Notes under the pieces: generated by a model
What the model was told of the DNA's origin: nothing
Databases searched by the model: none
Seen by the model: only the letters and a program-made list of their open reading frames with translations
Made by a program: the position numbers and the translations under genes
In this document: positions 1-64,000 of the stretch, piece by piece
How the letters are laid out: every line of letters starts with the position of its first letter
Position numbering within the stretch: position 1 is the stretch's first letter
From: Jiangella asiatica
GTDB taxonomy: Bacteria > Actinomycetota > Actinomycetes > Jiangellales > Jiangellaceae
Length of the DNA stretch: 64,000 bases
Assembly (NCBI RefSeq): GCF_004349065.1
Contig: NZ_SMKZ01000019.1
Coordinates: forward strand, 1 to 64,000
Reading direction: 5' to 3'

Positions 1-149
1 ACGTCGTAGCTCACCGAATCCGCCGCCCGCACCACCCCCACACCCGTCGCGAACTCCACCGACAACCCACGCAAACTCAGCACCGGACGACCCTGCTGCG
101 TCGGCTGGTCGGGGAGCGCCGCGGGCAGTGGGAGCGGGCGAGCGGTCAC
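1..149 (-). CDS. ABC transporter ATP-binding protein, oligopeptide/dipeptide type (N-terminal fragment, runs off window)
   Basis: Only the first 49 or so codons are inside the window. After a proline-rich lead the translation reads VLSLRGLSVEF followed by a G-V-V-R-A-A-D-S-V-S-Y pattern, the usual start of Dpp/Opp-type ATPases (beta-strands ahead of the Walker A, which lies outside the window). The GTG start overlaps the stop of the RpiR-type regulator upstream as GTGA (4 bases), so translation is probably coupled. Family knowledge: such ATPases power import of peptides or sugar oligomers. The assignment rests on a short stretch and another ABC class is possible. Confidence 0.6.
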   Translation of the reverse strand, partial: MTARPLPLPAALPDQPTQQGRPVLSLRGLSVEFATGVGVVRAADSVSYD

Positions 150-1078
150 GATGGGTTCCGCCAATCTGTCGGAAGGTCGTTGAGCCGTTCCTGACTGCCG
201 CCGAGCTCGTCGAGCGCGGCGAACGTGGGGCCGCCGCGGGTCTCGGAGACGGCGGTGGCGATGGCCTCCAGCAGGGCGAGCCCGGCGACGCGCGCGCTGA
301 ACTGGGCGGCGCCGCGGGACACGGCGGAGCTGAAAATGGTCAGCGAGGTCTCGACGACCTCGCTGAGCGGTGACTGGGGGTTCGCGGTGAGGCCGGCGGT
401 CTCGATGTTGTGGTCGCTGGCGTACTGCAGGGCCTGGACGGAGTCGCGGGAACGGCCGGAGTAGGAGATGCCGAGGACGAGGTCGCCGGGTCGCAGCCGG
501 GCCACCTGCGCCAGCATCATCATCGGGTCAGCGGTCCAGGTGACGGCGATGCCGACGCTGGCGAGGCGGTAGCACAGCATCTGGCACAGGGGCGCCGCCG
601 TGCCGGTGCCGATGAGCAGGACCGATGGTGCGGTGGCGAGCCGGTCCACGAGGTGCCGGAGGGCGGGTTCGGAGAGGTTGGCCAGGGTGTCCTGCATGCA
701 TTCGACCTCGAGGGCCATGACCCGCTGGATCAGGTCGACCGCGCCGCCGATGCCGGTGGGTGCCTCGAGGGTCAGTTCGACGGGGTGCGAGTGGTAGAAG
801 CCGAGGGTCTTGCCCAGGTCGAGGGAGAGGGCCTGCGCGAACTCGCGATACCCCGAGTAGCTCAGCGCGTGGGTGAACCGGCTCACGGCGTTCTCGGAGA
901 CGCCGGCGGCCTGCGCCAGGACCTGGATGGCCACCCCGCGCACCTTCCACGGGTCGGCCAGGACGGTGTCGGCGACGCGGGCACGCGCGCCGGTGAGCCC
1001 CGGTCGAGCGGTGCGCAGACGTTCCAGGCACGACGGCGCGTCGGCGCCGGTCACGTCGTGCGGGGTATCGGGGGACAT
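146..1078 (-). CDS. MurR/RpiR family transcriptional regulator (HTH + SIS domains)
   Basis: 310 residues, normal for the family. Residues about 25-95 form the RpiR helix-turn-helix (VADTVLADPWKVR, then AQAAGVSENAVSRFTHAL), and about 130-290 a SIS sugar-phosphate-isomerase fold (VLLIGTGTAAPLCQML, LGISYSGRSRDSV). The SIS domain of this family binds phosphosugars such as N-acetylmuramate- or N-acetylmannosamine-6-phosphate. I prefer the ATG at 1078 because GGAG lies 6 bases upstream; a GTG at 1090 is the alternative. It sits between a sulfatase (16-29 bases upstream) and an ABC ATPase (4-base overlap), so it probably controls this operon, and perhaps the divergent sialidase, in response to an amino-sugar phosphate (inference). 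Confidence 0.85.
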   Translation of the reverse strand: MSPDTPHDVTGADAPSCLERLRTARPGLTGARARVADTVLADPWKVRGVAIQVLAQAAGVSENAVSRFTHALSYSGYREFAQALSLDLGKTLGFYHSHPVELTLEAPTGIGGAVDLIQRVMALEVECMQDTLANLSEPALRHLVDRLATAPSVLLIGTGTAAPLCQMLCYRLASVGIAVTWTADPMMMLAQVARLRPGDLVLGISYSGRSRDSVQALQYASDHNIETAGLTANPQSPLSEVVETSLTIFSSAVSRGAAQFSARVAGLALLEAIATAVSETRGGPTFAALDELGGSQERLNDLPTDWRNPS

Positions 1079-1106
1079 GTCACGCTCCACTTCGAGTCGT
1101 GCGCGG

Positions 1107-2402
1107 TCAGACGTTCGCTTCGCCTCGCTGACGAACGTCGAGGAAGTCGTCGCCGGTCTGGTCGCACCACGCGGCGAGCAGCTTCCGGTGCTCGTCCAGG
1201 ACGTCGCGGTGGCTGGCGTCGCGGACGAGGTTGACCATCTCGCCGGGGTCGTCGTGGAGGTCGAACAGCTGCTCCCGATGCTGGCCCCACGAGTAGAGGA
1301 CGTACTTGTACCGCGCGGTGCGCAGCATGCGACCCCGCGAGTGCGGCAGGACCGCGGGGTCCCAGGACGTCTCCGTGACGACGTACGCTGGCCCGTCGTG
1401 CTCGCGTCCTTCCGCCGCCGGGCGGACGCTGTGACCGCGCAGCCCGTCGGGTGGTTCGATGCCGGCGTAGTCGCAGAGGGTCGGGAGTAGGTCGAGCCCG
1501 CTCGACACGAGCGTGTCGGTGTCGACGTGGCCAGGCCTCGTCACACCCTTCCAGGAGACGATGAACGGGACCCGGACGGCCTCTTCGTACAGCGCCCACT
1601 TCTGGTTCCAGTGATGTGCGCCCATGCCGTCGCCGTGGTCGCTGGAGAGCACGACCACCGTGTCTTCCACGTGCCCGGACTCGCGCAGTGCGTCGAGGAC
1701 CATGCCGATCTGGGTGTCCACGCGCTCGCAGAGGCGGTAGTAGGCGTGCCGGTACTGGCGCCAGAGGTCGTCGCTCCACCCGTCGGTCGGGTGCTGCCTG
1801 GGGAACCGTGCCCGGACGATGCGCAGCAGTTGCGGCTCGTCCGGTGCGGCTGCGAAGTTGGCCGGCAGGCTGGGGCACTGCTCCGTAGGCACCTCCGCGA
1901 CGCCGCCCCACGGCAGCGGTTCGTTGCGCGCCCACTCGCAGATGTTGTGCGGGTTGTCGAATGAGGCGACGAGGAAGAACGGTCGGTCGCGCGGTGCCCG
2001 CAGGAAGTCGGCGCAGCGCGCGGCCAGCTCGTCGTCGCCGAACCCGATGATGTGGTCGTAGCCGAGATCGCCGTCGAGGTCGTAGCCGGGAAGATGCCAC
2101 TTGCCGCCGTAGGCACAGTCGTAACCGGCCCCGGCGAACAGCCGGCCGAGCTGCTGCTCACGCAGCGCGCCGGTGAGTCCGGCCTCGTTGCCGACGACGC
2201 CCATCTCGTGGGGGACGCGTCCAGTGAGCATGCTCGCCCGCGACGGACTGCACAGCGGCTGGGTGCAGTAGGCGTTGCGGAACACCGTGCCGTGCTGGGC
2301 CAAGCTGTCCATGGCAGGGGTGTTCAGATCGTCGTTGCCGACGCAGCTCATGGCGTCGGCGCTTTGCTGGTCGGTCAGGATGAACACCACGTTGGGTCGC
2401 AT
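1107..2402 (-). CDS. Sulfatase (Cys-type, formylglycine-dependent, arylsulfatase/choline-sulfatase-like)
   Basis: 431 residues, no signal peptide, so probably cytoplasmic. The start MRPNVVFILTDQQ gives the first metal ligand (Asp11). The maturation motif is C51-S-P-S-R55 followed by ASMLTGR, the classical CxPxR in which Cys becomes formylglycine. A second metal cluster is SSDHGDGMG near residue 255, and KWALYEEAVRVPFIV follows as in the family. It hydrolyses a sulfate ester; the substrate cannot be read from sequence. It is first in a minus-strand operon with the RpiR regulator and an ABC ATPase, and is divergent from a secreted sialidase, suggesting desulfation of imported sialylated or amino-sugar glycans (inference). 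Confidence 0.88.
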   Translation of the reverse strand: MRPNVVFILTDQQSADAMSCVGNDDLNTPAMDSLAQHGTVFRNAYCTQPLCSPSRASMLTGRVPHEMGVVGNEAGLTGALREQQLGRLFAGAGYDCAYGGKWHLPGYDLDGDLGYDHIIGFGDDELAARCADFLRAPRDRPFFLVASFDNPHNICEWARNEPLPWGGVAEVPTEQCPSLPANFAAAPDEPQLLRIVRARFPRQHPTDGWSDDLWRQYRHAYYRLCERVDTQIGMVLDALRESGHVEDTVVVLSSDHGDGMGAHHWNQKWALYEEAVRVPFIVSWKGVTRPGHVDTDTLVSSGLDLLPTLCDYAGIEPPDGLRGHSVRPAAEGREHDGPAYVVTETSWDPAVLPHSRGRMLRTARYKYVLYSWGQHREQLFDLHDDPGEMVNLVRDASHRDVLDEHRKLLAAWCDQTGDDFLDVRQRGEANV

Positions 2403-2499
2403 CGATGCGTAGGTTTCCCTTCTCTCCCGGACGCCCGGGACGCCTCCCGAGCACCGTAGGTGTCACTCGCACGACTGTCAATGGAATAAGTTGATATGC

Positions 2500-2515
2500 A
2501 GCAGTACTTTCTGCT
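2500..2515. promoter_or_regulatory. Inverted repeat AGCAG-TACTTT-CTGCT, possible operator
   Basis: Five-base arms separated by six bases, about 100 bases upstream of the sulfatase start. On the minus strand it contains GAAAGTA. A regulator site for the RpiR protein encoded in this operon is a guess from location only. Confidence 0.35.
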
Positions 2516-2530
2516 AGTTCTGCCGCCTCG

Positions 2531-2580
2531 TGATCGTCAACCGGCAGCGACCTCATGACGTCGCTACTTGTTGACGATCA
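2531..2580. repeat. 50-bp hairpin repeat, copy A
   Basis: Arms of 21 bases (outer TGATCGTCAAC / GTTGACGATCA, inner AGCGAC / GTCGCT) around an 8-base loop CTCATGAC. The same layout, length and loop core TCATG recur at 20770-20819. Base 6 of the left arm is G here (paired with C) and A there (paired with T), a compensatory change. Confidence 0.75.
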
Positions 2581-2747
2581 TGTGGCGACGCCGGTGCGCT
2601 CATCGGCAGCAGGGGCGGCCGCCGTCACTGTCGCCAGGGGCCTTCCCGCAAGGGGGAGGCGGTGTGGGGTGGGCGTAGCTCTTGCGCACCCTCGCGTGCC
2701 CCGCGGCAGAGTTAGAAAGAAGTATTATTACCTGTTTATCTTCATCA

Positions 2748-2761
2748 GTAACAACTGTTAC
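2748..2761. promoter_or_regulatory. Palindrome GTAACA-AC-TGTTAC in the sialidase promoter region
   Basis: Perfect 6-base arms with a 2-base centre, in the AT-rich stretch about 120 bases upstream of the sialidase start. A candidate operator; the binding protein is unknown. Confidence 0.4.
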
Positions 2762-2881
2762 GATCTTCGCCGGGACGTCCCAGAACCCCCATCGAACCGT
2801 CTGGCCCCGGCGAGCTGCCGTGCCGACACCCGGCACGGCAGCACCGTCGGCACGGCCCGATCAGCGACGAAATGGAGATCC

Positions 2882-4807
2882 ATGACCGAGCGAATGCGCA
2901 GCCCACGCCGCTTGCGGATGGCGTGCGCGGTTGCCACCGTCGGCCTCCTCTGGGCCGCATCCGTCGTCCACGCCGCCAGCGACGAGCCGGTGACCCCGGC
3001 GTCGTCGGCGGCCGAGATCACCTACAGCACGATCTTCGAGAGAGGCACCGACGGCTACCACACGTTCCGGATCCCCGCGATCGTTCAGAGCACCGAGGGC
3101 ACGCTGCTGGCCTTCGCCGAGGGCAGGGACGGCGCGAACGACGACAGCCAGAGCGACATGGTCCTGAAGCGGTCGTTCGACGGCGGTGTGACCTGGGAAC
3201 CGATCCAGGTCATCGTCGACGACGACTTGACCAACAAGTGGGGCAACCCGGTGCCGATCGTCGACCAGACCACCGGGCGGATCATCCTGAACGTGACCCG
3301 CACCGCTGGCGAGGTCACCGGCGCGCAGGTCCGCTGCGGCGTCACCGAGGAGCAGACCCGGCGCTCGTTCATGATGTACAGCGACGATGACGGCCAGACG
3401 TGGTCGGTGCCCGACGAGATCACGCAGGACGTTCGGCCGGACAACTGGCGGCACTTCGTCGGCGGCCCAGGCCACGGCATACAGCTGACCGAGGGCCCGA
3501 ACGCCGGGCGGCTGGTCATGGCCGGCGCCCACTCGGTCGCGCCACCGGAGGGCTCGGGCATCGACTGCCTGGACGATCGGCTGTTCGGCGGGCACTCGCT
3601 CTACAGCGACAACGGCGGGGCGACCTGGCAGCTCGGAGGTGACGACTCGTCGCTGGAGGACATGGTGAATCCGAACGAGTCGACGGTCGTCGAGCTCGAC
3701 GACGGGACGCTCTACTTCAGCGCCCGCGACCAGGGCGGCACCACCCCCGGCCGGCGGGCGCACACCACCAGCTCCGACGGTGGCGCCTCGTTCGACGCCC
3801 CGTACCAGGCGACCGACGGCATCGTGACGGGCCAGATCGAGGGGTCACTGCTGAAGCTGCCGACCGACAGCGGCGCCAGCCTGATCGTCTTCTCGGCTCC
3901 CGACCATCCCACGGCACGCGAGAACGTCACCCTGTGGACGAGCGACGACCAGGCCGCGACCTGGAACAAGGGCCTGCGGATCTACGACGGGCCATCGGCC
4001 TACACCGACCTGGTGGACCTGGGCGACCAGGGCGGCACCCCGATGCTCGGCGTGATCTTCGAGAACGGGCCCCGGCTGTACGACCAGCCCTACCTGTCCT
4101 ACCACCACGAGGTCAGCTTCGCGCGCGTCCCCGTGGAGCTGCTCGACGACGCGCAGCCCGCGCCGCCGGTCACGCCCGACACCTCCGGCAACGGCAACGA
4201 CGGCGCCGTCAGCGGAACGCCGCAAAGCATCGCCGGGCAGTTCGGCACCGGCTTCGAGCTCGCCGGTGACTACGTCGAGCTGCCGCAGACGAGTTCGCTT
4301 GCCTTCGACGACGGGCCGTTCACGGCGGCGATGTGGTTCCGGACCACCAGTCAGGAGACGCAGTCCCTCATCTGGGCGCACTCGCGCACCGACGGCGAGC
4401 CCAAGTGGTGGATCCGCCTCGAACCCGACCTGAACCGTATCCGCGGCCTGCTGGACAACGGGACGTCGACGCGCTCGGTGACGGCCACCGGCAACCTGGC
4501 CGACGGCGCCTGGCACCACGTGGCGCTGACCCGCGACCAGAACGGCGTCGTCCTCTACGTCGACGGCGTCGCGGTCGGCTCCGGGACCGCGCTGTCCGGT
4601 TCGGTGTCCGACGGCGCACGCACCGGCATCCGCGTCGGCACGCGGGTCGACGGCATCAACGACCCGCTGCGCGGCAGCGCCGACGAGGTGTGGTTCTTCG
4701 ACCGGGCGCTGACCGCGAGCGAGATCGCCGCGCTGGCGGCCAGCAACACCGCGCCGTCGAGCGGCACCGTGGCGCACCTGCCGCTGGACCAGATCGTGGC
4801 CTTCTGA
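2882..4807 (+). CDS. Secreted sialidase (exo-alpha-sialidase, GH33-like) with C-terminal LamG-like domain
   Basis: 641 residues. The ATG at 2882 has GGAG 4 bases upstream and opens a Sec signal peptide (RSPRRLRMACAVATVGLLWA, cleavage near VHA-AS at residue 31). The catalytic beta-propeller carries the family signature YHTFRIPAIV (arginine triad member near residue 62) and Asp-boxes SFDGGVTW, SDDDGQTW, SDNGGATW and SSDGGASF. From about residue 430 a concanavalin-like LamG domain follows (NGNDGAVSG, FTAAMWFRT, GAWHHVALTRD), probably glycan binding. It should release terminal sialic acids outside the cell. The next gene starts inside its stop codon (TGATG). Confidence 0.9.
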   Translation: MTERMRSPRRLRMACAVATVGLLWAASVVHAASDEPVTPASSAAEITYSTIFERGTDGYHTFRIPAIVQSTEGTLLAFAEGRDGANDDSQSDMVLKRSFDGGVTWEPIQVIVDDDLTNKWGNPVPIVDQTTGRIILNVTRTAGEVTGAQVRCGVTEEQTRRSFMMYSDDDGQTWSVPDEITQDVRPDNWRHFVGGPGHGIQLTEGPNAGRLVMAGAHSVAPPEGSGIDCLDDRLFGGHSLYSDNGGATWQLGGDDSSLEDMVNPNESTVVELDDGTLYFSARDQGGTTPGRRAHTTSSDGGASFDAPYQATDGIVTGQIEGSLLKLPTDSGASLIVFSAPDHPTARENVTLWTSDDQAATWNKGLRIYDGPSAYTDLVDLGDQGGTPMLGVIFENGPRLYDQPYLSYHHEVSFARVPVELLDDAQPAPPVTPDTSGNGNDGAVSGTPQSIAGQFGTGFELAGDYVELPQTSSLAFDDGPFTAAMWFRTTSQETQSLIWAHSRTDGEPKWWIRLEPDLNRIRGLLDNGTSTRSVTATGNLADGAWHHVALTRDQNGVVLYVDGVAVGSGTALSGSVSDGARTGIRVGTRVDGINDPLRGSADEVWFFDRALTASEIAALAASNTAPSSGTVAHLPLDQIVAF

Positions 4808-5805
4808 TGGCGAGGACCCGTCCCGTCGCCGCCCTGGCGATGTACGCCGATCTCGCCGGCGGGCTGTTCGACGCGGCCACCCGGGCCCGGCTGGACGAGC
4901 TGGTCGAGCTGCGCGGTGAGGTGCTGACCGACTTCACCAGGCCGGAGGCGAACGACACGCTCCGCGAGGTGGAGGTGCTCGTCACCGGATGGGGCGCGCC
5001 GGAGGTGGACGCCGCCGCGCTGGCGGCCGCACCCGAGCTGCGGGCGATCGTGCACACCGCCGGCACCGTCAAGGGGATCGTCGATCCGGCCTGCTGGGAG
5101 CGGGGGGTGACGGTGTCCACCGCCGCGAGCGCGAACGCGGTGCCGGTCGCCGAGTTCACCCTCGCGATGATCATCCTGGCCGGCAAGGACGCCTTCGCGA
5201 CGGAGCACCGTGACCGGTACCTCCGGCCGCACGACAACCCGGAGTCCACCGGCAACTACCGGCGCACGGTCGGCATCGTCGGCGCGTCGCGGGTGGGTCG
5301 CCGGCTCCTGGAGCTGCTACGGAAGCTCGACCTGGACGTGCTGCTCAGCGACCCGTTCGTGAGCCCGGAGGAGGCTCGCGCGCTGGGCGCGACGTGGCAC
5401 GACCTGGACGAGGTGATCAGCCTGTCGCGGACGCTCAGCCTGCACGCTCCGTCGGTCCCCGAGACCCGGCACCTGATCGACAAGCGCCGACTCGGGCTGA
5501 TGCCGGACGGTGCGACGTTGATCAACACCTCGCGGGGTGCGCTGGTCGACGAGGCCGCGCTGGTGGACGAGCTCACCACCGGGCGGATCAACGCGATCCT
5601 CGACGTGACCGACCCCGAGCCGCCGGCGGCGGACTCGCCGCTGTACACGCTGCCGAACGTCTTCATCACCCCGCACATCGCGGGGTCGATCGGCAACGAG
5701 GTCCAACGCCTGGGCGCGGCGGCGGTCGACGAGCTGGCCCGGTACGTGGCGGGCCAGCCGTTCGAGCACGAGGTCAGCGCGGCGCACCTGCCGACGATGG
5801 CCTGA
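4807..5805 (+). CDS. D-2-hydroxyacid dehydrogenase (NAD-dependent, phosphoglycerate dehydrogenase-like)
   Basis: 332 residues. The ATG shares its A with the sialidase stop (TGATG), so the two genes form a coupled operon. The Rossmann motif is GIVGASRVGRRLLELL near residue 157. Catalytic residues of the family are visible: Arg in INTSRGALVDE, Glu in DVTDPEPP and His in ITPHIAGS. It interconverts a D-2-hydroxyacid and a 2-oxoacid with NAD(H). The substrate is unknown. Coupling to a sialidase makes a role in processing a product of the released sugar possible (inference). Confidence 0.85.
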   Translation: MARTRPVAALAMYADLAGGLFDAATRARLDELVELRGEVLTDFTRPEANDTLREVEVLVTGWGAPEVDAAALAAAPELRAIVHTAGTVKGIVDPACWERGVTVSTAASANAVPVAEFTLAMIILAGKDAFATEHRDRYLRPHDNPESTGNYRRTVGIVGASRVGRRLLELLRKLDLDVLLSDPFVSPEEARALGATWHDLDEVISLSRTLSLHAPSVPETRHLIDKRRLGLMPDGATLINTSRGALVDEAALVDELTTGRINAILDVTDPEPPAADSPLYTLPNVFITPHIAGSIGNEVQRLGAAAVDELARYVAGQPFEHEVSAAHLPTMA

Positions 5806-5811
5806 GGACAA

Positions 5812-5852
5812 CCGAGGGGTCGCCACCGCACGCGCGGTGGCGACCCCCTCGG
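5812..5852. terminator. Strong bidirectional hairpin between convergent genes
   Basis: An 18-base left arm (CCGAGGGGTCGCCACCGC) pairs with 5834-5852 with a single bulged C. It lies between the stops of the dehydrogenase (5805, plus) and the helicase (5857, minus), the expected place for a shared terminator. Confidence 0.8.
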
Positions 5853-5856
5853 ACGG

Positions 5857-8151
5857 TCACTCGCGGTCCGCGGCCGCGAGCATGTCGGGTAGCGGCGCCG
5901 TGTGCACCAGCACCAGGCGCTGCGTCGGACGCGTGACGGCGACGTAGAGGTCGGTGGCGCCGCGCGCGGACTCCGCGAGCAGCTCCGCCGGCTCCACCAC
6001 CAGGACCGCGTCGAACTCGAGTCCCTTCGCCTGGCCGACGGTCAGGACGGTGGCCGGTGCGTCCAGGGCGTCCGCGCTGGAGACCCGCGAGATGGTGTCG
6101 CGCAGCGCGCCGGCCAGGCCGGAGTGCAGCTCGTCCAGCCGGGCGTGCGGAACGATGACGGCCACCCGGCCCGACCCGACCGCGTCGATCTGCGCCCGGA
6201 CCAGCTGCGCCAGCCGGGGGAGCAGCTCCTCGGCTTCGACCCATACCGCGCGCGGCCGCTCGCCGGTGGACCGCACCGAGGTCGGCGGCTTGAGTCGCGG
6301 GTCGATGAGGGCCAGCACCTCGGCGGCCAGGTCCATGACCTCGCTCGGGGTCCGGTAGTTGACGGTGAGCGTCTCCTGCCGCCAGCGGTCGGGAACGTGC
6401 GGCTCGAGCACGTCAGCCCACGACCGCGCCCCGGCCGCGGCGCCGGTCTGTGCGATGTCGCCGACGACGGTCATCGAGCGGCCCGGCGCCCGGCGCATCA
6501 CCATCCGCCAGGCCATGGGGGACAGCTCCTGCGCCTCGTCGACGATGACGTGGCCGAAGGACCAGGTGCGGTCGTTGCCGGCCCGCTCGGCGACGCTGCG
6601 GCGGGTCTCACCGCCCCGGTAGCGGGCCGCCACCAGCTCCGGGTCGACCGGGACGTCCAGCTCCAGCTCGTCGAGCAGGTCGCGGGCGTACTGGACCTCG
6701 GCCTGCTCCCGCTGCCGGGCCAGCCTGGCGGCCTCGTCGGGGTCGTCGATCTCGCCGAGCACCTCGGCTGCCTCGTCCAGCAGCGGCACGTCGGCCGCCG
6801 TCCAGACGTCGGTGTCGTCGCGGAGCAGCAGCGCCTTCTCGGGCTCGGTCAGCGCGCCGGCGGCGGCGTCGAGCAGGCGCGGGGAGGCGAACAGGTCGGC
6901 GAGGAGCCGCTGCGGCGTCAGTGCCGGCCAGAGATCGTCGAGCAGCGCGGCGACGGGCGGCTCGCCGGCGAGGTCGACGCGGATCTCGGCGAGGTCCTCC
7001 TCGTCGACGGAGTCGCCGAGCCGGCTGGCCTGCTCGCGCGCCAGGTGGGTGAGCAGCTCACGGACGAAGACCTTGCGGGCGACGTTGTGCGGACGGCGGG
7101 CGCGCCGGGCCCGGGTACGCGCGGCCCGCACCGCGGCCGGTTCGAGCCGGAGCTCGAGCCCGTCGATCTTCAGCTCGACCGGGCCGTCGGGCAGCCGCTG
7201 CCGGTCGCGGACCGCGGCGGCGACGACCCCGGCCATCCGCGGGTCGCCCTTCACGACGGCGACGGCGTCCGGCTCGCCGTCGTCGACCGCCTCGACACCG
7301 GGCACCAGCTCGCCGACGGTGGACAGCACTACGCCGGTCTCGCCCAGGGACGGAAGCACCTGGTCGATGTAGTGCAGGAACGTCCGGTTCGGGCCGACCA
7401 CCAGGACGCCGTTGGAGCTGAGCCGGTCGCGGTGGGTGTAGAGGAGGTACGCCGCGCGGTGCAGCGCGGCGACCGTCTTGCCGGTGCCCGGGCCGCCCTG
7501 GACCACCAGCACTCCGGCCAGCGGCGAGCGGATGATGCGGTCCTGCTCGGCCTGGATGGTGGCGACGATGTCGGACATGCGGCCGGTGCGGTGCGCCGTC
7601 AGCGAGGCCAGCAGCGCCGCCTCGCCGCGCAGCGTCCCCTGACCGCCGGCCGGTAGCGCGTCGAGGTCGAACACCTCGTCGTCGACCGCCAGGACCGTGC
7701 GCAGCTTGGTCTGGATGTGTCGGCGACGTACGAGGTCGCCGGGGGCCGCGGCGGTGGCGCGGTAGAAGGGCTCCGCGGCCGGCGCCCGCCAGTCGATCAG
7801 CAGCTGCTCGTAGTCGTCGTCGGTGAGTCCGATGCGACCGATGTAGGAGGTCTGTCCGTCCCGGAAGTCCAGCCGCCCGAAGCACAGCCCGCGGTCGACG
7901 CTGCCCAGCCGTTCCAGCCGCTCCACGTCACGGGCCACGAACGCCTCGCGGTCCCACACCGCCTGGTGCGTGCCGCCACGCTCGCGGTAGAGCGACGCGA
8001 GCCGGTCGACCAGTCGCGCCTTGAGCAGGTCGAGCCGTTCGTACAGCCGGGAAATGTAGGGCTGCTCCTCGGCCACCGCGTCGTCGTGCCGCACGTGATC
8101 GTGCGAGACGCCATCGCCCGAAAGGCGATTTGACAGATTCGCTTCCGTATT
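5857..8151 (-). CDS. helD: HelD-like superfamily 1 helicase/ATPase (RNA polymerase-associated)
   Basis: 764 residues from the ATG at 8151; an in-frame ATG at 8238 would add 29 low-complexity residues. Motifs in order: N-terminal coiled coil (YISRLYERLDLLKARL), Walker A GGPGTGKT, motif II IVDEAQELSP, motif III VVGDIAQ, motif IV NYRTPSEV, and motifs V-VI VGQAKGLEFDAVLV and LYVAVTRPTQRLVLVH. In actinobacteria HelD binds and recycles stalled RNA polymerase and some class II members give rifamycin resistance. I prefer the downstream start because a -10-like TACAAT (8222-8227) and two palindromes lie between the two ATGs, but neither start has a good ribosome site. Confidence 0.88.
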   Translation of the reverse strand, partial: NTEANLSNRLSGDGVSHDHVRHDDAVAEEQPYISRLYERLDLLKARLVDRLASLYRERGGTHQAVWDREAFVARDVERLERLGSVDRGLCFGRLDFRDGQTSYIGRIGLTDDDYEQLLIDWRAPAAEPFYRATAAAPGDLVRRRHIQTKLRTVLAVDDEVFDLDALPAGGQGTLRGEAALLASLTAHRTGRMSDIVATIQAEQDRIIRSPLAGVLVVQGGPGTGKTVAALHRAAYLLYTHRDRLSSNGVLVVGPNRTFLHYIDQVLPSLGETGVVLSTVGELVPGVEAVDDGEPDAVAVVKGDPRMAGVVAAAVRDRQRLPDGPVELKIDGLELRLEPAAVRAARTRARRARRPHNVARKVFVRELLTHLAREQASRLGDSVDEEDLAEIRVDLAGEPPVAALLDDLWPALTPQRLLADLFASPRLLDAAAGALTEPEKALLLRDDTDVWTAADVPLLDEAAEVLGEIDDPDEAARLARQREQAEVQYARDLLDELELDVPVDPELVAARYRGGETRRSVAERAGNDRTWSFGHVIVDEAQELSPMAWRMVMRRAPGRSMTVVGDIAQTGAAAGARSWADVLEPHVPDRWRQETLTVNYRTPSEVMDLAAEVLALIDPRLKPPTSVRSTGERPRAVWVEAEELLPRLAQLVRAQIDAVGSGRVAVIVPHARLDELHSGLAGALRDTISRVSSADALDAPATVLTVGQAKGLEFDAVLVVEPAELLAESARGATDLYVAVTRPTQRLVLVHTAPLPDMLAAADRE

Positions 8152-8181
8152 CATAGGCTGAATGACGTTCCCTTTCTTGGG

Positions 8182-8227
8182 CGCCCTTTTGGGCGTTTGT
8201 TCGGCAGCTGCCGAATCGCTAATTGTA
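8182..8227 (-). promoter_or_regulatory. Putative helD promoter with operator-like palindromes
   Basis: Minus-strand TACAAT (8222-8227) matches a sigma-A type -10. Immediately downstream is a perfect 16-bp palindrome TTCGGCAGCTGCCGAA (8200-8215), then CGCCC-AAAA-GGGCG (8182-8195). No good -35 is visible. The palindromes would lie in the 5' leader if translation starts at 8151. Confidence 0.45.
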
Positions 8228-8257
8228 GCGCCTCCCATCGATGCATTCGTCCTCGGC

Positions 8258-8263
8258 TAGGGT
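8258..8263 (+). promoter_or_regulatory. -10 hexamer TAGGGT for a leaderless ppk2 transcript
   Basis: TAGGGT (TANNNT consensus) ends 6 bases before the ATG at 8270 and no ribosome-binding site precedes that ATG, the arrangement typical of leaderless actinobacterial mRNAs. Confidence 0.5.
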
Positions 8264-8269
8264 TGGCTG

Positions 8270-9112
8270 ATGACGCCGCCGTCGTGGTCGAAGCTCCTCC
8301 GTCCGCAGCCCGGCCCGGTCGACCTGGCCGCCATCGACACCCGGGGCACGCCAGGCTTCACCGGCGACAAGACCGCCGGGCGCGAGGCACTGCTCGAGCT
8401 CGAGCCCACCATCGCCGACCTGCAGGAGCGGCTCTACGCCCACGGCCGCAGCGGGGGAGAGCGGCGGTTGCTGCTGGTACTGCAGGGCATGGACACCTCG
8501 GGCAAGGGCGGCACCATGCGCAAGGCCGTCGGGCTGATGGACCCGCAGGGCGTCAGCATCAAGGCGTTCGGCCGGCCCACCGCCGCTGAGAAGCGCCGCG
8601 GGTTCCTGTGGCGCATCCGCCAGGCGCTGCCCGCCGCCGGCCGGCTCGGCGTGTTCGACCGCAGCCAGTACGAGGACGTGCTCGCCGCCAGAGTCCGCCG
8701 GCTCACCACGCCCGCCGTGATCGAGCGCCGCTACGACGCCATCAACGAGTTCGAGAAAGAACTCGTCGACTCCGGCTGCGTCGTGGTCAAGGTGATGTTG
8801 CACATTTCCCGCGACGAGCAGAAGGCGCGGCTGGCCGAACGGCTGGACAATCCGGAGAAGCACTGGAAATACAATCCCGGCGACATCGACGACCGCAAGC
8901 TGTGGGACGAGTTCCAGCACGCGTACGAGATCGCGCTGGAACGCTGCAACACCGACGTCGCACCGTGGCACGTCGTGCCGGCCGACCGCAAGTGGTACCG
9001 CAACCTCGCCGTCGCCCACCTGCTGATCGAGCACCTGCGCGACCTCGGCCTGGACTGGCCGCCGGCCGACTTCGACGTCGAGGCAGAACGAGCCCGGCTC
9101 GACGGCTCCTGA
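8270..9112 (+). CDS. ppk2: Polyphosphate kinase 2 family protein (polyphosphate:nucleotide phosphotransferase)
   Basis: 280 residues, normal for a single-domain PPK2. The Walker A-like motif is LQGMDTSGKGGTMRKAVG (about residues 66-83), the Walker B-like is GVFDRSQYEDVL, and the lid region contains RRGFLWRIRQALP. These are the hallmark PPK2 segments. The enzyme transfers phosphate between polyphosphate and nucleotides (class cannot be decided here). The ATG lies 31 bases from the alternative helD start on the opposite strand, so the two genes are divergent. Confidence 0.92.
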   Translation: MTPPSWSKLLRPQPGPVDLAAIDTRGTPGFTGDKTAGREALLELEPTIADLQERLYAHGRSGGERRLLLVLQGMDTSGKGGTMRKAVGLMDPQGVSIKAFGRPTAAEKRRGFLWRIRQALPAAGRLGVFDRSQYEDVLAARVRRLTTPAVIERRYDAINEFEKELVDSGCVVVKVMLHISRDEQKARLAERLDNPEKHWKYNPGDIDDRKLWDEFQHAYEIALERCNTDVAPWHVVPADRKWYRNLAVAHLLIEHLRDLGLDWPPADFDVEAERARLDGS

Positions 9113-9154
9113 GCCCCCGCCTACGCCCACGGGAGCAGACGACCGCGCGTCGGC

Positions 9155-9170
9155 TACGCAGATCTGCGTA
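9155..9170. promoter_or_regulatory. Perfect 16-bp palindrome TACGCAGATCTGCGTA
   Basis: Lies between ppk2 and the two-gene WhiB unit, about 125 bases upstream of the first start codon. A candidate operator for that unit; no regulator is identifiable. Confidence 0.4.
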
Positions 9171-9293
9171 CGCGGGTCCGCCCCCGAGCGGACGACGCCC
9201 GCGCGATCGACGACGAAGATCGCTTCCGTGGACGCTGCCATCAGGGATCGAGACTCCCGGCGTGGCGCGGCCGAAGCGGAAGCGAGCTCGATC

Positions 9294-9533
9294 ATGGTCA
9301 CTGACACCACCGCCCTCGCGGCCGAGATGCGGTATCGCAGCGCGGTCGTCATCAGTGCCGAGCTGCGGAGGCTTGCCGGCCGGGCGCGCGGCCTGAGCGA
9401 AACCGACTTGGACATCCTCGAAACGGCACTGACCGATCTCGCCGAACGCCTGATCCTGGCCCCGCTGCGTGCTTGTCCGTACCGGGCCGATCAGTTCCGG
9501 CGGCTCTTCGACGTTGCCGAGGCCGGACCATGA
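9294..9533 (+). CDS. Small helical protein resembling the glutamyl-tRNA reductase dimerisation domain
   Basis: 79 residues from ATG 9294 (GTG at 9228 would add 22 poor residues). The body, with AELRRLAGRARGLSETDLDI followed by LTDLAERLILAPLR, looks like the C-terminal helical dimerisation segment of HemA, but no catalytic or NADPH domain is present. Its stop overlaps the WhiB start as ATGA, so the two are translationally coupled and probably work together. The function is unknown; the HemA resemblance is by eye and may be only fold-level. Confidence 0.5.
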   Translation: MVTDTTALAAEMRYRSAVVISAELRRLAGRARGLSETDLDILETALTDLAERLILAPLRACPYRADQFRRLFDVAEAGP

Positions 9534-9787
9534 CGGCCGAGCACGCGGCGGGAGCGTGGTTCGTCCGGGGAGCCTGCCGGGACGCGGAGCCCGACCTCTT
9601 CTTCCCGCTCGGGGCATCCGAGCACTCGCTGGCGCAGGTCGAGGCGGCTGCCGCCGTCTGCGCGGGGTGCCCGGTCACCGAGGAGTGCCTGACCTGGGCC
9701 CTGGAGACCGGCCAGGATCACGGCATCTGGGGTGGTACGACGCCCGAGGAGCGCCGGATGATGCGCAGGGCGCTCAGCCGCCGGTGA
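9530..9787 (+). CDS. WhiB family iron-sulfur transcriptional regulator (Wbl)
   Basis: 85 residues. Four cysteines in the Wbl pattern: Cys near residue 17 (GACRD), then CAGCPVTEEC (C-x2-C-x5-C), followed by the turn GIWGG and a basic tail (EERRMMRRALSRR). These proteins bind a 4Fe-4S cluster and usually act with the principal sigma factor in development or redox response. The start overlaps the preceding small gene by 4 bases. The 3' end overlaps the convergent cysG gene by 14 bases. Confidence 0.92.
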   Translation: MTAEHAAGAWFVRGACRDAEPDLFFPLGASEHSLAQVEAAAAVCAGCPVTEECLTWALETGQDHGIWGGTTPEERRMMRRALSRR

Positions 9788-10976
9788 CCGCGAGGGCCGC
9801 CACGTCGCCGACGACGACGACGGCGGGCGGCTTGGCGCCAACCTCGGCCGCGGCCCGGGCGATGCCCGACAGGGGAGCGGTCGTGACCCGCTGGCCGGGC
9901 CCGAAACCGTCCTCGACCACCGCGGCCGGGGTGTCCGGGTCCATGCCGTGCGCGATGAGCTGCGAGGTCGTGTCGGCGAGCAGGCTCACGCCCATGAGGA
10001 AGACGAGCGTGCCCTCGGTGCCGGCCAGGTTGGACCAGTCCAGGCCCTCGTGCCCGGAGACGACGGTGAACTGCTTGGACAGCCCGCGGTGGGTCACCGG
10101 GATGCCGGCCGCGGCAGGCACGGCGACGGCGCTGGTGACGCCCGGCACGACGGTGACCGCGACGCCGGCCGCCCGGCAGGCCGCGGCTTCCTCGCCGCCG
10201 CGGCCGAGCACGAACGGGTCGCCGCCCTTGAGCCGGACGACCCGGCGCCCGGCCTGCGCGTGCTCGACGAGCAACCGGTTGATCTGGTCCTGCGGGATCG
10301 GATGGTGGCCCGGGGTCTTGCCCACGTCGATGACCTGGACGTCGTCGTCGAGCTCGTCGAGCAGCGCGCGCGGCGCCAGCCGGTCGACGACGACCACGTC
10401 GGCCTCGGCGAGCAGCTGCCGGCCACGGGTGGTGATCAGCCCCGGGTCGCCGGGGCCGCCGCCGACCAGCGCCACCGAACCGCGCAGCGGCGCGCGCTGG
10501 GGCCGCGTCGGCAGGCCTCCGGTCTCCACCGCGGTCTGGACGGCCGTGCGCAGCCGGGCCGCGCGGCGAGGGTCGGCGCCGGCGCTCACCGCGACGATCA
10601 CGTCACCGACTCGGGCCACCGCGGGGGTCCACGCAGCCGAACGCGCCGCGTCGTCGGCCCGGACGCACCAGGTGCGCTGGGCGTCGGCCGCCGCGGCGAC
10701 CGCGTCGTCGACGTCCGGGTCGCCGGTGGCGGTGTGCACGAGCCAGGCGCCGCCGAGGTCCCCGTCGGTGTAGTCGCGCGGCGACCACGAGGCCCGGCCG
10801 TCGGCGATCAGCTCGGCCAGCGGCTCAGAGACGAACGGCGCGACGACATGCAGGTCGGCGCCAGCGGCCGCCAGCGGACGGGCGCGGCGGGCCGCGACCG
10901 GCCCGCCGCCCACCACGACCACCCGCCGCCCTGTGACGTCGAGCAGCAGCGGGTACCGGGCCGCTTCGTGGCTCAT
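9774..10976 (-). CDS. cysG: Siroheme synthase: fused precorrin-2 dehydrogenase/ferrochelatase and uroporphyrinogen-III methyltransferase
   Basis: 400 residues. The N-terminal half begins YPLLLDVTGRRVVVVGGGPV, the NAD-binding motif of the SirC/Met8 part. From about residue 165 the methyltransferase domain begins (LVGGGPGDPGLITTRG), with VVRLKGGDPFVLGRGGEE and VVPGVTSAVAVPAAAGIPVTHR, the canonical SUMT motifs. It makes siroheme, the cofactor of the sulfite reductase encoded two genes upstream. The ATG at 10976 shares its A with the cysH stop (TGATG), so it is coupled to cysH. Confidence 0.93.
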   Translation of the reverse strand: MSHEAARYPLLLDVTGRRVVVVGGGPVAARRARPLAAAGADLHVVAPFVSEPLAELIADGRASWSPRDYTDGDLGGAWLVHTATGDPDVDDAVAAAADAQRTWCVRADDAARSAAWTPAVARVGDVIVAVSAGADPRRAARLRTAVQTAVETGGLPTRPQRAPLRGSVALVGGGPGDPGLITTRGRQLLAEADVVVVDRLAPRALLDELDDDVQVIDVGKTPGHHPIPQDQINRLLVEHAQAGRRVVRLKGGDPFVLGRGGEEAAACRAAGVAVTVVPGVTSAVAVPAAAGIPVTHRGLSKQFTVVSGHEGLDWSNLAGTEGTLVFLMGVSLLADTTSQLIAHGMDPDTPAAVVEDGFGPGQRVTTAPLSGIARAAAEVGAKPPAVVVVGDVAALAVTGG

Positions 10977-11671
10977 CAGAGGTTGATCCCGCACTCGGTC
11001 TTGGACGAGCCCGCCCAGCGGCCGGCCCGCGCGTCCTCGCCCGGCGCGACCGGCCGGGTGCACGGCTCGCAGCCGATGGACAGGTAGCCCACCTCGCGCA
11101 GCGGGTTGACCAGGATGCCGTGCTCGGCGACGTACGCGTCGACCTGCTCATCGGTCCAGGTTGCCAGCGGGTTCACCTTGACCTTGCCGCGCTTGGGGTC
11201 CCAGGCGACGACGGGGGTGGTGGCGCGGCTGGGCGACTCCGCCCGCCGGACGCCGCCGGCCCACGCGTCGTACGGCTTGAGCGCCCGGTCCAGCGGCCAC
11301 ACCTTCCGGATGGCGCAGCACAGGTCCGGGTCGATCTGGTAGAGCTTGCCGTACTCCGCCTCGTGCTCGGGCACCCGCAGCGGGTGCGTGATCGTCTCGA
11401 CCTCGACGTCGTACGTGGCGGCGATCGCGTCGCGGGTCCCGATCGTCTCGGCGAAGTGGTACCCGGTGTCCAGGAACAGCACCTTGATGCCCGGGACAGC
11501 GGTCGACGCGACGTGCGACAGGACGCCGTCGGCCATGGACGCGGTGATGGCGAAGCGCTCCCCGAACGTCTCGTGCGCCCAGCGGACGATCTCGCCGGCC
11601 GGTGCGTCCTCCAGGTTGCGGGCGGCGTCGATGGCCAGGGCTTCCAGGGAGTTCGTCGGGCAGAGGGTCAT
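10976..11671 (-). CDS. cysH: Phosphoadenylyl-/adenylyl-sulfate reductase, thioredoxin-dependent
   Basis: 231 residues from ATG 11671, preceded by AAGGAG. The PP-loop variant is ITASMADGVLSHVAS near residue 48. Cysteine pairs DLCCAIRK and GCEPCT are the 4Fe-4S ligands found in APS-type assimilatory reductases, and the catalytic Cys sits in the C-terminal KTECGINL. It reduces activated sulfate to sulfite for the sulfite reductase upstream. Its start overlaps the small zinc-ribbon gene (ATGA) and its stop overlaps cysG (TGATG). The iron-sulfur cysteines favour APS as substrate (inference). Confidence 0.92.
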   Translation of the reverse strand: MTLCPTNSLEALAIDAARNLEDAPAGEIVRWAHETFGERFAITASMADGVLSHVASTAVPGIKVLFLDTGYHFAETIGTRDAIAATYDVEVETITHPLRVPEHEAEYGKLYQIDPDLCCAIRKVWPLDRALKPYDAWAGGVRRAESPSRATTPVVAWDPKRGKVKVNPLATWTDEQVDAYVAEHGILVNPLREVGYLSIGCEPCTRPVAPGEDARAGRWAGSSKTECGINL

Positions 11672-11862
11672 CCTGCGCTCCTTCTGGTCGAGAGGCCGAG
11701 CAGCTTCACCGAGAAAACCCGCAGACAGGACCGGCACTCCCACCCGCCGTGCTGTTCGACGGACCGGCTGGCGTCCTCGGCGGAGAAGAGTGCCTCGGCC
11801 GGGTGCAGATCCTCGTCGGCGCAGAACGGGCAGTGCATGATCGCGGCCCTGGTCTCGCTCAT
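11668..11862 (-). CDS. Small zinc-ribbon-like protein of the sulfite reductase operon
   Basis: 64 residues with two CxxC knuckles, HCPFCADEDLHPAEALF and WECRSCLRVF, which should bind one zinc ion. The stop overlaps the cysH start as ATGA. A small protein gene in this position, between sulfite reductase and cysH, is also known from Streptomyces. Its role is not established; a helper of sulfite reductase or CysH is plausible. The codon pattern and double coupling support a real gene. Confidence 0.8.
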   Translation of the reverse strand: MSETRAAIMHCPFCADEDLHPAEALFSAEDASRSVEQHGGWECRSCLRVFSVKLLGLSTRRSAG

Positions 11863-11914
11863 CCGTCACTCCTCGGGCGCCGAGCGCTGGCGAGGTCGCC
11901 TGTCCTGACGCCCC

Positions 11915-13576
11915 TCACTGCAGTGCCGACTCGTCGGCCCGGGCCACCCACTGGGCGAATCGCTCGCCGTCGGCGCGCTCGTCGAGGAACCTGCGCACCA
12001 CCCGCTCCACGTAACCGGGGAGCTCAGCGGCGGTGACCTTGTGCCCGCGCAGTTTGCGTCCGAACCCGGCGTCGAGGCCGAGCCCGCCGCCCAGGTGCAC
12101 CTGGAAGCCCTCCTCGCCCTTCACGATCTGCCCCTTGAGGCCGATGTCGGCGACCTGGATCCGGGCGCAGGAGTTCGGGCAGCCGTTGACGTGCAGCGTG
12201 ATGGGCACATCGATCTGGTCGGCGACGTCGGCCAGCCGGCTCTCCAGCGTGGCGACGGTGTCGGCCGCGAGTCCCTTCGTCTCGACGATGGCGAGCTTGC
12301 AGTACTCCAGGCCAGTGCAGGCCATGGTGTACCGGCGGAACGTCCCCGGCCGGGCGGCCAGGCCGATCGCGTTGAGCTCCGTGATCAACGACTCGACCTC
12401 GTCGCCGGCGACGTCGAGGATGACGAGCTTCTGGTGCGGCGTCGTGCGGATGCGCCCGGAGCCGTGCGCGGCGACCGCGTCGGCCAGCTTGGAGAGCATC
12501 GAACCCGACACCCTGCCCACCACCGGTGCCACACCGACGTAGTAGCGGCCGTCCTTCTGCTGGTGGACGCCGACGTGGTCGTACGGCTCGACGTGCTGCG
12601 GTGGCGGCGGCCCGTCGATCAGACGGCGACCCAGGTACTCGCTTTCGAGCACTTCGCGGAATTTTTCTGGGCCCCAGTCGTCAACCAGGAACTTCAGCCG
12701 CGCCCGGTGCCGCAGCCGCCGGTAGCCGTAGTCGCGGAAGATGCCGGTCACACCGGCCCACACCTCCGGGGCCTCCTCCAGCGGCACCCACGCGCCGAGC
12801 CGCACCGCCAGCTTCGGGTTCGTGGACAGCCCGCCGCCGACCCACAGGTCCAGGCCGGGGCCGTGCTCGGGGTGGTTCACCCCGACGAAGGCGATGTCGT
12901 TGGCCTCGTGGACGATGTCCGGCAGTCCGCTGACGGCCGACTTGAACTTCCGCGGCAGGTTCGAGAACTCCGGCGAGCCGATGTAACGACGCTGGATCTC
13001 GTCGATGGCCCAGGTGGGGTCGAGGACCTCGTCCGCGGCGATGCCGGCGACGGGGGAGCCGAGGATGACGCGCGGGGTGTCGCCGCACGCCTCCGTCGTG
13101 GACAGCCCGACCGCCTCGAGCTTCTCCCAGATGACCGGCACGTCCTCGACCCGGATCCAGTGCAGCTGGATGTTCTGCCGGTCGGTGACATCGGCGGTGT
13201 CGCGGGCGTACGTCGTCGAGATCTCGGCGATGGTGCGCAGCTGCTCGATCGACAGCGCCCCGCCGTCGATGCGCACCCGCAGCATGAAGTACTCGTCGTC
13301 GAGCTCGTGCGGCTCCAGGACCGCGGTCTTGCCGCCGGGGATGCCGGGCTTGCGCTGGGTGTACAGCCCCCACCAGCGGAAGCGCCCACGCAGATCCTGA
13401 GGGTCGATGCTGTCGAACCCGCGCTTGCTGTAGATGTTCTCGATGCGCTTGCGGACGTTGAGTCCGTCGTCGTCCTTCTTGAACCGCTCGTTCGGGTTCA
13501 GCGGCTCCAGGTGCCCGAGGGCCCACTGCCCCTGTCCCCGGGGGCGCTTCGGGGTCGGCGTCTGGGTAGGCGGCAT
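11915..13576 (-). CDS. sir: Ferredoxin-dependent sulfite (nitrite/sulfite) reductase
   Basis: 553 residues, the usual length. Two nitrite/sulfite reductase ferredoxin-like half domains surround the siroheme/4Fe-4S site, whose ligands are visible as MACTGLEYCKLA and HVNGCPNSCARIQ (C-x5-C ... C-x3-C). The substrate-side arginines/lysines occur in TDRQNIQLHWIRVED and RTTPHQKLVILDV. It reduces sulfite to sulfide with six electrons. It is first in the operon with the zinc ribbon, cysH and cysG, and an upstream leader peptide lies at 13701-13796. The operon context favours sulfite over nitrite. Confidence 0.92.
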   Translation of the reverse strand: MPPTQTPTPKRPRGQGQWALGHLEPLNPNERFKKDDDGLNVRKRIENIYSKRGFDSIDPQDLRGRFRWWGLYTQRKPGIPGGKTAVLEPHELDDEYFMLRVRIDGGALSIEQLRTIAEISTTYARDTADVTDRQNIQLHWIRVEDVPVIWEKLEAVGLSTTEACGDTPRVILGSPVAGIAADEVLDPTWAIDEIQRRYIGSPEFSNLPRKFKSAVSGLPDIVHEANDIAFVGVNHPEHGPGLDLWVGGGLSTNPKLAVRLGAWVPLEEAPEVWAGVTGIFRDYGYRRLRHRARLKFLVDDWGPEKFREVLESEYLGRRLIDGPPPPQHVEPYDHVGVHQQKDGRYYVGVAPVVGRVSGSMLSKLADAVAAHGSGRIRTTPHQKLVILDVAGDEVESLITELNAIGLAARPGTFRRYTMACTGLEYCKLAIVETKGLAADTVATLESRLADVADQIDVPITLHVNGCPNSCARIQVADIGLKGQIVKGEEGFQVHLGGGLGLDAGFGRKLRGHKVTAAELPGYVERVVRRFLDERADGERFAQWVARADESALQ

Positions 13577-13700
13577 GTGCAGGCTGTCCTCGATGGAGTC
13601 GGGGACGCACGGTTCGCGCTGGGTAGGCGCTGCAGGTCGGCGGTGACCTGGAGGATGCCGGCGCGACCGCGCGCCCGGCGGGGAGAAACCGGAGGGCGGT

Positions 13701-13796
13701 CTAGAGCGCCTGACAGAGCATGCTGTCCATGCGGCCGTAGTCGACGTGACGTCGGCTCACCAGCAGCAGCGGCAGGGCGGACAACATGTCGGCCAT
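13701..13796 (-). CDS. Leader peptide of the sulfur assimilation operon (RRHVD type)
   Basis: 31 codons from ATG 13796 (or 28 from 13787), ending LLLVSRRHVDYGRMDSMLC then QAL and TAG. Short peptides with the SRRHVD core and a late cysteine are a recognised leader class in actinobacteria, typically ahead of sulfur assimilation or transport genes. It lies 124 bases upstream of the sulfite reductase start on the same strand. A Cys codon near its end suggests attenuation in response to cysteine supply (inference). No strong ribosome site precedes it. Confidence 0.7.
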   Translation of the reverse strand: MADMLSALPLLLVSRRHVDYGRMDSMLCQAL

Positions 13797-13906
13797 GGTG
13801 GCACGGAAGTCCGCTGATGACGAACCGCTAGTCCATGATGCGGACAGTCGCGTCTCACATACAGAGAAACCCCACCAACTCAGTATGTTTTCCCCGCCCA
13901 TTGGGA

Positions 13907-13975
13907 ATGATCACGTTCAGCACGAAACCTCGTGTCGCACCATGCTCACAAGCCTCGTGATGCGCGGGCAACCCT
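13907..13975 (+). repeat. Left arm of a 69-bp inverted repeat flanking a lipoprotein gene
   Basis: Matches the reverse complement of 14468-14536 at 65 of 69 positions. It begins ATGATCACGTTCAGCACG and contains a small internal stem CACGA-AACC-TCGTG. The two arms enclose one short gene (14056-14442). Confidence 0.85.
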
Positions 13976-14043
13976 AGTGACGGGCGATAGGTGACGAGCG
14001 ACGGGGCGACGGCGTCGCTCGGCGCGGAGGCACGGACAGATCG

Positions 14044-14049
14044 TAGGAT
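14044..14049 (+). promoter_or_regulatory. -10 hexamer TAGGAT for leaderless lipoprotein mRNA
   Basis: TAGGAT ends 6 bases before ATG 14056, with no ribosome-binding site, a leaderless arrangement like that of ppk2. Confidence 0.5.
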
Positions 14050-14055
14050 CGGCGG

Positions 14056-14442
14056 ATGCAGCGAACCCGTCGTGTCCCCGCCCTGCTCGCCGCCGGCATC
14101 CTCTCCGGAGCTCTGGTCCTCTCCGGATGTTCCGAACAGCTCGACCAGGGGTTGAACGACCTCGCCGCCAGCGCCCTGGAGGACGCCGTCAACCAGCAGC
14201 TGGCCGATGCCGGCATCACCCTCGAGGAAGGGCCGGACTGCAGCACGGACCTGACCCGCGACGGCAACGCCCTCACCGGCGACGCCAACTGCGACGCGGT
14301 CGCCGTCGACGGCCGGCCGGTGCGCGCGGAGTTCGACGGGACGCTGTCCAGCTCCGGGTGCAGCGGCTCGCTGGCCGTGTACCACGACGACACCGCGGTC
14401 GCTCAAGTCGACGAGATCCCGGACTGCTCGGTCTCGTTGTGA
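14056..14442 (+). CDS. Small lipoprotein (DUF4333-like)
   Basis: 128 residues. A basic start and hydrophobic stretch lead to the lipobox LVLSGC, with the lipidated Cys at position 25. The mature part has four further cysteines (GPDC, DANC, SSGC, IPDC), which could form two disulfides. The spacing and the phrase GNALTGDANCDAVAVDGRPV recall the DUF4333 secreted domain, but this match is by eye. It probably sits on the outer face of the membrane. The gene is bracketed by a 69-bp inverted repeat, so it may have moved as a unit. Confidence 0.75.
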   Translation: MQRTRRVPALLAAGILSGALVLSGCSEQLDQGLNDLAASALEDAVNQQLADAGITLEEGPDCSTDLTRDGNALTGDANCDAVAVDGRPVRAEFDGTLSSSGCSGSLAVYHDDTAVAQVDEIPDCSVSL

Positions 14443-14467
14443 CCTGGACCTGACGGTCCACATCACC

Positions 14468-14536
14468 AGGATTGCCCGCGCGTCACCTGGCTTGTGAGCA
14501 TGGTGCGACACGAGGTTTCGTGCTGAACGTGATCAT
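14468..14536 (-). repeat. Right arm of the 69-bp inverted repeat
   Basis: Reverse complement of 13907-13975 with four mismatches. Together the arms define a 630-bp unit (13907-14536). Confidence 0.85.
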
Positions 14537-14556
14537 TTGGGATGACGGCGGCGGGG

Positions 14557-14691
14557 TCACTCGGAGGGGTGGCCGGTGGCGGGTTCGACGGGGCGGTCGG
14601 CGGTCTGGTGCTGGCAGTCGCACCAGGTGCGGCCCTTCGTCCGCGCCGGGCAGTCGTCGTGGCGGTCCTGGGCACACGCGGCACAGATCAC
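14557..14691 (-). CDS. 44-residue CxxC protein coupled to the AidB-like gene
   Basis: The GTG start overlaps the stop of the acyl-CoA dehydrogenase as GTGA. The peptide reads [14 protein letters not shown] and continues with GRTWCDCQH, giving five cysteines and histidines in zinc-knuckle-like spacing. It has no identifiable family. The overlap and cysteine pattern support it as a real gene; its function is unknown. Confidence 0.6.
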   Translation of the reverse strand: MICAACAQDRHDDCPARTKGRTWCDCQHQTADRPVEPATGHPSE

Positions 14692-16316
14692 GACGCCTCC
14701 GGGGTGGCTCGGCGCACGATCGCCTCGGTGTCGGCGTCCGGCGGCAGCGTGCCGTAGACCCCGTGACGACCGTCGAGCCGAGTGGCGCAGAACGTGTCGG
14801 CCACGGCCGCCGGCGCATAGCGGACCAGCAGGCTGGCCTGCAGCAACGCGGCCATCCTACCGGCCAGGTCGCGGGCGCGGCCGGGCCCCGGCGACGGGGT
14901 ACCGGCCAGCTCCGCAATCGTCGCGGCCAGCGTCTCGTCGAGCCGGCGGTCCTGCCCCTTGGCGGCCTCGACCTCCGTGCGCCAGGCGGCGACGGCGTCC
15001 GGCTCGCGCCCCAGGACCCGCAGCAGGTCGAGCGCCTGGATGTTGCCCGCACCCTCCCAGATGGAGTTCAGGGGCGCCTCGCGGTAGAGCCGGGGCAACC
15101 CGCTCTCCTCGACGTAGCCGTTGCCGCCCAGGCACTCCAGTGCCTCGGCGACGGCGGCCGGGGTGCGCTTGCAGATCCAGTACTTCGCCAGCGGCAGCCC
15201 GATGCGGCGTAGGGCGCGTTCGTGCTGGTCGTCGGCGCGGTCGACCGCCGCGGCCAGCCGCATGCCCAGCGCCGTCGCGGCCTCCGACTCCACGGCCAGG
15301 TCGGCCAGGACGGCGCGCATCAGCTCGGAGTCGGCCAACAGGGTGCCGAACGCGGACCGGTGCGCGGCATGCCAGCTGGCCTCGGCCACCGACCGGCGCA
15401 GCAGCGCGGCGGACCCGAGCACGCAGTCCAGGCGGGTGGCCGCCACCATCTCGATGATCGTGGCGACGCCGCGGCCCTCGTCGCCCAGCCGCTGGGCCAG
15501 CGCGCCGTCGAGCTCGATCTCGGCCGAGGCGTTGGCGCGGTTGCCCAGCTTGTCCTTGAGCCGCTGGATGCGCATCGCGTTGCGGCCGCCGTCGTCGAGG
15601 ACACGGGGGAGGACGAAACAGGTCAGCCCGCCCGGTGCCTGGGCGAGCACGAGGAAGAGGTCGTTCATGGGGGCGGAGCAGAACCACTTGTGCCCGGTGA
15701 GCCGGTACCAGCCATCTCCGTGCGCGATGGCGCGGGTGGTGTTGGCGCGCACGTCGGAGCCGCCCTGCTTCTCCGTCATCGCCATCCCGGCGAGCAGGCC
15801 GTGCTTCGTCGCCGGCGGCCGCAGCCCGGGGTCGTAGATGCCGCCGAGCCGGTCGGCCCACGCCGCGCCGGCACCAGGGTCGGTGCGCAGCGCCGGAACG
15901 GCGGCGTAGGTCATGGACACCGGGCACAGGTGAGCGGCTTCGAGCTGGCTCCAGACGATGAACTTCGCGGCCCTGGCGGCATGCACGCCGGGCAGCGGCC
16001 GCGACCACGGGTCGGCGCTCAGGCCGTACTCGAGCGCCGTGGACATCAGCCGGTGCCACGATGGGTGGAACTCGACCTCGTCGATGCGATGGCCGTAGCG
16101 GTCGTGAGTGCGTAGGACAGGCTCGTTCACGTCGGCCTCACGCGCCCATCGCTGGGCCTCCTCGGAGCCGGCCTGCCGGCCGAGGTGGTCCAGCTCGACG
16201 CGGTCGTCGGCCCACCCGTACCGCTGGAACGCCTCGACCAGCGCGACGTCGGCGCCGAACGCGTCGTACCCGGTCAGCGGGGGTGGCTGGTTGGTGACCT
16301 CGTGCGTGACGCCCAT
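14688..16316 (-). CDS. aidB: Acyl-CoA dehydrogenase, AidB (adaptive alkylation response) type
   Basis: 542 residues, the AidB length rather than the 380 of ordinary acyl-CoA dehydrogenases. Features include the long N-terminal extension, [18 protein letters not shown] and [18 protein letters not shown] of the middle beta domain, and a C-terminal [20 protein letters not shown], all AidB-like. It binds FAD. In E. coli AidB protects DNA from alkylation. The ATG at 16316 lies only 23 bases from the divergent psuG start. Its stop is overlapped by a small CxxC gene. Confidence 0.85.
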
Positions 16317-16326
16317 CTCGTCACGG

Positions 16327-16332
16327 TACCGT
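16327..16332 (+). promoter_or_regulatory. -10 hexamer TACCGT for leaderless psuG mRNA
   Basis: TACCGT ends 7 bases before ATG 16340, within the 23-base gap between divergent genes. A leaderless mRNA fits so short a gap. Confidence 0.45.
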
Positions 16333-16339
16333 CCGGAGC

Positions 16340-17263
16340 ATGCCCCCGGAACCGAGGATTCGCGTCCACGACGACGTGCGTGCGGCGCTCGCGGCGGGTC
16401 GGCCCGTCGTCGCGCTGGAGAGCACGATCATCTCGCACGGGCTGCCTCGGCCCGACAACCTGGCCGTCGCCCGTGACATCGAGGCCACCGTGCGCCGACG
16501 AGGTGCGATACCGGCCACGGTCGGGATGGTCGGCGGCGCGCTGGTCGTCGGGCTCGACGACGCCGGCCTGGAGCGGCTGGCCGGCTCCGACGACGTCGTC
16601 AAGCTGTCGGTGCGTGATCTGGCGGTCGCGTCGGCGGCAGGTGTCGACGGCGCCACGACGGTGGCCAGCACGAGCGCCGTCGCCGCCGCCGTCGGGATCG
16701 AGGTGTTCGCGACCGGCGGCCTTGGGGGAGTGCACCGGCGCGCCGCTGAGACCTTCGACGAGTCCGCCGACCTCACGACGCTCTCTCGCACGCCGATCGT
16801 GGTGGTGTGCGCCGGGGTGAAGTCGATCCTCGACGTCGGCGCCACTCTGGAGCGGCTGGAGACCCTCGGCGTCGGCGTCGCCGGTTACGGGACGCACCGG
16901 TTCCCCGGCTTCTACGTCACCGACAGCGGGTTCGACCTCGACTGGCGGCTGGACAGCCCCGAGCAGGTCGCGGCGGCGTGGCGGGCCCAGCGCGGGTTCG
17001 GCGTCACCGGCGCCGCCCTGGTGGTCGGCAACCCGGTGCCGGCGCAGGCCCAGCTCGACCGCGACCTGCACGACCGCGTCCTCGCCGACGGCCTGGAGAT
17101 CGTCGAGCGCGACGGCGTGACCGGCAAGGACGTGACGCCGGTGCTGCTGGCCCACTTCCACGAGGCCACGGCGGGGGCGAGCCTGGCGACCAACGTGCGC
17201 ATCATCCTCGCCAACGCCGACCTGGCGGCCCGGATCGCGGCGGCGCTGGCGGACGCCTCGTGA
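16340..17263 (+). CDS. psuG: Pseudouridine-5'-phosphate glycosidase
   Basis: 307 residues. Hallmark motifs are [16 protein letters not shown] near residue 26, [33 protein letters not shown] with the active-site lysine region nearby, and [10 protein letters not shown] with the catalytic lysine. It splits pseudouridine 5'-phosphate into uracil and ribose 5-phosphate, breaking a C-C glycosidic bond. The next gene, a PfkB kinase, overlaps it by 4 bases (GTGA), which gives the usual psuG-psuK pair. Confidence 0.93.
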
Positions 17264-18183
17264 TCGTCACCGTCGGCGACGTCGCCACCGACGTGCTGGC
17301 CGTGCTCGCCGCTGACCTCGCGCCAGGCTCCGACACGCCGGCGACGGTGCGCGTAGCCGGCGGCGGCCAGGGCGCCAACACGGCCGCCTGGCTGGCCGCC
17401 GCCGGTGCCGCCGTGACGTTCGTCGGCGCCGTGGGCGACGACGGTCCTGGCCGGGACCGGGTGGCCGAGCTGCGGGCCGCGGGCGTGCGCGTCCAGGTGT
17501 CCGTGTCGCCGGACGCCGGAACCGGGAGCGTCGTCGTGCTGGTCCGCGACGGCGAACGCACCATGATCAGCGACCGCGGCGCCAACGATCGGCTCGATCC
17601 GCGGGTGGCGGCGACGGCCGTCGCGGCGGCGGCCGACGACGGCGCGCGGCACCTGCACCTGTCCGGCTACACCCTGTTCGACGACGGCTCCCGCCCGGCC
17701 GGTCTCGCCGCCCTGCGTCAGGCGCGCGACTCCGGGCTCACCACCAGCGTCGACGCCGCGTCGGCGGCACCACTGCGCGCGGCCGGACCGGACTTCCTCA
17801 CCTGGGTGGACGGCGTTGACCTGCTCTTCGCCAACGCCGACGAGGCCGACGTCCTGGCAGACAGCGCAGGTACCCCGGCCGCGATGGCGACGGCGGCCGG
17901 CGGCGCCGTGGTGGTGAAGCTCGGCGCGGACGGTGCCGTGTGGGCCGACGGCGACGGCGTGCGGCGCGTGCGGGCGCGGCCGGCGGCGGTGGTCGACTCG
18001 ACCGGCGCCGGTGACGCCTTCGCGGCAGGGCTGTTGACGGCGTGGGTCGCCGGCGCCGACGTGCCCGAGGCGCTCGCGGCGGGCTGCCGGCTCGGCGCGG
18101 TCGCCGTCGGGGCGACGGGAGCGCGCCCTGCCGCCGGCGCGAGATATTCGGTGGCCCCCGCCGACGGCGGCGAGCTACGGTGA
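17260..18183 (+). CDS. psuK: PfkB-family kinase, probable pseudouridine kinase
   Basis: 307 residues from the GTG that overlaps the psuG stop. The N-terminal PfkB signature is [18 protein letters not shown] and the C-terminal one is [14 protein letters not shown], with the catalytic Asp. Ribokinase-like enzymes phosphorylate sugars or nucleosides. Tight coupling to psuG makes pseudouridine the likely substrate, producing the PsuG substrate. Other PfkB specificities cannot be excluded. Confidence 0.88.
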
Positions 18184-18325
18184 GCGCATCGTCAATGTGC
18201 CAGTTCGACACGTCGGAGGAGGTGAGAGCCGTGTTTGCGGGTCATGCACCCCGGCGCTCTCCCGTCTGGAGGTCGTCGCGCCGCTAGTGCCGCGCGAGGC
18301 CTCGCCGCCACCGGAGGTCTCAACC

Positions 18326-18967
18326 ATGTCGTCGTCCAGGAGCCGCTTGCGCGAGCTGGGCTGGACCGCGGCCGTCCTCGATCGATTCGCCGACCTGCGC
18401 GCGGCGCATCAGCCCGCGCGGGTGTCCGGAGTGGACGACGCCGGCGCCGACCTGGTCGGCGGGTCCGGCGCGATCCGCGCCAGCCACGGGGGAGCGCTGC
18501 TGCGCGCGGCGGCGGCCGACACCGCCGCCTGGCCGGTCGTCGGCGACTGGGCCGCGGTGCGCGACTGGCCAGACGGCCGGGTGACCCTGGAAGCCGTGCT
18601 GCCGCGGGCGACGACGCTCGTGGACGCGGCCGGGCGGCTGGTCGCGGCCAACGTGGACGCGGTGGTCGTCACGGACGGCGTGGAAAAGCTGCGCGGGCAG
18701 GTCGGGGTGGGCCGGACGGTGGCGCTGACCGGTCCCGACGACGACGTCCACGCGGCGCTGCGTGAGGTGCTTCGGGGGCGGCCAGGACCGCAAGACGGTG
18801 ACGTCGCGGCCGTCGCTTTGCTGCGACACGTGGGGGAGGAGCGCCGAGCCGAGCCGGTGGGCGGCGCCGAGCTGGTCGTCGTGCCCGGCTGCGGGGTGGT
18901 CATCGCGCTGCCGGGCCTGGGCGCGGGGTGGTCGCTCCTCGACGCGGCCCGTCAGCGCCCGGCCTGA
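18326..18967 (+). CDS. Degenerate RsgA-like protein lacking a functional GTPase P-loop
   Basis: 213 residues from ATG 18326, with GGAGG 8 bases upstream. The N-terminus follows RsgA: an OB-like domain with GAIRASHGGALLRAAAAD, PVVGDWAAVRDW, EAVLPRATTLVDAAG and LVAANVDAVVV. The segment holding the NKAD motif is missing. Where RsgA has G-S-S-G-V-G-K-S the protein reads TVALTGPDDDVHAALRE, and the DTPG motif has become GVVIALPGLG. The zinc-binding C-terminal domain is absent. The frame is intact with actinobacterial codon use, so it may be a pseudo-GTPase rather than a dead gene. The RsgA relation is by eye. Confidence 0.65.
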   Translation: MSSSRSRLRELGWTAAVLDRFADLRAAHQPARVSGVDDAGADLVGGSGAIRASHGGALLRAAAADTAAWPVVGDWAAVRDWPDGRVTLEAVLPRATTLVDAAGRLVAANVDAVVVTDGVEKLRGQVGVGRTVALTGPDDDVHAALREVLRGRPGPQDGDVAAVALLRHVGEERRAEPVGGAELVVVPGCGVVIALPGLGAGWSLLDAARQRPA

Positions 18968-19030
18968 GCGCATGCGGCTCTCCGTCCGATCCCAACCCCG
19001 AAATGCTGCGGGCACCCGCCCCGGCAATAG

Positions 19031-19064
19031 GGTCCTGGCCGCAGGTGACGTAACGGCCAGGACC
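19031..19064. terminator. Hairpin GGTCCTGGCC / GGCCAGGACC
   Basis: Perfect 10-base arms with a 14-base loop between convergent genes; the first of two adjacent hairpins. Confidence 0.7.
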
Positions 19065-19067
19065 GGC

Positions 19068-19098
19068 GGCGTCCCGCGACCCAGGTGAGCGGGACGCC
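19068..19098. terminator. Hairpin GGCGTCCCGC / GCGGGACGCC
   Basis: Perfect 10-base arms with an 11-base loop, 3 bases after the previous hairpin, upstream (plus strand) of the convergent gene ending at 19170. Confidence 0.7.
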
Positions 19099-19169
19099 TA
19101 ACTCCATAACGTTCCCGGTCGGCGCGCGATCATGCGTCGGTCGTCGAGGGAAATTCGTCCTCGCCCGAG

Positions 19170-19823
19170 TCAGCCGAGGACGAGCGGGAGCTTGGCGCGG
19201 AAACAGGTCAGCGCCGCCGCCTCCGCGTCCGTGGGCGTGCGCCGTCCGGTGCCGACCAGCAGCGCGCCGGGGTCGGAGAACGAGGCCGGGAACGGGGCCC
19301 CGGCGATCTCCTCCAGCGATGCGCGGGCCGCCGCGACGGTCTCAGCGGGCGGCTCGGCCGCCGTCGGTAGCTGCGCGATCAGGTCGAGGTGGTGCAAGGT
19401 CCACTCGAGCACGTACGCGGACAGGTAGTCACCGACGGTCAGCACCTGGTCGCGGGTGCTGACGCGGGCCGCGGGATCGGCCAGCTCCGCGGCGCGGCCC
19501 GCGGCGGACCCCACGTCGTCGAGGTGGAACTTGAGCAACCACGGCTCGCCGTAGGCGGCGGCGAGCCGGGGGATCAGCGCATCGAGCGGGTCGTCGCCGG
19601 TCGGGGGCTCGACGAGCTCCCAGTACGTGACCGCGTCCACGGTCGGCTCGGTCTCGGCGGGCGTGACCAAGGTGATCAGAACGTCTTGTGCGTCGATGAC
19701 CAGGTGGCACACCAGGTCGCGCACGAGCCAGCCAGTGCAGCCGGACGGCCGCTCGAAGTCCTCGTCCGAGAGCTCTGCGACCGCCGAGCGCAACGCCGTC
19801 CACGAACGTGAGAAGAGGTCCAC
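19170..19823 (-). CDS. Maleylpyruvate isomerase/DinB-like family protein (mycothiol-dependent enzyme fold)
   Basis: 217 residues from GTG 19823 (VDLFSRSWTALRSAVAELS). The N-terminal four-helix domain has the family phrase FERPSGCTGWLVRDLVCHLV and the metal-ligand region LEWTLHHLDLIAQLP. In actinomycetes such proteins often use mycothiol to isomerise or detoxify substrates. The histidines (CHLV, LHHLD) could bind the metal. The substrate is unknown. Upstream in-frame sequence to 20348 overlaps the divergent secreted-protein gene and is not coding. Confidence 0.8.
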   Translation of the reverse strand: MDLFSRSWTALRSAVAELSDEDFERPSGCTGWLVRDLVCHLVIDAQDVLITLVTPAETEPTVDAVTYWELVEPPTGDDPLDALIPRLAAAYGEPWLLKFHLDDVGSAAGRAAELADPAARVSTRDQVLTVGDYLSAYVLEWTLHHLDLIAQLPTAAEPPAETVAAARASLEEIAGAPFPASFSDPGALLVGTGRRTPTDAEAAALTCFRAKLPLVLG

Positions 19824-20037
19824 GGCCGCACGGTATGCGGGACGGGATCGGCAGGCAACCACGCCGAATGGCCGATCCGCTCGCAAGGCTCGACCGGGAG
19901 ATCGACCCGCTCGAGAACCTTGATCCAATCCAACGGCATCCGATGCACGTATAGCCGTAGAGCACGGGGGCGGCTGCGTTCCCTCCGGATGTGGGGCGCT
20001 GCCACCCCGTGAGGTGAGTTCCACGACAGGAGGAAAC

Positions 20038-20730
20038 GTGACTGATCGTCGCAGCACGCGCCGTAGGACACGGCTGAGCGCCATGCTGGCCGTCGCGGCC
20101 ATGATGGCCGCACCAGGAGCGATCCCGACATCCGCCTCGGCCGATACCACGGCCGACCCGGCCATCCCCACGCTGCAACTCAACGTCTTGGACCGCAACG
20201 GCGCGATCCTGCAGGCGGACCCCTGCTGCACGACCATCAACACCGGCCTGGAGGCCACCGTCCTGAACGGCGAAACCGCGATGCAGCCCCTCCTCGACGG
20301 CACCGAGCGAGGATACGCGGACCCCGGTGAACTCGTCTGGCTGTACAACCTGGAACGGGGCGCCCGCTACGACATCTCGGTGAGGTACACCGACGCGAAG
20401 ACAGGCGAGGTCTTCGGGACCACCAACACGGTGAGCTTCACCACCGAGCCGTCGACCGATGTCGAGCCACCCACCCCGCCGACCAACCTTCGCTTCGTGG
20501 AGGGGCCACCGCCACAACTTCCCGGCCACGTCAACATCGTCTGGGACGACGCGACGGACAACGTCGATTCGGGCCGCGACATCCAGTATGTCGTCAGGCG
20601 TAACGGGAACCTCACCAACGGGACTACCGAAGCCGCCCCAGGAGACGTCTTCACCGTCACGGCGATCGACAGGTCCAACAACGCCGCGCAGCCCGCCCGG
20701 ACGGTGTTCACCGGTGACGTAGACGAATAG
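20038..20730 (+). CDS. Secreted protein of unknown function with fibronectin-like C-terminal part
   Basis: 230 residues from GTG 20038, preceded by AGGAGG at good spacing. A Sec signal peptide (LSAMLAVAAMMAAPG, cleavage near SASA-DT) is followed by about 85 residues with an adjacent cysteine pair (ADPCCTTIN) and then a beta-rich segment, PPTPPTNLRFVEGPP and VNIVWDDATDNVDSG, that resembles a fibronectin type III repeat. It is exported; no enzyme motif is visible. A 50-bp hairpin repeat follows the gene. Confidence 0.7.
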   Translation: MTDRRSTRRRTRLSAMLAVAAMMAAPGAIPTSASADTTADPAIPTLQLNVLDRNGAILQADPCCTTINTGLEATVLNGETAMQPLLDGTERGYADPGELVWLYNLERGARYDISVRYTDAKTGEVFGTTNTVSFTTEPSTDVEPPTPPTNLRFVEGPPPQLPGHVNIVWDDATDNVDSGRDIQYVVRRNGNLTNGTTEAAPGDVFTVTAIDRSNNAAQPARTVFTGDVDE

Positions 20731-20769
20731 AGACAAGGCCGGCCGCACAGTCGCTCCGCGGCCTTCTCC

Positions 20770-20819
20770 TGATCATCAACGGTTGGCGACGTCATGGTGT
20801 CGCCCACCGTTGATGATCA
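20770..20819. repeat. 50-bp hairpin repeat, copy B
   Basis: Arms of 21 bases (outer TGATCATCAACGGT / ACCGTTGATGATCA, perfect; inner GGCGAC / GTCGCC) around an 8-base loop GTCATGGT. Same size and plan as 2531-2580. It directly follows the secreted-protein gene and could also end its transcription. Confidence 0.75.
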
Positions 20820-20994
20820 TGGGTTGGGCGATCACGTCGTCATCCAACGTGGCGGCCAGCAACGCAGGCGAGCGACGTTGGCTGACCTGAATACTCCAGA
20901 CTGTCCATCCAGCCCAGTGGTCTTTCGTCGCTTCGTAGCTTGGGCTCGGCGATATTGGTTGGCTTTCGTTGCTTTGGCCGAGCAGAGTCAGCGA

Positions 20995-22113
20995 ATGCCG
21001 ACACAGACTCCCGAGTTCGTCCCTGGCCTTGAACTGTCACGTGTCTTCTACGAAGAGGCGGTGCGGCCGATCCTCGATGCGGCCTTTCCCGGGTTGTGCT
21101 ACGCCGCTGCGCGTGTCGGGACGGGATCTGAGGTGCTGGGCTTCGATACCGCCCGATCAACGGATCACGAATGGGGACCGCGGCTGAGTCTCTTCCTCGA
21201 TCCACAGGACGCATCCGTTTACGGTGCCGACCTGCACGAGCTATTGCGGGAGCGGCTGCCGAAACATGTGCGGGGCTGGCCGACGCATTTCCATCACGCT
21301 GACCCGGATGACCCGATCGGTCGGATGGCGATGACGGACGGTCCAGTCAATCACCGGGTCTGGCTGACCGATGTCAGCCGATGGTTGTACGACCAGCTCG
21401 GCCTCGATGTGGGGTCCGGCGAACCGACGGTTCGCCATTGGCTGGCGATGCCGCAGCAAAAGCTCTGCGAGGTCACTGGCGGTGCGGTGTTCCACGACGA
21501 ACTGGGCACGCTCACCGCGGCTCGGCGAAGGCTGGCCTGGTATCCCGATCAGGTGTGGCGCTATCTCCTCGCCTGTCAATGGCAGCGGATCGCGCAGGAG
21601 GAGGCTTTTGTTGGACGTTGCGCCGAGGTGGGTGACGACCTGGGCTCCGCTGTAGTCGCCGGCCGACTGGTGCGGGACCTGATGCGCTTGTGTCTCATGC
21701 TGGGGCGACGCTACGCGCCCTACAACAAGTGGCTGGGCAGCGCGTTCCAGGAGCTGTCGGTGGCCGAGCGACTCACGCCGGCGCTGCACGGCGCGGTGAC
21801 GGCGGAACGAAGCTCGGCACGAGAACGTCACTTGTGTGATGCCTACGAGCTGGTAGCCGCCGCGCAGAACGCCACGAGTCTCGCGGAGCCGGTGGATCCG
21901 ACGCGCCGCCTGTACCACGGTCGGCCGTTCCGGGTGCTGCACGCCGAACGGTTCGCACGAGCTCTGGCGCAGACGATCACCGATCCAGCGCTGCGCGCCC
22001 TACCGCTGTCTGGGGCCGTGGATCAGTGGGCTGACAACACGGACTTTCTCGCATGGAAACCCCCGGTGCATGCCGCAATAGACGCGCTCGGGCGAAACGG
22101 TCTGGACCAATGA
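20995..22113 (+). CDS. DUF4037 domain protein (nucleotidyltransferase-like)
   Basis: 372 residues from ATG 20995; the frame upstream of it is poor and crosses the hairpin repeat. The N-terminal part, with STDHEWGPRLSLFLD, resembles a nucleotidyltransferase core. KLCEVTGGAVFHDELGTL, then WYPDQVWRYLLACQWQRIAQ and LGRRYAPYNKWLGSAF, are typical of the DUF4037 family. Function is not established; toxin-antitoxin-like or nucleotide transfer activities have been suggested for relatives of the fold. No ribosome-binding site is clear. Confidence 0.8.
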   Translation: MPTQTPEFVPGLELSRVFYEEAVRPILDAAFPGLCYAAARVGTGSEVLGFDTARSTDHEWGPRLSLFLDPQDASVYGADLHELLRERLPKHVRGWPTHFHHADPDDPIGRMAMTDGPVNHRVWLTDVSRWLYDQLGLDVGSGEPTVRHWLAMPQQKLCEVTGGAVFHDELGTLTAARRRLAWYPDQVWRYLLACQWQRIAQEEAFVGRCAEVGDDLGSAVVAGRLVRDLMRLCLMLGRRYAPYNKWLGSAFQELSVAERLTPALHGAVTAERSSARERHLCDAYELVAAAQNATSLAEPVDPTRRLYHGRPFRVLHAERFARALAQTITDPALRALPLSGAVDQWADNTDFLAWKPPVHAAIDALGRNGLDQ

Positions 22114-22128
22114 AAGTCCCACCAACTT

Positions 22129-22149
22129 CAGTCTGACCAGGGCAGACTG
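22129..22149. terminator. Hairpin CAGTCTG / CAGACTG after the DUF4037 gene
   Basis: Perfect 7-base arms with a 7-base loop, 15 bases after the stop codon. The remaining bases to the tRNA cluster (22150-22382) show no supported gene. Confidence 0.5.
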
Positions 22150-22382
22150 CCAGGATGACTTGGGGGACACGTACTCATCGGGCCCATCGTCGGCGATTGC
22201 TGCGGAGCTCAGCTCAGTTCGATCCCGCCCAGGTCGACCGTGCAGATCGTCGGCGACGGTGTGGTCGCTTGTGACACGCCCAAGCCCTCCGATTGGATGG
22301 CTGGATGTCGGACGTTGCCGGACAGCCGCCCGAAGGCCGGTGCCTGACGATGACGCCCGGCCTCTGACCTGCTGAAACGTGG

Positions 22383-22454
22383 TGGGCGATACTGGGATTG
22401 AACCAGTGACCTCTTCCGTGTCAGGGAAGCGCTCTCCCGCTGAGCTAATCGCCC
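22383..22454 (-). tRNA. tRNA-Val (GAC)
   Basis: Acceptor arms GGGCGAT / ATCGCCC, anticodon stem CTTCC / GGAAG with loop CTGACAC, so the anticodon is GAC. T arm contains GGTTCAATCCC. Last of a Gly-Cys-Val cluster on the minus strand; almost the same body as tRNA-Val(CAC) at 25743. Confidence 0.97.
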
Positions 22455-22468
22455 CAGTCTTCGTGCCG

Positions 22469-22539
22469 AGGTGGAGACGGGATTTGAACCCGTGTAGACG
22501 GCTTTGCAGGCCGTTGCCTCGCCTCTCGGCCACTCCACC
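22469..22539 (-). tRNA. tRNA-Cys (GCA)
   Basis: Acceptor arms GGTGGAG / CTCCACC, anticodon stem ACGGC / GCCGT with loop CTGCAAA, so the anticodon is GCA. T arm contains GGGTTCAAATCCC. Confidence 0.97.
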
Positions 22540-22565
22540 GTGATGAGGCCGAAAGCCTCGCTCCG

Positions 22566-22638
22566 AGCGGACGACGGGACTCGAACCCGCGACCCTCACC
22601 TTGGCAAGGTGATGCGCTACCAACTGCGCTACGTCCGC
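22566..22638 (-). tRNA. tRNA-Gly (GCC)
   Basis: Acceptor arms GCGGACG / CGTCCGC, anticodon stem TCACC / GGTGA with loop TTGCCAA, so the anticodon is GCC. First gene of the minus-strand cluster. Confidence 0.97.
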
Positions 22639-22731
22639 ACGCACCTGCCCCGACCGGAACCGGAACCGCGGTGCGGATGAAACATTAGCCCATCGGAGCC
22701 GCCGTCGCCAAACGCGGTAGCGTCGCGTGGT

Positions 22732-23736
22732 GTGGACGAGCCGGCACGCCCTCTCGCGTACCTGGGCGGGATGCTGGCGACCGGCCTGAGCCAGATCTCC
22801 GACGACCTGCGGGTCTTGGATCGGGGCGGCCGGTGGGCCGTTGTCGTCACCTTCGAGGGCCGGATCACGTGCGCCCGCTTCGACCAGTGGGAACGCGTCG
22901 TGCTCCCACGCTCGGAGCGTCCCTGGGAGGGCCCGGCGGCCGGCGATTGGACCTCGTCGCTGGACCGCGATGGCTACGTCGGCGCGGTCCGATCGGTGCG
23001 GGAGTTGATCGCGGCCGGCACCGTGTACCAGGTCAACGTCTGCCGCGTCCTCGCCGCCGAGCTGCCGGCCCTCGCCGAGGGACTTCTGCCACTGGCGAAC
23101 AGGCTCGGCGATCACCACCAGGCGCCGTTCGCCGGGCTGATCGACGTCCCCGGTGCGCAGGTCGTGACCGCGTCGCCGGAGCTGTTCCTGCGCCGGCGGG
23201 GCGACCTCGTGACGTCGTCGCCGATCAAGGGCACCGGACGCATTCAGAGCGACCTCACCGCGAAGGACGCCGCCGAGAACGTCATGATCGTCGACCTGGT
23301 CCGCAACGACCTCTCGCGCGTCTGCCGCACCGGCAGCGTCGTCACCGACGAGCTCCTCGGAGTGGAGCCGCACCCCGGCCTGGTCCACCTCGTGTCGACC
23401 GTGAGCGGCCGCCTGCTGCCCGGTGCGGGCTGGCCGGAGCTGTTCGCGGCCGCGTTCCCGCCGGGCTCGGTGAGCGGCGCGCCGAAGTCGAGCGCGCTGG
23501 CGGCCATCGAGGCGCTGGAGCCGGTGCCGCGTGGCCCCTACTGTGGCGCCGTCGGCTGGGTCGACGCCGACACCGGCGAGGGGGAGCTGGCGGTCGGCAT
23601 CCGGACGTTCTGGGCCGACGGCGGCGTCCTGCGCTTCGGCACGGGCGCCGGCATCACCTGGGGCTCGGACCCGGAGCGTGAGTGGGCCGAGACGGAGCTC
23701 AAAGCCGAGCGCCTCGTAGGCTTGGCCTCGTGCTGA
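22732..23736 (+). CDS. pabB: Aminodeoxychorismate synthase component I
   Basis: 334 residues, shorter than anthranilate synthase because the N-terminal domain is reduced. Chorismate-binding motifs are AGTVYQVNVCRVL, ASPELFLRR, SSPIKGTGRI, AENVMIVDLVRNDLSRVC, FPPGSVSGAPKSSAL and YCGAVGW. Together with a glutamine amidotransferase (not in the window) it makes 4-amino-4-deoxychorismate for folate. TAGCGT (22718-22723) 8 bases before the GTG suggests a leaderless mRNA. It overlaps pabC by 7 bases. Confidence 0.9.
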   Translation: MDEPARPLAYLGGMLATGLSQISDDLRVLDRGGRWAVVVTFEGRITCARFDQWERVVLPRSERPWEGPAAGDWTSSLDRDGYVGAVRSVRELIAAGTVYQVNVCRVLAAELPALAEGLLPLANRLGDHHQAPFAGLIDVPGAQVVTASPELFLRRRGDLVTSSPIKGTGRIQSDLTAKDAAENVMIVDLVRNDLSRVCRTGSVVTDELLGVEPHPGLVHLVSTVSGRLLPGAGWPELFAAAFPPGSVSGAPKSSALAAIEALEPVPRGPYCGAVGWVDADTGEGELAVGIRTFWADGGVLRFGTGAGITWGSDPEREWAETELKAERLVGLASC

Positions 23737-24560
23737 CATGGGTCAACGGTGAGCTGCTGGACGATGCCGCGGCCACGGTGAGCGCCTTCGACCACGGCCT
23801 CACCGTGGGCGACGGCGTCTTCGAGACGATCAAGGTGCTCGACGGGGTTCCGTTCGCGCTGGGCCGGCACCTGGCAAGGCTCGGCCGGTCGGCGGCCGGG
23901 CTCGGGCTGCCGGCGCCGGACGGGCCGACGGTCGCCAAGGCCTGTGCGGCCGTCGTAGGCCAGACCGGCCGCGGCATGTACCGGCTGCGCATCACCTACA
24001 CCGGGGGAATGGGTCCGCTGGGCTCCCAGCGCGGCGACGCCGGCCCGACGCTCGTCGTCGCCATCGCAGCGGCGGCGCCGATGCCCCCGGTCGCGACGGT
24101 GGCCGTGGTGCCGTGGCCGCGCAACGAGCGCGGCGCGCTCGCCGGGCTGAAGACCACCTCGTACGCCGAGAACGTCATCGCGCTGGCCCGGGCGCATGAG
24201 CTGGGCGCCACCGAGGCCATCTGCGCCGACACCCGCGGCCGCCTCTGCGAGGGCACCGGCAGCAACGTCTTCGTCGTCGTCGACGGGCAGGTCCTGACCC
24301 CGCCGACGTCGACGGGGTGCCTGGCCGGTGTCACCCGCGACCTCGTCCTGGAGTGGACCGAGGCGGAGGAGGCTGAGCTCGGCCTCGACGTGCTCGACCG
24401 CGCCGACGAGATCTTTCTCACCTCGACGACGCGCGACGTGCAGGCCGTCTCGGCGGTGGCGTGGGGCGACCGACGGCGTGAACTGACGGCCCCCGGGCCG
24501 GTCACCCGGCGGCTGGCGACGGTGTTCGCGCGGCGCAGCGCGGCCGACCCCGAGCCGTGA
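23730..24560 (+). CDS. pabC: Aminodeoxychorismate lyase (PLP class IV aminotransferase fold)
   Basis: 276 residues from GTG 23730, overlapping pabB. Family motifs are FDHGLTVGDGVFETIKV at the N-terminus, the PLP lysine in LKTTSYAENVIALARA, the phosphate-binding LCEGTGSNVFVVV, and EIFLTSTTRDVQAV. It releases pyruvate and 4-aminobenzoate. A branched-chain aminotransferase role is possible for this fold, but pairing with pabB makes the lyase assignment strong. Confidence 0.88.
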   Translation: MLTWVNGELLDDAAATVSAFDHGLTVGDGVFETIKVLDGVPFALGRHLARLGRSAAGLGLPAPDGPTVAKACAAVVGQTGRGMYRLRITYTGGMGPLGSQRGDAGPTLVVAIAAAAPMPPVATVAVVPWPRNERGALAGLKTTSYAENVIALARAHELGATEAICADTRGRLCEGTGSNVFVVVDGQVLTPPTSTGCLAGVTRDLVLEWTEAEEAELGLDVLDRADEIFLTSTTRDVQAVSAVAWGDRRRELTAPGPVTRRLATVFARRSAADPEP

Positions 24561-24581
24561 GCGGTCGGCGTCGACAAGACG

Positions 24582-25139
24582 TCAGACGGCCGCGGCGCGC
24601 TGCCGCTCGCGGTACGCCGCAACGTGCAGGCGGTTCCCGCAGGTGCGGCTGTCGCAGTAGCGCTTGGAGCGGTTGCGCGACAGGTCGACCAGGACCCGCT
24701 CGCAGTCGGGCGCGGAACAGATCTGCAGCCGCTCGTGCTCGCCGGCGACGACCACGAACGACAGCGCCATGCCGGCGTCGATGAGAATGTGCTCCGCCGG
24801 CGCGGAGCCGGGCGCGAAGTAGTGCATGTGCCAGGCGTAGCCGTCGTGGTCGGTCAGCCGCGGCATGACGCGGGCCCCGTCGAGCAGCCGGTTCACCAGA
24901 CTCGCCGCGCCGGACGTGTCGTCGGCCTCGAACACCGCGCGCAGCCGGGGACGCAGGTCGCGCACGGCCCGCAGGTCGGCGTCGTTGACGCTCTCGATCT
25001 CACTGATCTTGTGGGTGTCGATGAACACGCGCAGCGCGCCGACGTCGGGCAGGCTCTCGGTGCCGGTTGCCGTCGGATCGGTGTTCACCAGGTCGACGAC
25101 CACCTCGAGGGCGTGTTCGACGTCGTGGCTGAAGGTCAC
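24582..25139 (-). CDS. CGNR zinc finger domain protein (ABATE domain)
   Basis: 185 residues from GTG 25139, which has GAGGTAG at good spacing; the upstream in-frame codons look non-coding. The N-terminal ABATE-type helical domain (VVVDLVNT) is followed by the C-terminal zinc finger CSAPDCERVLVDLSRN with RSKRYCDSRTCGNRLHVAAY, which gives the family its name. These proteins are thought to be transcriptional regulators. Convergent with pabC. Confidence 0.88.
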   Translation of the reverse strand: MTFSHDVEHALEVVVDLVNTDPTATGTESLPDVGALRVFIDTHKISEIESVNDADLRAVRDLRPRLRAVFEADDTSGAASLVNRLLDGARVMPRLTDHDGYAWHMHYFAPGSAPAEHILIDAGMALSFVVVAGEHERLQICSAPDCERVLVDLSRNRSKRYCDSRTCGNRLHVAAYRERQRAAAV

Positions 25140-25220
25140 GGGTTCTACCTCGCGTAGCCGGGGTCTCGGGTGCAGAAGACCGTAATCCACCGGTGCGCGG
25201 TGCACAACAGCGACGTCTGG

Positions 25221-25643
25221 TCAGGTACGGTCGAGCAGCGAGTCCAGGACGGCGTCGATGCTCAACAACCGGCCCTCCAGACCCCTCGGTACCAGCGTCC
25301 ATGTCTGGATCAGGAAGTCCTCCACCGCCGACGCCGGCGCCTCCAACACGGCGTCGCCCTCCGGCGAACGCAGTCGGATTCGCACCGTCGGCGTGCCGTA
25401 CGGGTCGAGGGCCGGCCACACCGTGATGTCACCCTGGCCGCTCGGCTCGTCCAGGCCAGCTCCGAGGAGGTCGCGCGAGAAGATCCACGGCACCGGCTCC
25501 CGCGCCGTGGTGTCGAACACCGCGGTGACCGCGAGCGGGTCGTCGGCGAGGTAGCGCAGCTCCGCCTGGATGTACCGCTCGCCCTCGTCAGCATCGTCGA
25601 GCAACCGCAGGGCCAGCGGATACCTGATGGTCGACGCGTGCAT
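25221..25643 (-). CDS. SsgA-like sporulation/cell-division protein
   Basis: 140 residues from ATG 25643; an upstream ATG at 25679 is possible. It follows the SsgA-like family: DPLAVTAVFDT, EPVPWIFSRDLLGAGLDEP, GDITVWPALDPYG, RLRSPEGDAVLEAPASAVEDFL. Such proteins guide septation and peptidoglycan synthesis in sporulating or filamentous actinomycetes and are limited to them, so it is a useful marker of lifestyle. Stands alone next to tRNA-Val. Confidence 0.88.
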   Translation of the reverse strand: MHASTIRYPLALRLLDDADEGERYIQAELRYLADDPLAVTAVFDTTAREPVPWIFSRDLLGAGLDEPSGQGDITVWPALDPYGTPTVRIRLRSPEGDAVLEAPASAVEDFLIQTWTLVPRGLEGRLLSIDAVLDSLLDRT

Positions 25644-25742
25644 GGCCAGTAGTGTCTGCCCAAGACGGACATCGCGCAACGCGAAACCCGGCTGGCGGTT
25701 TCTGTCTGGGGGTTCGGGTGCGGTATGGTTCTGGACGCGCCC

Positions 25743-25814
25743 GGGCGATTAGCTCAGCGGGAGAGCGCTTCGTTCACACCGAAGAGGTCACTGGTTCGAT
25801 CCCAGTATCGCCCA
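25743..25814 (+). tRNA. tRNA-Val (CAC), integration target
   Basis: Acceptor arms GGGCGAT / ATCGCCC, anticodon stem CTTCG / CGAAG with loop TTCACAC, so the anticodon is CAC. The segment from the anticodon loop through the 3' end recurs at 36938 and 45812, marking it as the attachment site of two tandem islands. The intact copy stays at the left edge. Confidence 0.97.
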
Positions 25815-25823
25815 CCCAGGTCA
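25772..25823 (+). other. Attachment site 1 (left end of island A)
   Basis: 52 bases from the anticodon loop of tRNA-Val through 9 bases past its end. Differs from site 2 by one base (position 5) and from site 3 by one base (C/T in the T arm). Similarity to site 2 also continues to the right for hundreds of bases, through the integrase remnants. Confidence 0.88.
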
Positions 25824-25890
25824 GCCTCTGTTTCCACCCTCAACAGCGAAGATCAAATCGTCGTCTGTGGGCATCCTGTGTGCGGAATCC

Positions 25891-26530
25891 TTAACGATCT
25901 TCGGCGTACTGGCTCACCTCCCGCCCGTGGGCTGCGGACGTTTCGCTGTCAACGGGCTCCTCGAGTGGGCCGGCATCCGCATGACATCCAGGCGACTGGA
26001 CGGGTCGCCGGCGTTCTCGCGACGCTCGCGCAGCAGGTCGTCGAGGATCGCGACCGGCGAGCGGGTATTTGTCGCAAGGCGGGGCCTCCAACGCGTCGAT
26101 CCAGCGTTCGGTGATCAGCGTCTTGTGGCAGTGCCGCAGGCTGTGGGGTGTCGGGCCCGGTGCCATACGGTAGGGATCCAGCGCGCCTCGCGCGATCGGC
26201 GTTGCCACGGCCGCGAAGGGCCTGGCCCGGCCACGGTGCCGCATCGACCGACACCGGACGCTTCGGGAGTCGCCGGCCACGTAAGGGGAACCACCCGGTT
26301 GCGGCGGGGTCGAATATCCAGTCACTGAACGACGAACGCCGCGGGTGGGCACTTCGCTGACCCGAGAACACGTGGCGCAGTCCGTGACACTGGCATGGCG
26401 CCGGTTTGACCTCGGTCAGATGACGTTTGATCATTTGTGATAACCAGTCTGGGATGTCGACGTCGCGGTAGGAGTCGTCCTTCGGCGGCAGGCGGAGATG
26501 CGAGCCGCCGTCGTCCTCCCGGCCTTGCAC
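25891..26530 (-). pseudogene. Broken tyrosine integrase of island A
   Basis: Read on the minus strand, fragments in several frames match the integrase of island B: DDSYRDVDIPDWLSQMIKRH, CHGLRHVFSGQ and PHSLRHCHKTLI (H-x-x-R box). Directly after HKTLI the sequence jumps to TERWIDALE, so about 40 codons holding the second histidine motif and the catalytic tyrosine are deleted. The 5' half is also missing beyond about 26530. Not functional. Confidence 0.75.
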
Positions 26531-27088
26531 TCTGTGCGTCGCTCGCGCCACAAACCATCGAGGCCGCTAGACCGTGCGTCACGCCTGCGTCCGATCCCTC
26601 GGGCTGACACAGAGCGGGTGTTGCCCGCTGGCCGTGCAGCCACGAGGCAGGCGCAATTGAGTGCGCCATGTCCGTCCCGGAGTCGCGGCCCGGCCGTCGT
26701 CATTCGACGCGGATCCTCAGCGGCGGGCGACAGGCAACCCACGCGGGCCCTAGTCGATCAGCACAGGTGTCCTTCTGGCAGTTCGTCGCCGAGGCCAGGA
26801 GTCTGAACTGATGCGACGTGCAGTATCCGTGCGGCGCTGGGTGCCGCTGATGACTCAGGAGGCTGTCCGAGGAGGGATCTGCCCACCTGAAGTCCCCCTT
26901 CGCAGGCACGAAACGTGCGCCAACGCATGTGCTGATCCGATGGTCCCGCCAGGCGGTCTCGGTCTCGTCAGGGCCGCACACTTTGGGCGTCGGGTGATTG
27001 CTCATCGTGGAGGATCCGTTGTCGGGCCCGTTGCTGGGTGCGATGGCCCGCCATTCATGCGCCGTTTGGTAGACAAGACGCCGCCGGC
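26531..27088. other. Non-coding or unrecognised stretch in island A
   Basis: Open frames here have no recognisable family or consistent codon pattern. It probably is decayed island DNA between the integrase remnant and the sulfatase. Confidence 0.4.
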
Positions 27089-28444
27089 TCACTGGTCGAG
27101 GAGAAACCGACGCGCGTGACGATAGGCAGGAGACGGAGGTGGGCCGGCCAGCAGCGGGTCGTTCGTCTCCTGCATCCAGCCGAGCAAAATGAGCCGGAGT
27201 TCGTCCACCAATCCACGATGGCGAGGCTCTTCGGCGAGGTTGGTCAGCTCGAGGGGATCATCTCGCAGGTCGTACACCTCGACCGGCGCGTGGTCGTTTG
27301 CCGGGCCTGCCGCGGACACCACGGGTGTGGCCCATGGCCGCCACGACTGTGCGACCGTGCCCATGAAGGCCGGTGTCGAGTCGAACTTCACGATCAGCTT
27401 GTGGGTCGCGGTCCGGACGCATCGTCTCGGGTCGTAGTAGTTGTGGAAGGTGAGCTCGCCGAAGAGGTGGTCGCGGCCTTCGCGCGGATCGCCCGCGAGG
27501 CGTCGCACCAGGCTGCGGCCCTGCACCTGCGCAGGGATCGGCGCGCCGACGGCGTCGAGAACGGTAGGCACGATGTCGACATTGCTGACGAGTTCGGTCG
27601 AGATCCGGCCGCCGGACCAGCCCAGCCGCGGCGCGCGCAGGATGAGAGCGGTTTCGATGCCGGGGTCGTAGAGGGTGCACTTCGCGCGGGGAAGCGCCAG
27701 GCCGTGATCGGTGGTGAACACGACGAGGGTGTCGTCGGCCAGCCGAAGTTCGTCAATCGCGGTGAGAACGCGACCGACCGCCGCGTCCACGTGCCGCACG
27801 GCTCCCTGCAGCTCCGCGATCTCACGACGGGTGCTGTCGTCGTCGCGGAGGTATCCGGGGATCGTGATGCCGAGCGTGTCGTCAGGGCGTATGTGGCCGC
27901 CGAGAAAGCCGTGACGGGTTCCCTCGTCGGTGGCCGGCCCGAGCCGGTGTGGCTCGGTGAAGCCTATCTGGAGGTAGAACGGTCGATCTGGGTCGCCGGC
28001 CCTGGCGCTGAGTGCCTCGACGGCTCGTCGCGCGACGTCATCAGCTCGTCCGCCGGTCTGTACCTTCGTGAAGCCCAGCTGTGCGGCGACTTCGTCGTCC
28101 GGACGCCGGCGGGACTCATGGTGGACGCCGATGAGTTCGGTCCAGTAGCCCTCGTCGGCCAGAAGCCCGGCGACGTGCTGGACATCCGGGCTCAGGTCCC
28201 AGCCGTAGTTGGCGTGGGTCAGCCCTAATACGCCGGTGTTGTGCGGGTACCGCCCGGTGAAGAGTGCGGCTCTTGACGGGCTGCACTGCGGTGCGCTGCA
28301 GAAGGCGTTGTCGAACCGGATGCCGTCGGCCGCCAGGGCATCCAAGGACGGTGTTCGTACCGTGGTCGCGCCATAGCAGTGGGCGAACCGGCCGAGGTCG
28401 TGGCAATGGATGAGTGCGACGTTCATGCGCCGCGTCGCGCTCAT
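27089..28444 (-). CDS. Sulfatase (Cys-type, heparan N-sulfatase-like)
   Basis: 451 residues from ATG 28444, overlapping the stop of the AraR-like regulator as ATGA. No signal peptide. The metal-binding start is MNVALIHCHDLGRFAHCYG, and the maturation motif is C-S-P-S-R in FCSAPQCSPSRAALFTGRYP. TTDHGLALPRAKCTLYDPGI carries the second metal site and active-site lysine, and the arrangement (DLGR start, LYDPGIETALILR) resembles N-sulfoglucosamine sulfohydrolases. It removes sulfate from a sugar, perhaps an N- or O-sulfated hexosamine (inference). Its operon partner is the regulator. Confidence 0.85.
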   Translation of the reverse strand: MSATRRMNVALIHCHDLGRFAHCYGATTVRTPSLDALAADGIRFDNAFCSAPQCSPSRAALFTGRYPHNTGVLGLTHANYGWDLSPDVQHVAGLLADEGYWTELIGVHHESRRRPDDEVAAQLGFTKVQTGGRADDVARRAVEALSARAGDPDRPFYLQIGFTEPHRLGPATDEGTRHGFLGGHIRPDDTLGITIPGYLRDDDSTRREIAELQGAVRHVDAAVGRVLTAIDELRLADDTLVVFTTDHGLALPRAKCTLYDPGIETALILRAPRLGWSGGRISTELVSNVDIVPTVLDAVGAPIPAQVQGRSLVRRLAGDPREGRDHLFGELTFHNYYDPRRCVRTATHKLIVKFDSTPAFMGTVAQSWRPWATPVVSAAGPANDHAPVEVYDLRDDPLELTNLAEEPRHRGLVDELRLILLGWMQETNDPLLAGPPPSPAYRHARRFLLDQ

Positions 28445-29526
28445 CCGAGTAGGGCCTTCGCGGGGACCGGTGCGCACGACTCTCGCACCAGCAGCCGGGG
28501 CTGGATGTGTATCTGCTGGATGGGCGCATCGGGACCTTGCTGTATCTGGCGGAGCAGGCTGTCCGCGGCCAGGCGGCCGATCTCGGCCGCCGGTCTGGAG
28601 ATCGTCGTCAGGGGGACCTCGGCGAGTTCGGCGACGTCGTCGTTGTACGCGATGACGGAGAGCCGGTCCGGCACGGAGAGCCCGGCTTGGCGGGCGAGCG
28701 GGAGCAAGCGGGTCGCATCTCGGTCGCTCAGACTGAAGACGGCGGTCACGCCTTCGGCAATGCACGTCTGCGCGTAGGCGGCGAGCTGGTCGGTGGGCCA
28801 TGAGTCTTCGCGTTGGATGGCCGAGGCGACGCGGGGCAGGGAGAAGTGGGTGATGGCTCGTTCGAAGCCCGTCACGACCGTGTCCGCTGTCGAGCTGTGC
28901 AGCTGCCCGAGGTAGCCGAGGCGTTCGTGGCCCAGCTCAACCAAGTGGCGGACGGCGAGGTGGACACCGCCGACATGGTTGGTGCAGACGTAACGAGTGG
29001 GATCGTCGGGCGGCGGATTAGGAAGTCGCCGCTCGACGAGAACGTACGGCACGGGAAGTGCTCGAAGCTGGTTGACGTAGTCGTTGGGCTGGTCGACCCG
29101 GTGCAGGTTGGGCACCAGCAGGAGGCCGTCGACACCCATGTCGAGGAGCTCGCGCATTCGTGCGGCCTCCTGGCCGAGATTGTACTCGGAGCTGGCCAGG
29201 ACCACTCGCACTCCCGCGGTGGCGGCGACGGACTCGATGCCCTCGATCACGCCGGCGTAGATGTGTCCAGTGGTGGGGACCACGACACCGACGAATCGAG
29301 GCCGTCGTGCTCCGTTCGGGGGAACGGCGCGAACGAACGTACCGGAGCCCTGTCGGCGCTCGACGAGCCCTTCCTTGACAAGGACATCGAGCGCTCGACG
29401 GACTGTATTAAGACTGACCTGATGGGTCCGTAACAACTCTTGCTCTGTGGGCAGGCGGCTGCCCACCGGCCAGCGGCCCGCGAGAATATCCTGTCTGACC
29501 TGGTCGGCAACCAACTGGAACTTCAT
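28441..29526 (-). CDS. AraR-like regulator: GntR winged helix fused to a LacI-type sugar-sensing domain
   Basis: 361 residues from ATG 29526 (29544 is an alternative). Residues 1-75 are a GntR helix-turn-helix (QVRQDILAGRWPVGSRLPTE, SLNTVRRALDVLVKEGLVER), followed by a periplasmic-binding-type domain of the LacI class (VGVVVPTTGHIYAGVIEGIE, VCTNHVGGVHLAVRHLVELG). This fusion is the AraR architecture, which senses a sugar. It overlaps the sulfatase gene and is divergent from the four-gene operon starting at 29608, whose promoter contains a palindrome between -35 and -10. Confidence 0.88.
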   Translation of the reverse strand: MKFQLVADQVRQDILAGRWPVGSRLPTEQELLRTHQVSLNTVRRALDVLVKEGLVERRQGSGTFVRAVPPNGARRPRFVGVVVPTTGHIYAGVIEGIESVAATAGVRVVLASSEYNLGQEAARMRELLDMGVDGLLLVPNLHRVDQPNDYVNQLRALPVPYVLVERRLPNPPPDDPTRYVCTNHVGGVHLAVRHLVELGHERLGYLGQLHSSTADTVVTGFERAITHFSLPRVASAIQREDSWPTDQLAAYAQTCIAEGVTAVFSLSDRDATRLLPLARQAGLSVPDRLSVIAYNDDVAELAEVPLTTISRPAAEIGRLAADSLLRQIQQGPDAPIQQIHIQPRLLVRESCAPVPAKALLG

Positions 29527-29572
29527 ACTGAGATCGTAGCGCATCTCCAGGGAATGGTAGGAATAGATTCCA

Positions 29573-29601
29573 TTGACAGGCATGAATTCATGCGCCAAGA
29601 T
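29573..29601 (+). promoter_or_regulatory. Promoter with -35 TTGACA, operator palindrome in the spacer and -10 CAAGAT
   Basis: TTGACA (29573-29578), spacer of 17 bases, CAAGAT (29596-29601), then 6 bases to ATG 29608, so the mRNA would be leaderless. A perfect 14-bp palindrome GCATGAATTCATGC (29580-29593) fills the spacer, an ideal place for repression by the divergent AraR-like protein. Confidence 0.6.
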
Positions 29602-29607
29602 TCCGGT

Positions 29608-31602
29608 ATGTCTAATGACCTCACCCGTCGGCGATTCCTCCAGGGCAATGCGGCCGTCCTCGCGGCGGGCGCCGTGCTGGGCGCGAAGCTCCCAGGTGCT
29701 CATGGCGCGGAGTCCACCGCGACCTCAGCCTGGGAACCGGTGCCTCCGGTGGATCTCGGGGAGCTGTCCCCTGGCGACTTCCTCGACGAGGAACTCGATC
29801 TCCCGTACTACCTCGCGCACTTCCACACGGTGGCGAACTCCGTCGTCGAGTCGGGGCCAAACCGCGGCTTCATCGACATCGCGGTGTGGCGCAACCCGGA
29901 ACAGCAGGACCCAGCGAATGCGCGGGTGATGGAGAACGTGCTGTCCTTCGCATACTTCTATACGAAGGACCGACCGTGGAACGCCTACCGCGGCTCCGAG
30001 CCGGTACGAGCGAGGCTCGAGGCCGCGCTGCGGTTCCTGATGAGCCTCCAGGACGATCAGGGCCTCTATCCGTGGCCGGGTAAGAGCTGGAGCACGGGGT
30101 ACGGTACGGCCGCGTTCATCACCAAGTTCCTCGGCGAGACCCTTGTGCTGCTCAACGGCACACCGTCGATCGACAGTGAGTTGTTCGACGACGTGATGGC
30201 GGCGCAGCGCAGGAGCCTGCACTACCTACTCACCGAGCAGGAGTGGTATCACTTCGCGGTGCAGTTCCCGAACCAGTGGACCTGCATCTGGGCCGGTGCG
30301 GCCGCCTACCTGCACCTGCGTGACGACGATGAGATCGAGGAGCTGTTCGTCAAGCGTCTCGACGACAGCCCGGATCACTTCCAGACCGCGAGCGGCGCCT
30401 ACCCAGAAGAGCATTACGTGGACTGGAACTACACGTTCGGGACGCACCGAAGCAACGAGCGGATGACCCGGCACTACCTCCTCCAGCGAGCGCGTGGCCG
30501 ACGACAACTCGGTGTGCTGCGAACGATGCTGGAGCGGTGGCTGGACCTGTTGAGCTACAACGTACTCGTCGAGCCCGAGGGTCGCGGGTTCATCCTCAAC
30601 AGCGCCGTCGAGACCCGGTCGACGCGGCGATACGTCGACCACGTCGCGCATCCCGAGGCGCAGGAGATCCCGCTGGCCCGGGCGTTCGCCCCGAGCAGCC
30701 GTGAGCTCGCGGAGCAGCGGGCGCGGACGCGCGCGGGCCTGGACCAGGCCTGGCCGGAGGTCGGGCCACTCCGCGTAGGCGAACAGTTCGGATTCAGCCC
30801 GTACACGTTCATGCACCGGGACCACGACCGCTGGTACCCGACCGATCAGCAGCGGCAGCAGGCGATCCAGCTCCTGCCATACGTCGCACGGCAGTCCTTC
30901 ATTCATCAACGAGTGGACTCCAAGCTCGCGATACACATGACCTATGTCCGGCGTCCGACCTACTACGCCGCCTTCAACTCCGGTCGACGGACGCACGCTC
31001 AGCAGCGGCTCGGCCTCGGTGTGCTGTGGCATCCGGTGCTGGGGACCGTGATGCAGACGCAGTCGGACTGGCAGAGCTCCGGCACATGGGGAACGCGTGC
31101 CGGCGGGGCGAGCCGCGAGGAAGCGGGCACGAGCACGCCACGGTTTTTCGTTGACGGCAATCCGGTAGCGCCGTGGGCGCACACCAATCGTGACCTGCCG
31201 ACCGGCGACTTGCTGATCACGTATTCGCTCGGCAGCGGCAACACGAAGTCCGTGGAGTTCCACGACGACGAGATCCTGGTCACCACGTCCTATGCCGGCG
31301 AGTTCACCGAGGACTTTCCGATCGTGTTCTACCCGGACGTCGACGACGTCGTGCGCGAGCCCGGCCTGTTTGTGCTGCGTCGAGATGGCGTCGAGCTCAG
31401 GGTGGAGGCGCCCGGAGCCGGGCGTCCCAGCTTCCCGATCTCATCGACGACGATCCACACCGGCCCGCCGCACGCGTTCATCTTCGAGCAGGTGGACTTG
31501 CGCGAGGCCGATCCGCTAGCGGGCGCGAAGCGGCTGGGCACCATGCGGTTCTCCGCCGTCGACGAACTCTCCTATCGCATTTCGATCGCTGCCGCGTCGT
31601 GA
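29608..31602 (+). CDS. Tat-exported protein of unknown family, probable glycan-active enzyme
   Basis: 664 residues from ATG 29608. The twin-arginine signal is LTRRRFLQGNAAVLAAGAVL. The mature protein has an alpha-helical middle part with repeated aromatic patterns (LSFAYFYTKDRPWNAYRG, GLYPWPGKSWSTGYGTAAF, YHFAVQFPNQWTCIWAGA) and a beta-rich C-terminal third (YYAAFNSGRRTHAQQRLGLG, ISYRI). This layout resembles toroid-plus-beta-sandwich polysaccharide lyases or related enzymes, but no family match can be claimed. It is first in an operon with DUF2264, SGNH and binding-protein genes, all on the exported glycan theme. GTGA overlap with the next gene. Confidence 0.6.
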   Translation: MSNDLTRRRFLQGNAAVLAAGAVLGAKLPGAHGAESTATSAWEPVPPVDLGELSPGDFLDEELDLPYYLAHFHTVANSVVESGPNRGFIDIAVWRNPEQQDPANARVMENVLSFAYFYTKDRPWNAYRGSEPVRARLEAALRFLMSLQDDQGLYPWPGKSWSTGYGTAAFITKFLGETLVLLNGTPSIDSELFDDVMAAQRRSLHYLLTEQEWYHFAVQFPNQWTCIWAGAAAYLHLRDDDEIEELFVKRLDDSPDHFQTASGAYPEEHYVDWNYTFGTHRSNERMTRHYLLQRARGRRQLGVLRTMLERWLDLLSYNVLVEPEGRGFILNSAVETRSTRRYVDHVAHPEAQEIPLARAFAPSSRELAEQRARTRAGLDQAWPEVGPLRVGEQFGFSPYTFMHRDHDRWYPTDQQRQQAIQLLPYVARQSFIHQRVDSKLAIHMTYVRRPTYYAAFNSGRRTHAQQRLGLGVLWHPVLGTVMQTQSDWQSSGTWGTRAGGASREEAGTSTPRFFVDGNPVAPWAHTNRDLPTGDLLITYSLGSGNTKSVEFHDDEILVTTSYAGEFTEDFPIVFYPDVDDVVREPGLFVLRRDGVELRVEAPGAGRPSFPISSTTIHTGPPHAFIFEQVDLREADPLAGAKRLGTMRFSAVDELSYRISIAAAS

Positions 31603-33428
31603 CCAACCCGCTGACCGGCAATGACCTGGGGTCGCGCGGCGACGCGCAGCGAGCGGTCACCGCCCTGTGCGAGCCGGTCCTGGCGAGGTTCGTCCCCGGC
31701 TCTGGTCGCGCGCGGCTGGGCGGCGCGGGCGCCCAGTACGCGCCCGGGGTGGCCGAGCTGGAGGGATTCGCGCGACCGCTGTGGGGGCTCGCGCCGCTGG
31801 CCGCCGGTGGCGGAAACGTCGACTGGCAGCCCTACTTGCACGGGCTGTCGTCGGGCACGGATCCGAATCACCCGGAGTACTGGGGTCCGGCCGGCGACAA
31901 CGACCAGCGGCTGGTGGAGATGGCGGCGATCGCGGTGGCGATCGCGCTGGTCCCCGACCGGGTGTGGGAGCCCTTGACCACCTGCGACCAGCAGAATCTG
32001 AGCCGGTGGCTGGCTCGCATCAACGACGTGGCCGTCAACGACAACAACTGGCTGTTCTTCAAAGTGATCGTCAACGAGGCGCTGCGCCTGGTGGACACGC
32101 CCGGGTTCGACGCCGAGGGCCAAACACAGGCACTGAACCGGCTGGAGAGGTTCTACCTCGGCGATGGGTGGTATGCCGACGGACCCACCGCGCGGCGCGA
32201 CTACTACGTCCCTTGGGCCATGCATTTCTATGGGCTGTTGTACGCGCGCCTGGCAGCCGATCACGATCCGCGACGGTGCGATCGTTTTCGAGAACGGGCG
32301 GCGACATTCGCCGGTGATTTCCTGCGGTGGTTCGCCCGTGATGGCTCGGCGCTGCCGTTCGGGCGCAGCCTGACCTATCGGTTTGCCCAGGGTGCGTTCT
32401 GGGGCGCGCTGGCATTTGCCGGGGTCGAAGCCTTGCCGTGGGGTCAGATCAAGGGCCTCCTCCTGCGCCAGCTGCGCTGGTGGGCGCGGCAGCCGATGTT
32501 CGACGAGGCGGGTCTGCTCTCTATTGGCTACGCATACCCGAACCTCACGATCGCGGAGCAGTACAACGCTCCGGGCTCTCCCTACTGGTCGCTGAAAGCG
32601 TTCCTGCCCCTCGCCCTGACTGCGGATCACCCGTTCTGGCTGGCCGCGGAGTCGGACTCGCCGGCAGTGGCCGGGACATCGAAACAGCCGCATGCGGGCA
32701 TGCTCGTCTCGATGGATGAGCCTTCGGGACACGTGACGGCTCTGGTCAGCGGCCAGCAGCATGTGGCGGTACGGCACGGCGCGGCCAAGTACGCCAAGTT
32801 CGCATATTCGACAGCATTCGGATTCAGCGTGCCCGCGGGTGACCGTGGGCTGGATCAGGTCGCTCCCGACAGCATGCTGGCGCTCTCCGAGGACGAGACC
32901 CATTGGCGCGTTCGCGCGGAACTCGAGGACGCCCGGTTGGACGGCGATGTGCTCTGGTCGCGCTGGCGGCCGTGGCACGACGTCGAGATCGAGACCTGGC
33001 TGTGGTTTCACGGGTTGTGGCACGCCCGGGTGCATCGAATCGCCAGCGGTCGACGCATCGTCAGCGCCGAGGGCGGGTTCGCGGTCGATCTCCAGGCCGC
33101 TGAGCTGTCAGGAGCTCATGCGCGGGTGGAACGTGGCCAGGCATTCTGCGCCGGGTCGACCATGGTCAGCGGCCTGCGCGATGTCCGCGACGTTGCGTGT
33201 GGTGACCTCCGTGCCGGTGAGGTGCTTCGAGTGTTTCCTAATACCAACGTGCTCCGTCCGCGCACCAGCCTGCCAGTCCTTCGAGGAGCCCACGACGTCG
33301 GTGAGCATTGGCTCTGCACCGCAGTCTTCGCAGGTGTCGGCGACGACGGATGGGCCGACGCCTGGAACAACGCGCCCTCGTTCGAGCAGATGACGGAGGT
33401 CCTCCATGCGGACCATCTCGCCCGCTGA
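31599..33428 (+). CDS. DUF2264 family protein
   Basis: 609 residues from GTG 31599, overlapping the previous stop. The C-terminal half carries the family phrases LLSIGYAYPNLTIAEQYNAP and GSPYWSLKAFLPLALTADHP. The N-terminal half is helical (DNDQRLVEMAAIAVAIALVP, NWLFFKVIVNEALRL). No signal peptide, so probably cytoplasmic. DUF2264 proteins often occur in carbohydrate loci; their reaction is not settled to my knowledge. The following gene starts 23 bases inside it. Confidence 0.85.
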   Translation: MTNPLTGNDLGSRGDAQRAVTALCEPVLARFVPGSGRARLGGAGAQYAPGVAELEGFARPLWGLAPLAAGGGNVDWQPYLHGLSSGTDPNHPEYWGPAGDNDQRLVEMAAIAVAIALVPDRVWEPLTTCDQQNLSRWLARINDVAVNDNNWLFFKVIVNEALRLVDTPGFDAEGQTQALNRLERFYLGDGWYADGPTARRDYYVPWAMHFYGLLYARLAADHDPRRCDRFRERAATFAGDFLRWFARDGSALPFGRSLTYRFAQGAFWGALAFAGVEALPWGQIKGLLLRQLRWWARQPMFDEAGLLSIGYAYPNLTIAEQYNAPGSPYWSLKAFLPLALTADHPFWLAAESDSPAVAGTSKQPHAGMLVSMDEPSGHVTALVSGQQHVAVRHGAAKYAKFAYSTAFGFSVPAGDRGLDQVAPDSMLALSEDETHWRVRAELEDARLDGDVLWSRWRPWHDVEIETWLWFHGLWHARVHRIASGRRIVSAEGGFAVDLQAAELSGAHARVERGQAFCAGSTMVSGLRDVRDVACGDLRAGEVLRVFPNTNVLRPRTSLPVLRGAHDVGEHWLCTAVFAGVGDDGWADAWNNAPSFEQMTEVLHADHLAR

Positions 33429-34452
33429 TCCGAGCCTGACCTGGCTGGGCGCCATTGACGTGGAGCACACGCCTGACTGGTCGCGGCCGTGGCGGTTGCC
33501 TTACCGGGACCTTGATCTGTTCCCCGGCGCCCGGCTTCGCCAACGAGCGGCGATTCCCGCAGGCGTCCGGCTCGTGGTCCAGACGAACTCGGTCGTTATC
33601 GGTGGCCGCGCGCTACCAGGTCAGGCCGGCGAGCGACGCGTTGTAGACGTCGTCGTGGACGGAGCCCTGGCTGAGACCATCGATGTGCAGCGAGACGGGA
33701 CGTTCCGCTCTGGCGTGATGCCGCCGGGGGAGAAGGCAGTCGAGCTCTGGCTACCCACGACCGACGAACTGCGGCTGGCGACGCTGTGTATCGACGACGA
33801 CGCCGAGCTGTCGCCGGCGAATCCGGCCTCTCGGCCGAGGCTGGTCGTCTACGGCAGCTCCATCAGCCAGTGCGCGGCGGCTGCGTCGCCAACTCGGACC
33901 TGGCCGGCGATCGTTGCCCGCGGGCTGGGCATGGAGCTCACGGGTCTCGGGTTCGGGGGTGAGTGCAAGCTCGATCCCATGGTCGCGCGTCTGATCAGGG
34001 ACCTGCCCGCCGACGTGATCATCACCTGCTTGGGCATCAATGTCTACGGCAGCGGGGTGTTCAACGAGCGCTCGTTTCTGCCCGCCGTGCTCGGCCTCCT
34101 CACCACGATCCGGGACGGTCATCCGCGGGTGCCGATCTTGGTGATCTCGCCGATCGCGTCTCCGGATCGCGAAGAGGTGACGGGGGAGTCGGGAATGTCT
34201 CTGGCTCAGATCCGCGAACTGGTCCACGAGGCGGTCGCCGTCCTTCGGCGACATGGTGACAACGACCTGCGGGTGCTGAGCGGCCTGGAGGTCCTGGGCC
34301 CGGACGACAGCGGGCTGCTGTGGGACGGCCTGCATCCGGGGCCGCGCGGATACGAGCACATGGGCGAGAAGATCACTGCCGTCGTCGAAGCACTCGTACC
34401 AGCAACTGTGGCTCGCCTGGGGCGACGCCATGCCGAAGCTCGCATCCAGTGA
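33406..34452 (+). CDS. SGNH/GDSL-type hydrolase with N-terminal beta domain (carbohydrate esterase-like)
   Basis: 348 residues; ATG 33406 has GGAGG 6 bases upstream, inside the DUF2264 gene. The first 140 residues form a beta-rich accessory domain. The SGNH motifs follow: LVVYGSSISQCAAA (nucleophile Ser), GFGGECKLDP (Gly), CLGINVYGSGV (Asn region) and LLWDGLHPGPRGYEHMG (Asp-x-x-His). The two-domain design recalls acetyl-xylan esterase type CE2. It probably deacetylates or de-esterifies a sugar. No signal peptide is visible. Confidence 0.85.
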   Translation: MRTISPADPSLTWLGAIDVEHTPDWSRPWRLPYRDLDLFPGARLRQRAAIPAGVRLVVQTNSVVIGGRALPGQAGERRVVDVVVDGALAETIDVQRDGTFRSGVMPPGEKAVELWLPTTDELRLATLCIDDDAELSPANPASRPRLVVYGSSISQCAAAASPTRTWPAIVARGLGMELTGLGFGGECKLDPMVARLIRDLPADVIITCLGINVYGSGVFNERSFLPAVLGLLTTIRDGHPRVPILVISPIASPDREEVTGESGMSLAQIRELVHEAVAVLRRHGDNDLRVLSGLEVLGPDDSGLLWDGLHPGPRGYEHMGEKITAVVEALVPATVARLGRRHAEARIQ

Positions 34453-34572
34453 GAACGCCGGGAGGCAACCCCGGCCCTGACGGTAGGGACAGCAGGACGA
34501 CAACGCCACCGAGGAGATCGTCGAGCCCTCGCCCCGGCACTGGGTCCGCGAACCACCAAAGGAGAACCGGCC

Positions 34573-36318
34573 ATGACCCCAACGATCAAGCGCCGCACCT
34601 TCCTCGCGGCCACGCTCGCGGCGGCCACCGGCGCGAGCGCCTGCGGTTTCAGCGACAACAGCGACGGCGAGATCGGAGGCAACGGAGATCAGGAAGGCGG
34701 CACGTTGCGCCTCTCGATGGTGCCCATCTCCACCCTCGACCCTGCCATCGCCGGCAACGCATCCAACGGACAGATCATCATGACCGGGCTGTGGGAGGGC
34801 CTCGTCGTCCATGACCCCGTTGACCACTACCAGGTATTGCCCGGCGTCGCCGCGGAATGGGAGATCTCCGACGACCTGCTGACGTTCACATTCCATCTGC
34901 GCCGCAACGCGAAATGGTCGAACGGCGACCCCGTGACCGCACACGACTTCGAGTGGAACTGGAAGCGCCTGCTCACGCCTGGTACCAGCGGCGAGCAAGC
35001 GCCCTCGTACAACCACAGCGTCATGCGCGTCGTCGGCGCGGAATCGTACCTGGGCGGCGAGACCGACGACTTCTCGACCGTGGGCGTCAAGGCCCATGAC
35101 GACACAACGCTCGAGATAACCCTCGAGGCTCCGAACGAGAATTTCCTGATCGAGCTCGCCAACTTCCAGTGCCTTCCGCTGCACCCAGCCACCATGGAAG
35201 AGGTCGGTGGCCAGGGCTGGCTCGACCCGGACGTCTGGGTCAGCAACGGTGCCTACGTGCTGGGTGACTTCCGGATCAACCAGGGTGCGGTTCTGCTGCC
35301 CAACGATCAGTACTGGGACAAGGACAGCTATCACCTCTCCCGCTGGGAGATCTTGTTCAACGACGGCGGCACGACGGCCGACCTGCTCTCGTACGAGAAC
35401 GACGACATCGACATCACCGGCCGCATCGAGGACGACCTCGAGGCCGTCACCACCTCTGATGTCGGTGACGAGCTCGTCACGTCACCGATGAACCAGATCC
35501 GCCAGCTCGTCGTCATGAACAGCCGCGACACCAGGCTCAACGATGTCCGTGTGCGCAAAGCCTTGGCGCTGGCCATCGATCGTGAGGCCGTGGCCGAAGT
35601 GGGACGACCCGGCGAGCCGGGCACTTCCATGATCCCGGACTCCGTGCCCGGCGGCGAACAGGTTCCGGGCGTGGAATACGACGTCGACGCTGCCCGCTCG
35701 CTGCTTGCCGACGCTGGATATCCTGACGGCGACGGCATGCCCACCATCACGGTGCTCGACTACCAGTCCAGCCCGTGGGTCGAGGCGACCGCACAAATGT
35801 GGCGCGACAACCTGGGCATCGACGTCACCATCGACAATGTCGAACGCGGTCTGTACATGGAGAAGCGGCACGAACTCCATCCGGAGGGCTACTCCGGCTT
35901 CTACGCCATCAATGTGTCGGTGTCGTCGCTGCAAATCGCTGCGCAGCGCATCGTGCCCTCGGCAGCGACAGCGGGCATCGTGGGGCTGAATCTCGTGCCG
36001 CCGGACGTCGCCCAAGAGGTCCTGAACGCCGAGGCTGCCGGCGCTCCGGTGCAGCAGATTCTCGATGTCCTGGACGCGAACCGCTATCCAGCGGCCCAGC
36101 GGGCGATCGAGCTGGCGCGAGAGGCGCTTGCTCTGACCGACCCGCAGGCCAAGGAGGCGAAGCTGGTGGAGTGCGCGATCGCGCGTGACGAAGCATTCGG
36201 GGAGATCCCGGTGCTGTGGGGCGGATACAACCTCTTGGTCAAGCCGCGCGTGAAGAACCTTGAGCTCTGGCCCTTCGGGTCGGTGCTGTCCACCAAGGGC
36301 GTCACGATCGAGGGATGA
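34573..36318 (+). CDS. Oligopeptide/oligosaccharide ABC transporter substrate-binding lipoprotein (SBP family 5)
   Basis: 581 residues; ATG 34573 preceded by AAAGGAGAA. A Tat-type lipoprotein signal, KRRTFLAATLAAATGASAC, places Cys at about residue 24. Family 5 motifs are PISTLDPAIAGNASNGQII, the extended RRNAKWSNGDPVTAHDFEWNW, and MNSRDTRLNDVRVRKALALA. It should bind a peptide or oligosaccharide and deliver it to Dpp/Opp-type permeases. No permease follows it in the island, so it is orphan here; the ATPase at the left edge of the window is one possible partner (inference). Confidence 0.88.
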   Translation: MTPTIKRRTFLAATLAAATGASACGFSDNSDGEIGGNGDQEGGTLRLSMVPISTLDPAIAGNASNGQIIMTGLWEGLVVHDPVDHYQVLPGVAAEWEISDDLLTFTFHLRRNAKWSNGDPVTAHDFEWNWKRLLTPGTSGEQAPSYNHSVMRVVGAESYLGGETDDFSTVGVKAHDDTTLEITLEAPNENFLIELANFQCLPLHPATMEEVGGQGWLDPDVWVSNGAYVLGDFRINQGAVLLPNDQYWDKDSYHLSRWEILFNDGGTTADLLSYENDDIDITGRIEDDLEAVTTSDVGDELVTSPMNQIRQLVVMNSRDTRLNDVRVRKALALAIDREAVAEVGRPGEPGTSMIPDSVPGGEQVPGVEYDVDAARSLLADAGYPDGDGMPTITVLDYQSSPWVEATAQMWRDNLGIDVTIDNVERGLYMEKRHELHPEGYSGFYAINVSVSSLQIAAQRIVPSAATAGIVGLNLVPPDVAQEVLNAEAAGAPVQQILDVLDANRYPAAQRAIELAREALALTDPQAKEAKLVECAIARDEAFGEIPVLWGGYNLLVKPRVKNLELWPFGSVLSTKGVTIEG

Positions 36319-36430
36319 CCCCGAATGGGCTGCCGGGCAACGCGGGCGTTGTCTGGTGGCTCTTCGTAGGTGGAGACCGGCGACGGGCGAGGTAGCGTCG
36401 TCGTGGCGACCTGACGATACGGTGCCCGGT

Positions 36431-36760
36431 GTGGAGTTCCAGGTGCTCGGCCCCATCGAGGCTCGGCGGGATGGGAGAACCGCGACCATCGCGGGGCGAC
36501 TGCAACACGTCCTGCTCGGAGTGCTGCTGGCACGCGCCAACGAGCGGGTGTCCGCGGGCGTGCTCCCAGCTGCCGGCGGCCACACGCGGCTTCGTCGACC
36601 GCGACGCGGAACCCGCCGAGCTGGACCGCCTGCTCACGGGCGACGCTCCCGTGCCGATCGCAGCCGTGGTCGGCACGGCCGGGGTCGGCAAGACCGCCCT
36701 GGTCGTGCGAGGTCCGGGAGCAGTTCCCCGACGGTCAGCTCTAGCGCGCCCGGCTGCTGG
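36431..36760 (+). pseudogene. Truncated SARP/AfsR-type regulator remnant
   Basis: VEFQVLGPIEARRDGRTATI with LLGVLLARANERVSAGVL is the start of a SARP DNA-binding domain. After about 8 more codons and a frame change comes FVDRDAEPAELDRLL and AVVGTAGVGKTALVV, the beginning of the NB-ARC ATPase. The rest of the DNA-binding and BTAD domains between them is missing, as is everything downstream. A deleted and frameshifted remnant at the right edge of island A. Confidence 0.75.
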
Positions 36761-36937
36761 CGACGGTTTCGTTGCGTGGGCAGGGTCCTTTTCCCGCACC
36801 GCTGATCCTGGCCCAGGGGCGAGACCGAGCGGCTGTTGGTCGAGCGGCTGGCCGAACCCGGCGGCGGCGTTGAGTGGCAACGGGACCTGAGCTGCGCTGA
36901 TGCGAATCCACTGAGGTCGCGGCGGTGTGGGTTCGTC

Positions 36938-36989
36938 GTTCGCACCGAAGAGGTCACTGGTTCGATCCCAGTATCGCCCACCCAGGTCA
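36938..36989 (+). other. Attachment site 2 (junction of islands A and B)
   Basis: 52 bases matching the 3' part of tRNA-Val(CAC) with one difference in the anticodon-loop end. Right of it, similarity to the region after site 1 continues (for example GAAGATCAAATCGTCGTCTG in both), because both islands start with related integrases. Confidence 0.88.
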
Positions 36990-37080
36990 GAGGCTGTTTC
37001 CGCCTCCACGAGCGAAGATCAAATCGTCGTCTGTGGGCATTCTGTGTGCGGAATCCTTGACGATCTTCGGCGAGCTGGGC

Positions 37081-38522
37081 TCATCGCGCTCCGGTGGGCT
37101 GCGGACGTTTCGCCGTAAACCGGCTCTTCGAGCCGGCCGATATCCGTCTGATATCCAAGCCATCGGTGCGTTCGCCGGCGTTCTCGTGATGCTCACGCAT
37201 CAGGTCGTCGAGAATCGCGACCGGCGAGCGGCGGTTCATCGCCAGGCGGACGTCCAACGCGTCGGTCCAGCGTTCGGTCAGCCCGTCCATGAGCTCCTGA
37301 CGCATGGCCGGAGTGACGTGGGAGTAGATCCCGCCGATGCCGGCGAGCATGTGTCCGAGGCGTTCGTGCGAGAAGATCTCCGGCGTGCGCAGTTCGGTCA
37401 TCAGCGTTTTGTGGCAGTGTCGCAGGCTGTGGGGTGTCAGTCCTGGTGCGATGGGGAGTCAGCACGCGGTCGCGCGATCGGCGTTGCCACGGCCGCGAAG
37501 AACCCGGCCTGGCCACGGTTCCGCGTCGACCGATACCGGACGCTTCGGGAGCCGCCGGCCACGCGAGGGAACCACCCGGTTGCGGCGCGGTCGAAGATCC
37601 AGTCGCTGAATGCGGACCGACGCGCGTGAGGGCTCTTCTGGCCCGAGAACACGTGGCGCAGTCCGTGACACTGACAAGGCGCCGGTTTGACCTCGGCCAG
37701 GTGGCGGGTGATCACTCGTGACAGCAAGTCCGGGATGTCGACGTCGGGGTACGAGTCGTCCTTCGGTGGCAGGCGATGATGCGCGCCGCCGTCGTCCTCC
37801 CACAGCTGCCACTCGACGCGGATCCGCTCGGGTCGTACGAACGAACTCGGTCTCGAGTCCGACAACCTCGCCCCAGCGGAGCCCCGTCCAGTACTTGACC
37901 ATGATCATCACGAACTCCGCATCGCGGCCGGTCAGGATCGCCGCCTGTTCAGCGAGTAGCAGAGCTTCGACCGCGTTCGTCGTGACCTTCTCCGGCCTGC
38001 GTCGGCGCGAGCGGCCGGCTCGCCTACCCCGCCCTCGTCACTTGACGGCCGGGTTAGCCGCGATCAATCCCTCGACAACGGCGTCGGCCAGACCGTCGAG
38101 AGCGTGGTTCGCCACGTTCGCACCGAGAAGACGCTGTATCCAGCAGCCCCCTCCTTCCGCTCGCATTCGTCGACGTCGGCCCCAAAGATCTGAGCCAGCG
38201 CCATCTCCTCGAACGTGGGGGAAAGATGCTCCTCGATGTGATGCTTGTAGTTCTGCATCGTCGACGGCGCCAGGTCTTGGCGCTCATACCAGATGTTCAC
38301 CCAGTCGCCGAAAGACGTCTGGCCGCCGGTGGGGTCGCGCCATGTCCCGAGCTGGACTTTGGCTTGCTCCGACACGGCCGCCGCCTTGGCTGCGGGTTTG
38401 GTGGCGTACCGGATCGTCGCACCGTGCTCGTCCTTGACGGTCATCATCTTCTCGCCGACCCGGTATCGGGCAAGGTAGTAACCGCGCCGCTTCTCCGCGT
38501 AGCCCACAGCTGCGTCCTCCAT
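37081..38522 (-). pseudogene. Frameshifted tyrosine integrase of island B
   Basis: The ATG at 38522 opens the N-terminal arm-binding and core domains (GYYLARYRVGEKMMTVKDEH, LAPSTMQNYKHHIEEHLSP). The catalytic part continues in other frames: YWTGLRWGEVVGLE (first Arg), PHSLRHCHKTLM (His-x-x-Arg), SHERLGHMLAGIGGIYSHVT (second His and catalytic Tyr). All catalytic residues survive but at least three frame changes and a stop separate them. It stands next to site 2 and faces it. Confidence 0.8.
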
Positions 38523-38625
38523 CTGCCGCTTGCATGGCGCGACAGGTGATGGACTGGACTTGACCCGGTGGTGGGGGAGACGGCCGCAGAAAGCGTCGCC
38601 GGACATGACTGCCGCTGCGTCGATT

Positions 38626-38946
38626 CTAGATCGGATCGCGTGGCCGAGGGCGACGGGACCTCAGGGCTCGAGCCGGGTTGTGCTGGTCGGTCGTCCTCGT
38701 GAACCGCGACGTCGAGACCGCCTGTTCGGGAACCGGCAGATGCTCGTTGTTCTCGATGATTTGGATCAAGTGATCGACCGTGAACCGGTAAGCACCGGCT
38801 ACGAGCGTGAACGGGATGCGACGCAACCGTGCTTGCTCCTTGAGCCACGAGGCCTTGCACCGGAGCAGGTCCGCCGCTTCGTCGGGTGTGTACAGCTGTA
38901 CGGCCGTGCGGTCGACACTGCGACGCGGGAAACCCAGGGACGTCAC
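38626..38946 (-). CDS. Excisionase-like helix-turn-helix protein
   Basis: 106 residues from GTG 38946, with GAGGG 7 bases upstream. The core, YTPDEAADLLRCKASWLKEQ followed by ARLRRIPFTLVAGAYRFTVD and HLIQIIENNEH, is a MerR-like winged helix as in actinobacterial Xis proteins. It binds att DNA to direct excision. It lies directly upstream of the integrase on the same strand, the usual order. It looks intact although the integrase is not. Confidence 0.8.
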   Translation of the reverse strand: MTSLGFPRRSVDRTAVQLYTPDEAADLLRCKASWLKEQARLRRIPFTLVAGAYRFTVDHLIQIIENNEHLPVPEQAVSTSRFTRTTDQHNPARALRSRRPRPRDPI

Positions 38947-39034
38947 GGCAGCCCTCAAGGTCGCTCGGTGGCGCCCTCGTGACGGGTAGTAGCGCGCTGC
39001 GATGCCTGCAGGCGTGGAGGGCTGCCGCCGGGCG

Positions 39035-39364
39035 CTGGACTACGTAAGAGGTCCGGGCTGCGTCGTGGCCGATCCGCCGTGCGATGAAGACGTCACCCAA
39101 GGGCTGGTCGCGGATCTCGCCTTCGGCTATGAACCGATCGCCACGTCTGAATGCCGCGTGGGCGCGGACAGCAGCTCGGCCGATGATCACGACATGGTGA
39201 AACATTGTCTGCGGACGGGCCACTGATCCGTCCTCCATGCGGCGATAGTGCTCCTGGCCGATGCGCGCGTAAAACCGGGAATCTCCCCGCTCGGTGGCGG
39301 ATAACTGGGGACTTGACGCGATGAATTCCGAAAGGGACTGCGGATCTCCATGCCCGTCGCTCAC
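39035..39364 (-). pseudogene. OB-fold single-stranded DNA-binding-like gene, probably truncated
   Basis: From GTG 39364 about 110 codons look coding: GDSRFYARIGQEHYRRMEDG, MFHHVVIIGRAAVRAHAAF, RRGDRFIAEGEIRD, FIARRIGHDAARTSYVV. The pattern of a beta-strand, a loop, then the phrase RRGDRFIAEGEI resembles SSB proteins found in conjugative elements. The frame runs on without sense across the excisionase, so the C-terminus appears lost. The SSB match is by eye. Confidence 0.45.
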
Positions 39365-39499
39365 CTCGTCCTGGCCTCGGACGTCTCGACGGAGGTCAGG
39401 TGTGCGTGGAGCTCCGGCTGATCGAAGGGGCAACTACAGACCGAGAAGACTTGCATGGCGGACGCGAGTGGCTTCGCGGGTGCGGTCCGCCGCCTCGCC

Positions 39500-39690
39500 A
39501 GCCGGATCGGTACGCGGCATGGGCTAGCCAGGTCCGCACCGTCGCGGCATACCGGGACTGCTACCAAATCGACGGCCGCGACGCCGTTACCCCGGTCCCC
39601 GCCACCGACCTCGAACGCCTGGACCACCAGCGCGCCGCCACCGCTATTCGGAACGCACGCGCGATCAGCTCCCGAACCCAGCCGGCCGCA
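39500..39690 (+). pseudogene. Relaxase (MobF/TrwC-like) C-terminal fragment
   Basis: One short stretch, YAAWASQVRTVAAYRDCYQI with LERLDHQRAATAIRNARAIS, resembles the tail of MobF-type relaxases of actinobacterial conjugative elements. The rest of the gene is absent. Supports a conjugative origin of island B. Confidence 0.4.
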
Positions 39691-39883
39691 TCGCCAGCGC
39701 ACCACGGGCGTCCCCTCCACTCGATCGATGACCATGGCCGGCGTCATCGGGGGATTCGCACGACGACTTATCCACATCAGATGAATCAACCCGCAGTTAT
39801 CCACAGATGGCGGATCTCGGCATGACACAGCGGCTCGCGCGGGTCAGGCCCGAAGGACCAAGCACTGAGTGGAGGGAGACGCC

Positions 39884-40024
39884 GTGCTGCAGATCATCGT
39901 CCTAGCGAGCTTTGCGCTGGCCGCCGCGATCCACCGCGCCTCGGCAACGAACCGCCTGCTCCGCTGGGTCCGCCAGCCAGAGAACCTGAAGTGGGGTGCC
40001 CGCTCATGCTTCTCGGCGGCCTAA
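39884..40024 (+). CDS. Possible 46-residue membrane peptide with strong ribosome-binding site
   Basis: The GTG at 39884 follows GGAGGGAG at good spacing. The peptide begins LQIIVLASFALAAAIHRA, one hydrophobic helix, then a basic tail (NRLLRWVRQPENLKWGARS). It overlaps the start of the BBE fragment in another frame. It may be the truncated start of a conjugative-element membrane protein; no family is recognised. Confidence 0.35.
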   Translation: MLQIIVLASFALAAAIHRASATNRLLRWVRQPENLKWGARSCFSAA

Positions 40025-40308
40025 ACCTGGGCCTGGCGGTCGTGATCAACGCCGGCATCGACATCACCGCGGGATGGCTCCCGGACGACCCGGAGCCGGA
40101 GCGCCACATCGGCTGGGTGCGTGACTTCTTCACGGCACTCGAGCCCCATAGCGTCGGCGTCTACGTGAACTTCACCAGCGACGACACATCGAGCCGAGTG
40201 CGTACCGGCGCCTACAGCAGCGAGCAATGGGATCGCCTCGTGGCCATCAAGACGAGATACGACCCGGCGAACGTCTTCCGTCACAACGCCAACATCCCGC
40301 CGACCTGA
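40000..40308 (+). pseudogene. FAD-linked oxidoreductase, C-terminal BBE fragment
   Basis: About 90 codons, RHIGWVRDFFTALEPHSVGV followed by YVNFTSDD and LVAIKTRYDPANVFRHNANI, are the berberine-bridge-enzyme tail of FAD oxidoreductases. The FAD-binding domain is missing. A hairpin terminator (40305-40321) still follows. Confidence 0.75.
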
Positions 40309-40321
40309 CCCCACGGGTCAG
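40305..40321. terminator. Hairpin CTGACCC-CAC-GGGTCAG
   Basis: Perfect 7-base arms with a 3-base loop at the end of the BBE fragment. Confidence 0.6.
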
Positions 40322-40417
40322 CCGAAAGCGTTTGACCACGTGCGACACGGCAACGGCTCGTGCCGGACGTGCACCATGTGCATCGGGTAGCCGTGCCGCT
40401 GTGGCACCGTTGGTGAT

Positions 40418-41947
40418 GTGTTCCGCTTGTTGGGCCTCCTCGGCGGTCTGTCGGTCGCGACCGACCTGGGTACGCGAGCGCCCCTCGAGGAGTCGCTGAA
40501 ACGAGCTTTCGTCGCGACACGCCTCGCGCGGGCGCTCGGCTGCGACGACGCGGTCGTCAGAGACGTCCTCTACACCGCCCTGCTGCAGCATCTGGGTTGC
40601 ACGGCGCACTCGCACGAGAATGCAGGAGCCTGGGGCGACGACATCACCGCGACGCGCTTGGCGTTTCTCACCGACTTCTCGCAGCCGATGGATGTCTGGC
40701 GAACGTGGGTCTCGGGGCTGGCGGAGACGACCGAGGCCTCCCGGGCGCGAGTCCTGAGCAAGACTGTGATCGCCGGGAGGAGGATGAACACGGATGGGCC
40801 AACAGCGACCTGCGAGGTAGCCCGCGACGCGTCCCGGCAGCTCGGACTGCCCGCCTCGGTGCAGGACGGCCTCTTTCACGCCCTGGCGATGTGGAACGGC
40901 AAAGGCATGCCTGCGGTCGCCGGGCAGGCGATCCCGCTGTGCGCCCGCGTCATGCAGGTCGCGTCGGTCGCGGTCATGTTCGCGCTCCATGCCGGTGACG
41001 ACGTGGCGGTCGCTCAGGTACGCCGCCGCGCGGGCACGTACGTGGATCCCGAGCTTGCCGAGGCCTTCTTGAGCCAGTCGCGGGAGTTCCTCGGCGGGCT
41101 GGAGGACATCGATGCCTACCAGTGCGTGCTGGACGCGGAGCCGGACCCGGTCCGGCTCGTCGACGACGTGGAGCTCGAGGCGGTGGCCCGGACCTTCGGA
41201 AACCTCGTCGACTTGAAGAGTCCCTGGCTGCACGGGCACTCCACCGGCGTGGCCGATCTGGCTGCCGCTGCGGCCCTCGGCATGGGACTGGACGAGCAGG
41301 TTCAGACCGTGCGGATCGCCGGGTACTTGCACGACCTCGGCCGGGTGGGGGTTTCGAGCCGCATCTGGGACAAGCCCCGGCTGAATCAGACCGAGCTCGA
41401 CCAGGCACGTCTCCACCCGTATCACAGCGAGCGGATCCTTTCGCGGATACCTCATCTGAGCGAGGTCACGAGGTTGGCCGGACAGCACCACGAGCGCTGC
41501 GACGGCAGTGGCTACCACCGGGGACTCGGCGCGGCGCAATTGACCATGCCGTCTCGAGTGCTCGCGGCGGCCGATGCCTACCGCCGCCTCGTCGAGGGAC
41601 GCCCGCACCGACCGCCCTTGTCAGAGGTCCGGGCGGCCGAGCGGTTGCAGGAAGACGCCAGGGCTGGTCGCCTGGACGGCGAGGCCGTGGCAGGAGTGTT
41701 ACGAGCAACGGGGTTCTCGCGCGGAGTGCGTCGGTCGCTGCCCAGCGGGCTCACGCCTCGGCAGGTGGAGGTGCTTCGCCTGGTGTCAATTGGGCTGTCC
41801 AACCGCGACATCGCCCGTCGCCTCACGATCTCACCGCGCACGGCGGAGCACCACGTGCAGGACATCTACACGAAGATCGGAGCCGCTTCACGTGCAGGGG
41901 CCGCGCTGTTCGCCATGGAGCACGGACTCATCGACAAATTTGGGTAG
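40418..41947 (+). CDS. HD-GYP domain protein fused to a LuxR-type DNA-binding domain
   Basis: 509 residues from GTG 40418. Residues about 240-400 form an HD-GYP metal-dependent phosphohydrolase: HGHSTGVADLA, AGYLHDLGRVGV (HD), HPYHSERIL, QHHERCDGSGYHRG. The C-terminal 65 residues are a LuxR helix-turn-helix (LTPRQVEVLRLVSIGLSNRD, IARRLTISPRTAEHHVQDIY). The N-terminal half shows a second, degenerate HD-like repeat. HD-GYP proteins cleave cyclic di-nucleotides; fused to LuxR it could couple that to gene control (inference). A dyad and an MFS gene follow. Confidence 0.85.
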   Translation: MFRLLGLLGGLSVATDLGTRAPLEESLKRAFVATRLARALGCDDAVVRDVLYTALLQHLGCTAHSHENAGAWGDDITATRLAFLTDFSQPMDVWRTWVSGLAETTEASRARVLSKTVIAGRRMNTDGPTATCEVARDASRQLGLPASVQDGLFHALAMWNGKGMPAVAGQAIPLCARVMQVASVAVMFALHAGDDVAVAQVRRRAGTYVDPELAEAFLSQSREFLGGLEDIDAYQCVLDAEPDPVRLVDDVELEAVARTFGNLVDLKSPWLHGHSTGVADLAAAAALGMGLDEQVQTVRIAGYLHDLGRVGVSSRIWDKPRLNQTELDQARLHPYHSERILSRIPHLSEVTRLAGQHHERCDGSGYHRGLGAAQLTMPSRVLAAADAYRRLVEGRPHRPPLSEVRAAERLQEDARAGRLDGEAVAGVLRATGFSRGVRRSLPSGLTPRQVEVLRLVSIGLSNRDIARRLTISPRTAEHHVQDIYTKIGAASRAGAALFAMEHGLIDKFG

Positions 41948-41956
41948 GTCTACCCA
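41941..41956. promoter_or_regulatory. Dyad TGGGTAG-GT-CTACCCA between HD-GYP/LuxR and MFS genes
   Basis: Perfect 7-base arms with a 2-base centre, overlapping the stop codon of the regulator and 36 bases before the MFS start. The size fits a LuxR-type operator; a weak hairpin is the alternative. Confidence 0.45.
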
Positions 41957-41991
41957 TCCTCCGGACGGCGTCGCGCCGCAGGCTGGGCCTC

Positions 41992-43197
41992 ATGGCCACA
42001 CCACGGACGTCGACCGCAGACGTGCCTCACGACACGCCTGACCGGCTGCTCACACCGGCCTTCGTCAGGCTGGCGCTCGGCGACCTCGCCTACTTCACCG
42101 CCGCGGGCGTCGCGATCTATGCGCTTCCGTTCTACGTCACCGGCCCGGTCGGCTCGGACAAGGCGGGCGCCGGCGTCGCGTTCGGCGCCTTCGCGGTCAC
42201 CGCGCTGGTGCTGCGTCCCTACGCCGGACGGCTCTCGGACACGGTCGGACGGAGGCCGCTTCTCGTCGGGGGTGCCCTGCTGTGTGCGCTCGCCATGCTG
42301 CTGACCGCCTTCGTCGACAGTCTCGCCGTCGTCGTCGCGCTCCGTCTGCTGTTGGGCGTCGCGGAGGCCGCATTCTTCGTCGCGTCGTTCGCCGCACTGG
42401 CCGACCTCGCGCCGGCCAGTCGCCTGGGTGAGGCACTCAGCTACAACTCGCTCGGGCTCTATCTCGGCCTTGCTCTCGGTCCGCCCCTCGGCGAGGTCTT
42501 GGTCACGACCCTGAGCTTCACCGCGGCCTGGCTGGCGGCAGGCGCCCTCGCGGTGCTGGCGGCCGCCGTGGTGTACGGGATCGGCGAGACAGGGACGCCA
42601 CGGCGGAGAACCGACGGAGCGAGACCACCTCTGATCCACCGGGAGGCGCTTCCACCCGCCGTGGGGTTCTTCACCTCCGTGGTCGCGATGGGCGGCTTCC
42701 TGGCCTTCGCCTCGCTGCACGCCGACGCGGTCGGGCTGGGAAGCACGAGCGTCCCGCTGTTCGTCTACGGCATCGTCGTGGTGACCTGTCGCATCGCCTT
42801 CGCCAAGGTGCCAGACCGGCTGTCTCCACTGCCTCTCGGCGCGGCGGCATTGGTCGCGATCGCCGTTGGTCTCGCCCTGACGGCGACGTGGACTACCCCG
42901 GTGGGCATGACTATCGGGACGGCCGTGACGGCCCTGGGCGTCTCGTTCAGCACGCCCGCCTTCTTCTCCGCGGTCTTCGCCACGGTCTCATCCTCGGAGC
43001 GAGGCGCCGCCTCGGGAACCGTCAGCGCCTTCCTGGACCTCGGACTCGGTGGCGGCCCCATCCTGCTGGGCCTGGTGGCCGACAGCGCCGGGATCCCGTG
43101 GATGTTCGGCGTTGCTGCCGCAGTGGCCCTGGCCGGGAGCGCTTGGACCATCAGCCTGGCGTTCCGAACCAGCCGCATCCCCGCCACGGCTGACTGA
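41992..43197 (+). CDS. Major facilitator superfamily transporter
   Basis: 401 residues from ATG 41992, about 12 membrane segments. The MFS loop 2-3 motif is GRLSDTVGRRPLLVGG; further segments include LRLLLGVAEAAFFVASFAAL and LALGPPLGEVLV. The membership suggests drug or metabolite efflux; substrate unknown. Follows the HD-GYP/LuxR gene by 44 bases, so it may be its target. Confidence 0.88.
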   Translation: MATPRTSTADVPHDTPDRLLTPAFVRLALGDLAYFTAAGVAIYALPFYVTGPVGSDKAGAGVAFGAFAVTALVLRPYAGRLSDTVGRRPLLVGGALLCALAMLLTAFVDSLAVVVALRLLLGVAEAAFFVASFAALADLAPASRLGEALSYNSLGLYLGLALGPPLGEVLVTTLSFTAAWLAAGALAVLAAAVVYGIGETGTPRRRTDGARPPLIHREALPPAVGFFTSVVAMGGFLAFASLHADAVGLGSTSVPLFVYGIVVVTCRIAFAKVPDRLSPLPLGAAALVAIAVGLALTATWTTPVGMTIGTAVTALGVSFSTPAFFSAVFATVSSSERGAASGTVSAFLDLGLGGGPILLGLVADSAGIPWMFGVAAAVALAGSAWTISLAFRTSRIPATAD

Positions 43198-43269
43198 CTC
43201 CCCGCCGTTGTTCAAGCAGTCCCGGGTTGATACAGACCCCGGGAATGTCGTTCCGGCGGTGTACGTCGT

Positions 43270-43891
43270 TTGGATCTGCTGTATCTCGACGGCCGGTCGC
43301 TGCTGGGCATGTCGTACGAGCAGCGACGGGCCGAGCTCGGGCAGCTCCTGCCGGAGGCTGGGGGAGCGGGCTGGCAAGTCCCCGCCTATGTGCGCGGCCA
43401 GGGCCAGGCGATGGTCGCCGCGACGAAAGCCCAGCGCTTGGAAGGCGTCATCGCGAAGAGGTTCGGCAGCCGGTACGACGCCGGCCGTCGCAACCGAGAC
43501 TGGCTGAAGATCAAGAACGTCAATAGGCAAGAGGTTGTCATCGGCGGCTGGTTCCCCGGCGAAGGCGGCCTGTCTGGCTCTCTCGGGGCTCTCGCCGTCG
43601 GCTGCTACGACCGTGATGGTGAGCTGCGCTACGCCGGAAGGGTCGGCACCGGATTCACAGTCGCCGAACGGCGTCGACTAGGGCAACTCCTCGCGCCGCT
43701 CGCCACCGGGACGCCCCTTCGTCGGCGCGCAACCGGACAAGCCCAGCTGCCGCTTCGTCACGCCGCAGCTGGTCTGCGACGTCGCCTTCGCCGAGTGGAC
43801 CCAGGTCGGTGCTCTCCGCCACCCCGCCTACAAGGGCCTCCGGACCGACAAGCCAGCGCGCGCCGTCATCCGCCAACACGTGACCAGCTGA
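43270..43891 (+). pseudogene. ATP-dependent DNA ligase (LigD ligase domain), broken
   Basis: The reading starts inside the domain (DLLYLDGRSLLGMSYEQRRA), with LEGVIAKRFGSRYDAGRRNRD and WLKIKNVNRQEVVIGGWFPG, the LigD nucleotidyltransferase and OB parts. The catalytic KxDG segment is missing upstream. At about 43715 the frame shifts to PFVGAQPDKPSCRFVTPQLV then YKGLRTDKPARAVIRQHV. 5'-truncated with one frameshift. Confidence 0.82.
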
Positions 43892-43907
43892 GGGCAGGTT
43901 CGGGGTC

Positions 43908-44345
43908 GTGTGTGGACGATACGTCGTCGACGTGTCCATCGATGACCTGGTCGACGAGTTCGACGCCGTCGCCGGCGACGTGCTTGATCTGCGGCCGTCG
44001 TTCAACGTCGCGCCCACCGACCGCATCCCGATCGTGCTGGAACGTACCGACCAGCCAGCCCACAGGAGACGACAGATCCACGCGGCCCGCTGGGGACTCA
44101 TCCCGTCCTGGTCCTAAGACATCACCGGCGGCGCGAAGATGATCAACGCTCGGCTAGAAACCGCGCACGCCAAACCGCCTACCGTGGCCCGCTCGCCCGT
44201 CGCCGCTGCATCATCCCAGCCAGCGGCTATTACGAATGGCAACGCCGCCCTGACGGCGGCCCGCAGCCCTTCATCCACCCACCCAGGGGCAACCTCCTGA
44301 TCGCCGGGATCTTCGAGTGGCGGCGCAACTTGAGATCGACGCCGA
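43908..44345 (+). pseudogene. SOS-response-associated peptidase (SRAP/HMCES family), broken
   Basis: Begins MCGRYVVDVSIDDLVDEFD with the catalytic Cys2. After AARWGLIPSWS comes an in-frame TAA (44115-44117), where the family has Lys. The same frame then continues DITGGAKMINARLETAHAKP, and a frame change gives RRCIIPASGYYEWQRRPDGG and LLIAGIFEW. Intact members form a crosslink with abasic DNA sites. Dead here by a nonsense codon and a frameshift. Confidence 0.82.
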
Positions 44346-44639
44346 CGACCGTCGCCGAAGCTAGCTGACAGGTCGTCCCAGAGGTAGTGCAGGGTCGCGT
44401 CGAAGAGGCCGGCAGTTGCGGCAGCGATCATTTCGAGACCTAGACCGATCGAGCCAGGACGCTCGACTCGAGTCTGTCGAGAACCGGGGGAGCGCTGACA
44501 GGAAAGTCCGGCGCTAGCCAACTTGGACGACGAGCCCGATTCTCCGACGCTGCCCCCTCTTGACTCGGGTGCTCGAGAGATGGAGCGTGGTTAGAGGCAG
44601 CGCCACGGGGACGCTGCGGCGAACAGATGGGAGCGCGTC

Positions 44640-45263
44640 ATGTTCGTGCGTACCACTGAAGTGCAAGCCGATCCCGCCAAGATTGACGACGGCATCGCCA
44701 TTGTTCGTGACGATATCTTTCCCGCAGTGTCCGGGATAGACGGATGTGCCGGGATGTCGCTGCTCGTGAACCGCGGCTCCGGTCGTTGCATCGCCACAAC
44801 CGCGTGGCACTCCGAGGATGCGATGCGGCAGAGCGCCGAGTCGGTGGTGCCGCTGCGGAACCGTGCGGAGCGGAGCCTGGGCGCCACCGGCAGCGAGGTG
44901 CACCAGTGGGAGGTGGCAGTGGTGCACCGCGACCATGCCACACCCGAAGGCGCCTGCGCACGCCTCACTTGGCTCAGCGGCGATCCCGAGACGGCCGATC
45001 GCGCGATCGACACATACAAGCTGGCAGTCCTCCCGCGCCTTCAGGAGATGGCCGGCTTCTGCAGTTCCAGCCTGATGATCGATCGCGATGCCGGCCGCGT
45101 GGTCGGGACCGCCGCCTTCGACAGCCGGGAGGCCCTGGAGGCCAGCCGCGACGCGGCCCAGGGCATTCGCCAGCGGGTCGCCGACGAACTGGGCGCGACA
45201 ATCGACAACATCGAGGAGATGGAGATTGTGTTCGCGCACCTCCATGTTCCGGAGATGGCCTAA
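44640..45263 (+). CDS. Duplicated dimeric alpha-beta barrel (ABM-like) domain protein
   Basis: 207 residues; ATG 44640 follows GGGAG. Two copies of a ferredoxin-like dimeric barrel are visible: MFVRTTEVQADPAKIDDGIA with DGCAGMSLLVNRGSGRCIAT, then CARLTWLSGDPETADRAIDT with MAGFCSSSLMIDRDAGRVVG. Proteins of this kind are common in actinobacteria; they may act on quinones or reactive species. No specific reaction can be assigned. Region 44346-44639 before it has no supported gene. Confidence 0.7.
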   Translation: MFVRTTEVQADPAKIDDGIAIVRDDIFPAVSGIDGCAGMSLLVNRGSGRCIATTAWHSEDAMRQSAESVVPLRNRAERSLGATGSEVHQWEVAVVHRDHATPEGACARLTWLSGDPETADRAIDTYKLAVLPRLQEMAGFCSSSLMIDRDAGRVVGTAAFDSREALEASRDAAQGIRQRVADELGATIDNIEEMEIVFAHLHVPEMA

Positions 45264-45296
45264 CACAGGAGCGCCGCAGCTCCAGTACCCGAGCTC

Positions 45297-45490
45297 ACAC
45301 CCGAGCCAGTAGATCCACGAGTGGCGCGGCGGGCGAGATGTCCGCGTTTCCACGAGATGGGAGATTTACCCAGCTGGCCAGCGCGGTGAAGAACGGCGTG
45401 CCGCCGCCCACCAGGACCAACTGAGGGGACTCGAACCGGGCGAGCCGTTCGCCACGGGCTGCCCGTGTTTGTCCACGCAGAGCGCGCACC
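45297..45490 (-). pseudogene. Dihydrofolate reductase/RibD C-terminal-like fragment
   Basis: On the minus strand, SPQLVLVGGGTPFFTALASW with VNLPSR resembles the end of RibD-type reductases (VGGGTPFF box). No upstream enzyme remains. A short remnant at the right end of island B; 45491-45759 shows no gene. Confidence 0.5.
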
Positions 45491-45759
45491 GGGTGGTGTC
45501 AGCGACCGTGACCGCGGTTTAGGTGGCGGGTGCACGCCGTGCAGGGCGGACGGTCGAGGACAAGAGATCCCACCTGAGATCAGCGCCTGTCGGACTCAGG
45601 CGAGGTCTCAGAACCAGCAGGAACACGAGGCGGGCTGAGACATCGGTCTCTGACTGGTCGACGGGAGACAGCCTGCGGGGAGCACAGGTCGGGAGCAGGC
45701 TGGGAGCTATTCCACGTCTGAATGGCTCGGAATGGTTGTCAACGGTCCCGAACGGGCCT

Positions 45760-45796
45760 GTCCTACCTGCGGAAATGTTGTTTCCGCAGGTAGGAC
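45760..45796. repeat. Perfect 16-bp hairpin beside attachment site 3
   Basis: GTCCTACCTGCGGAAA and its complement at 45781-45796 with a 5-base loop (TGTTG), ending 15 bases before site 3. It could terminate transcription into the island or mark a recombination arm. Confidence 0.65.
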
Positions 45797-45811
45797 ACTT
45801 GGTCGGCCATG

Positions 45812-45863
45812 GTTCACACCGAAGAGGTCACTGGTTCGATTCCAGTATCGCCCACCCAGGTCA
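45812..45863 (+). other. Attachment site 3 (right end of island B)
   Basis: 52 bases matching site 1 with a single C-to-T difference. The sequence to its right does not match the integrase region, as expected of an outer right end. The following 250 bases to the LacI gene show no supported gene. Confidence 0.88.
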
Positions 45864-46111
45864 AAGCTGTTTCGATCACCTCCTCACCGTTTCGGTTCCC
45901 GTTCCGTGGGACGTCCGTGGGACGATCTTGGAGATCTGATCTGTGCGGGGTGCTCGCGCGCCTCGGTAACGATCTCGTGACGTTGGTCATTCGGACCGAT
46001 GTCCGTATCGTGGTCGCCGGGTTCAGCGCCGCTCCCGGCATGACTTTCATCATTCCAACTCAGAAAGATGCGGCATCAAACCTGGTGCGCTTCAGGGGAT
46101 GTTCTGAGACA

Positions 46112-47137
46112 TCACAATGAATGACCTGGGTTGGATCGAATCGACGTGCTCTCTCTGGGCATCAGTTGCCAGCCGGCCCGGGCTGTCTTGGGCGGTCCGG
46201 CGTCGCCGTCGAGTCGGCGGATGAGTAGATCCATCGCCTGGCTGGCGATCTGTTGTTTGTCGGGCGCGACCGTAGTGAGGGTCGGTGTGCTGTAGCGCCC
46301 GTCCTCGATGTCGTCGAATCCCGCCACTGCGACGTCCTCGGGTACTCGGTAGCCCTTGGACAGCAGGGTGCGGAGTGCCCCGAGGGCCATCAGGTCGTTG
46401 TAGCAGAAGACTGCGTCCGGCGGCCGACGTGCTTCCAGCAGTCGGGTCATCGCCAGGGCACCGTCCGCGCGATGGAAATCTGTCACCGTCGCCACCAGGT
46501 CTGGATCGAACTCGTGACCGGCAGCCTGCAGGGCGCGTTGGTATCCGAGGGTGCGGTGCTGGGCTGTCTGGCTCCGCGCCTTGACTGGTTGTCCTACGGC
46601 GGCGATCCGGTGCCGACCGAGCCCGATCAAATGTGACGTGGCAGCTTCGGCAGCTGCTACATCGTCAACCTGGACGCGATCAAGAGACGCCCCGACCGGC
46701 TTTTCCCCAAGCAGCACGACGGGTGTGTCGGCGGTCCGATAACGCAGCTCGGGCCCGCCCAGGCCGATCGGGCTGAAAATGATGCCGTCGAAGATGGCGG
46801 AGCGGTCGGTGCGGCTGACGAGGGCACGCTCCCGGGTGGCCTGCCCGTCCGTCCGGTCGATGAGGATCGTGTAGCCGCGACGCTCGGCCTCGACGACGAC
46901 GTACTCCGAAAGCTCATAGAAGTAAGGGACGTCGAGAGGGAGGACCAGCGCGATGAGTCCGGACCGACCGCGGGCGAGACCGCGCGCCAGGAGGTTCGGC
47001 CGATAGCCGAGCTCATCCAACGCCTGCCGCACACGGGCGCGGGTCTCCTCGGCGACGTACGTGTAGTCGTTGACGACATTCGAGACGGTCCGGACCGATA
47101 CGCCGGCCAGTTTGGCGACGTCCCGCTGGGTCACCAC
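46112..47137 (-). CDS. LacI-family transcriptional regulator
   Basis: 341 residues from GTG 47137, with GGAGG upstream. The helix-turn-helix is VTQRDVAKLAGVSVRTVSNV and the hinge helix region YRPNLLARGLARGRSGLIAL. The sensor domain is a complete sugar-binding fold (YGYTILIDRT-like strand, AVGQPVKARSQTAQHRTLGY, AVAGFDDIEDGRYSTP). A dyad, TTGCA-N15-TGCAA, lies 28 bases upstream of the start and recurs at 55619, so the protein probably represses itself and the GH2/importer region. Confidence 0.93.
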   Translation of the reverse strand: MVTQRDVAKLAGVSVRTVSNVVNDYTYVAEETRARVRQALDELGYRPNLLARGLARGRSGLIALVLPLDVPYFYELSEYVVVEAERRGYTILIDRTDGQATRERALVSRTDRSAIFDGIIFSPIGLGGPELRYRTADTPVVLLGEKPVGASLDRVQVDDVAAAEAATSHLIGLGRHRIAAVGQPVKARSQTAQHRTLGYQRALQAAGHEFDPDLVATVTDFHRADGALAMTRLLEARRPPDAVFCYNDLMALGALRTLLSKGYRVPEDVAVAGFDDIEDGRYSTPTLTTVAPDKQQIASQAMDLLIRRLDGDAGPPKTARAGWQLMPRESTSIRSNPGHSL

Positions 47138-47164
47138 GGTTCATTCCACCTCCGAGACTCAGCA

Positions 47165-47189
47165 TTGCAGCGCAGAAAAGAATGTGCAA
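47165..47189. promoter_or_regulatory. 25-bp dyad TTGCA-N15-TGCAA, putative LacI operator (copy 1)
   Basis: The arms and most of the 15-base centre match 55619-55643. It is just upstream of the LacI gene, the usual place for autoregulation. Confidence 0.65.
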
Positions 47190-47562
47190 CCACCGCTACC
47201 TACCGCTGCGGATTCCTCATTCTGCCCACGCTGCGGCTTCCGTACGACCGCGTCGGCGATGACCACCCTTGCGCTTCTTGTCACGGGCATCCCGCGGCGA
47301 CGGGCGTTTCTCGAACGCGTCATGGGCACTCGGGCGCGATCGGCACGCCATACTCGCACAACACTCGGCAGGTCGGGTCAACCCCGAACCGGCCCGCTTG
47401 CTTGCTCGCCAAGTAGGCCGATGCTTCGTGGCCACCCACCCGAACGAATAGCGCCGGTTCCCGCGCCCGAATGGACGGACCACGGTGGCCCGCCGACAGA
47501 AGAGCGTCGGCCACGACGAGTGTTCAGGACCCGTCCGGGCAGGCAGCACATCGAGCTTCTCG
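47190..47562. other. Stretch without supported gene
   Basis: Between the LacI operator and the end of the enolase-superfamily gene. Short frames exist on both strands but none has a recognisable family or ribosome site. Confidence 0.4.
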
Positions 47563-48678
47563 TCAGAGGGTCGGCGTGAAGCCATCGGCCTCGGCCACGG
47601 AGGCCGTCAAGGTCAACCCGAAACCGGGAAGATCGGGTACGTCGAGCGAGCCCTCGGCGAGGCTATAGGCGCCTGCGTCCACCCCCTCGGTAGCGCCTGG
47701 TACTCCCTCCACTGTGATCACGCCCTCGAGGCCAGCGGCGATGTTGGCGGCGTACAGCATCTTCAGCGGCATGCCCCAAGCGTGTGGAGAGGCGGCGACG
47801 TCGAGCTCTCGGAGCGTGGGCATGATTCGGCGCCAAGCGGTCAGCCCGTAGCTGACGACATCCATGAGGAGGACGTCCAGGAGACCCTGTTCTGCGAGGT
47901 CGAGGAGCTGCCTTTCATCGGGCTGATACTCGCCGTCCGCCACGAGCGTGCGGCTACCCGATGACGCGAGGTACTCGCGGAGCAGGGTCAGACCTGCTGC
48001 GTCCTCGTGGAACGGCTCTTCCACCCAGAACAGATCACAGTCCGACACAGCCCGTAGGTAGCGCACGGTCTCGGCAGGTGTGTATCCGTTGTTCGCATCT
48101 ACGAGGAGACGAGCGTCGGGGTAGGCGTCGCGTACCGCACGGGTGACCTCGACGTCGCGGGCGAAGCCCGCCTCGGCGTCCATCCAGCGGAAGCCACGCC
48201 CGATTTTCAGCTTGAACGCACGGTATCCGACCGCCCAATCAGATGCGCAGTTCGCAAGGACGGCGGCGATGCCTCGCGGGACGTCGACCGGGTCGAGGTC
48301 GTCGAAGTAGATCGCTCCCGAGTAGCACGTCACCGGACGGTCGCCGTCGCCGCCGAGCAGCGCGTGCACCGGCTTGCCGAGGATCACGCCGGCCAGGTCG
48401 TGCAGCGCGAAGTCGAGGGGAAGCGCGGACGGGTGCGTGACGCCCTCGGACGGGTCGAAGATGTCGGCCAGCGGAAGGCCGATGACGGCCTCGCAACCGT
48501 CGAGCGGCCCACCGAGGATCCCCCATCCGCTGGCGCCGGCGTTCGTGTGGACAACGGCGACCGTCGAGCTGAACCCTGAGCCGTGGCTGGGGAGACGAGC
48601 ATTGCGCCCCACCGTTCGTGGGTAGTGCGTCGCGATCCTGGCAGTCTGGATCGAGGTGATGCGGTGGTCAGTATGCAT
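47563..48678 (-). CDS. Enolase superfamily enzyme (mandelate racemase / sugar acid dehydratase-like)
   Basis: 371 residues. The N-terminal capping domain contains ASGWGILGGPLDGCEAVIG, and the barrel has the K-x-K base in GYRAFKLKIGRGFRWMDAEA, metal ligands in LLVDANNGYTP, FWVEEPFHEDA and VADGEYQPDER, and the histidine in ASPHAWGMPLK. It abstracts a proton next to a carboxylate, so a sugar acid such as arabinonate, fuconate or galactarate is likely (inference). It lies beside glycosidases and a LacI regulator, which points to catabolism of a released sugar acid. Confidence 0.82.
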   Translation of the reverse strand: MHTDHRITSIQTARIATHYPRTVGRNARLPSHGSGFSSTVAVVHTNAGASGWGILGGPLDGCEAVIGLPLADIFDPSEGVTHPSALPLDFALHDLAGVILGKPVHALLGGDGDRPVTCYSGAIYFDDLDPVDVPRGIAAVLANCASDWAVGYRAFKLKIGRGFRWMDAEAGFARDVEVTRAVRDAYPDARLLVDANNGYTPAETVRYLRAVSDCDLFWVEEPFHEDAAGLTLLREYLASSGSRTLVADGEYQPDERQLLDLAEQGLLDVLLMDVVSYGLTAWRRIMPTLRELDVAASPHAWGMPLKMLYAANIAAGLEGVITVEGVPGATEGVDAGAYSLAEGSLDVPDLPGFGLTLTASVAEADGFTPTL

Positions 48679-48873
48679 GGGTCTCCAGTGACGAGCGGTC
48701 AGTGGCGCCGAGGTCGCCCGCTTCGGCTCCGCGATGCGGCCGATCAGGCGTGATCCGGGCTAAGCCTCGTGAAGCGTGTTCTCGGTCACCAGAGAATAGC
48801 TTTCGCCGCCGACCATGAACGTCGCATCCACTCCGAGATTGACGTCGCCGAGCGCCGTCCCTGGATGAACTTT

Positions 48874-51198
48874 TCACGTTGCGGTCACCGATTCTCCTTG
48901 CGCAATCGCGCCGAAGTGTGTCCGATCGAGCGACGTAGCCGTCCAGCCGTCCGGGATTCCCGTCACATGCAGGTCCAGGTCTTTGATGAGGATCGCTCGA
49001 GAGTCCGGACTCCCTGCGTTCTCGAACGTTGCGGCGACCTCGAAGGACTGGGCAGGCAGCCCGGCGCCACCGGGGTCGTAACTGACGGGCATCTGGTCGC
49101 TGAGCGCAAGCTGATCCAGGACCTGCGTGCGAATCTCCGGACGAGGGACTTCTTCGAGTAAAAACATGGCCTGTGAACCTTCACCCGTCGATTCCGTCCA
49201 GAAGGAGATGATGGCACGGCGGCCACTTGGTACCCAATTGATCGGAGCGTATTTCTTGAGATCCAGCACCAAACGCCCGTTCCCGGCGTAGCTACTGTCG
49301 ATCGCCCTGGCTTCGATGAGAACGTCGGCCGTCGCACTGCCTTTACCCCATGGCAGTTCCTCCGTTCGATCAGCACTGAAGATATCTCCGTGCCATAGCA
49401 CGCTTTTGACGCTCGTCCCGTTCGTCACGTAATCAACACGGATGCCGAATATGCTTTCTCGTACGATGGGCTTGGGGCTCATCTTGTGAGCGACGATATC
49501 GACACTCAGCTTGTCCGGAAGGTTATCGTACTCCGCTCCGCAGATTCCCCTGCCAACCCGATTCTTCACACCGGTGTACGCAGTGGCTCTGACAGCATCG
49601 TATGCGCCGTAGCTATCTCTTACCTGGATCGTTCCTTCGTCGTCCGTGAACCGGTCAGAATATGAGTACTTCCGCAGGAATGTTGCCGTATGCAGACCCT
49701 TCCGGTCGAGACTGGGGTTCCCCTCGCCACCATCGACCTCAATGTACGTGATGCCCGGGCCCTCGACCGTGACAGACCTGGATAGGCTGTCGGAGTCGGA
49801 GTTGATCGTCGCCACTTCTGTGGGGCCGAACTTCTTGTCCGACCCTTCGAGGGGGCTTCCGTGATTGGCGTCGATTCGATAGATGGACACTTGTGTCGTG
49901 CCGGCACGGAACTTCTGCGGGAGGTTGATCAGGTTCAGATCGAGCGTGCAAGGTTCGGTAGAATCGTTCCATAGCATGACGCATGCTCTGTATTGGTCAG
50001 CGGATGCCACGCACCCCACCCCGTTTGGCAAGGTGCCACTGCTGCCTACTCTCCAGGCCGGCATTCGGGAGTAGAGTTTCAGCATATTGAACAGAGGCAG
50101 CTCGAGAACCTGGCCGTCCTGCCATTGCAACATGTGTCCAAGCCAACCGCTGAAGGCGACCGTCTCCAGATCGGGCACCTTCAGGAGCCCGTCGAAGGCG
50201 TGAATGGATTTGACGGCCTCTGTTGTGGTGCCGGCGTTTTCATCCCACTCTTGGCCGGGATTGAATGGCCCGTACTGAAGGAGTGTCAACGGCAGCGTGT
50301 TCATCCTTGTGCCCAGAGCTTTTCTGCAACCGGCCAGGAGTTGCCATACGCGGGGGCCGTAGTTGTTGATCGTAAAACGTTCTAGGCCGATATCTCGATA
50401 GAGGGTCGGATGCGACTCCTCTCTGGTGCGGTACTCGTCCATCATCGCCTCGACATAGGATTTCCCATCCAGTGCTTCGAGAGGCACTGTTGCCCAGGGT
50501 ATGAAGTTCGCCATCCCGAAGATTGCTTTGTCGTGGACTGGTGCCATCGCCTTGTAGTAAGCCTCATAAATGTCGAGGAAGCTCTGGACCGACTCTGGTT
50601 CACGCTCTCCGGTGAGATTGTGGCTCGGTTCGTTCCAGAGCGTCCACGTGATCGGCGTGTCATTGTATCGTTCAGTGAACAACCTCATTGCCCATGCCGA
50701 CTTGTCCAGATCCGTAGGTGCCGGGAACTTCATCGGCGCCCCGGCCTCGTCGTACGGATGCCACTGTTTCGGAGCGCCGATCAACTGGTGCACTATTTCT
50801 ATATCGCGCTGCCGTAGCCCCTGGTGCAAGTCCCGCAGCAGCTGATTGTCCTGCACTTCAATCTTCCCATCGTCCGACACCTCGATCGGGTAGGGGTTCA
50901 AGAATGGCCAATCAGTCTCGGGGAAGCGCAATTCCCCGTTGAACAAAGCGGGCCTAATTTCGTCCATGTGCGGGAGGCTGTTCACGATATTGACGTCTTG
51001 AAGTGCTCTGGCCAGGCCGATTTTCGACTTCAAAAGTGGGAAGAATTCGATACTCGAGAAATCGATTTCCAATGCCACAGTCGACGACTGAGAGCGCGGT
51101 CGGCGCGTCTGCCGTGCCGATAGTAGCGCTGCGGCGGCCGCGGCGCCGGCGTTGAGGAAGTGTCTGCGGCTCGGCCTGTTGTGCGGTATTCCTGTCAT
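48874..51198 (-). CDS. Tat-exported clan-A-like glycoside hydrolase (GH39-like) with interrupted NEW3 domain
   Basis: 774 residues; ATG 51198 has GGGAGG 6 bases upstream. The Tat signal is SRRHFLNAGAAAAAALLSAR. The barrel contains TPITWTLWNEPSHNLTGERE (acid/base Glu in NEP) as in clan A enzymes such as GH39. A beta domain follows (ITYIEVDGG and WHGDIFSADRTEELPWG), and the tail, IKDLDLHVTGIPDGWTATSL, is a NEW3 repeat. This repeat is cut by TGA right after SVTAT; the same frame continues 37 plausible codons to 48760. GC content is clearly lower than in the neighbours, suggesting recent acquisition. Exact family uncertain. Confidence 0.75.
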   Translation of the reverse strand: MTGIPHNRPSRRHFLNAGAAAAAALLSARQTRRPRSQSSTVALEIDFSSIEFFPLLKSKIGLARALQDVNIVNSLPHMDEIRPALFNGELRFPETDWPFLNPYPIEVSDDGKIEVQDNQLLRDLHQGLRQRDIEIVHQLIGAPKQWHPYDEAGAPMKFPAPTDLDKSAWAMRLFTERYNDTPITWTLWNEPSHNLTGEREPESVQSFLDIYEAYYKAMAPVHDKAIFGMANFIPWATVPLEALDGKSYVEAMMDEYRTREESHPTLYRDIGLERFTINNYGPRVWQLLAGCRKALGTRMNTLPLTLLQYGPFNPGQEWDENAGTTTEAVKSIHAFDGLLKVPDLETVAFSGWLGHMLQWQDGQVLELPLFNMLKLYSRMPAWRVGSSGTLPNGVGCVASADQYRACVMLWNDSTEPCTLDLNLINLPQKFRAGTTQVSIYRIDANHGSPLEGSDKKFGPTEVATINSDSDSLSRSVTVEGPGITYIEVDGGEGNPSLDRKGLHTATFLRKYSYSDRFTDDEGTIQVRDSYGAYDAVRATAYTGVKNRVGRGICGAEYDNLPDKLSVDIVAHKMSPKPIVRESIFGIRVDYVTNGTSVKSVLWHGDIFSADRTEELPWGKGSATADVLIEARAIDSSYAGNGRLVLDLKKYAPINWVPSGRRAIISFWTESTGEGSQAMFLLEEVPRPEIRTQVLDQLALSDQMPVSYDPGGAGLPAQSFEVAATFENAGSPDSRAILIKDLDLHVTGIPDGWTATSLDRTHFGAIAQGESVTAT

Positions 51199-51215
51199 TT
51201 CCTACCTCCCATCGC

Positions 51216-51392
51216 TCACGCGGCTGGTGCGGCGATCGGAAGGTGACCGATCACCAACGCCGCATGCTGGCGCACTTCGCCGCCACCGGATCGCAACACA
51301 CATCTGCAACGGGCACCCAGGCCAGAGGGCGTCGCAAGATCGCTCACCTCGACGGTGACGACCACCCTGGCCCCGGCGGGTTCGATGCTCAC
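51216..51392 (-). CDS. Possible 58-residue beta-rich small protein or fragment
   Basis: From GTG 51392: SIEPAGARVVVTVEVSDLAT, then VRQHAALVIGHLPIAAPAA. The codon pattern is coding-like, but there is no start signal and no family match. It may be a remnant of a domain lost from one of the two neighbouring glycosidase genes. Confidence 0.3.
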   Translation of the reverse strand: MSIEPAGARVVVTVEVSDLATPSGLGARCRCVLRSGGGEVRQHAALVIGHLPIAAPAA

Positions 51393-51429
51393 GTGCCCCT
51401 GACGTCGTCCCGCCTCCGCAGGGTGTGGT

Positions 51430-54400
51430 TCAGCCGGTGCGGCCCGTGAATCGTGAAATGGCGAGCTTTCCACCCTCGCCCCGCAGCCCGGCCGCATGGC
51501 GATATCGCTGAAGCGTGCCCGGGTCGGCGAAGTTCAGACGATAGCCGACGTCCAATCCGCCAACTGGAGTCCACCCGGTGCCTCGGTCCAGCCACAGGCT
51601 TACGTCGGTGCCTTCGGTGACGAGCGCCATCCGATTGCCTGGCTGTGGCGCCGGACGGATCGGGAACGGGTTGCCCTCGTGCTGGCCGGAGACGCGGACG
51701 TCGATACCACACGTCATCATGTCGTAGCCCATCCAGGCCATCACGTAATCATCCTCATCGCGGGCCAGGCCGACGAAGAACACGTCCTGCGCGACCCGTG
51801 GCACGATGAACTTCTTGATTTCAAGCGCGGTGAAGGTTCGATCACCGATCATTTCGCTCCGGTGCGCCGCCACCACGAAGTAGGGGGGCTCGCCGCTGGC
51901 GGAGAGTTCACCGCTGCCGAAGCTCACGGTGGGCATCGCCTCGCGGTCCGGATAAGGCAGCCACAGGTCATAGTTACCGCTGGTATCGGTGCTGAAGTCG
52001 TCATCGACATTCGTGCGGGGAAATGTGGTCTCATCCAGCTCGCCGCCGATCTTGGCTGACACGTCGACACGATTGCTGACACGGTGCGGCGGTGATCCGG
52101 CAGTGGCGTCAACGACCGCCGACAACCGAAGCTCTTGGCCCGTGCCGCGATCGGCCGCCTCGACGCCGAACCGAATGCGCCACGACTGTCCTGGCCGCAG
52201 CATCGTCAGTTCGGGTTCATCGATAGGCGTAGCCGGCCGGGATTCTGTGGCGTAGAGCGCCACCATGACGTCTCGCATCGCCTGCCGGCTGGGGTTGACG
52301 ACCGTGACAACGGCGACTCCGGTGCTAGCCCGTCCCAGGTCCGGTGCCGCCACTGTGACGGTCGGTCGGTCGGCGAACCCCGGGAGCCCGACCGGTCTGC
52401 GGGTCGACGGAGGGCGCGCGGCATGGGCGCCCGGCACGAGTTGCGCGTCTATGCCGAAGCGTCCGGTCCCCGGCCCGAACAGGGCCAGACCCGCCCGACT
52501 CGACAGACGCAGCCGCACCGACTCCTTGTCCCGCACTGCCGACCCGGGGATGGTAATCGGGGCAACTGCACCGTACCGAATCTGGCCGGGATCGCGCCAA
52601 GCCCCGACGCGTCCGCGCGCATCCATGGGATCATCCGGCAGCAGTACACTCCCGACCACGGTCCCGTCGACGGTCAGCTCAACCAGGCCAGGGTTCGGGG
52701 CGGAGCCTCGAGTAACCGAGCTGCGCGCCGGTTGCATCTGCAACGCCTGGCTGCCGCCCTCCAACTCAGTGGGCATTCGAGAGAACGTCGCAGCCTCGAC
52801 GACCAGGGTCAGATCCTTGCCGTTGCGACACGTCTCCGGGACCTCGACCAGATACTCGAACCAACCGGCTCCGATCCCGGTGATCATTCCTACGGTCCCC
52901 GACCCATCGACCACCTCGTGCAATCCACCGGTCCATGACTGTGCCGTCGGTGACGCCACATCGAAAATGGTCGACCCCTTGATTCCCGCCGGCCGGGTGC
53001 CAGCGGACAGGTCGATCACGAGGTACGTCTCAGCTACCGTCGCCCGACCTTTCGAGAGCCAAACATGCAACCGTGCAACCCGCAGGTTCGTCGGCATGGT
53101 GACCTCGATCGCGCCGACATCGGACACGTCGTACCGTGCCGGCGAAACGGTGCGCGATCCGTGCACCTTCGTGCGCTGCTCGACGCCGAGCGCGTCGGTG
53201 CCGACGATCTTCCACGAGAGCTTAGAGCCGGCGAGGTCACGGGGGGAGAAGTGGCTGATCGAAACTCTGATCGTGACCTGATCTCCGGGTTCAGCGCGAA
53301 TCGCCGGATTGCTGTCCAAACAGATCGCGACGTCGCGATTGAACAGCTCGATTCCGCGATCATGTCCTCGTTGATCGACGAACCCGGATTCGTTCGGCAG
53401 CCGCGAGTACGTGAACGACTTCCCGCGCTCGTGCTCCTGATCGGTCAACTGGGTGTAAACATAGCCTGCCATCTTGGGATACGAACGAAACAAGCCGATA
53501 TGCATGCCGAAATTGTTCAGACCGCTCCCGAACTCCGAGTTCATCCAGGGCTGCCCCGACTGGGAATACGACGGATAGAAGTTCCACTGCGAACCAGGGT
53601 AGACCTGTGCATTCTGGTCATCGAGTAGGTCCTTCCATTCCGGACGGAGGCTCGAGTACCAATGAAAGTCATTGATGTCTGTTTCGAGGTGGCCCTGCAC
53701 GACCGTCGGGGAATTGTCCACGACCAGCCGCGTCGGGTCCAGCTCCTTGATCAGGTCGACCATCTTCAGAACCCACGGGAACGAGTCCGGGTCCAGTGGC
53801 CCGCCGCCGCCGATGCCCCAACCTTCATTGAACGCCACCCAGGTCACGATGGACGGATGGTTGGCGTCTCGCGCGATCGCCTCCCGCATGACCGCTTCCC
53901 ATCGCTGGTGGGCGGCCTCGGTGAGGGCGTCGAACGGGTTGTTCGGGAGGTCGTACCAGATCAGCAAGCCGAGTTGATCAGCCAGATGGTAATACGCCGG
54001 ATCGCTGATCTTGAGATGCAACCTGATCATCGTGAATCCGAGTCGTTTGGCCGCTTCGAGGTCGAACCGAATGGATCCCGGTTGCGGATCACCTTCACTT
54101 CCAGTGATGAAATCCGGACCTTGATAAACACCGGTATATGCGTAGATGCCCCACGGATTATAGCCCTGATCCAAAACCCCACGAACGAAGTGAGGCCGAT
54201 TGTTCAGATAGAAGTACTGGTACTGCTGGCTGGGATCATCAGTGTCGTCCGGACTGTGTCCCGGAGCCCAACCGCGGTCGAATGTGCGCAGGCCGACCTG
54301 GACCAGGGCACCGTCGCGACCCTCCTGCCCGGCGTCGACAGACACGCTCAACTGGTACAGGTTCGGGTCGTCCGGCGACCACAGCTGCGGATCGGGAACG

Positions 54401-55566
54401 GCGAAGGCTATGCGGCCACCGCCGTCGCGAACCTCCATGGTCTCCCGGGTGACGGTGCGACCTGCCGGATCCGTCAACTCCAGCGTCGCTGTGCTGCCGT
54501 CCGGGGCGGCGATGACGCTCAGCTGCACCGAAATGCTGGCCTCGTCCGGAATGGTGGAGCCGGCCGGGAAGGTGATCTGCGGGATCACGCGCAAGCCATC
54601 GATCTGGACCCGGTCGACCGGCTCGATCCAGACCGGTTGCCAGATACCGCCGATGTCTTCGAACGACCCCATTCTTTGTTTGCCCATCGGATACGGCGAC
54701 GTGTTGTCGGCGGGCGGTGCCACCACCCTGATGGTGAGCTGATGCGTACTTCCCGGCTCGAGCTCCCCGAGGTCGACCGCGATCTCCCCATACCCGGTAC
54801 CTTGGTCTCCCGCCAGTTTCTCGCCGTCGAGCCAGACCGACGCTCCCCAGTCCGCCGCTGCGATCCGGAGCCTGGTGCGATGGCCTGCGAACGGGGCCGG
54901 GACGGTGAACGACCGTCGATACCACAGGGCGCCGGACACACCTCGGAACTGATTGATCCACATGCTGTCCGTCGCCCGCGATTCCTCGCCGAATGCGGCC
55001 AGGGACTGCACCGGGAAGGGCACCCGTATGGCTCGGGTGAAGTCGTGACGCGGGGAGAACCATCGCTGTTCGACGCCGACTCCGTCGGGGTCGAAGTCGA
55101 ACGACCACGTTCCCGTCAACGGTGCCCAAGCTCCATCTGTGAAGGGACGACGGTCACGGTCGGGTCGCGGATACTCGGTCCGCGGCGCGGTCTCGGGGGT
55201 CTCCGGGTAGATGACGATCCGCACCGTCTCGTCGATCGGGACCTCGGTGAAGGAGTAGCCCTCCTTCGCAGCGATCACTCCTCTACTCAGCGGCGGCACG
55301 TTCTCGATCACGAATGTGCCGGCGGCGTCGCTACGCACTACGTCGCGCGACAGGGCCGAATGAACAGCGGCACCGGGCACGGGCCGGCCCGAGGGATCAA
55401 CGACTTTCCCCGAGATGCGCCCGGGGGTCACCGACGCCGGCGATCGGGCCGGTTCGGCCGAGGCGCTGGGCAGAGAGCCGATCACGCCCGTTGCGATTGG
55501 CGTGATAGCGAGAGCGCCAGACATGCGGCCGAACTGGCGACGGGTCAGTGGGCATCCAGAATCCAT
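51430..55566 (-). CDS. Large Tat-exported GH2-family glycoside hydrolase, multidomain
   Basis: 1378 residues from ATG 55566 with GAGG upstream. Tat signal LTRRQFGRMSGALAITP, then a carboxypeptidase-regulatory-like beta domain (about residues 50-115, RISGKVVDPSGRPVPGAAV), the GH2 sugar-binding jelly roll (SGALWYRRSFTVPAPFAGHR), the barrel with acid/base Glu in VTWVAFNEGWG and the nucleophile in PWMNSEFGSGL, then about 600 residues of beta domains, the last with FVVAAHRSEMIGDRTFTALE. It cleaves a beta-linked sugar (galactose, glucuronate or mannose type). A dyad shared with the LacI gene lies 53 bases upstream. Confidence 0.88.
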   Translation of the reverse strand: MDSGCPLTRRQFGRMSGALAITPIATGVIGSLPSASAEPARSPASVTPGRISGKVVDPSGRPVPGAAVHSALSRDVVRSDAAGTFVIENVPPLSRGVIAAKEGYSFTEVPIDETVRIVIYPETPETAPRTEYPRPDRDRRPFTDGAWAPLTGTWSFDFDPDGVGVEQRWFSPRHDFTRAIRVPFPVQSLAAFGEESRATDSMWINQFRGVSGALWYRRSFTVPAPFAGHRTRLRIAAADWGASVWLDGEKLAGDQGTGYGEIAVDLGELEPGSTHQLTIRVVAPPADNTSPYPMGKQRMGSFEDIGGIWQPVWIEPVDRVQIDGLRVIPQITFPAGSTIPDEASISVQLSVIAAPDGSTATLELTDPAGRTVTRETMEVRDGGGRIAFAVPDPQLWSPDDPNLYQLSVSVDAGQEGRDGALVQVGLRTFDRGWAPGHSPDDTDDPSQQYQYFYLNNRPHFVRGVLDQGYNPWGIYAYTGVYQGPDFITGSEGDPQPGSIRFDLEAAKRLGFTMIRLHLKISDPAYYHLADQLGLLIWYDLPNNPFDALTEAAHQRWEAVMREAIARDANHPSIVTWVAFNEGWGIGGGGPLDPDSFPWVLKMVDLIKELDPTRLVVDNSPTVVQGHLETDINDFHWYSSLRPEWKDLLDDQNAQVYPGSQWNFYPSYSQSGQPWMNSEFGSGLNNFGMHIGLFRSYPKMAGYVYTQLTDQEHERGKSFTYSRLPNESGFVDQRGHDRGIELFNRDVAICLDSNPAIRAEPGDQVTIRVSISHFSPRDLAGSKLSWKIVGTDALGVEQRTKVHGSRTVSPARYDVSDVGAIEVTMPTNLRVARLHVWLSKGRATVAETYLVIDLSAGTRPAGIKGSTIFDVASPTAQSWTGGLHEVVDGSGTVGMITGIGAGWFEYLVEVPETCRNGKDLTLVVEAATFSRMPTELEGGSQALQMQPARSSVTRGSAPNPGLVELTVDGTVVGSVLLPDDPMDARGRVGAWRDPGQIRYGAVAPITIPGSAVRDKESVRLRLSSRAGLALFGPGTGRFGIDAQLVPGAHAARPPSTRRPVGLPGFADRPTVTVAAPDLGRASTGVAVVTVVNPSRQAMRDVMVALYATESRPATPIDEPELTMLRPGQSWRIRFGVEAADRGTGQELRLSAVVDATAGSPPHRVSNRVDVSAKIGGELDETTFPRTNVDDDFSTDTSGNYDLWLPYPDREAMPTVSFGSGELSASGEPPYFVVAAHRSEMIGDRTFTALEIKKFIVPRVAQDVFFVGLARDEDDYVMAWMGYDMMTCGIDVRVSGQHEGNPFPIRPAPQPGNRMALVTEGTDVSLWLDRGTGWTPVGGLDVGYRLNFADPGTLQRYRHAAGLRGEGGKLAISRFTGRTG

Positions 55567-55618
55567 GGTCACCTCGTCATGTCGAACGGCATGCTCAGTA
55601 CACCTCGGTGACACAGCC

Positions 55619-55643
55619 TTGCAGCGCGGCAAAGATTATGCAA
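55619..55643. promoter_or_regulatory. 25-bp dyad TTGCA-N15-TGCAA, putative LacI operator (copy 2)
   Basis: Matches 47165-47189 in its arms and most of its centre. It lies between the divergent GH2 gene (start 55566) and the importer unit (first small frame at 55699), so one bound repressor could silence both. Confidence 0.65.
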
Positions 55644-55698
55644 GCCTAGCTCCTGCCGCGGGGCAAACGCCCGCCTCCGGCTTGTGGGAGGAGCAGCG

Positions 55699-55773
55699 AT
55701 GATGTCCATTTCCATGCGGCGGGTCGTGCAGGCCCCGGTCCTCGTCAGCGCCACGCACGGTGGCACTCGATGA
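55699..55773 (+). CDS. 24-residue upstream peptide coupled to the permease gene
   Basis: ATG 55699 is preceded by GGGAGGAG at good spacing, better than that of the permease. The peptide starts MMSISMRRVVQAP and its TGA overlaps the permease ATG (ATGA). It may simply load ribosomes for the permease or be a regulatory peptide. Confidence 0.5.
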   Translation: MMSISMRRVVQAPVLVSATHGGTR

Positions 55774-56741
55774 CAACCACGCCGATGATTTCCGAGCGGG
55801 ACGTCCTGGTGTCGGCGACGCCATCGGCGCGCGATCGGAAGCGTCGGCTGGGCCGGCAGCAATTGTGGATTTGGGTTTTGTTGGCCCCAACCGTGCTGTT
55901 GTACGGCACCTACACCATGTACCCGATCATCGCGAGCTACTGGTACTCGTTCGTGGAGTGGAACGGATTCACCGCGGAAAAGACATGGGTGGGGCTGCAA
56001 AACTACCGGGATGTGTTCGCCGACGATCTGTTCTGGAACTCGTTCAAAATCACGATCTTGTTCATGGTCGTGGTGGTTCCGTTCAAGGTCATCCTGACGC
56101 TGCTGCTGGCACTCCTTCTGAACTCGCCCAAGCTACCGTTCTCGACGTTCTTCCGCACTGCCTACTTCCTGCCGGTGGTCACCACGACGGCGATCGTCGG
56201 TGTGGTCATGCAGTTCGTCTTCGATCCCGCGTCCGGGCCGGTCAATCAGATGCTGATGAAGCTCGGGGTGATCGATGCGGGGGTGTCCTTCCTCGGCGAC
56301 TCCACTACGGCGTTGTGGACAGCGGCAGGCGTCTACGTCTGGAAGTGGTTCGGCATCACGATGATCTTGTGGCTGGCGGCGTTGCAGACAGTGCCGGACG
56401 AGGTGTACGAGGCCGCGCGCATCGATGGAGCCGGGGCGTGGCAGCTCCTGCGGCGTATCACTTTGCCGCTGCTCAAACCGTTCCTGATCATCATCACGTT
56501 GTTGTCGTTCGAGTCGGCGTTGAAGGTGTTCGACTTGATGTTGACCATGACTGGTGGTGGCCCGTTCTACGCCACCGAGGTGGTGGAGATCTACATCTAT
56601 CGCACCGCGTTCTCGGCCACAGTTCCCCAACTCGGGTTGGCCTCGGCGGCTGCGGTTCTGTTCGGGTTGTTCGTCTGCGCGGTCGGGTTGTTCCAGCTCA
56701 TCGGTATCCGCTCGGCACAGAAGGCGAGGCAAGCCCAGTGA
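55770..56741 (+). CDS. Carbohydrate ABC transporter permease (MalF/UgpA type)
   Basis: 323 residues, six membrane segments. First segment QQLWIWVLLAPTVLLYGTYT, and the family EAA loop is YEAARIDGAGAWQLLRRITL-PLLKP. It forms the channel with the next gene and uses the binding protein at 61397. No ATPase is encoded in the window; actinomycetes often use a shared MsiK-type ATPase. Overlapped by GTGA with the second permease. Confidence 0.92.
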   Translation: MTTTPMISERDVLVSATPSARDRKRRLGRQQLWIWVLLAPTVLLYGTYTMYPIIASYWYSFVEWNGFTAEKTWVGLQNYRDVFADDLFWNSFKITILFMVVVVPFKVILTLLLALLLNSPKLPFSTFFRTAYFLPVVTTTAIVGVVMQFVFDPASGPVNQMLMKLGVIDAGVSFLGDSTTALWTAAGVYVWKWFGITMILWLAALQTVPDEVYEAARIDGAGAWQLLRRITLPLLKPFLIIITLLSFESALKVFDLMLTMTGGGPFYATEVVEIYIYRTAFSATVPQLGLASAAAVLFGLFVCAVGLFQLIGIRSAQKARQAQ

Positions 56742-57649
56742 TCACTACAAGCACCGCGCCACAGCGGGTGAGCGGGGGCCGGGTCCGCGCCCGGCGGGGC
56801 AATCGGCGGACAGCCGGATGGGTTGCGCGCCGTTTGCCGTGGTGGATCGCCGCCCTGGTGCTGGCCGGCGGCGCGTTGATCTGGGTATACCCGTTCGTGT
56901 GGATGATCTCGGCTTCCCTCAAAGACCAGCTGGAGATCTTCTCCTCCGGTCTGGGCCTTCTGCCAGATACGCCGAAGTGGGACAACTACGCCCGCGCCTG
57001 GACAGACGCCCACTTCGGCACTTACATGTGGAACACCATCATCGTCACCGTCGTCACCGTAGCGCTGGTGGTGATTCGGTGTGCGATGGCCGGCTACGCG
57101 CTGGGTCGGTACGAATTCGTCGGCAAGAAGCCTCTCGCCCTCGTGCTGGTCGCCACCTTCTTCGTTCCCACCGGCTATACCATCATCCCCGTCGTCGAAA
57201 TCTCCCAGCAACTCGGCCTTCTCAACTCCCTTACCGGCATGATCGTGGCCATGTCCGGCGCCGGGCATGTCGCCATGATCCTGCTTTACTGGGGCTATTT
57301 CCGCGGTATCCCCAAAGAACTCGAAGAAGCTGCCGTCATGGATGGCGCCGGCTTCTTCACCATCTTCTTCCGCATCATGCTTCCCCTCGCGATGCCCGTC
57401 ACCGCGACCGTGGTGCTCATGACCTTCCTCGCCACCTGGAACAACTTCTTCATCCCCTTGGTGTTCTCCCTCTCACGCCCAGATTTACGCACCCTGAGCG
57501 TCGGCATGCGTGCGTTCGTCGGTGAGAACAGCACCGACTGGGCCGGGATGGCGGCCGCCGCCACCTTGTCGTTGGTGCCACTGATCATCCTGTTCATCAT
57601 CCTGCAGAAGCAGTTCATCAAAGGCTTCTCGGGAGCGATCAAACAGTGA
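56738..57649 (+). CDS. Carbohydrate ABC transporter permease (MalG/UgpE type)
   Basis: 303 residues from GTG 56738, overlapping the first permease. Segments WWIAALVLAGGALIWVYPFV and ALVLVATFFVPTGYTIIPVV; the EAA loop is KELEEAAVMDGAGFFTIFFR followed by IMLPLAMP. Typical of the second inner-membrane subunit of sugar importers. The following fragment of a sulfatase starts inside its stop codon. Confidence 0.92.
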   Translation: MITTSTAPQRVSGGRVRARRGNRRTAGWVARRLPWWIAALVLAGGALIWVYPFVWMISASLKDQLEIFSSGLGLLPDTPKWDNYARAWTDAHFGTYMWNTIIVTVVTVALVVIRCAMAGYALGRYEFVGKKPLALVLVATFFVPTGYTIIPVVEISQQLGLLNSLTGMIVAMSGAGHVAMILLYWGYFRGIPKELEEAAVMDGAGFFTIFFRIMLPLAMPVTATVVLMTFLATWNNFFIPLVFSLSRPDLRTLSVGMRAFVGENSTDWAGMAAAATLSLVPLIILFIILQKQFIKGFSGAIKQ

Positions 57650-57975
57650 ACGACCAACTCTCGGGTGAGCAGCCGGAACTTGTTCGAAGGTCCGACCCGG
57701 CGCCGTGCGAGTACGGCAACGGTTGGCACGCTCATGACCCAGCAGCACACACCACCATGCTTCGGCGCGACCGCTGGAAGATCGCAGTCCATCGCAGCGA
57801 TCTCGCCAGTGTCAGGCCGAGAACCAGTGAGCTCTACGACCTCGACGACGATCCGCATGAGCTCACCAACCTCTGGGATGCACCGGAGCATCTCGCGACC
57901 GAGACCGGGCAGATGGACAAGCTGCTCGACGTGCTGGTCGCTACGGGAACCGCAGTCAGAAACGAAAGGCACACC
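57646..57975 (+). pseudogene. Sulfatase C-terminal fragment
   Basis: From GTG 57646, about 105 codons, MLRRDRWKIAVHRSDLASVR with SELYDLDDDPHELTNLWDAP and MDKLLDVLVATGTAVR, are the tail of a sulfatase. The metal-binding and CxPxR parts are absent. The GTGA overlap with the permease is therefore secondary. It suggests that a full sulfatase once stood here, or that a deletion joined the permease to it. Confidence 0.75.
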
Positions 57976-57976
57976 G

Positions 57977-59842
57977 GTGAGTCACGACTCGACGGACGAA
58001 GCAAGCGAAGCCGCACATCACCCACGTCCGCAGTTCCGGCGCCAGGAATGGCTGGACCTGTGCGGCACGTGGCAGTTCGCGTTCGATGATAGCGATGAGG
58101 GGACGGAGCGTCGCTGGTTCGACGACCCGAGGTTCGACGCCACGATCCATGTCCCGTACCCGCCGGAGTCGAAGCTGTCGGAGGTGCACGACCCCTCTTT
58201 CCACCCGGTCCTCTGGTATGCCCGTGAGGTCGAGGCGCCGCAACTCCGAGCCGACCAGAGGCTACTGCTCCACTTCGGAGCGGTCGATTATCACGCGACC
58301 GTCTGGGTGAACGGCGAACACGTTGGGGAGCACCTTGGCGGCCACACACCCTTTACTTTCGATATCACCGAGGCGCTGAGCTCGGAGCGTGAGCGGCAGC
58401 TCGTGGTCGTCCGCGCCGAGGATCAGCCGAGAGACGCCAGCCAGCCCCGCGGCAAACAGACGACGTCCGAAGAACCTCGAGGCATCTGGTACGACCGGAC
58501 GTCGGGCATCTGGCAGTCGGTTTGGCTCGAGACAGTGCCGATGTTGCACATGACCGGGCTGCGCTGGACCACCGACATCGAGAACGACCTCATTCACCTC
58601 GACGTCACGCTCAATCAGGCGCCGGCGACGAAGCGTACGGTGACCGTCCGGCTCAGCGTCGATGGTGTGCTGCATACCGAACAATCGGCGACGACGTCGT
58701 GCCGTACGACCCGGGTGAGCATCGGCATCGACTCCCTGCGGAACGGCCATAAGACGATCATGTGGTCGCCTGATGCGCCGAACCTGGTCGACGCTGAGGT
58801 GGTGCTCGAGGCCGACGGCGGTTTGCTCGAGGACAGGGCGCAGAGTTACCTCGGCCTGCGTAGTGTCGGCTTCCGTGACGGGCTCTTCCTGCTCAACGGC
58901 CATCCTTACTACCTCCGGATGGTGCTCGAACAGGGCTTCTGGCCCGAGTCACACCTGACCGCGCCGAGTCTCGACGCCCTGCGCCGCGAGGTGGAGTTGA
59001 TCAAGAGGCTCGGCTTCAACGGCGTTCGGATCCACCAGAAGATCGAAGACCCGCGCTTCCTGTACTGGTGCGATCGGTTGGGGCTGGTCGTGTGGAGCGA
59101 GTTCCCGGCAGCCTTTGAGTACTCGCCGACGGCCGTGTCGAGAACCGTCCACGAATGGGTGGAAGCCGTGGAACGCGACCTCAGCCATCCGTCGATCGTG
59201 GCGTGGGTGCCCCTGAACGAGAGCTGGGGTGTGCCGAAGATCGCGACGTCGAAGCAACAGCAGGCCTTCGCCACGGCCATGTATCACCTGACCAAGGCGC
59301 TCGACCCGACTCGTCTGGTGATCTCCAACGACGGTTGGGAGCACACCATCAGCGACATCTGGAGTGTTCACGATTACACGCCGAGTGGCGCCAGCATTCG
59401 CGGCCGATACCACACCCGGGAGGCCGTGCATCGCACGCTGTACGAGGCTGGTCCGGGTCGACGCAAGGTGATGCTCCTCGACGACGAGCGAGCCGGCCAG
59501 CCGGTGATGATCACCGAGTTCGGCGGTCTCTCGTACGCCCACGAGTTGGACGGCAAATGGGCTGGTTATGCCACTGTCGACTCCTCGGACGAACTACGCG
59601 ACGGCGTCAAGGAGCTGATCGACGCGATCACGGATTCGCCCGAGATTTCTGGGTTCTGTTACACGCAGCTCACCGATACCCAGCAGGAGCGCAACGGTCT
59701 GCTCACCGAAGACCGCGAGCCGAAACTGCCGATGGATGTCTTGCGGGCGATCATCTCGCGGCCGTCCCGTGCGATTCCGGCCGAGGACGTTGACGCCTAC
59801 CGCCGTGCCAACCGCAGGGCACAGGATGAGAAGGAGGACTAG
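57977..59842 (+). CDS. GH2-family glycoside hydrolase (cytoplasmic)
   Basis: 621 residues from GTG 57977, with GAAAGG upstream; no signal peptide. Sugar-binding domain LCGTWQFAFDDSDEGTERRW and WVNGEHVGEHLGGHTPFTFD; barrel acid/base Glu in AWVPLNESWGVP and nucleophile Glu in PVMITEFGGLSY. Shorter than beta-galactosidases and in the size range of beta-glucuronidase/mannosidase-type GH2. It probably finishes degradation of imported oligosaccharides. The next gene follows its stop codon directly. Confidence 0.9.
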   Translation: MSHDSTDEASEAAHHPRPQFRRQEWLDLCGTWQFAFDDSDEGTERRWFDDPRFDATIHVPYPPESKLSEVHDPSFHPVLWYAREVEAPQLRADQRLLLHFGAVDYHATVWVNGEHVGEHLGGHTPFTFDITEALSSERERQLVVVRAEDQPRDASQPRGKQTTSEEPRGIWYDRTSGIWQSVWLETVPMLHMTGLRWTTDIENDLIHLDVTLNQAPATKRTVTVRLSVDGVLHTEQSATTSCRTTRVSIGIDSLRNGHKTIMWSPDAPNLVDAEVVLEADGGLLEDRAQSYLGLRSVGFRDGLFLLNGHPYYLRMVLEQGFWPESHLTAPSLDALRREVELIKRLGFNGVRIHQKIEDPRFLYWCDRLGLVVWSEFPAAFEYSPTAVSRTVHEWVEAVERDLSHPSIVAWVPLNESWGVPKIATSKQQQAFATAMYHLTKALDPTRLVISNDGWEHTISDIWSVHDYTPSGASIRGRYHTREAVHRTLYEAGPGRRKVMLLDDERAGQPVMITEFGGLSYAHELDGKWAGYATVDSSDELRDGVKELIDAITDSPEISGFCYTQLTDTQQERNGLLTEDREPKLPMDVLRAIISRPSRAIPAEDVDAYRRANRRAQDEKED

Positions 59843-61366
59843 ATGCAGCCGAACATTCTGCTGGTGATGACGGATCAGCATCGCGCTGATTTCACGGCGA
59901 GTGAGGGCTTCGGTCTCGATACGATGCCGTTCCTCGATTCGTTCGCTGCGAGAGGCACGCGCGTCCGGCGTGCCTATACCACCGCGCCGGCGTGTGTTCC
60001 CGCGCGGACGAGCCTGCTGACCGGGCGCTGGCCGTCCACTCACCGAGTCCGGCAGAACTCGGCGACCCATGAGGTGGTTCGCGGCGCCGACCTACTGGAT
60101 GTGCTGCGCGACGCCGGGTACGAACTGCACTTCAACGGCAAGCCGCATATGTACCGGGGCCCGGACAGCTTCGACTCCTTCTGCGGGCCGTACTTCCACG
60201 TGAACGGGCCGGACGGGGACGGTACGGACACAGAGTTCTCGACATGGCTGAAGTCGATCGACCACGGACCAGCGCTGGAGCCGACGCCGTTCCCGCTCGA
60301 GGTGCAGTTCCCGCATCGGATCGTCTCCGATGCGATCGCGTCCCTCGACGAGCGCGACACGTCCAGACCGTTCTTCAGCTGGGTTTCCTTTCCCGAGCCG
60401 CATAACCCGTATCAGGTACCCGAGCCGTACCACTCGATGTTCGACGAGGTCGACATCCCCGACCGGTCAGTCGGGCCAGAAGGTGCAGCTGCCAAGGGCG
60501 GGAAATTCCAATGGCTGCGTGAGCTGATCGAGTCGAAGCGGCCTGGCTATGACGAGCACTGGCGCCGCTACCGCGCGAACTACTGCGGGATGTTGCGGCT
60601 GATCGATGACCAGATCCGACGGCTGATCACGTATCTGGATGACAACCGCCAGCTCGAGAACACGATTGTGCTCTTCGTTGCCGACCACGGCGACTACGTC
60701 GCTGATTACGGGCTGCAGCGCAAGGGCGCCGGCATCCCTGAGGTGCTGATGCGTATTCCGTTCCTGGTCGTCGGGCCCGGTGTCGTCGCGCAGGACAACA
60801 GCACCGACTTCGTCTCGCTGGCCGATCTGTTCCCCAGCCTGTGTGAGGCCGCCGGCCAGGACATTCCTCTGGGCGTGCAGGGCCGCAGCCTCTGGCCGAT
60901 GCTCACGGGCGCGGACTATCCGGTGGGCGAGTTCAACAGCATCTACGCCGAGCACGGATACGGCGGGATTCCGTATGACGACGACGCCCGCCCGGAGCTG
61001 CATTTCCCCTACGACACCACCAGGTACGACGAGCTCAACACAGTGACCCAGAGCGGCTTCACCCGGATGGTCCGGCAGGGCGGCTGGAAGCTCAGCTACG
61101 ACAACATCGGGCGGGCGGAACTGTACGACCTCTCGGCCGATCCGATGGAGCTGAACAACCGTTCCGACGATCCGTCGGCGGCCGCCGTCCGGGCCGAACT
61201 CACCGAAAAACTGCTCTGGTGGTCCACCCGGCTGACCGACGACCTCCCGGACGCGAAATACCAAACCAGGCGCGCCGACCACAACTGGTGGTCCTTGTTT
61301 TCACGTGTTGGGCCTGGCAGATCTGCGACCAGTACACGTACCGCTAACGAGCCTGACAACGCTTAG
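59843..61366 (+). CDS. Sulfatase (Cys-type) of the glycan import operon
   Basis: 507 residues; ATG 59843 directly follows the GH2 stop, with AAGGAGG upstream. MQPNILLVMTDQHRADF gives the metal Asp, and the maturation motif is C-V-P-A-R in APACVPARTSLLTGRWPS. The second metal site is FVADHGDYVADYGLQRKGAG. No signal peptide. It should remove sulfate from imported sugars before or after the GH2 step. The tail (GWKLSYDNIGRAELYDLSAD) is the same as in the other sulfatases and the fragment at 57646. Confidence 0.9.
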   Translation: MQPNILLVMTDQHRADFTASEGFGLDTMPFLDSFAARGTRVRRAYTTAPACVPARTSLLTGRWPSTHRVRQNSATHEVVRGADLLDVLRDAGYELHFNGKPHMYRGPDSFDSFCGPYFHVNGPDGDGTDTEFSTWLKSIDHGPALEPTPFPLEVQFPHRIVSDAIASLDERDTSRPFFSWVSFPEPHNPYQVPEPYHSMFDEVDIPDRSVGPEGAAAKGGKFQWLRELIESKRPGYDEHWRRYRANYCGMLRLIDDQIRRLITYLDDNRQLENTIVLFVADHGDYVADYGLQRKGAGIPEVLMRIPFLVVGPGVVAQDNSTDFVSLADLFPSLCEAAGQDIPLGVQGRSLWPMLTGADYPVGEFNSIYAEHGYGGIPYDDDARPELHFPYDTTRYDELNTVTQSGFTRMVRQGGWKLSYDNIGRAELYDLSADPMELNNRSDDPSAAAVRAELTEKLLWWSTRLTDDLPDAKYQTRRADHNWWSLFSRVGPGRSATSTRTANEPDNA

Positions 61367-61396
61367 GTCGTCCCCTTCAATGAGGAGGCACGGATC

Positions 61397-62851
61397 ATGA
61401 CCAGCATCTCGCGCAGAAAGTTCCTCCAAAGCACCGGATTGCTTGGTGCGGCGTCTGTGCTTGCCGCCTGCAACACCTCCCCATCGAGTTCTGGCGGCGA
61501 AGCAGGTGGCTCAGAGGGCAGCACCTTGCAATGGTGGGACCACAACGGCGGCCTGCAAGCGGCCAACAAGAAGAACTTCGAGTTGTTCAAGAAGGAATCC
61601 GGGGTCACCGTCGAGTACACCAACTATCAGCCGCCGAAGCTTGGCGAAGCACTGCAGCTCGCCCGACAGAGCGATCAACTGCCGGACGTTCACAGCCTCG
61701 CGGCACTGAAGTTGCCGCTTCCGGCACTTATCAAGGACGGCTGGTTCCAGCCGCTTCAGCTTGACGACGAGGCTCTGAGCAGGCTCCCCGAGGACGCACT
61801 GGTCGAGGGCATCCACATCTTCGATGGCAAGGTCTACACGATCCCGGTCTTCAACAGCAGGCAGTACTGGGGCGTCACCTGGCTCAACAAGGATATGCTC
61901 GCGGCCGCCGAGGTCGAGCCGCCGGGCACCTATGACGAGTTCCGTGCGGCTGCGAAGGCTGTCCAGGATACGGCGGGTGACGATACCTTCGGATGGATCT
62001 TCAATTTCGGCAACACGGGGCGGGTCGCGGAGATCGTCAACTACCTGGCACAACCGGCTGGGTTCGAGGGCTTCGGCGGCCGGCTCTTCAAGACAGGCGA
62101 GATCGAGTACCACCACGATGCCTACCTCGCCGTCATCGAGTTCCTCCTGTCCTTACAGCAAGACGGCCTGATGTTCCCCGGCTCGCAGACCTTGGTCGAC
62201 CAGGATGCGCGGGTTCGGTGGGCAGCCGGTGCCGCGGGCTTCTTCTTCGATGGACCGTGGTGCACAAGCAGCGTCAAGTCGGACGCGGCCGAGTTCCTGG
62301 ACAAGGTCGGTGTCGCACCGATGCTGGTGCCCGACTCCAGCGCTGAGCGGGTCGCCTACAAGGTGATTCAACGGGGCGTCTACCACCTCTCGGCATCGTC
62401 GACGATGCCGGCTGAGGCGAGTCAGCTCATCGGCTATCAAACCACCGAGGACTACTACGTCAGCATTGCTGAAGCCCTGGCACAGCCTCCACTGGACCTT
62501 TCGGTCATCGACAAGGCCGAGACACATTCGGCCTGGCGCACACTCATCGATTGGTACGGCGAGCAGGTCCACCTAGCCCCCGAGCCGGTCGTCAAGAATT
62601 CTGAGGTCGAGAAAGTAGCCGCCCAGCAGAAGCCCATACAACCGGATCTGGGCCAGATCGTGGCCGGCGCCTTCAGCGGCGACGTCCCTGACGTGAAAGC
62701 CGCTCTGAAAGAGTACAGTGACAAACTGACAGCGGATTGGGAGAAGAGTGTCGCCGCCGCCAAGAAGGACGGCGCCGAAGTGGAATTGGACGACTACGCG
62801 TTCCCCAATTGGAAACCCAAGCAGGACTACACGAAGGATATGTACATCTAA
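61397..62851 (+). CDS. Sugar ABC transporter substrate-binding lipoprotein (family 1)
   Basis: 484 residues; ATG 61397 preceded by GAGGAGG. Tat lipoprotein signal SRRKFLQSTGLLGAASVLAA with Cys at about residue 25. Family 1 pattern: LQWWDHNGGLQAANKKNFEL, TYDEFRAAAKAVQDTAGDD, GAAGFFFDGPWCTSSV. It captures the sugar for the two permeases at 55770-57649 and lies in the same operon after GH2 and sulfatase. Confidence 0.92.
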   Translation: MTSISRRKFLQSTGLLGAASVLAACNTSPSSSGGEAGGSEGSTLQWWDHNGGLQAANKKNFELFKKESGVTVEYTNYQPPKLGEALQLARQSDQLPDVHSLAALKLPLPALIKDGWFQPLQLDDEALSRLPEDALVEGIHIFDGKVYTIPVFNSRQYWGVTWLNKDMLAAAEVEPPGTYDEFRAAAKAVQDTAGDDTFGWIFNFGNTGRVAEIVNYLAQPAGFEGFGGRLFKTGEIEYHHDAYLAVIEFLLSLQQDGLMFPGSQTLVDQDARVRWAAGAAGFFFDGPWCTSSVKSDAAEFLDKVGVAPMLVPDSSAERVAYKVIQRGVYHLSASSTMPAEASQLIGYQTTEDYYVSIAEALAQPPLDLSVIDKAETHSAWRTLIDWYGEQVHLAPEPVVKNSEVEKVAAQQKPIQPDLGQIVAGAFSGDVPDVKAALKEYSDKLTADWEKSVAAAKKDGAEVELDDYAFPNWKPKQDYTKDMYI

Positions 62852-62929
62852 TACATGCAACGTGATCGACTACCCAGCCCCACGCTGGTCCACCCACGCA
62901 CCACCACCTCATCGATCACGTTCGCGACC

Positions 62930-63124
62930 GTGCGGTCTCCGGACCAAGGTCACCAAAGGCGCCGGCTCGCGTGCGGCCGGGCTGGCCACGGCGTTCCAGC
63001 CATCGAGTCAGCACAGACCCGCTGGCGAGCCGGGAACGCGCCCGGACTTGTCGCGTTGGCTCGGGCAGGGGCCACCGTCGGCAGCGGCGCCCTTGGTGAG
63101 CGGCCCAAGGAGGACGCCGCATGA
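62930..63124 (+). pseudogene. IS256-family transposase C-terminal remnant
   Basis: Two frames together give TKVTKGAGSRAAGLATAF and IESAQTRWRAGNAPGLVALA plus RAGATVGSGALGERP, the tail of IS256-type transposases. A frameshift separates them and the catalytic DDE part is gone. 63125-63462 contains further unrecognised, decayed frames. Confidence 0.65.
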
Positions 63125-63486
63125 CGTTTCCTGCCGGCGTTCTGGACGCCTTCGCGGCCGCCCCCAGGCCGAACGTCCAGTTGGCTGCCCACCAGGAACA
63201 GTGCAGCGGGTTCACCGCGGCCAGCTGATCACCCGGCTGACCGACCAGCTCGGTCTGCTCGACACTCACCTCGGCATGATCCTCGGGTCCTCGGCGGGGG
63301 CGGACGGATCGCGGGCATGCTGCTCTACGCGAGCGAGCTACTTCCGCGCAGCTCCCGATGGAGTTGGAGCATGATCGCACGTCTTCCTCGCCCTGCAGCA
63401 AACGTCCGTCGACAGCATCGCGGGAGCGGTTCAGCAATGACTGGAATGACGAGATCACCGGAATGACTGGATTGGAGCCTGCTCCC

Positions 63487-64000
63487 ATGCCCGACTCCCA
63501 CCACCAGGACCGTTCCCTTGGCCGTGAGGCCGTCGTGACCGTCGACACCCGCCGCCCGGCGGGGGAGGTCGACAACGACATCTACGGACACTTCCTTGAG
63601 TCCGCCTTCTTCGGCAACATCGAGGGAGGCGTGTTCGACGAGGGATCGCCGCTATCCATCGACGAGCCGGGTCACCTGAACGGTCTCCGTGCCGACGTCC
63701 TCGAACTGTGCCGGGAGCTGCGGCCGGGGGCCATCCGCTGGCCCGGCGGCAACTTCACCTCGCCGTACCACTGGAAGGACGGCATCGGCCCACGGGACGA
63801 GCGTCCGACCCGGCTCGAACTCGCCTGGGGAGAGCTGGAAACCAACCGGTTCGGCACCGACGAGTTCCTGGCCTGGTGTGAAGCGGTGGGTGCGGACCCA
63901 TACCTGGTCCACTCCGCTCGCGACGTCGACGAGGCCGTGCGCTGGGTGGAGTACACCAACTCCGCCCAGGAGACGACCCTGACCCGACACCGCGCCGAGT
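63487..64000 (+). CDS. Alpha-L-arabinofuranosidase-like GH51 enzyme (N-terminal part, runs off window)
   Basis: 171 codons are visible from ATG 63487; ATG 63463 in frame is an alternative. VDTRRPAGEVDNDIYGHFLE, then GAIRWPGGNFTSPYHWKDGI with ERPTRLELAWGELETNRFGT and DEFLAWCEAVGADPYL, are standard GH51 segments. No signal peptide. The catalytic glutamates lie beyond the window. It should release arabinofuranose (or a similar pentose) and fits the glycan locus, though an IS256 remnant separates it from the importer operon. Confidence 0.85.
   Translation, partial: MPDSHHQDRSLGREAVVTVDTRRPAGEVDNDIYGHFLESAFFGNIEGGVFDEGSPLSIDEPGHLNGLRADVLELCRELRPGAIRWPGGNFTSPYHWKDGIGPRDERPTRLELAWGELETNRFGTDEFLAWCEAVGADPYLVHSARDVDEAVRWVEYTNSAQETTLTRHRAE

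Follow-up and report, generated by a model that had tools for sequence, protein, structure and literature searches.

Probable tandem accretion of decayed ICE-like elements at a tRNA-Val(CAC) gene

The tRNA-Val(CAC) gene, its repeat copies and island A

The window, which is the whole stretch of 64,000 nucleotides analyzed here, contains four tRNA genes, with Rfam in agreement. Among them ARAGORN identified a single complete tRNA-Val(CAC) gene (25743-25816, plus strand), and it found no tRNA between 36800 and 46000. The 45-nt 3' end of this gene (25772-25816) recurs at 36938 and 45812, so that the locus has the following putative attachment sites:

25743..25816, plus strand: tRNA-Val(CAC), putative integration target; repeated part 25772-25816 (ARAGORN, Rfam, repeat comparison)
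25772..25823, plus strand: site 1, attL-like, 45 nt of the tRNA and 7 nt of the element A arm (repeat and sister flank comparison)
36938..36989, plus strand: site 2, repeat copy and beginning of the element B arm (repeat comparison)
45812..45863, plus strand: site 3, repeat copy and beginning of the arm of a putative third element (repeat comparison)

The first-pass annotation had described three nearly identical 52-base copies of the tRNA-Val 3' part, and these are confirmed with starts at 25772, 36938 and 45812. A manual count by eye on the printed copies gave one mismatch over 52 nt between sites 1 and 2, one between sites 1 and 3, and two between sites 2 and 3. Each copy consists of 45 nt of tRNA and 7 nt (CAGGTCA) that we assigned to the element arm, because one relative (G009) has other sequence, with a terminator-like hairpin, straight after ...GCCCACC. 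On the whole 121,761-nt contig (C36), nothing beyond the three copies matched with up to 16 mismatches in 43 positions except the paralogous tRNA-Val(GAC), at 22380. A 47-nt pattern (up to three mismatches) is present in 10 of the 12 genomes of the genus and its backwards control in none of the 12, and the CAC-type copy number exceeds one in five of them (G000, G001, G002, G005 and G011). Ordinary tRNA duplicates, found equally in strains without the cargo, can be ruled out: each copy is a 3' fragment with an element arm behind it, and duplicates of that kind were seen in none of the 11 relatives examined. The locus thus has one intact tRNA with directly repeated copies of its 3' end beside it, each bounding an element, as tandem accretion would be expected to produce.

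The DNA between sites 1 and 2 (island A) includes the following genes:

27089..28801, minus strand: sulfatase (Pfam PF00884)
28441..29703, minus strand: GntR-type regulator with sugar-binding domain (Pfam)
29608..31602, plus strand: 664-aa protein with a possible Tat signal, without Pfam or NCBIfam family
31599..33428, plus strand: DUF2264 protein (Pfam)
33406..34452, plus strand: GDSL-type esterase/lipase domain (Pfam)
34573..36318, plus strand: family 5 extracellular solute-binding protein (Pfam)

All NCBIfam names were below the curated cut-offs and were left unused as names. Single-sequence structure predictions for two orphan proteins (664 and 774 aa) had mean pLDDT values of 35.7 and 34.3 and were not interpretable.

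Element arms, integrase remnants and the number of elements

The flanks of the three sites carry these features:

25824..25912, plus strand: integrase-side arm of element A, arm type II (arm comparison)
26107..26554, minus strand: integrase remnant of element A, about residues 222-371 of a 483-aa sister (tblastn; profile match 26186-26527)
36886..36937, plus strand: distal arm of element A, only the core-proximal part left (arm comparison)
36990..37078, plus strand: integrase-side arm of element B, arm type II (repeat and arm comparison)
37189..38522, minus strand: integrase pseudogene of element B, near full length, with frame changes and internal stops (tblastn, profile)
45864..45930, plus strand: integrase-side arm of putative element C, arm type I, no integrase after it (arm comparison)

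Alignment to the right of the sites, as proposed in the first-pass annotation, revealed homology of 80-91% in blocks between sites 1 and 2 (25770-26520 and 36936-37801), and the rest of islands A and B shares no longer repeat at a threshold of at least 30 nt. Searches by tblastn with the sister integrases matched the minus strand at 26107-26554 and 37189-38522 and gave no match right of site 3, in agreement with the earlier description of related remnants after the first two copies and none after the third. In the tree the two fragments are sisters (86% identical, support 0.999); a 330-nt integrase tree does not resolve whether the target changed from Pro to Val or the reverse. Both integrases are fragmented, which supports the proposed loss of mobility. 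No open integrase closely related to this family was found in this genome, and a profile search detected only a distant one on another contig (C53, E 4e-17).

The arm assignments were compared with shuffled sequences. None of 300 dinucleotide shuffles reached the score of the element A arm (25824..25912) against site 2, G007 and the distal arms of G001 and G011, and the same was true of the integrase-side arm of site 2, which matches site 1, G007 and two distal arms, and of the distal arm left of site 2 against those of G001, G011 and G002. Left of site 3 we found no recognisable distal arm (best comparison reached by 15 of 300 shuffles), which suggests that the right end of element B is decayed or rearranged. 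A hairpin (45761-45795) lies 17 nt to the left of site 3 and was weighed as a possible end of an element; it occurs once only among the 12 genomes. In the main arm comparison, the rows of G004 and G009 begin 9 nt past the tRNA although these genomes lack the CAGGTCA block, and the row of the distal G004 copy still holds part of the repeat, so no claim is built on it.

The sequence of arm and integrase shared by sites 1 and 2 at 80-91% could also stem from a single composite island, the att-int end of which was doubled by homologous recombination or segmental duplication. We consider this very unlikely. The 14% divergence of the integrase fragments argues for old separate histories, unless the duplication itself is old, the cargo of the two islands is unrelated, and independent multi-copy arrays of relatives mix the arm types otherwise: in G001 and G011 the tRNA has type I and the distal copy type II.

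The tRNA-Val locus is common to 11 genomes of the same genus, inferred to be Jiangella. One comparison, with matches of at least 250 nt, took in 8-20 kb from these 11 relatives (for G002, two stretches totalling 40 kb); a wider one, with matches of at least 900 nt, spanned 40-140 kb in 8 of the 12 genomes. Open integrase frames of the same family, with lengths of 504, 493 and 483 aa, are located directly behind the tRNA in three relatives (G001, G005 and G011) and remnants in three more (G002, G006 and G010); such integrases at the same tRNA are expected under tandem accretion. Two of the three sister integrases had no match to PF00589 at 0.001. In the other five relatives (G003, G004, G007, G008 and G009) the search near the tRNA revealed no integrase of the family, and the CAGGTCA block is present in three of them.

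The sister-strain comparison proposed earlier also revealed an unoccupied-looking tRNA-Val flank, as tandem accretion would predict. In G009, a terminator-like hairpin follows the tRNA in place of CAGGTCA and the arm, and this flank resembles that of a genome from another genus (G016) with a score of 42, whereas the best of 1000 mononucleotide shuffles scored 27. A local inversion was also observed at the G009 locus.

Right of site 3 lies a glycan-catabolism locus, which includes the following genes:

46112..47137, minus strand: LacI-type regulator, first gene of the locus (Pfam)
47563..48678, minus strand: enolase-superfamily sugar-acid dehydratase-like protein (Pfam)
51430..55338, minus strand: glycoside hydrolase family 2 protein (Pfam)
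55770..57649, plus strand: two ABC transporter permeases, 55770-56741 and 56834-57649 (Pfam)
57665..59842, plus strand: glycoside hydrolase family 2 protein (Pfam)
59843..61366, plus strand: sulfatase (Pfam)
61397..62851, plus strand: family 8 solute-binding protein (Pfam)

The first-pass annotation ended the array at 45863. If there were exactly two elements, site 3 would be the chromosomal attR with ordinary chromosome beyond it, and the contig indeed has neither an integrase nor a distal copy to the right of this site. However, the site 3 flank matches integrase-side arms in 6 of the 11 relatives (none of 300 dinucleotide shuffles reached the score), and in G001 and G011 an open integrase frame lies behind an arm of this type. 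In contrast, no match was seen with the unoccupied-looking G009 flank, for which 285 of 300 shuffles reached the score. The GC content is 0.713 left of the tRNA, 0.668 in island A, 0.672 in island B and 0.643 at 45864-69032; the low-GC DNA with the glycan locus thus runs to about 69 kb, and GC is back to 0.72 at 69-77.5 kb. The right flank conserved in the family is found on a different contig (C44). We therefore judge a two-element array improbable and the end at 45863 unsupported. The site 3 flank belongs to a second type of element arm, so that at least three integrations are implied, and copy 3, rather than marking the chromosome, is most likely the start of a third element from which the integrase has been lost.

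Neither a fourth tRNA-Val copy nor a chromosomal attR closing the array, nor an attR of element C, was found on C36 and in C44:45001-97721, in an assembly of 134 contigs. Searches of the same sequences for the native terminator and for the distal-arm motif also found neither, and the searches together gave one chance match, with 11 mismatches.

Content of island B and the nature of the elements

Island B contains the following genes and remnants after the integrase pseudogene:

38734..38904, minus strand: excisionase-like remnant, 72% identity (57 aa) to a sister gene with an HTH_17 match slightly below the Pfam cut-off
39020..39340, minus strand: remnant of a single-strand-binding protein, 61% to the sister ssb over 107 aa, own Pfam score below cut-off
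40006..40308, plus strand: berberine-bridge-type enzyme, C-terminal fragment with BBE domain (Pfam)
40418..41947, plus strand: HD domain and LuxR-type HTH protein (Pfam)
42022..43197, plus strand: MFS transporter (Pfam)
43270..44142, plus strand: ORF with an ATP-dependent DNA ligase fragment (Pfam)
44640..45263, plus strand: ORF with ABM domain (Pfam)

The order int-xis-ssb is common to island B, G005 and G011, and in G005 it is followed by a TraG/TraD-type coupling protein. The G005 coupling protein, DUF4192 and AAA-type proteins had no tblastn match on C36. Among the 16 island B ORFs scanned with Pfam, transfer genes, including those for a relaxase and a coupling protein, were not detected, and the subset of ORFs scanned for a TraB/FtsK-type transfer protein and Rep (AICEs of the pSAM2 type) gave no Pfam match. 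What is left of a T4SS-type ICE gene set is the int, xis-like and ssb remnants. Since no transfer gene was detected, the proposed ICE origin rests on these three small remnants. The view of island B as a decayed conjugative element holds in part: the remnants correspond to genes of a sister element that continues with a T4SS coupling protein, but no coupling protein was detected here.

Distant relatives of the integrase occur in 29 phage records, as would be expected of prophage remnants. Such an origin appears extremely unlikely, as all 29 have less than 60% identity and none covers at least 80% of the query, the sister gene order runs into a coupling protein, and Pfam scans of the ORFs given revealed no phage structural domain, apart from a single tail-tube match below threshold in the ligase ORF.

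Proposed history and relation to known systems

Taken together, the locus is very probably a tandem accretion of decayed ICE-like (CIME-like) elements at tRNA-Val(CAC). The earlier proposal of two successive related integrations stands as to site-specific integration at the tRNA-Val 3' end and at least two related tandem elements with unrelated cargo; its number is too small (at least three). One family of tyrosine integrases recognizing the 3' part of the gene would have inserted elements repeatedly. By recombination, each insertion would join the integrase-side arm to the tRNA, keep the tRNA whole and leave a 45-nt copy at the far end, and incoming elements could use either the tRNA or an older copy, leading to head-to-tail stacking. 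The visible elements would be A (25817-36937) and B (36983-45811), with decayed sister integrases, and C (from 45857), presumably a single unit, with the arm only. Their backbones may have been ICE-like, given the int, xis-like and ssb genes and the T4SS coupling protein of intact sisters. The remainder would be cargo islands between attachment-type sites, presumably immobile now and movable only by an integrase from elsewhere.

ICESt1-related elements were reportedly treated by Pavlovic in 2004 in connection with CIME accretion. Elements A and B have the structure of a CIME, with attL and attR kept and the genes for integration and transfer either gone or broken; this refers to structure only. 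CIMEs are cis-mobilizable elements without integration and transfer genes; they accrete with ICEs or IMEs and, as here, are stacked at one target with attachment sites kept (PMC5704250). Compared with that description, the sites here keep the cores but only partial distal arms, and A and B retain integrase remnants (PMC5704250). In a Streptomyces population, AICEs and defective AICEs have accreted in tandem at tRNA-Arg. That study reports between one and three elements bounded by direct repeats at a single tRNA, together with traces of an older element, the use of one site by different integrases and proposed cis-mobilisation, in resemblance to the present locus (PMC9513070). In contrast to those AICEs (traB/rep), the backbone here resembles a T4SS-type ICE (ssb, and a TraG-type coupling protein in the sister), all elements are decayed, and the host genus and tRNA differ (PMC9513070). 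The Frankia AICEs Fean5518 and Fean5534 are likewise two related tandem elements with closely related integrases at a tRNA (tRNA-Lys), and they excise singly and jointly; those elements are functional, whereas the present ones are not expected to self-excise (PMC3218068).

The array is thus clearly a new case of an already known mode of bacterial genome growth. No description of such arrays in Jiangella was found in the literature searched, in which a single paper mentions the genus. It provides a well-resolved example of a tRNA turning into the edge of a variable zone; at this single locus, 12 genomes offer open integrases, fragments, bare arms and an unoccupied-looking site for comparison. 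The case also indicates that absence of an integrase beside the last repeat does not prove the end of an array, and that the arm sequence needs testing. Islands A and C each contain a sulfatase together with transport and hydrolase genes, and much of the cargo is apparently for the breakdown of sulfated sugars. A tentative and rather doubtful extension is that tRNA-Val(CAC) may be a long-lived docking port in the genus, where stacked elements would turn into framed cargo cassettes as their integrases decay and sulfated-glycan catabolism would have been built cassette by cassette, and that the cassettes might still be cis-mobilisable by the open integrases of sister species.

Copies of tRNA-Val(CAC) and their integrases

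The window spans positions 1-64,000 of contig C36, which is 121,761 nt long and belongs to a 7.03-Mb genome in 134 contigs. It carries a single complete tRNA-Val(CAC) gene, which includes the first repeat (site 1, from 25772), and copies of the 3' part start at 36938 (site 2) and 45812 (site 3); a tRNA search of 36800-46000 found none. The three places named in the first-pass annotation were thus recovered, as were integrase remnants beside sites 1 and 2, with no integrase match right of site 3. Islands A and B lie between sites 1 and 2 and sites 2 and 3, respectively.

Features of the tRNA-Val(CAC) locus (window positions)
25743-25816, tRNA-Val(CAC), single complete gene
26107-26554, integrase fragment of element A, right of site 1, a broken relative of sister integrases
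37189-38522, integrase copy of element B, right of site 2, almost full length, with internal stops and frame changes
38734-38904, xis-like remnant, island B
39020-39340, ssb remnant, island B

The 52-nt repeat block is composite, consisting of 45 nt of tRNA (anticodon loop to 3' end) and CAGGTCA. The latter is element DNA and not tRNA, because the genus relative G009 has other sequence directly behind the tRNA. The comparison with sister strains for an empty tRNA-Val site, proposed earlier, found in G009 a terminator-like hairpin immediately 3' of tRNA-Val(CAC), in a flank resembling that of G016, from another genus of the family (local score 42 vs 27 for the best of 1000 mononucleotide shuffles). 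Among the 11 aligned relatives, nine carry CCAGGTCAG behind the tRNA and G004 and G009 lack it, which agrees with a pattern search in which 10 of 12 genomes, counting that of the window, had the 47-nt form.

Open integrase frames occur at or near tRNA-Val(CAC) in three of the 12 genomes (G001, G005, and G011; 504, 493, and 483 aa), immediately 3' of the tRNA. All three exceed the cut-off for Phage_int_SAM_3, and only the G005 frame that for Phage_integrase (PF00589). Remnants were identified in four genomes (G002, G006, G010, and the window's own genome G000), and no integrase was found at or near this tRNA in G003, G004, G007, G008, and G009; the G004 locus has only a 25-27% match 14-15 kb off. 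A tree built from a 330-nt fragment places the A and B integrases as sisters (support 0.999, 86.4% identity), and their identity over this fragment to the sister integrases in G001, G005, G008, and G011 is 66-72%. The window's genome has no open integrase close to the tRNA-Val family, and a distant relative is located on its contig C53 (E 4e-17).

When one genome per species was scanned, 14 loci with relatives of these integrases were identified. Three, all from Jiangella, adjoin tRNA-Val(CAC); J. muralis and three Streptomyces account for four within 0.4 kb of tRNA-Pro(CGG), a further one is 2.5 kb from tRNA-Pro(CGG), and one adjoins tRNA-Pro(GGG); no tRNA was found at five. Two close integrase copies may thus use different tRNAs. 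The G009 integrase fragment has zero distance to J. muralis in the 330-nt fragment tree, so that G009 probably belongs to this species; the tree does not resolve whether tRNA-Val or tRNA-Pro is the older target.

Element arms and the third repeat copy

We compared the integrase-side arms (130 nt beyond each repeat, 300 dinucleotide shuffles per pair) and found two kinds. The arms of sites 1 and 2 match one another (score 168), as well as G007 and the distal copies of G001 and G011 (0/300 shuffles each), and do not match the site 3 arm (75/300 and 25/300). The site 3 arm matches the flanks of G001, G002, G006, G008, G010, and G011 (scores 32-75, 0/300 each); the flanks of G003, G004, G005, G007, and G009 give no match to it (52 to 288 of 300). 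In G001 and G011, an open integrase frame follows an arm of this type. A distal arm is kept left of site 2, matching the distal arms of G001, G011, and G002 (0/300) and not the two G005 copies (294/300 and 34/300), and none is recognisable left of site 3 (best comparison 15/300).

Since the arm behind copy 3 matches integrase-side flanks of relatives, this copy is not the end of the array; on the sequence comparisons, the simplest reading is that it represents the left boundary of another, third element (C) that has lost its integrase. The stack at tRNA-Val(CAC) therefore has at least three members instead of the two first proposed, and it does not end at 45863, its right end being neither in the window nor on the contig.

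As a separate observation, the sequence at 45761-45795, which ends 17 nt short of site 3 on its left, is a perfect inverted repeat (15 bp, 5-nt loop). When folded it is longer (-32 kcal/mol over 46 nt), and it is present once in its own genome and absent from all 11 relatives.

Element backbone and cargo

The sister element of G005 encodes, in order, the integrase, a xis-like HTH gene (HTH_17 score 26.4, cut-off 27), a 176-aa protein, SSB, and a TraG/TraD-type coupling protein, followed by DUF4192, a protein matching AAA_10 below threshold, and the contig end. Island B retains remnants of int, the xis-like gene, and ssb. The coupling protein and later genes of G005 have no tblastn match anywhere on contig C36, and none of the 16 ORFs scanned in island B has a Pfam match related to transfer, so the term 'conjugative' describes ancestry at best. 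Of the earlier description as a decayed conjugative element, the ICE-like stub stands and the transfer genes were not found, which leaves island B as a cargo island carrying such a stub. In G011, int, xis-like gene, and ssb precede different cargo, including a 2218-aa ORF (locus L042, 3572-10228) with NACHT/AAA-type matches under Pfam cut-offs, possibly a defence gene.

Cargo genes were named by Pfam domains, and their substrates are inferred. Island A carries a sulfatase, a GntR/sugar-binding regulator, an orphan 664-aa protein, DUF2264, a GDSL esterase, and a solute-binding protein. Island B carries a BBE fragment, an HD/LuxR protein, an MFS transporter, a DNA ligase fragment, and an ABM domain. 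Right of site 3 are a LacI regulator, an enolase-superfamily protein, two GH2 proteins, two ABC permeases, a sulfatase, a solute-binding protein, and an arabinofuranosidase-like protein. Matches to the A cargo (29600-34400) are all partial (67-75%) and come from seven of 12 genomes, counting a second locus in the window's own genome; none adjoins tRNA-Val. Matches to the B cargo occur in all 12 genomes (66-76%), mainly to the ligase segment and one adjoining segment, and those to 55800-62800, self apart, do not exceed 75%.

Two long ORFs in the glycan cargo, of 664 aa (29608-31602) and 774 aa (48874-51198), have weak Tat-signal matches, no Pfam family, and no relative of solved structure, and single-sequence structure prediction gave no usable fold. 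They are candidates for uncharacterised secreted glycan-active proteins. Of 296 genomes in the class, 10 (its own among them) have relatives of the 664-aa ORF at ~30%, and the GC minimum of the window (0.57-0.58 at 49001-51000, third segment) falls on the 774-aa ORF.

The variable zone and probable tandem integration

Left of the tRNA the GC content is 0.713, compared with 0.668 in island A, 0.672 in island B, 0.643 at 45864-69032, 0.723 at 69033-77531, and 0.706 beyond. The 8.5-kb block at contig positions 69033-77531 (L029-L030) shares 92% identity with a G004 block located 25-34 kb to the right of this tRNA; the value exceeds the 83% identity of the tRNA-Val(CAC) neighbourhood and suggests recent exchange. 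In G013 the family-conserved right flank is found ~75 nt behind the tRNA, and in G018 2.6 kb behind it; it lies 80, 210, and 319 kb away in G003, G008, and G004, and, inverted, 539 kb off in G010 and 1.95 Mb off in G001; the large distances are not insert sizes and may include rearrangements. In the window's genome this flank is on contig C44, and its distance from the tRNA is therefore at least 96 kb.

Other changes were observed around these tRNAs. In G009 (L034, L077), tRNA-Val(CAC) and two upstream genes are inverted relative to neighbouring genes, and the far side matches G004 DNA ~90-112 kb right of the tRNA. In G002 (L050, 366-10369), a nearby tRNA-Val(GAC) has a partial 3' copy 9.9 kb on and seems to be an integration target too; the integrase family of tRNA-Val(CAC) was not found at this locus.

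Functional tandem AICEs that excise singly and jointly are described in Frankia (PMC3218068). Tandem elements at one tRNA are an already known phenomenon, of which the Jiangella stack is a further case.
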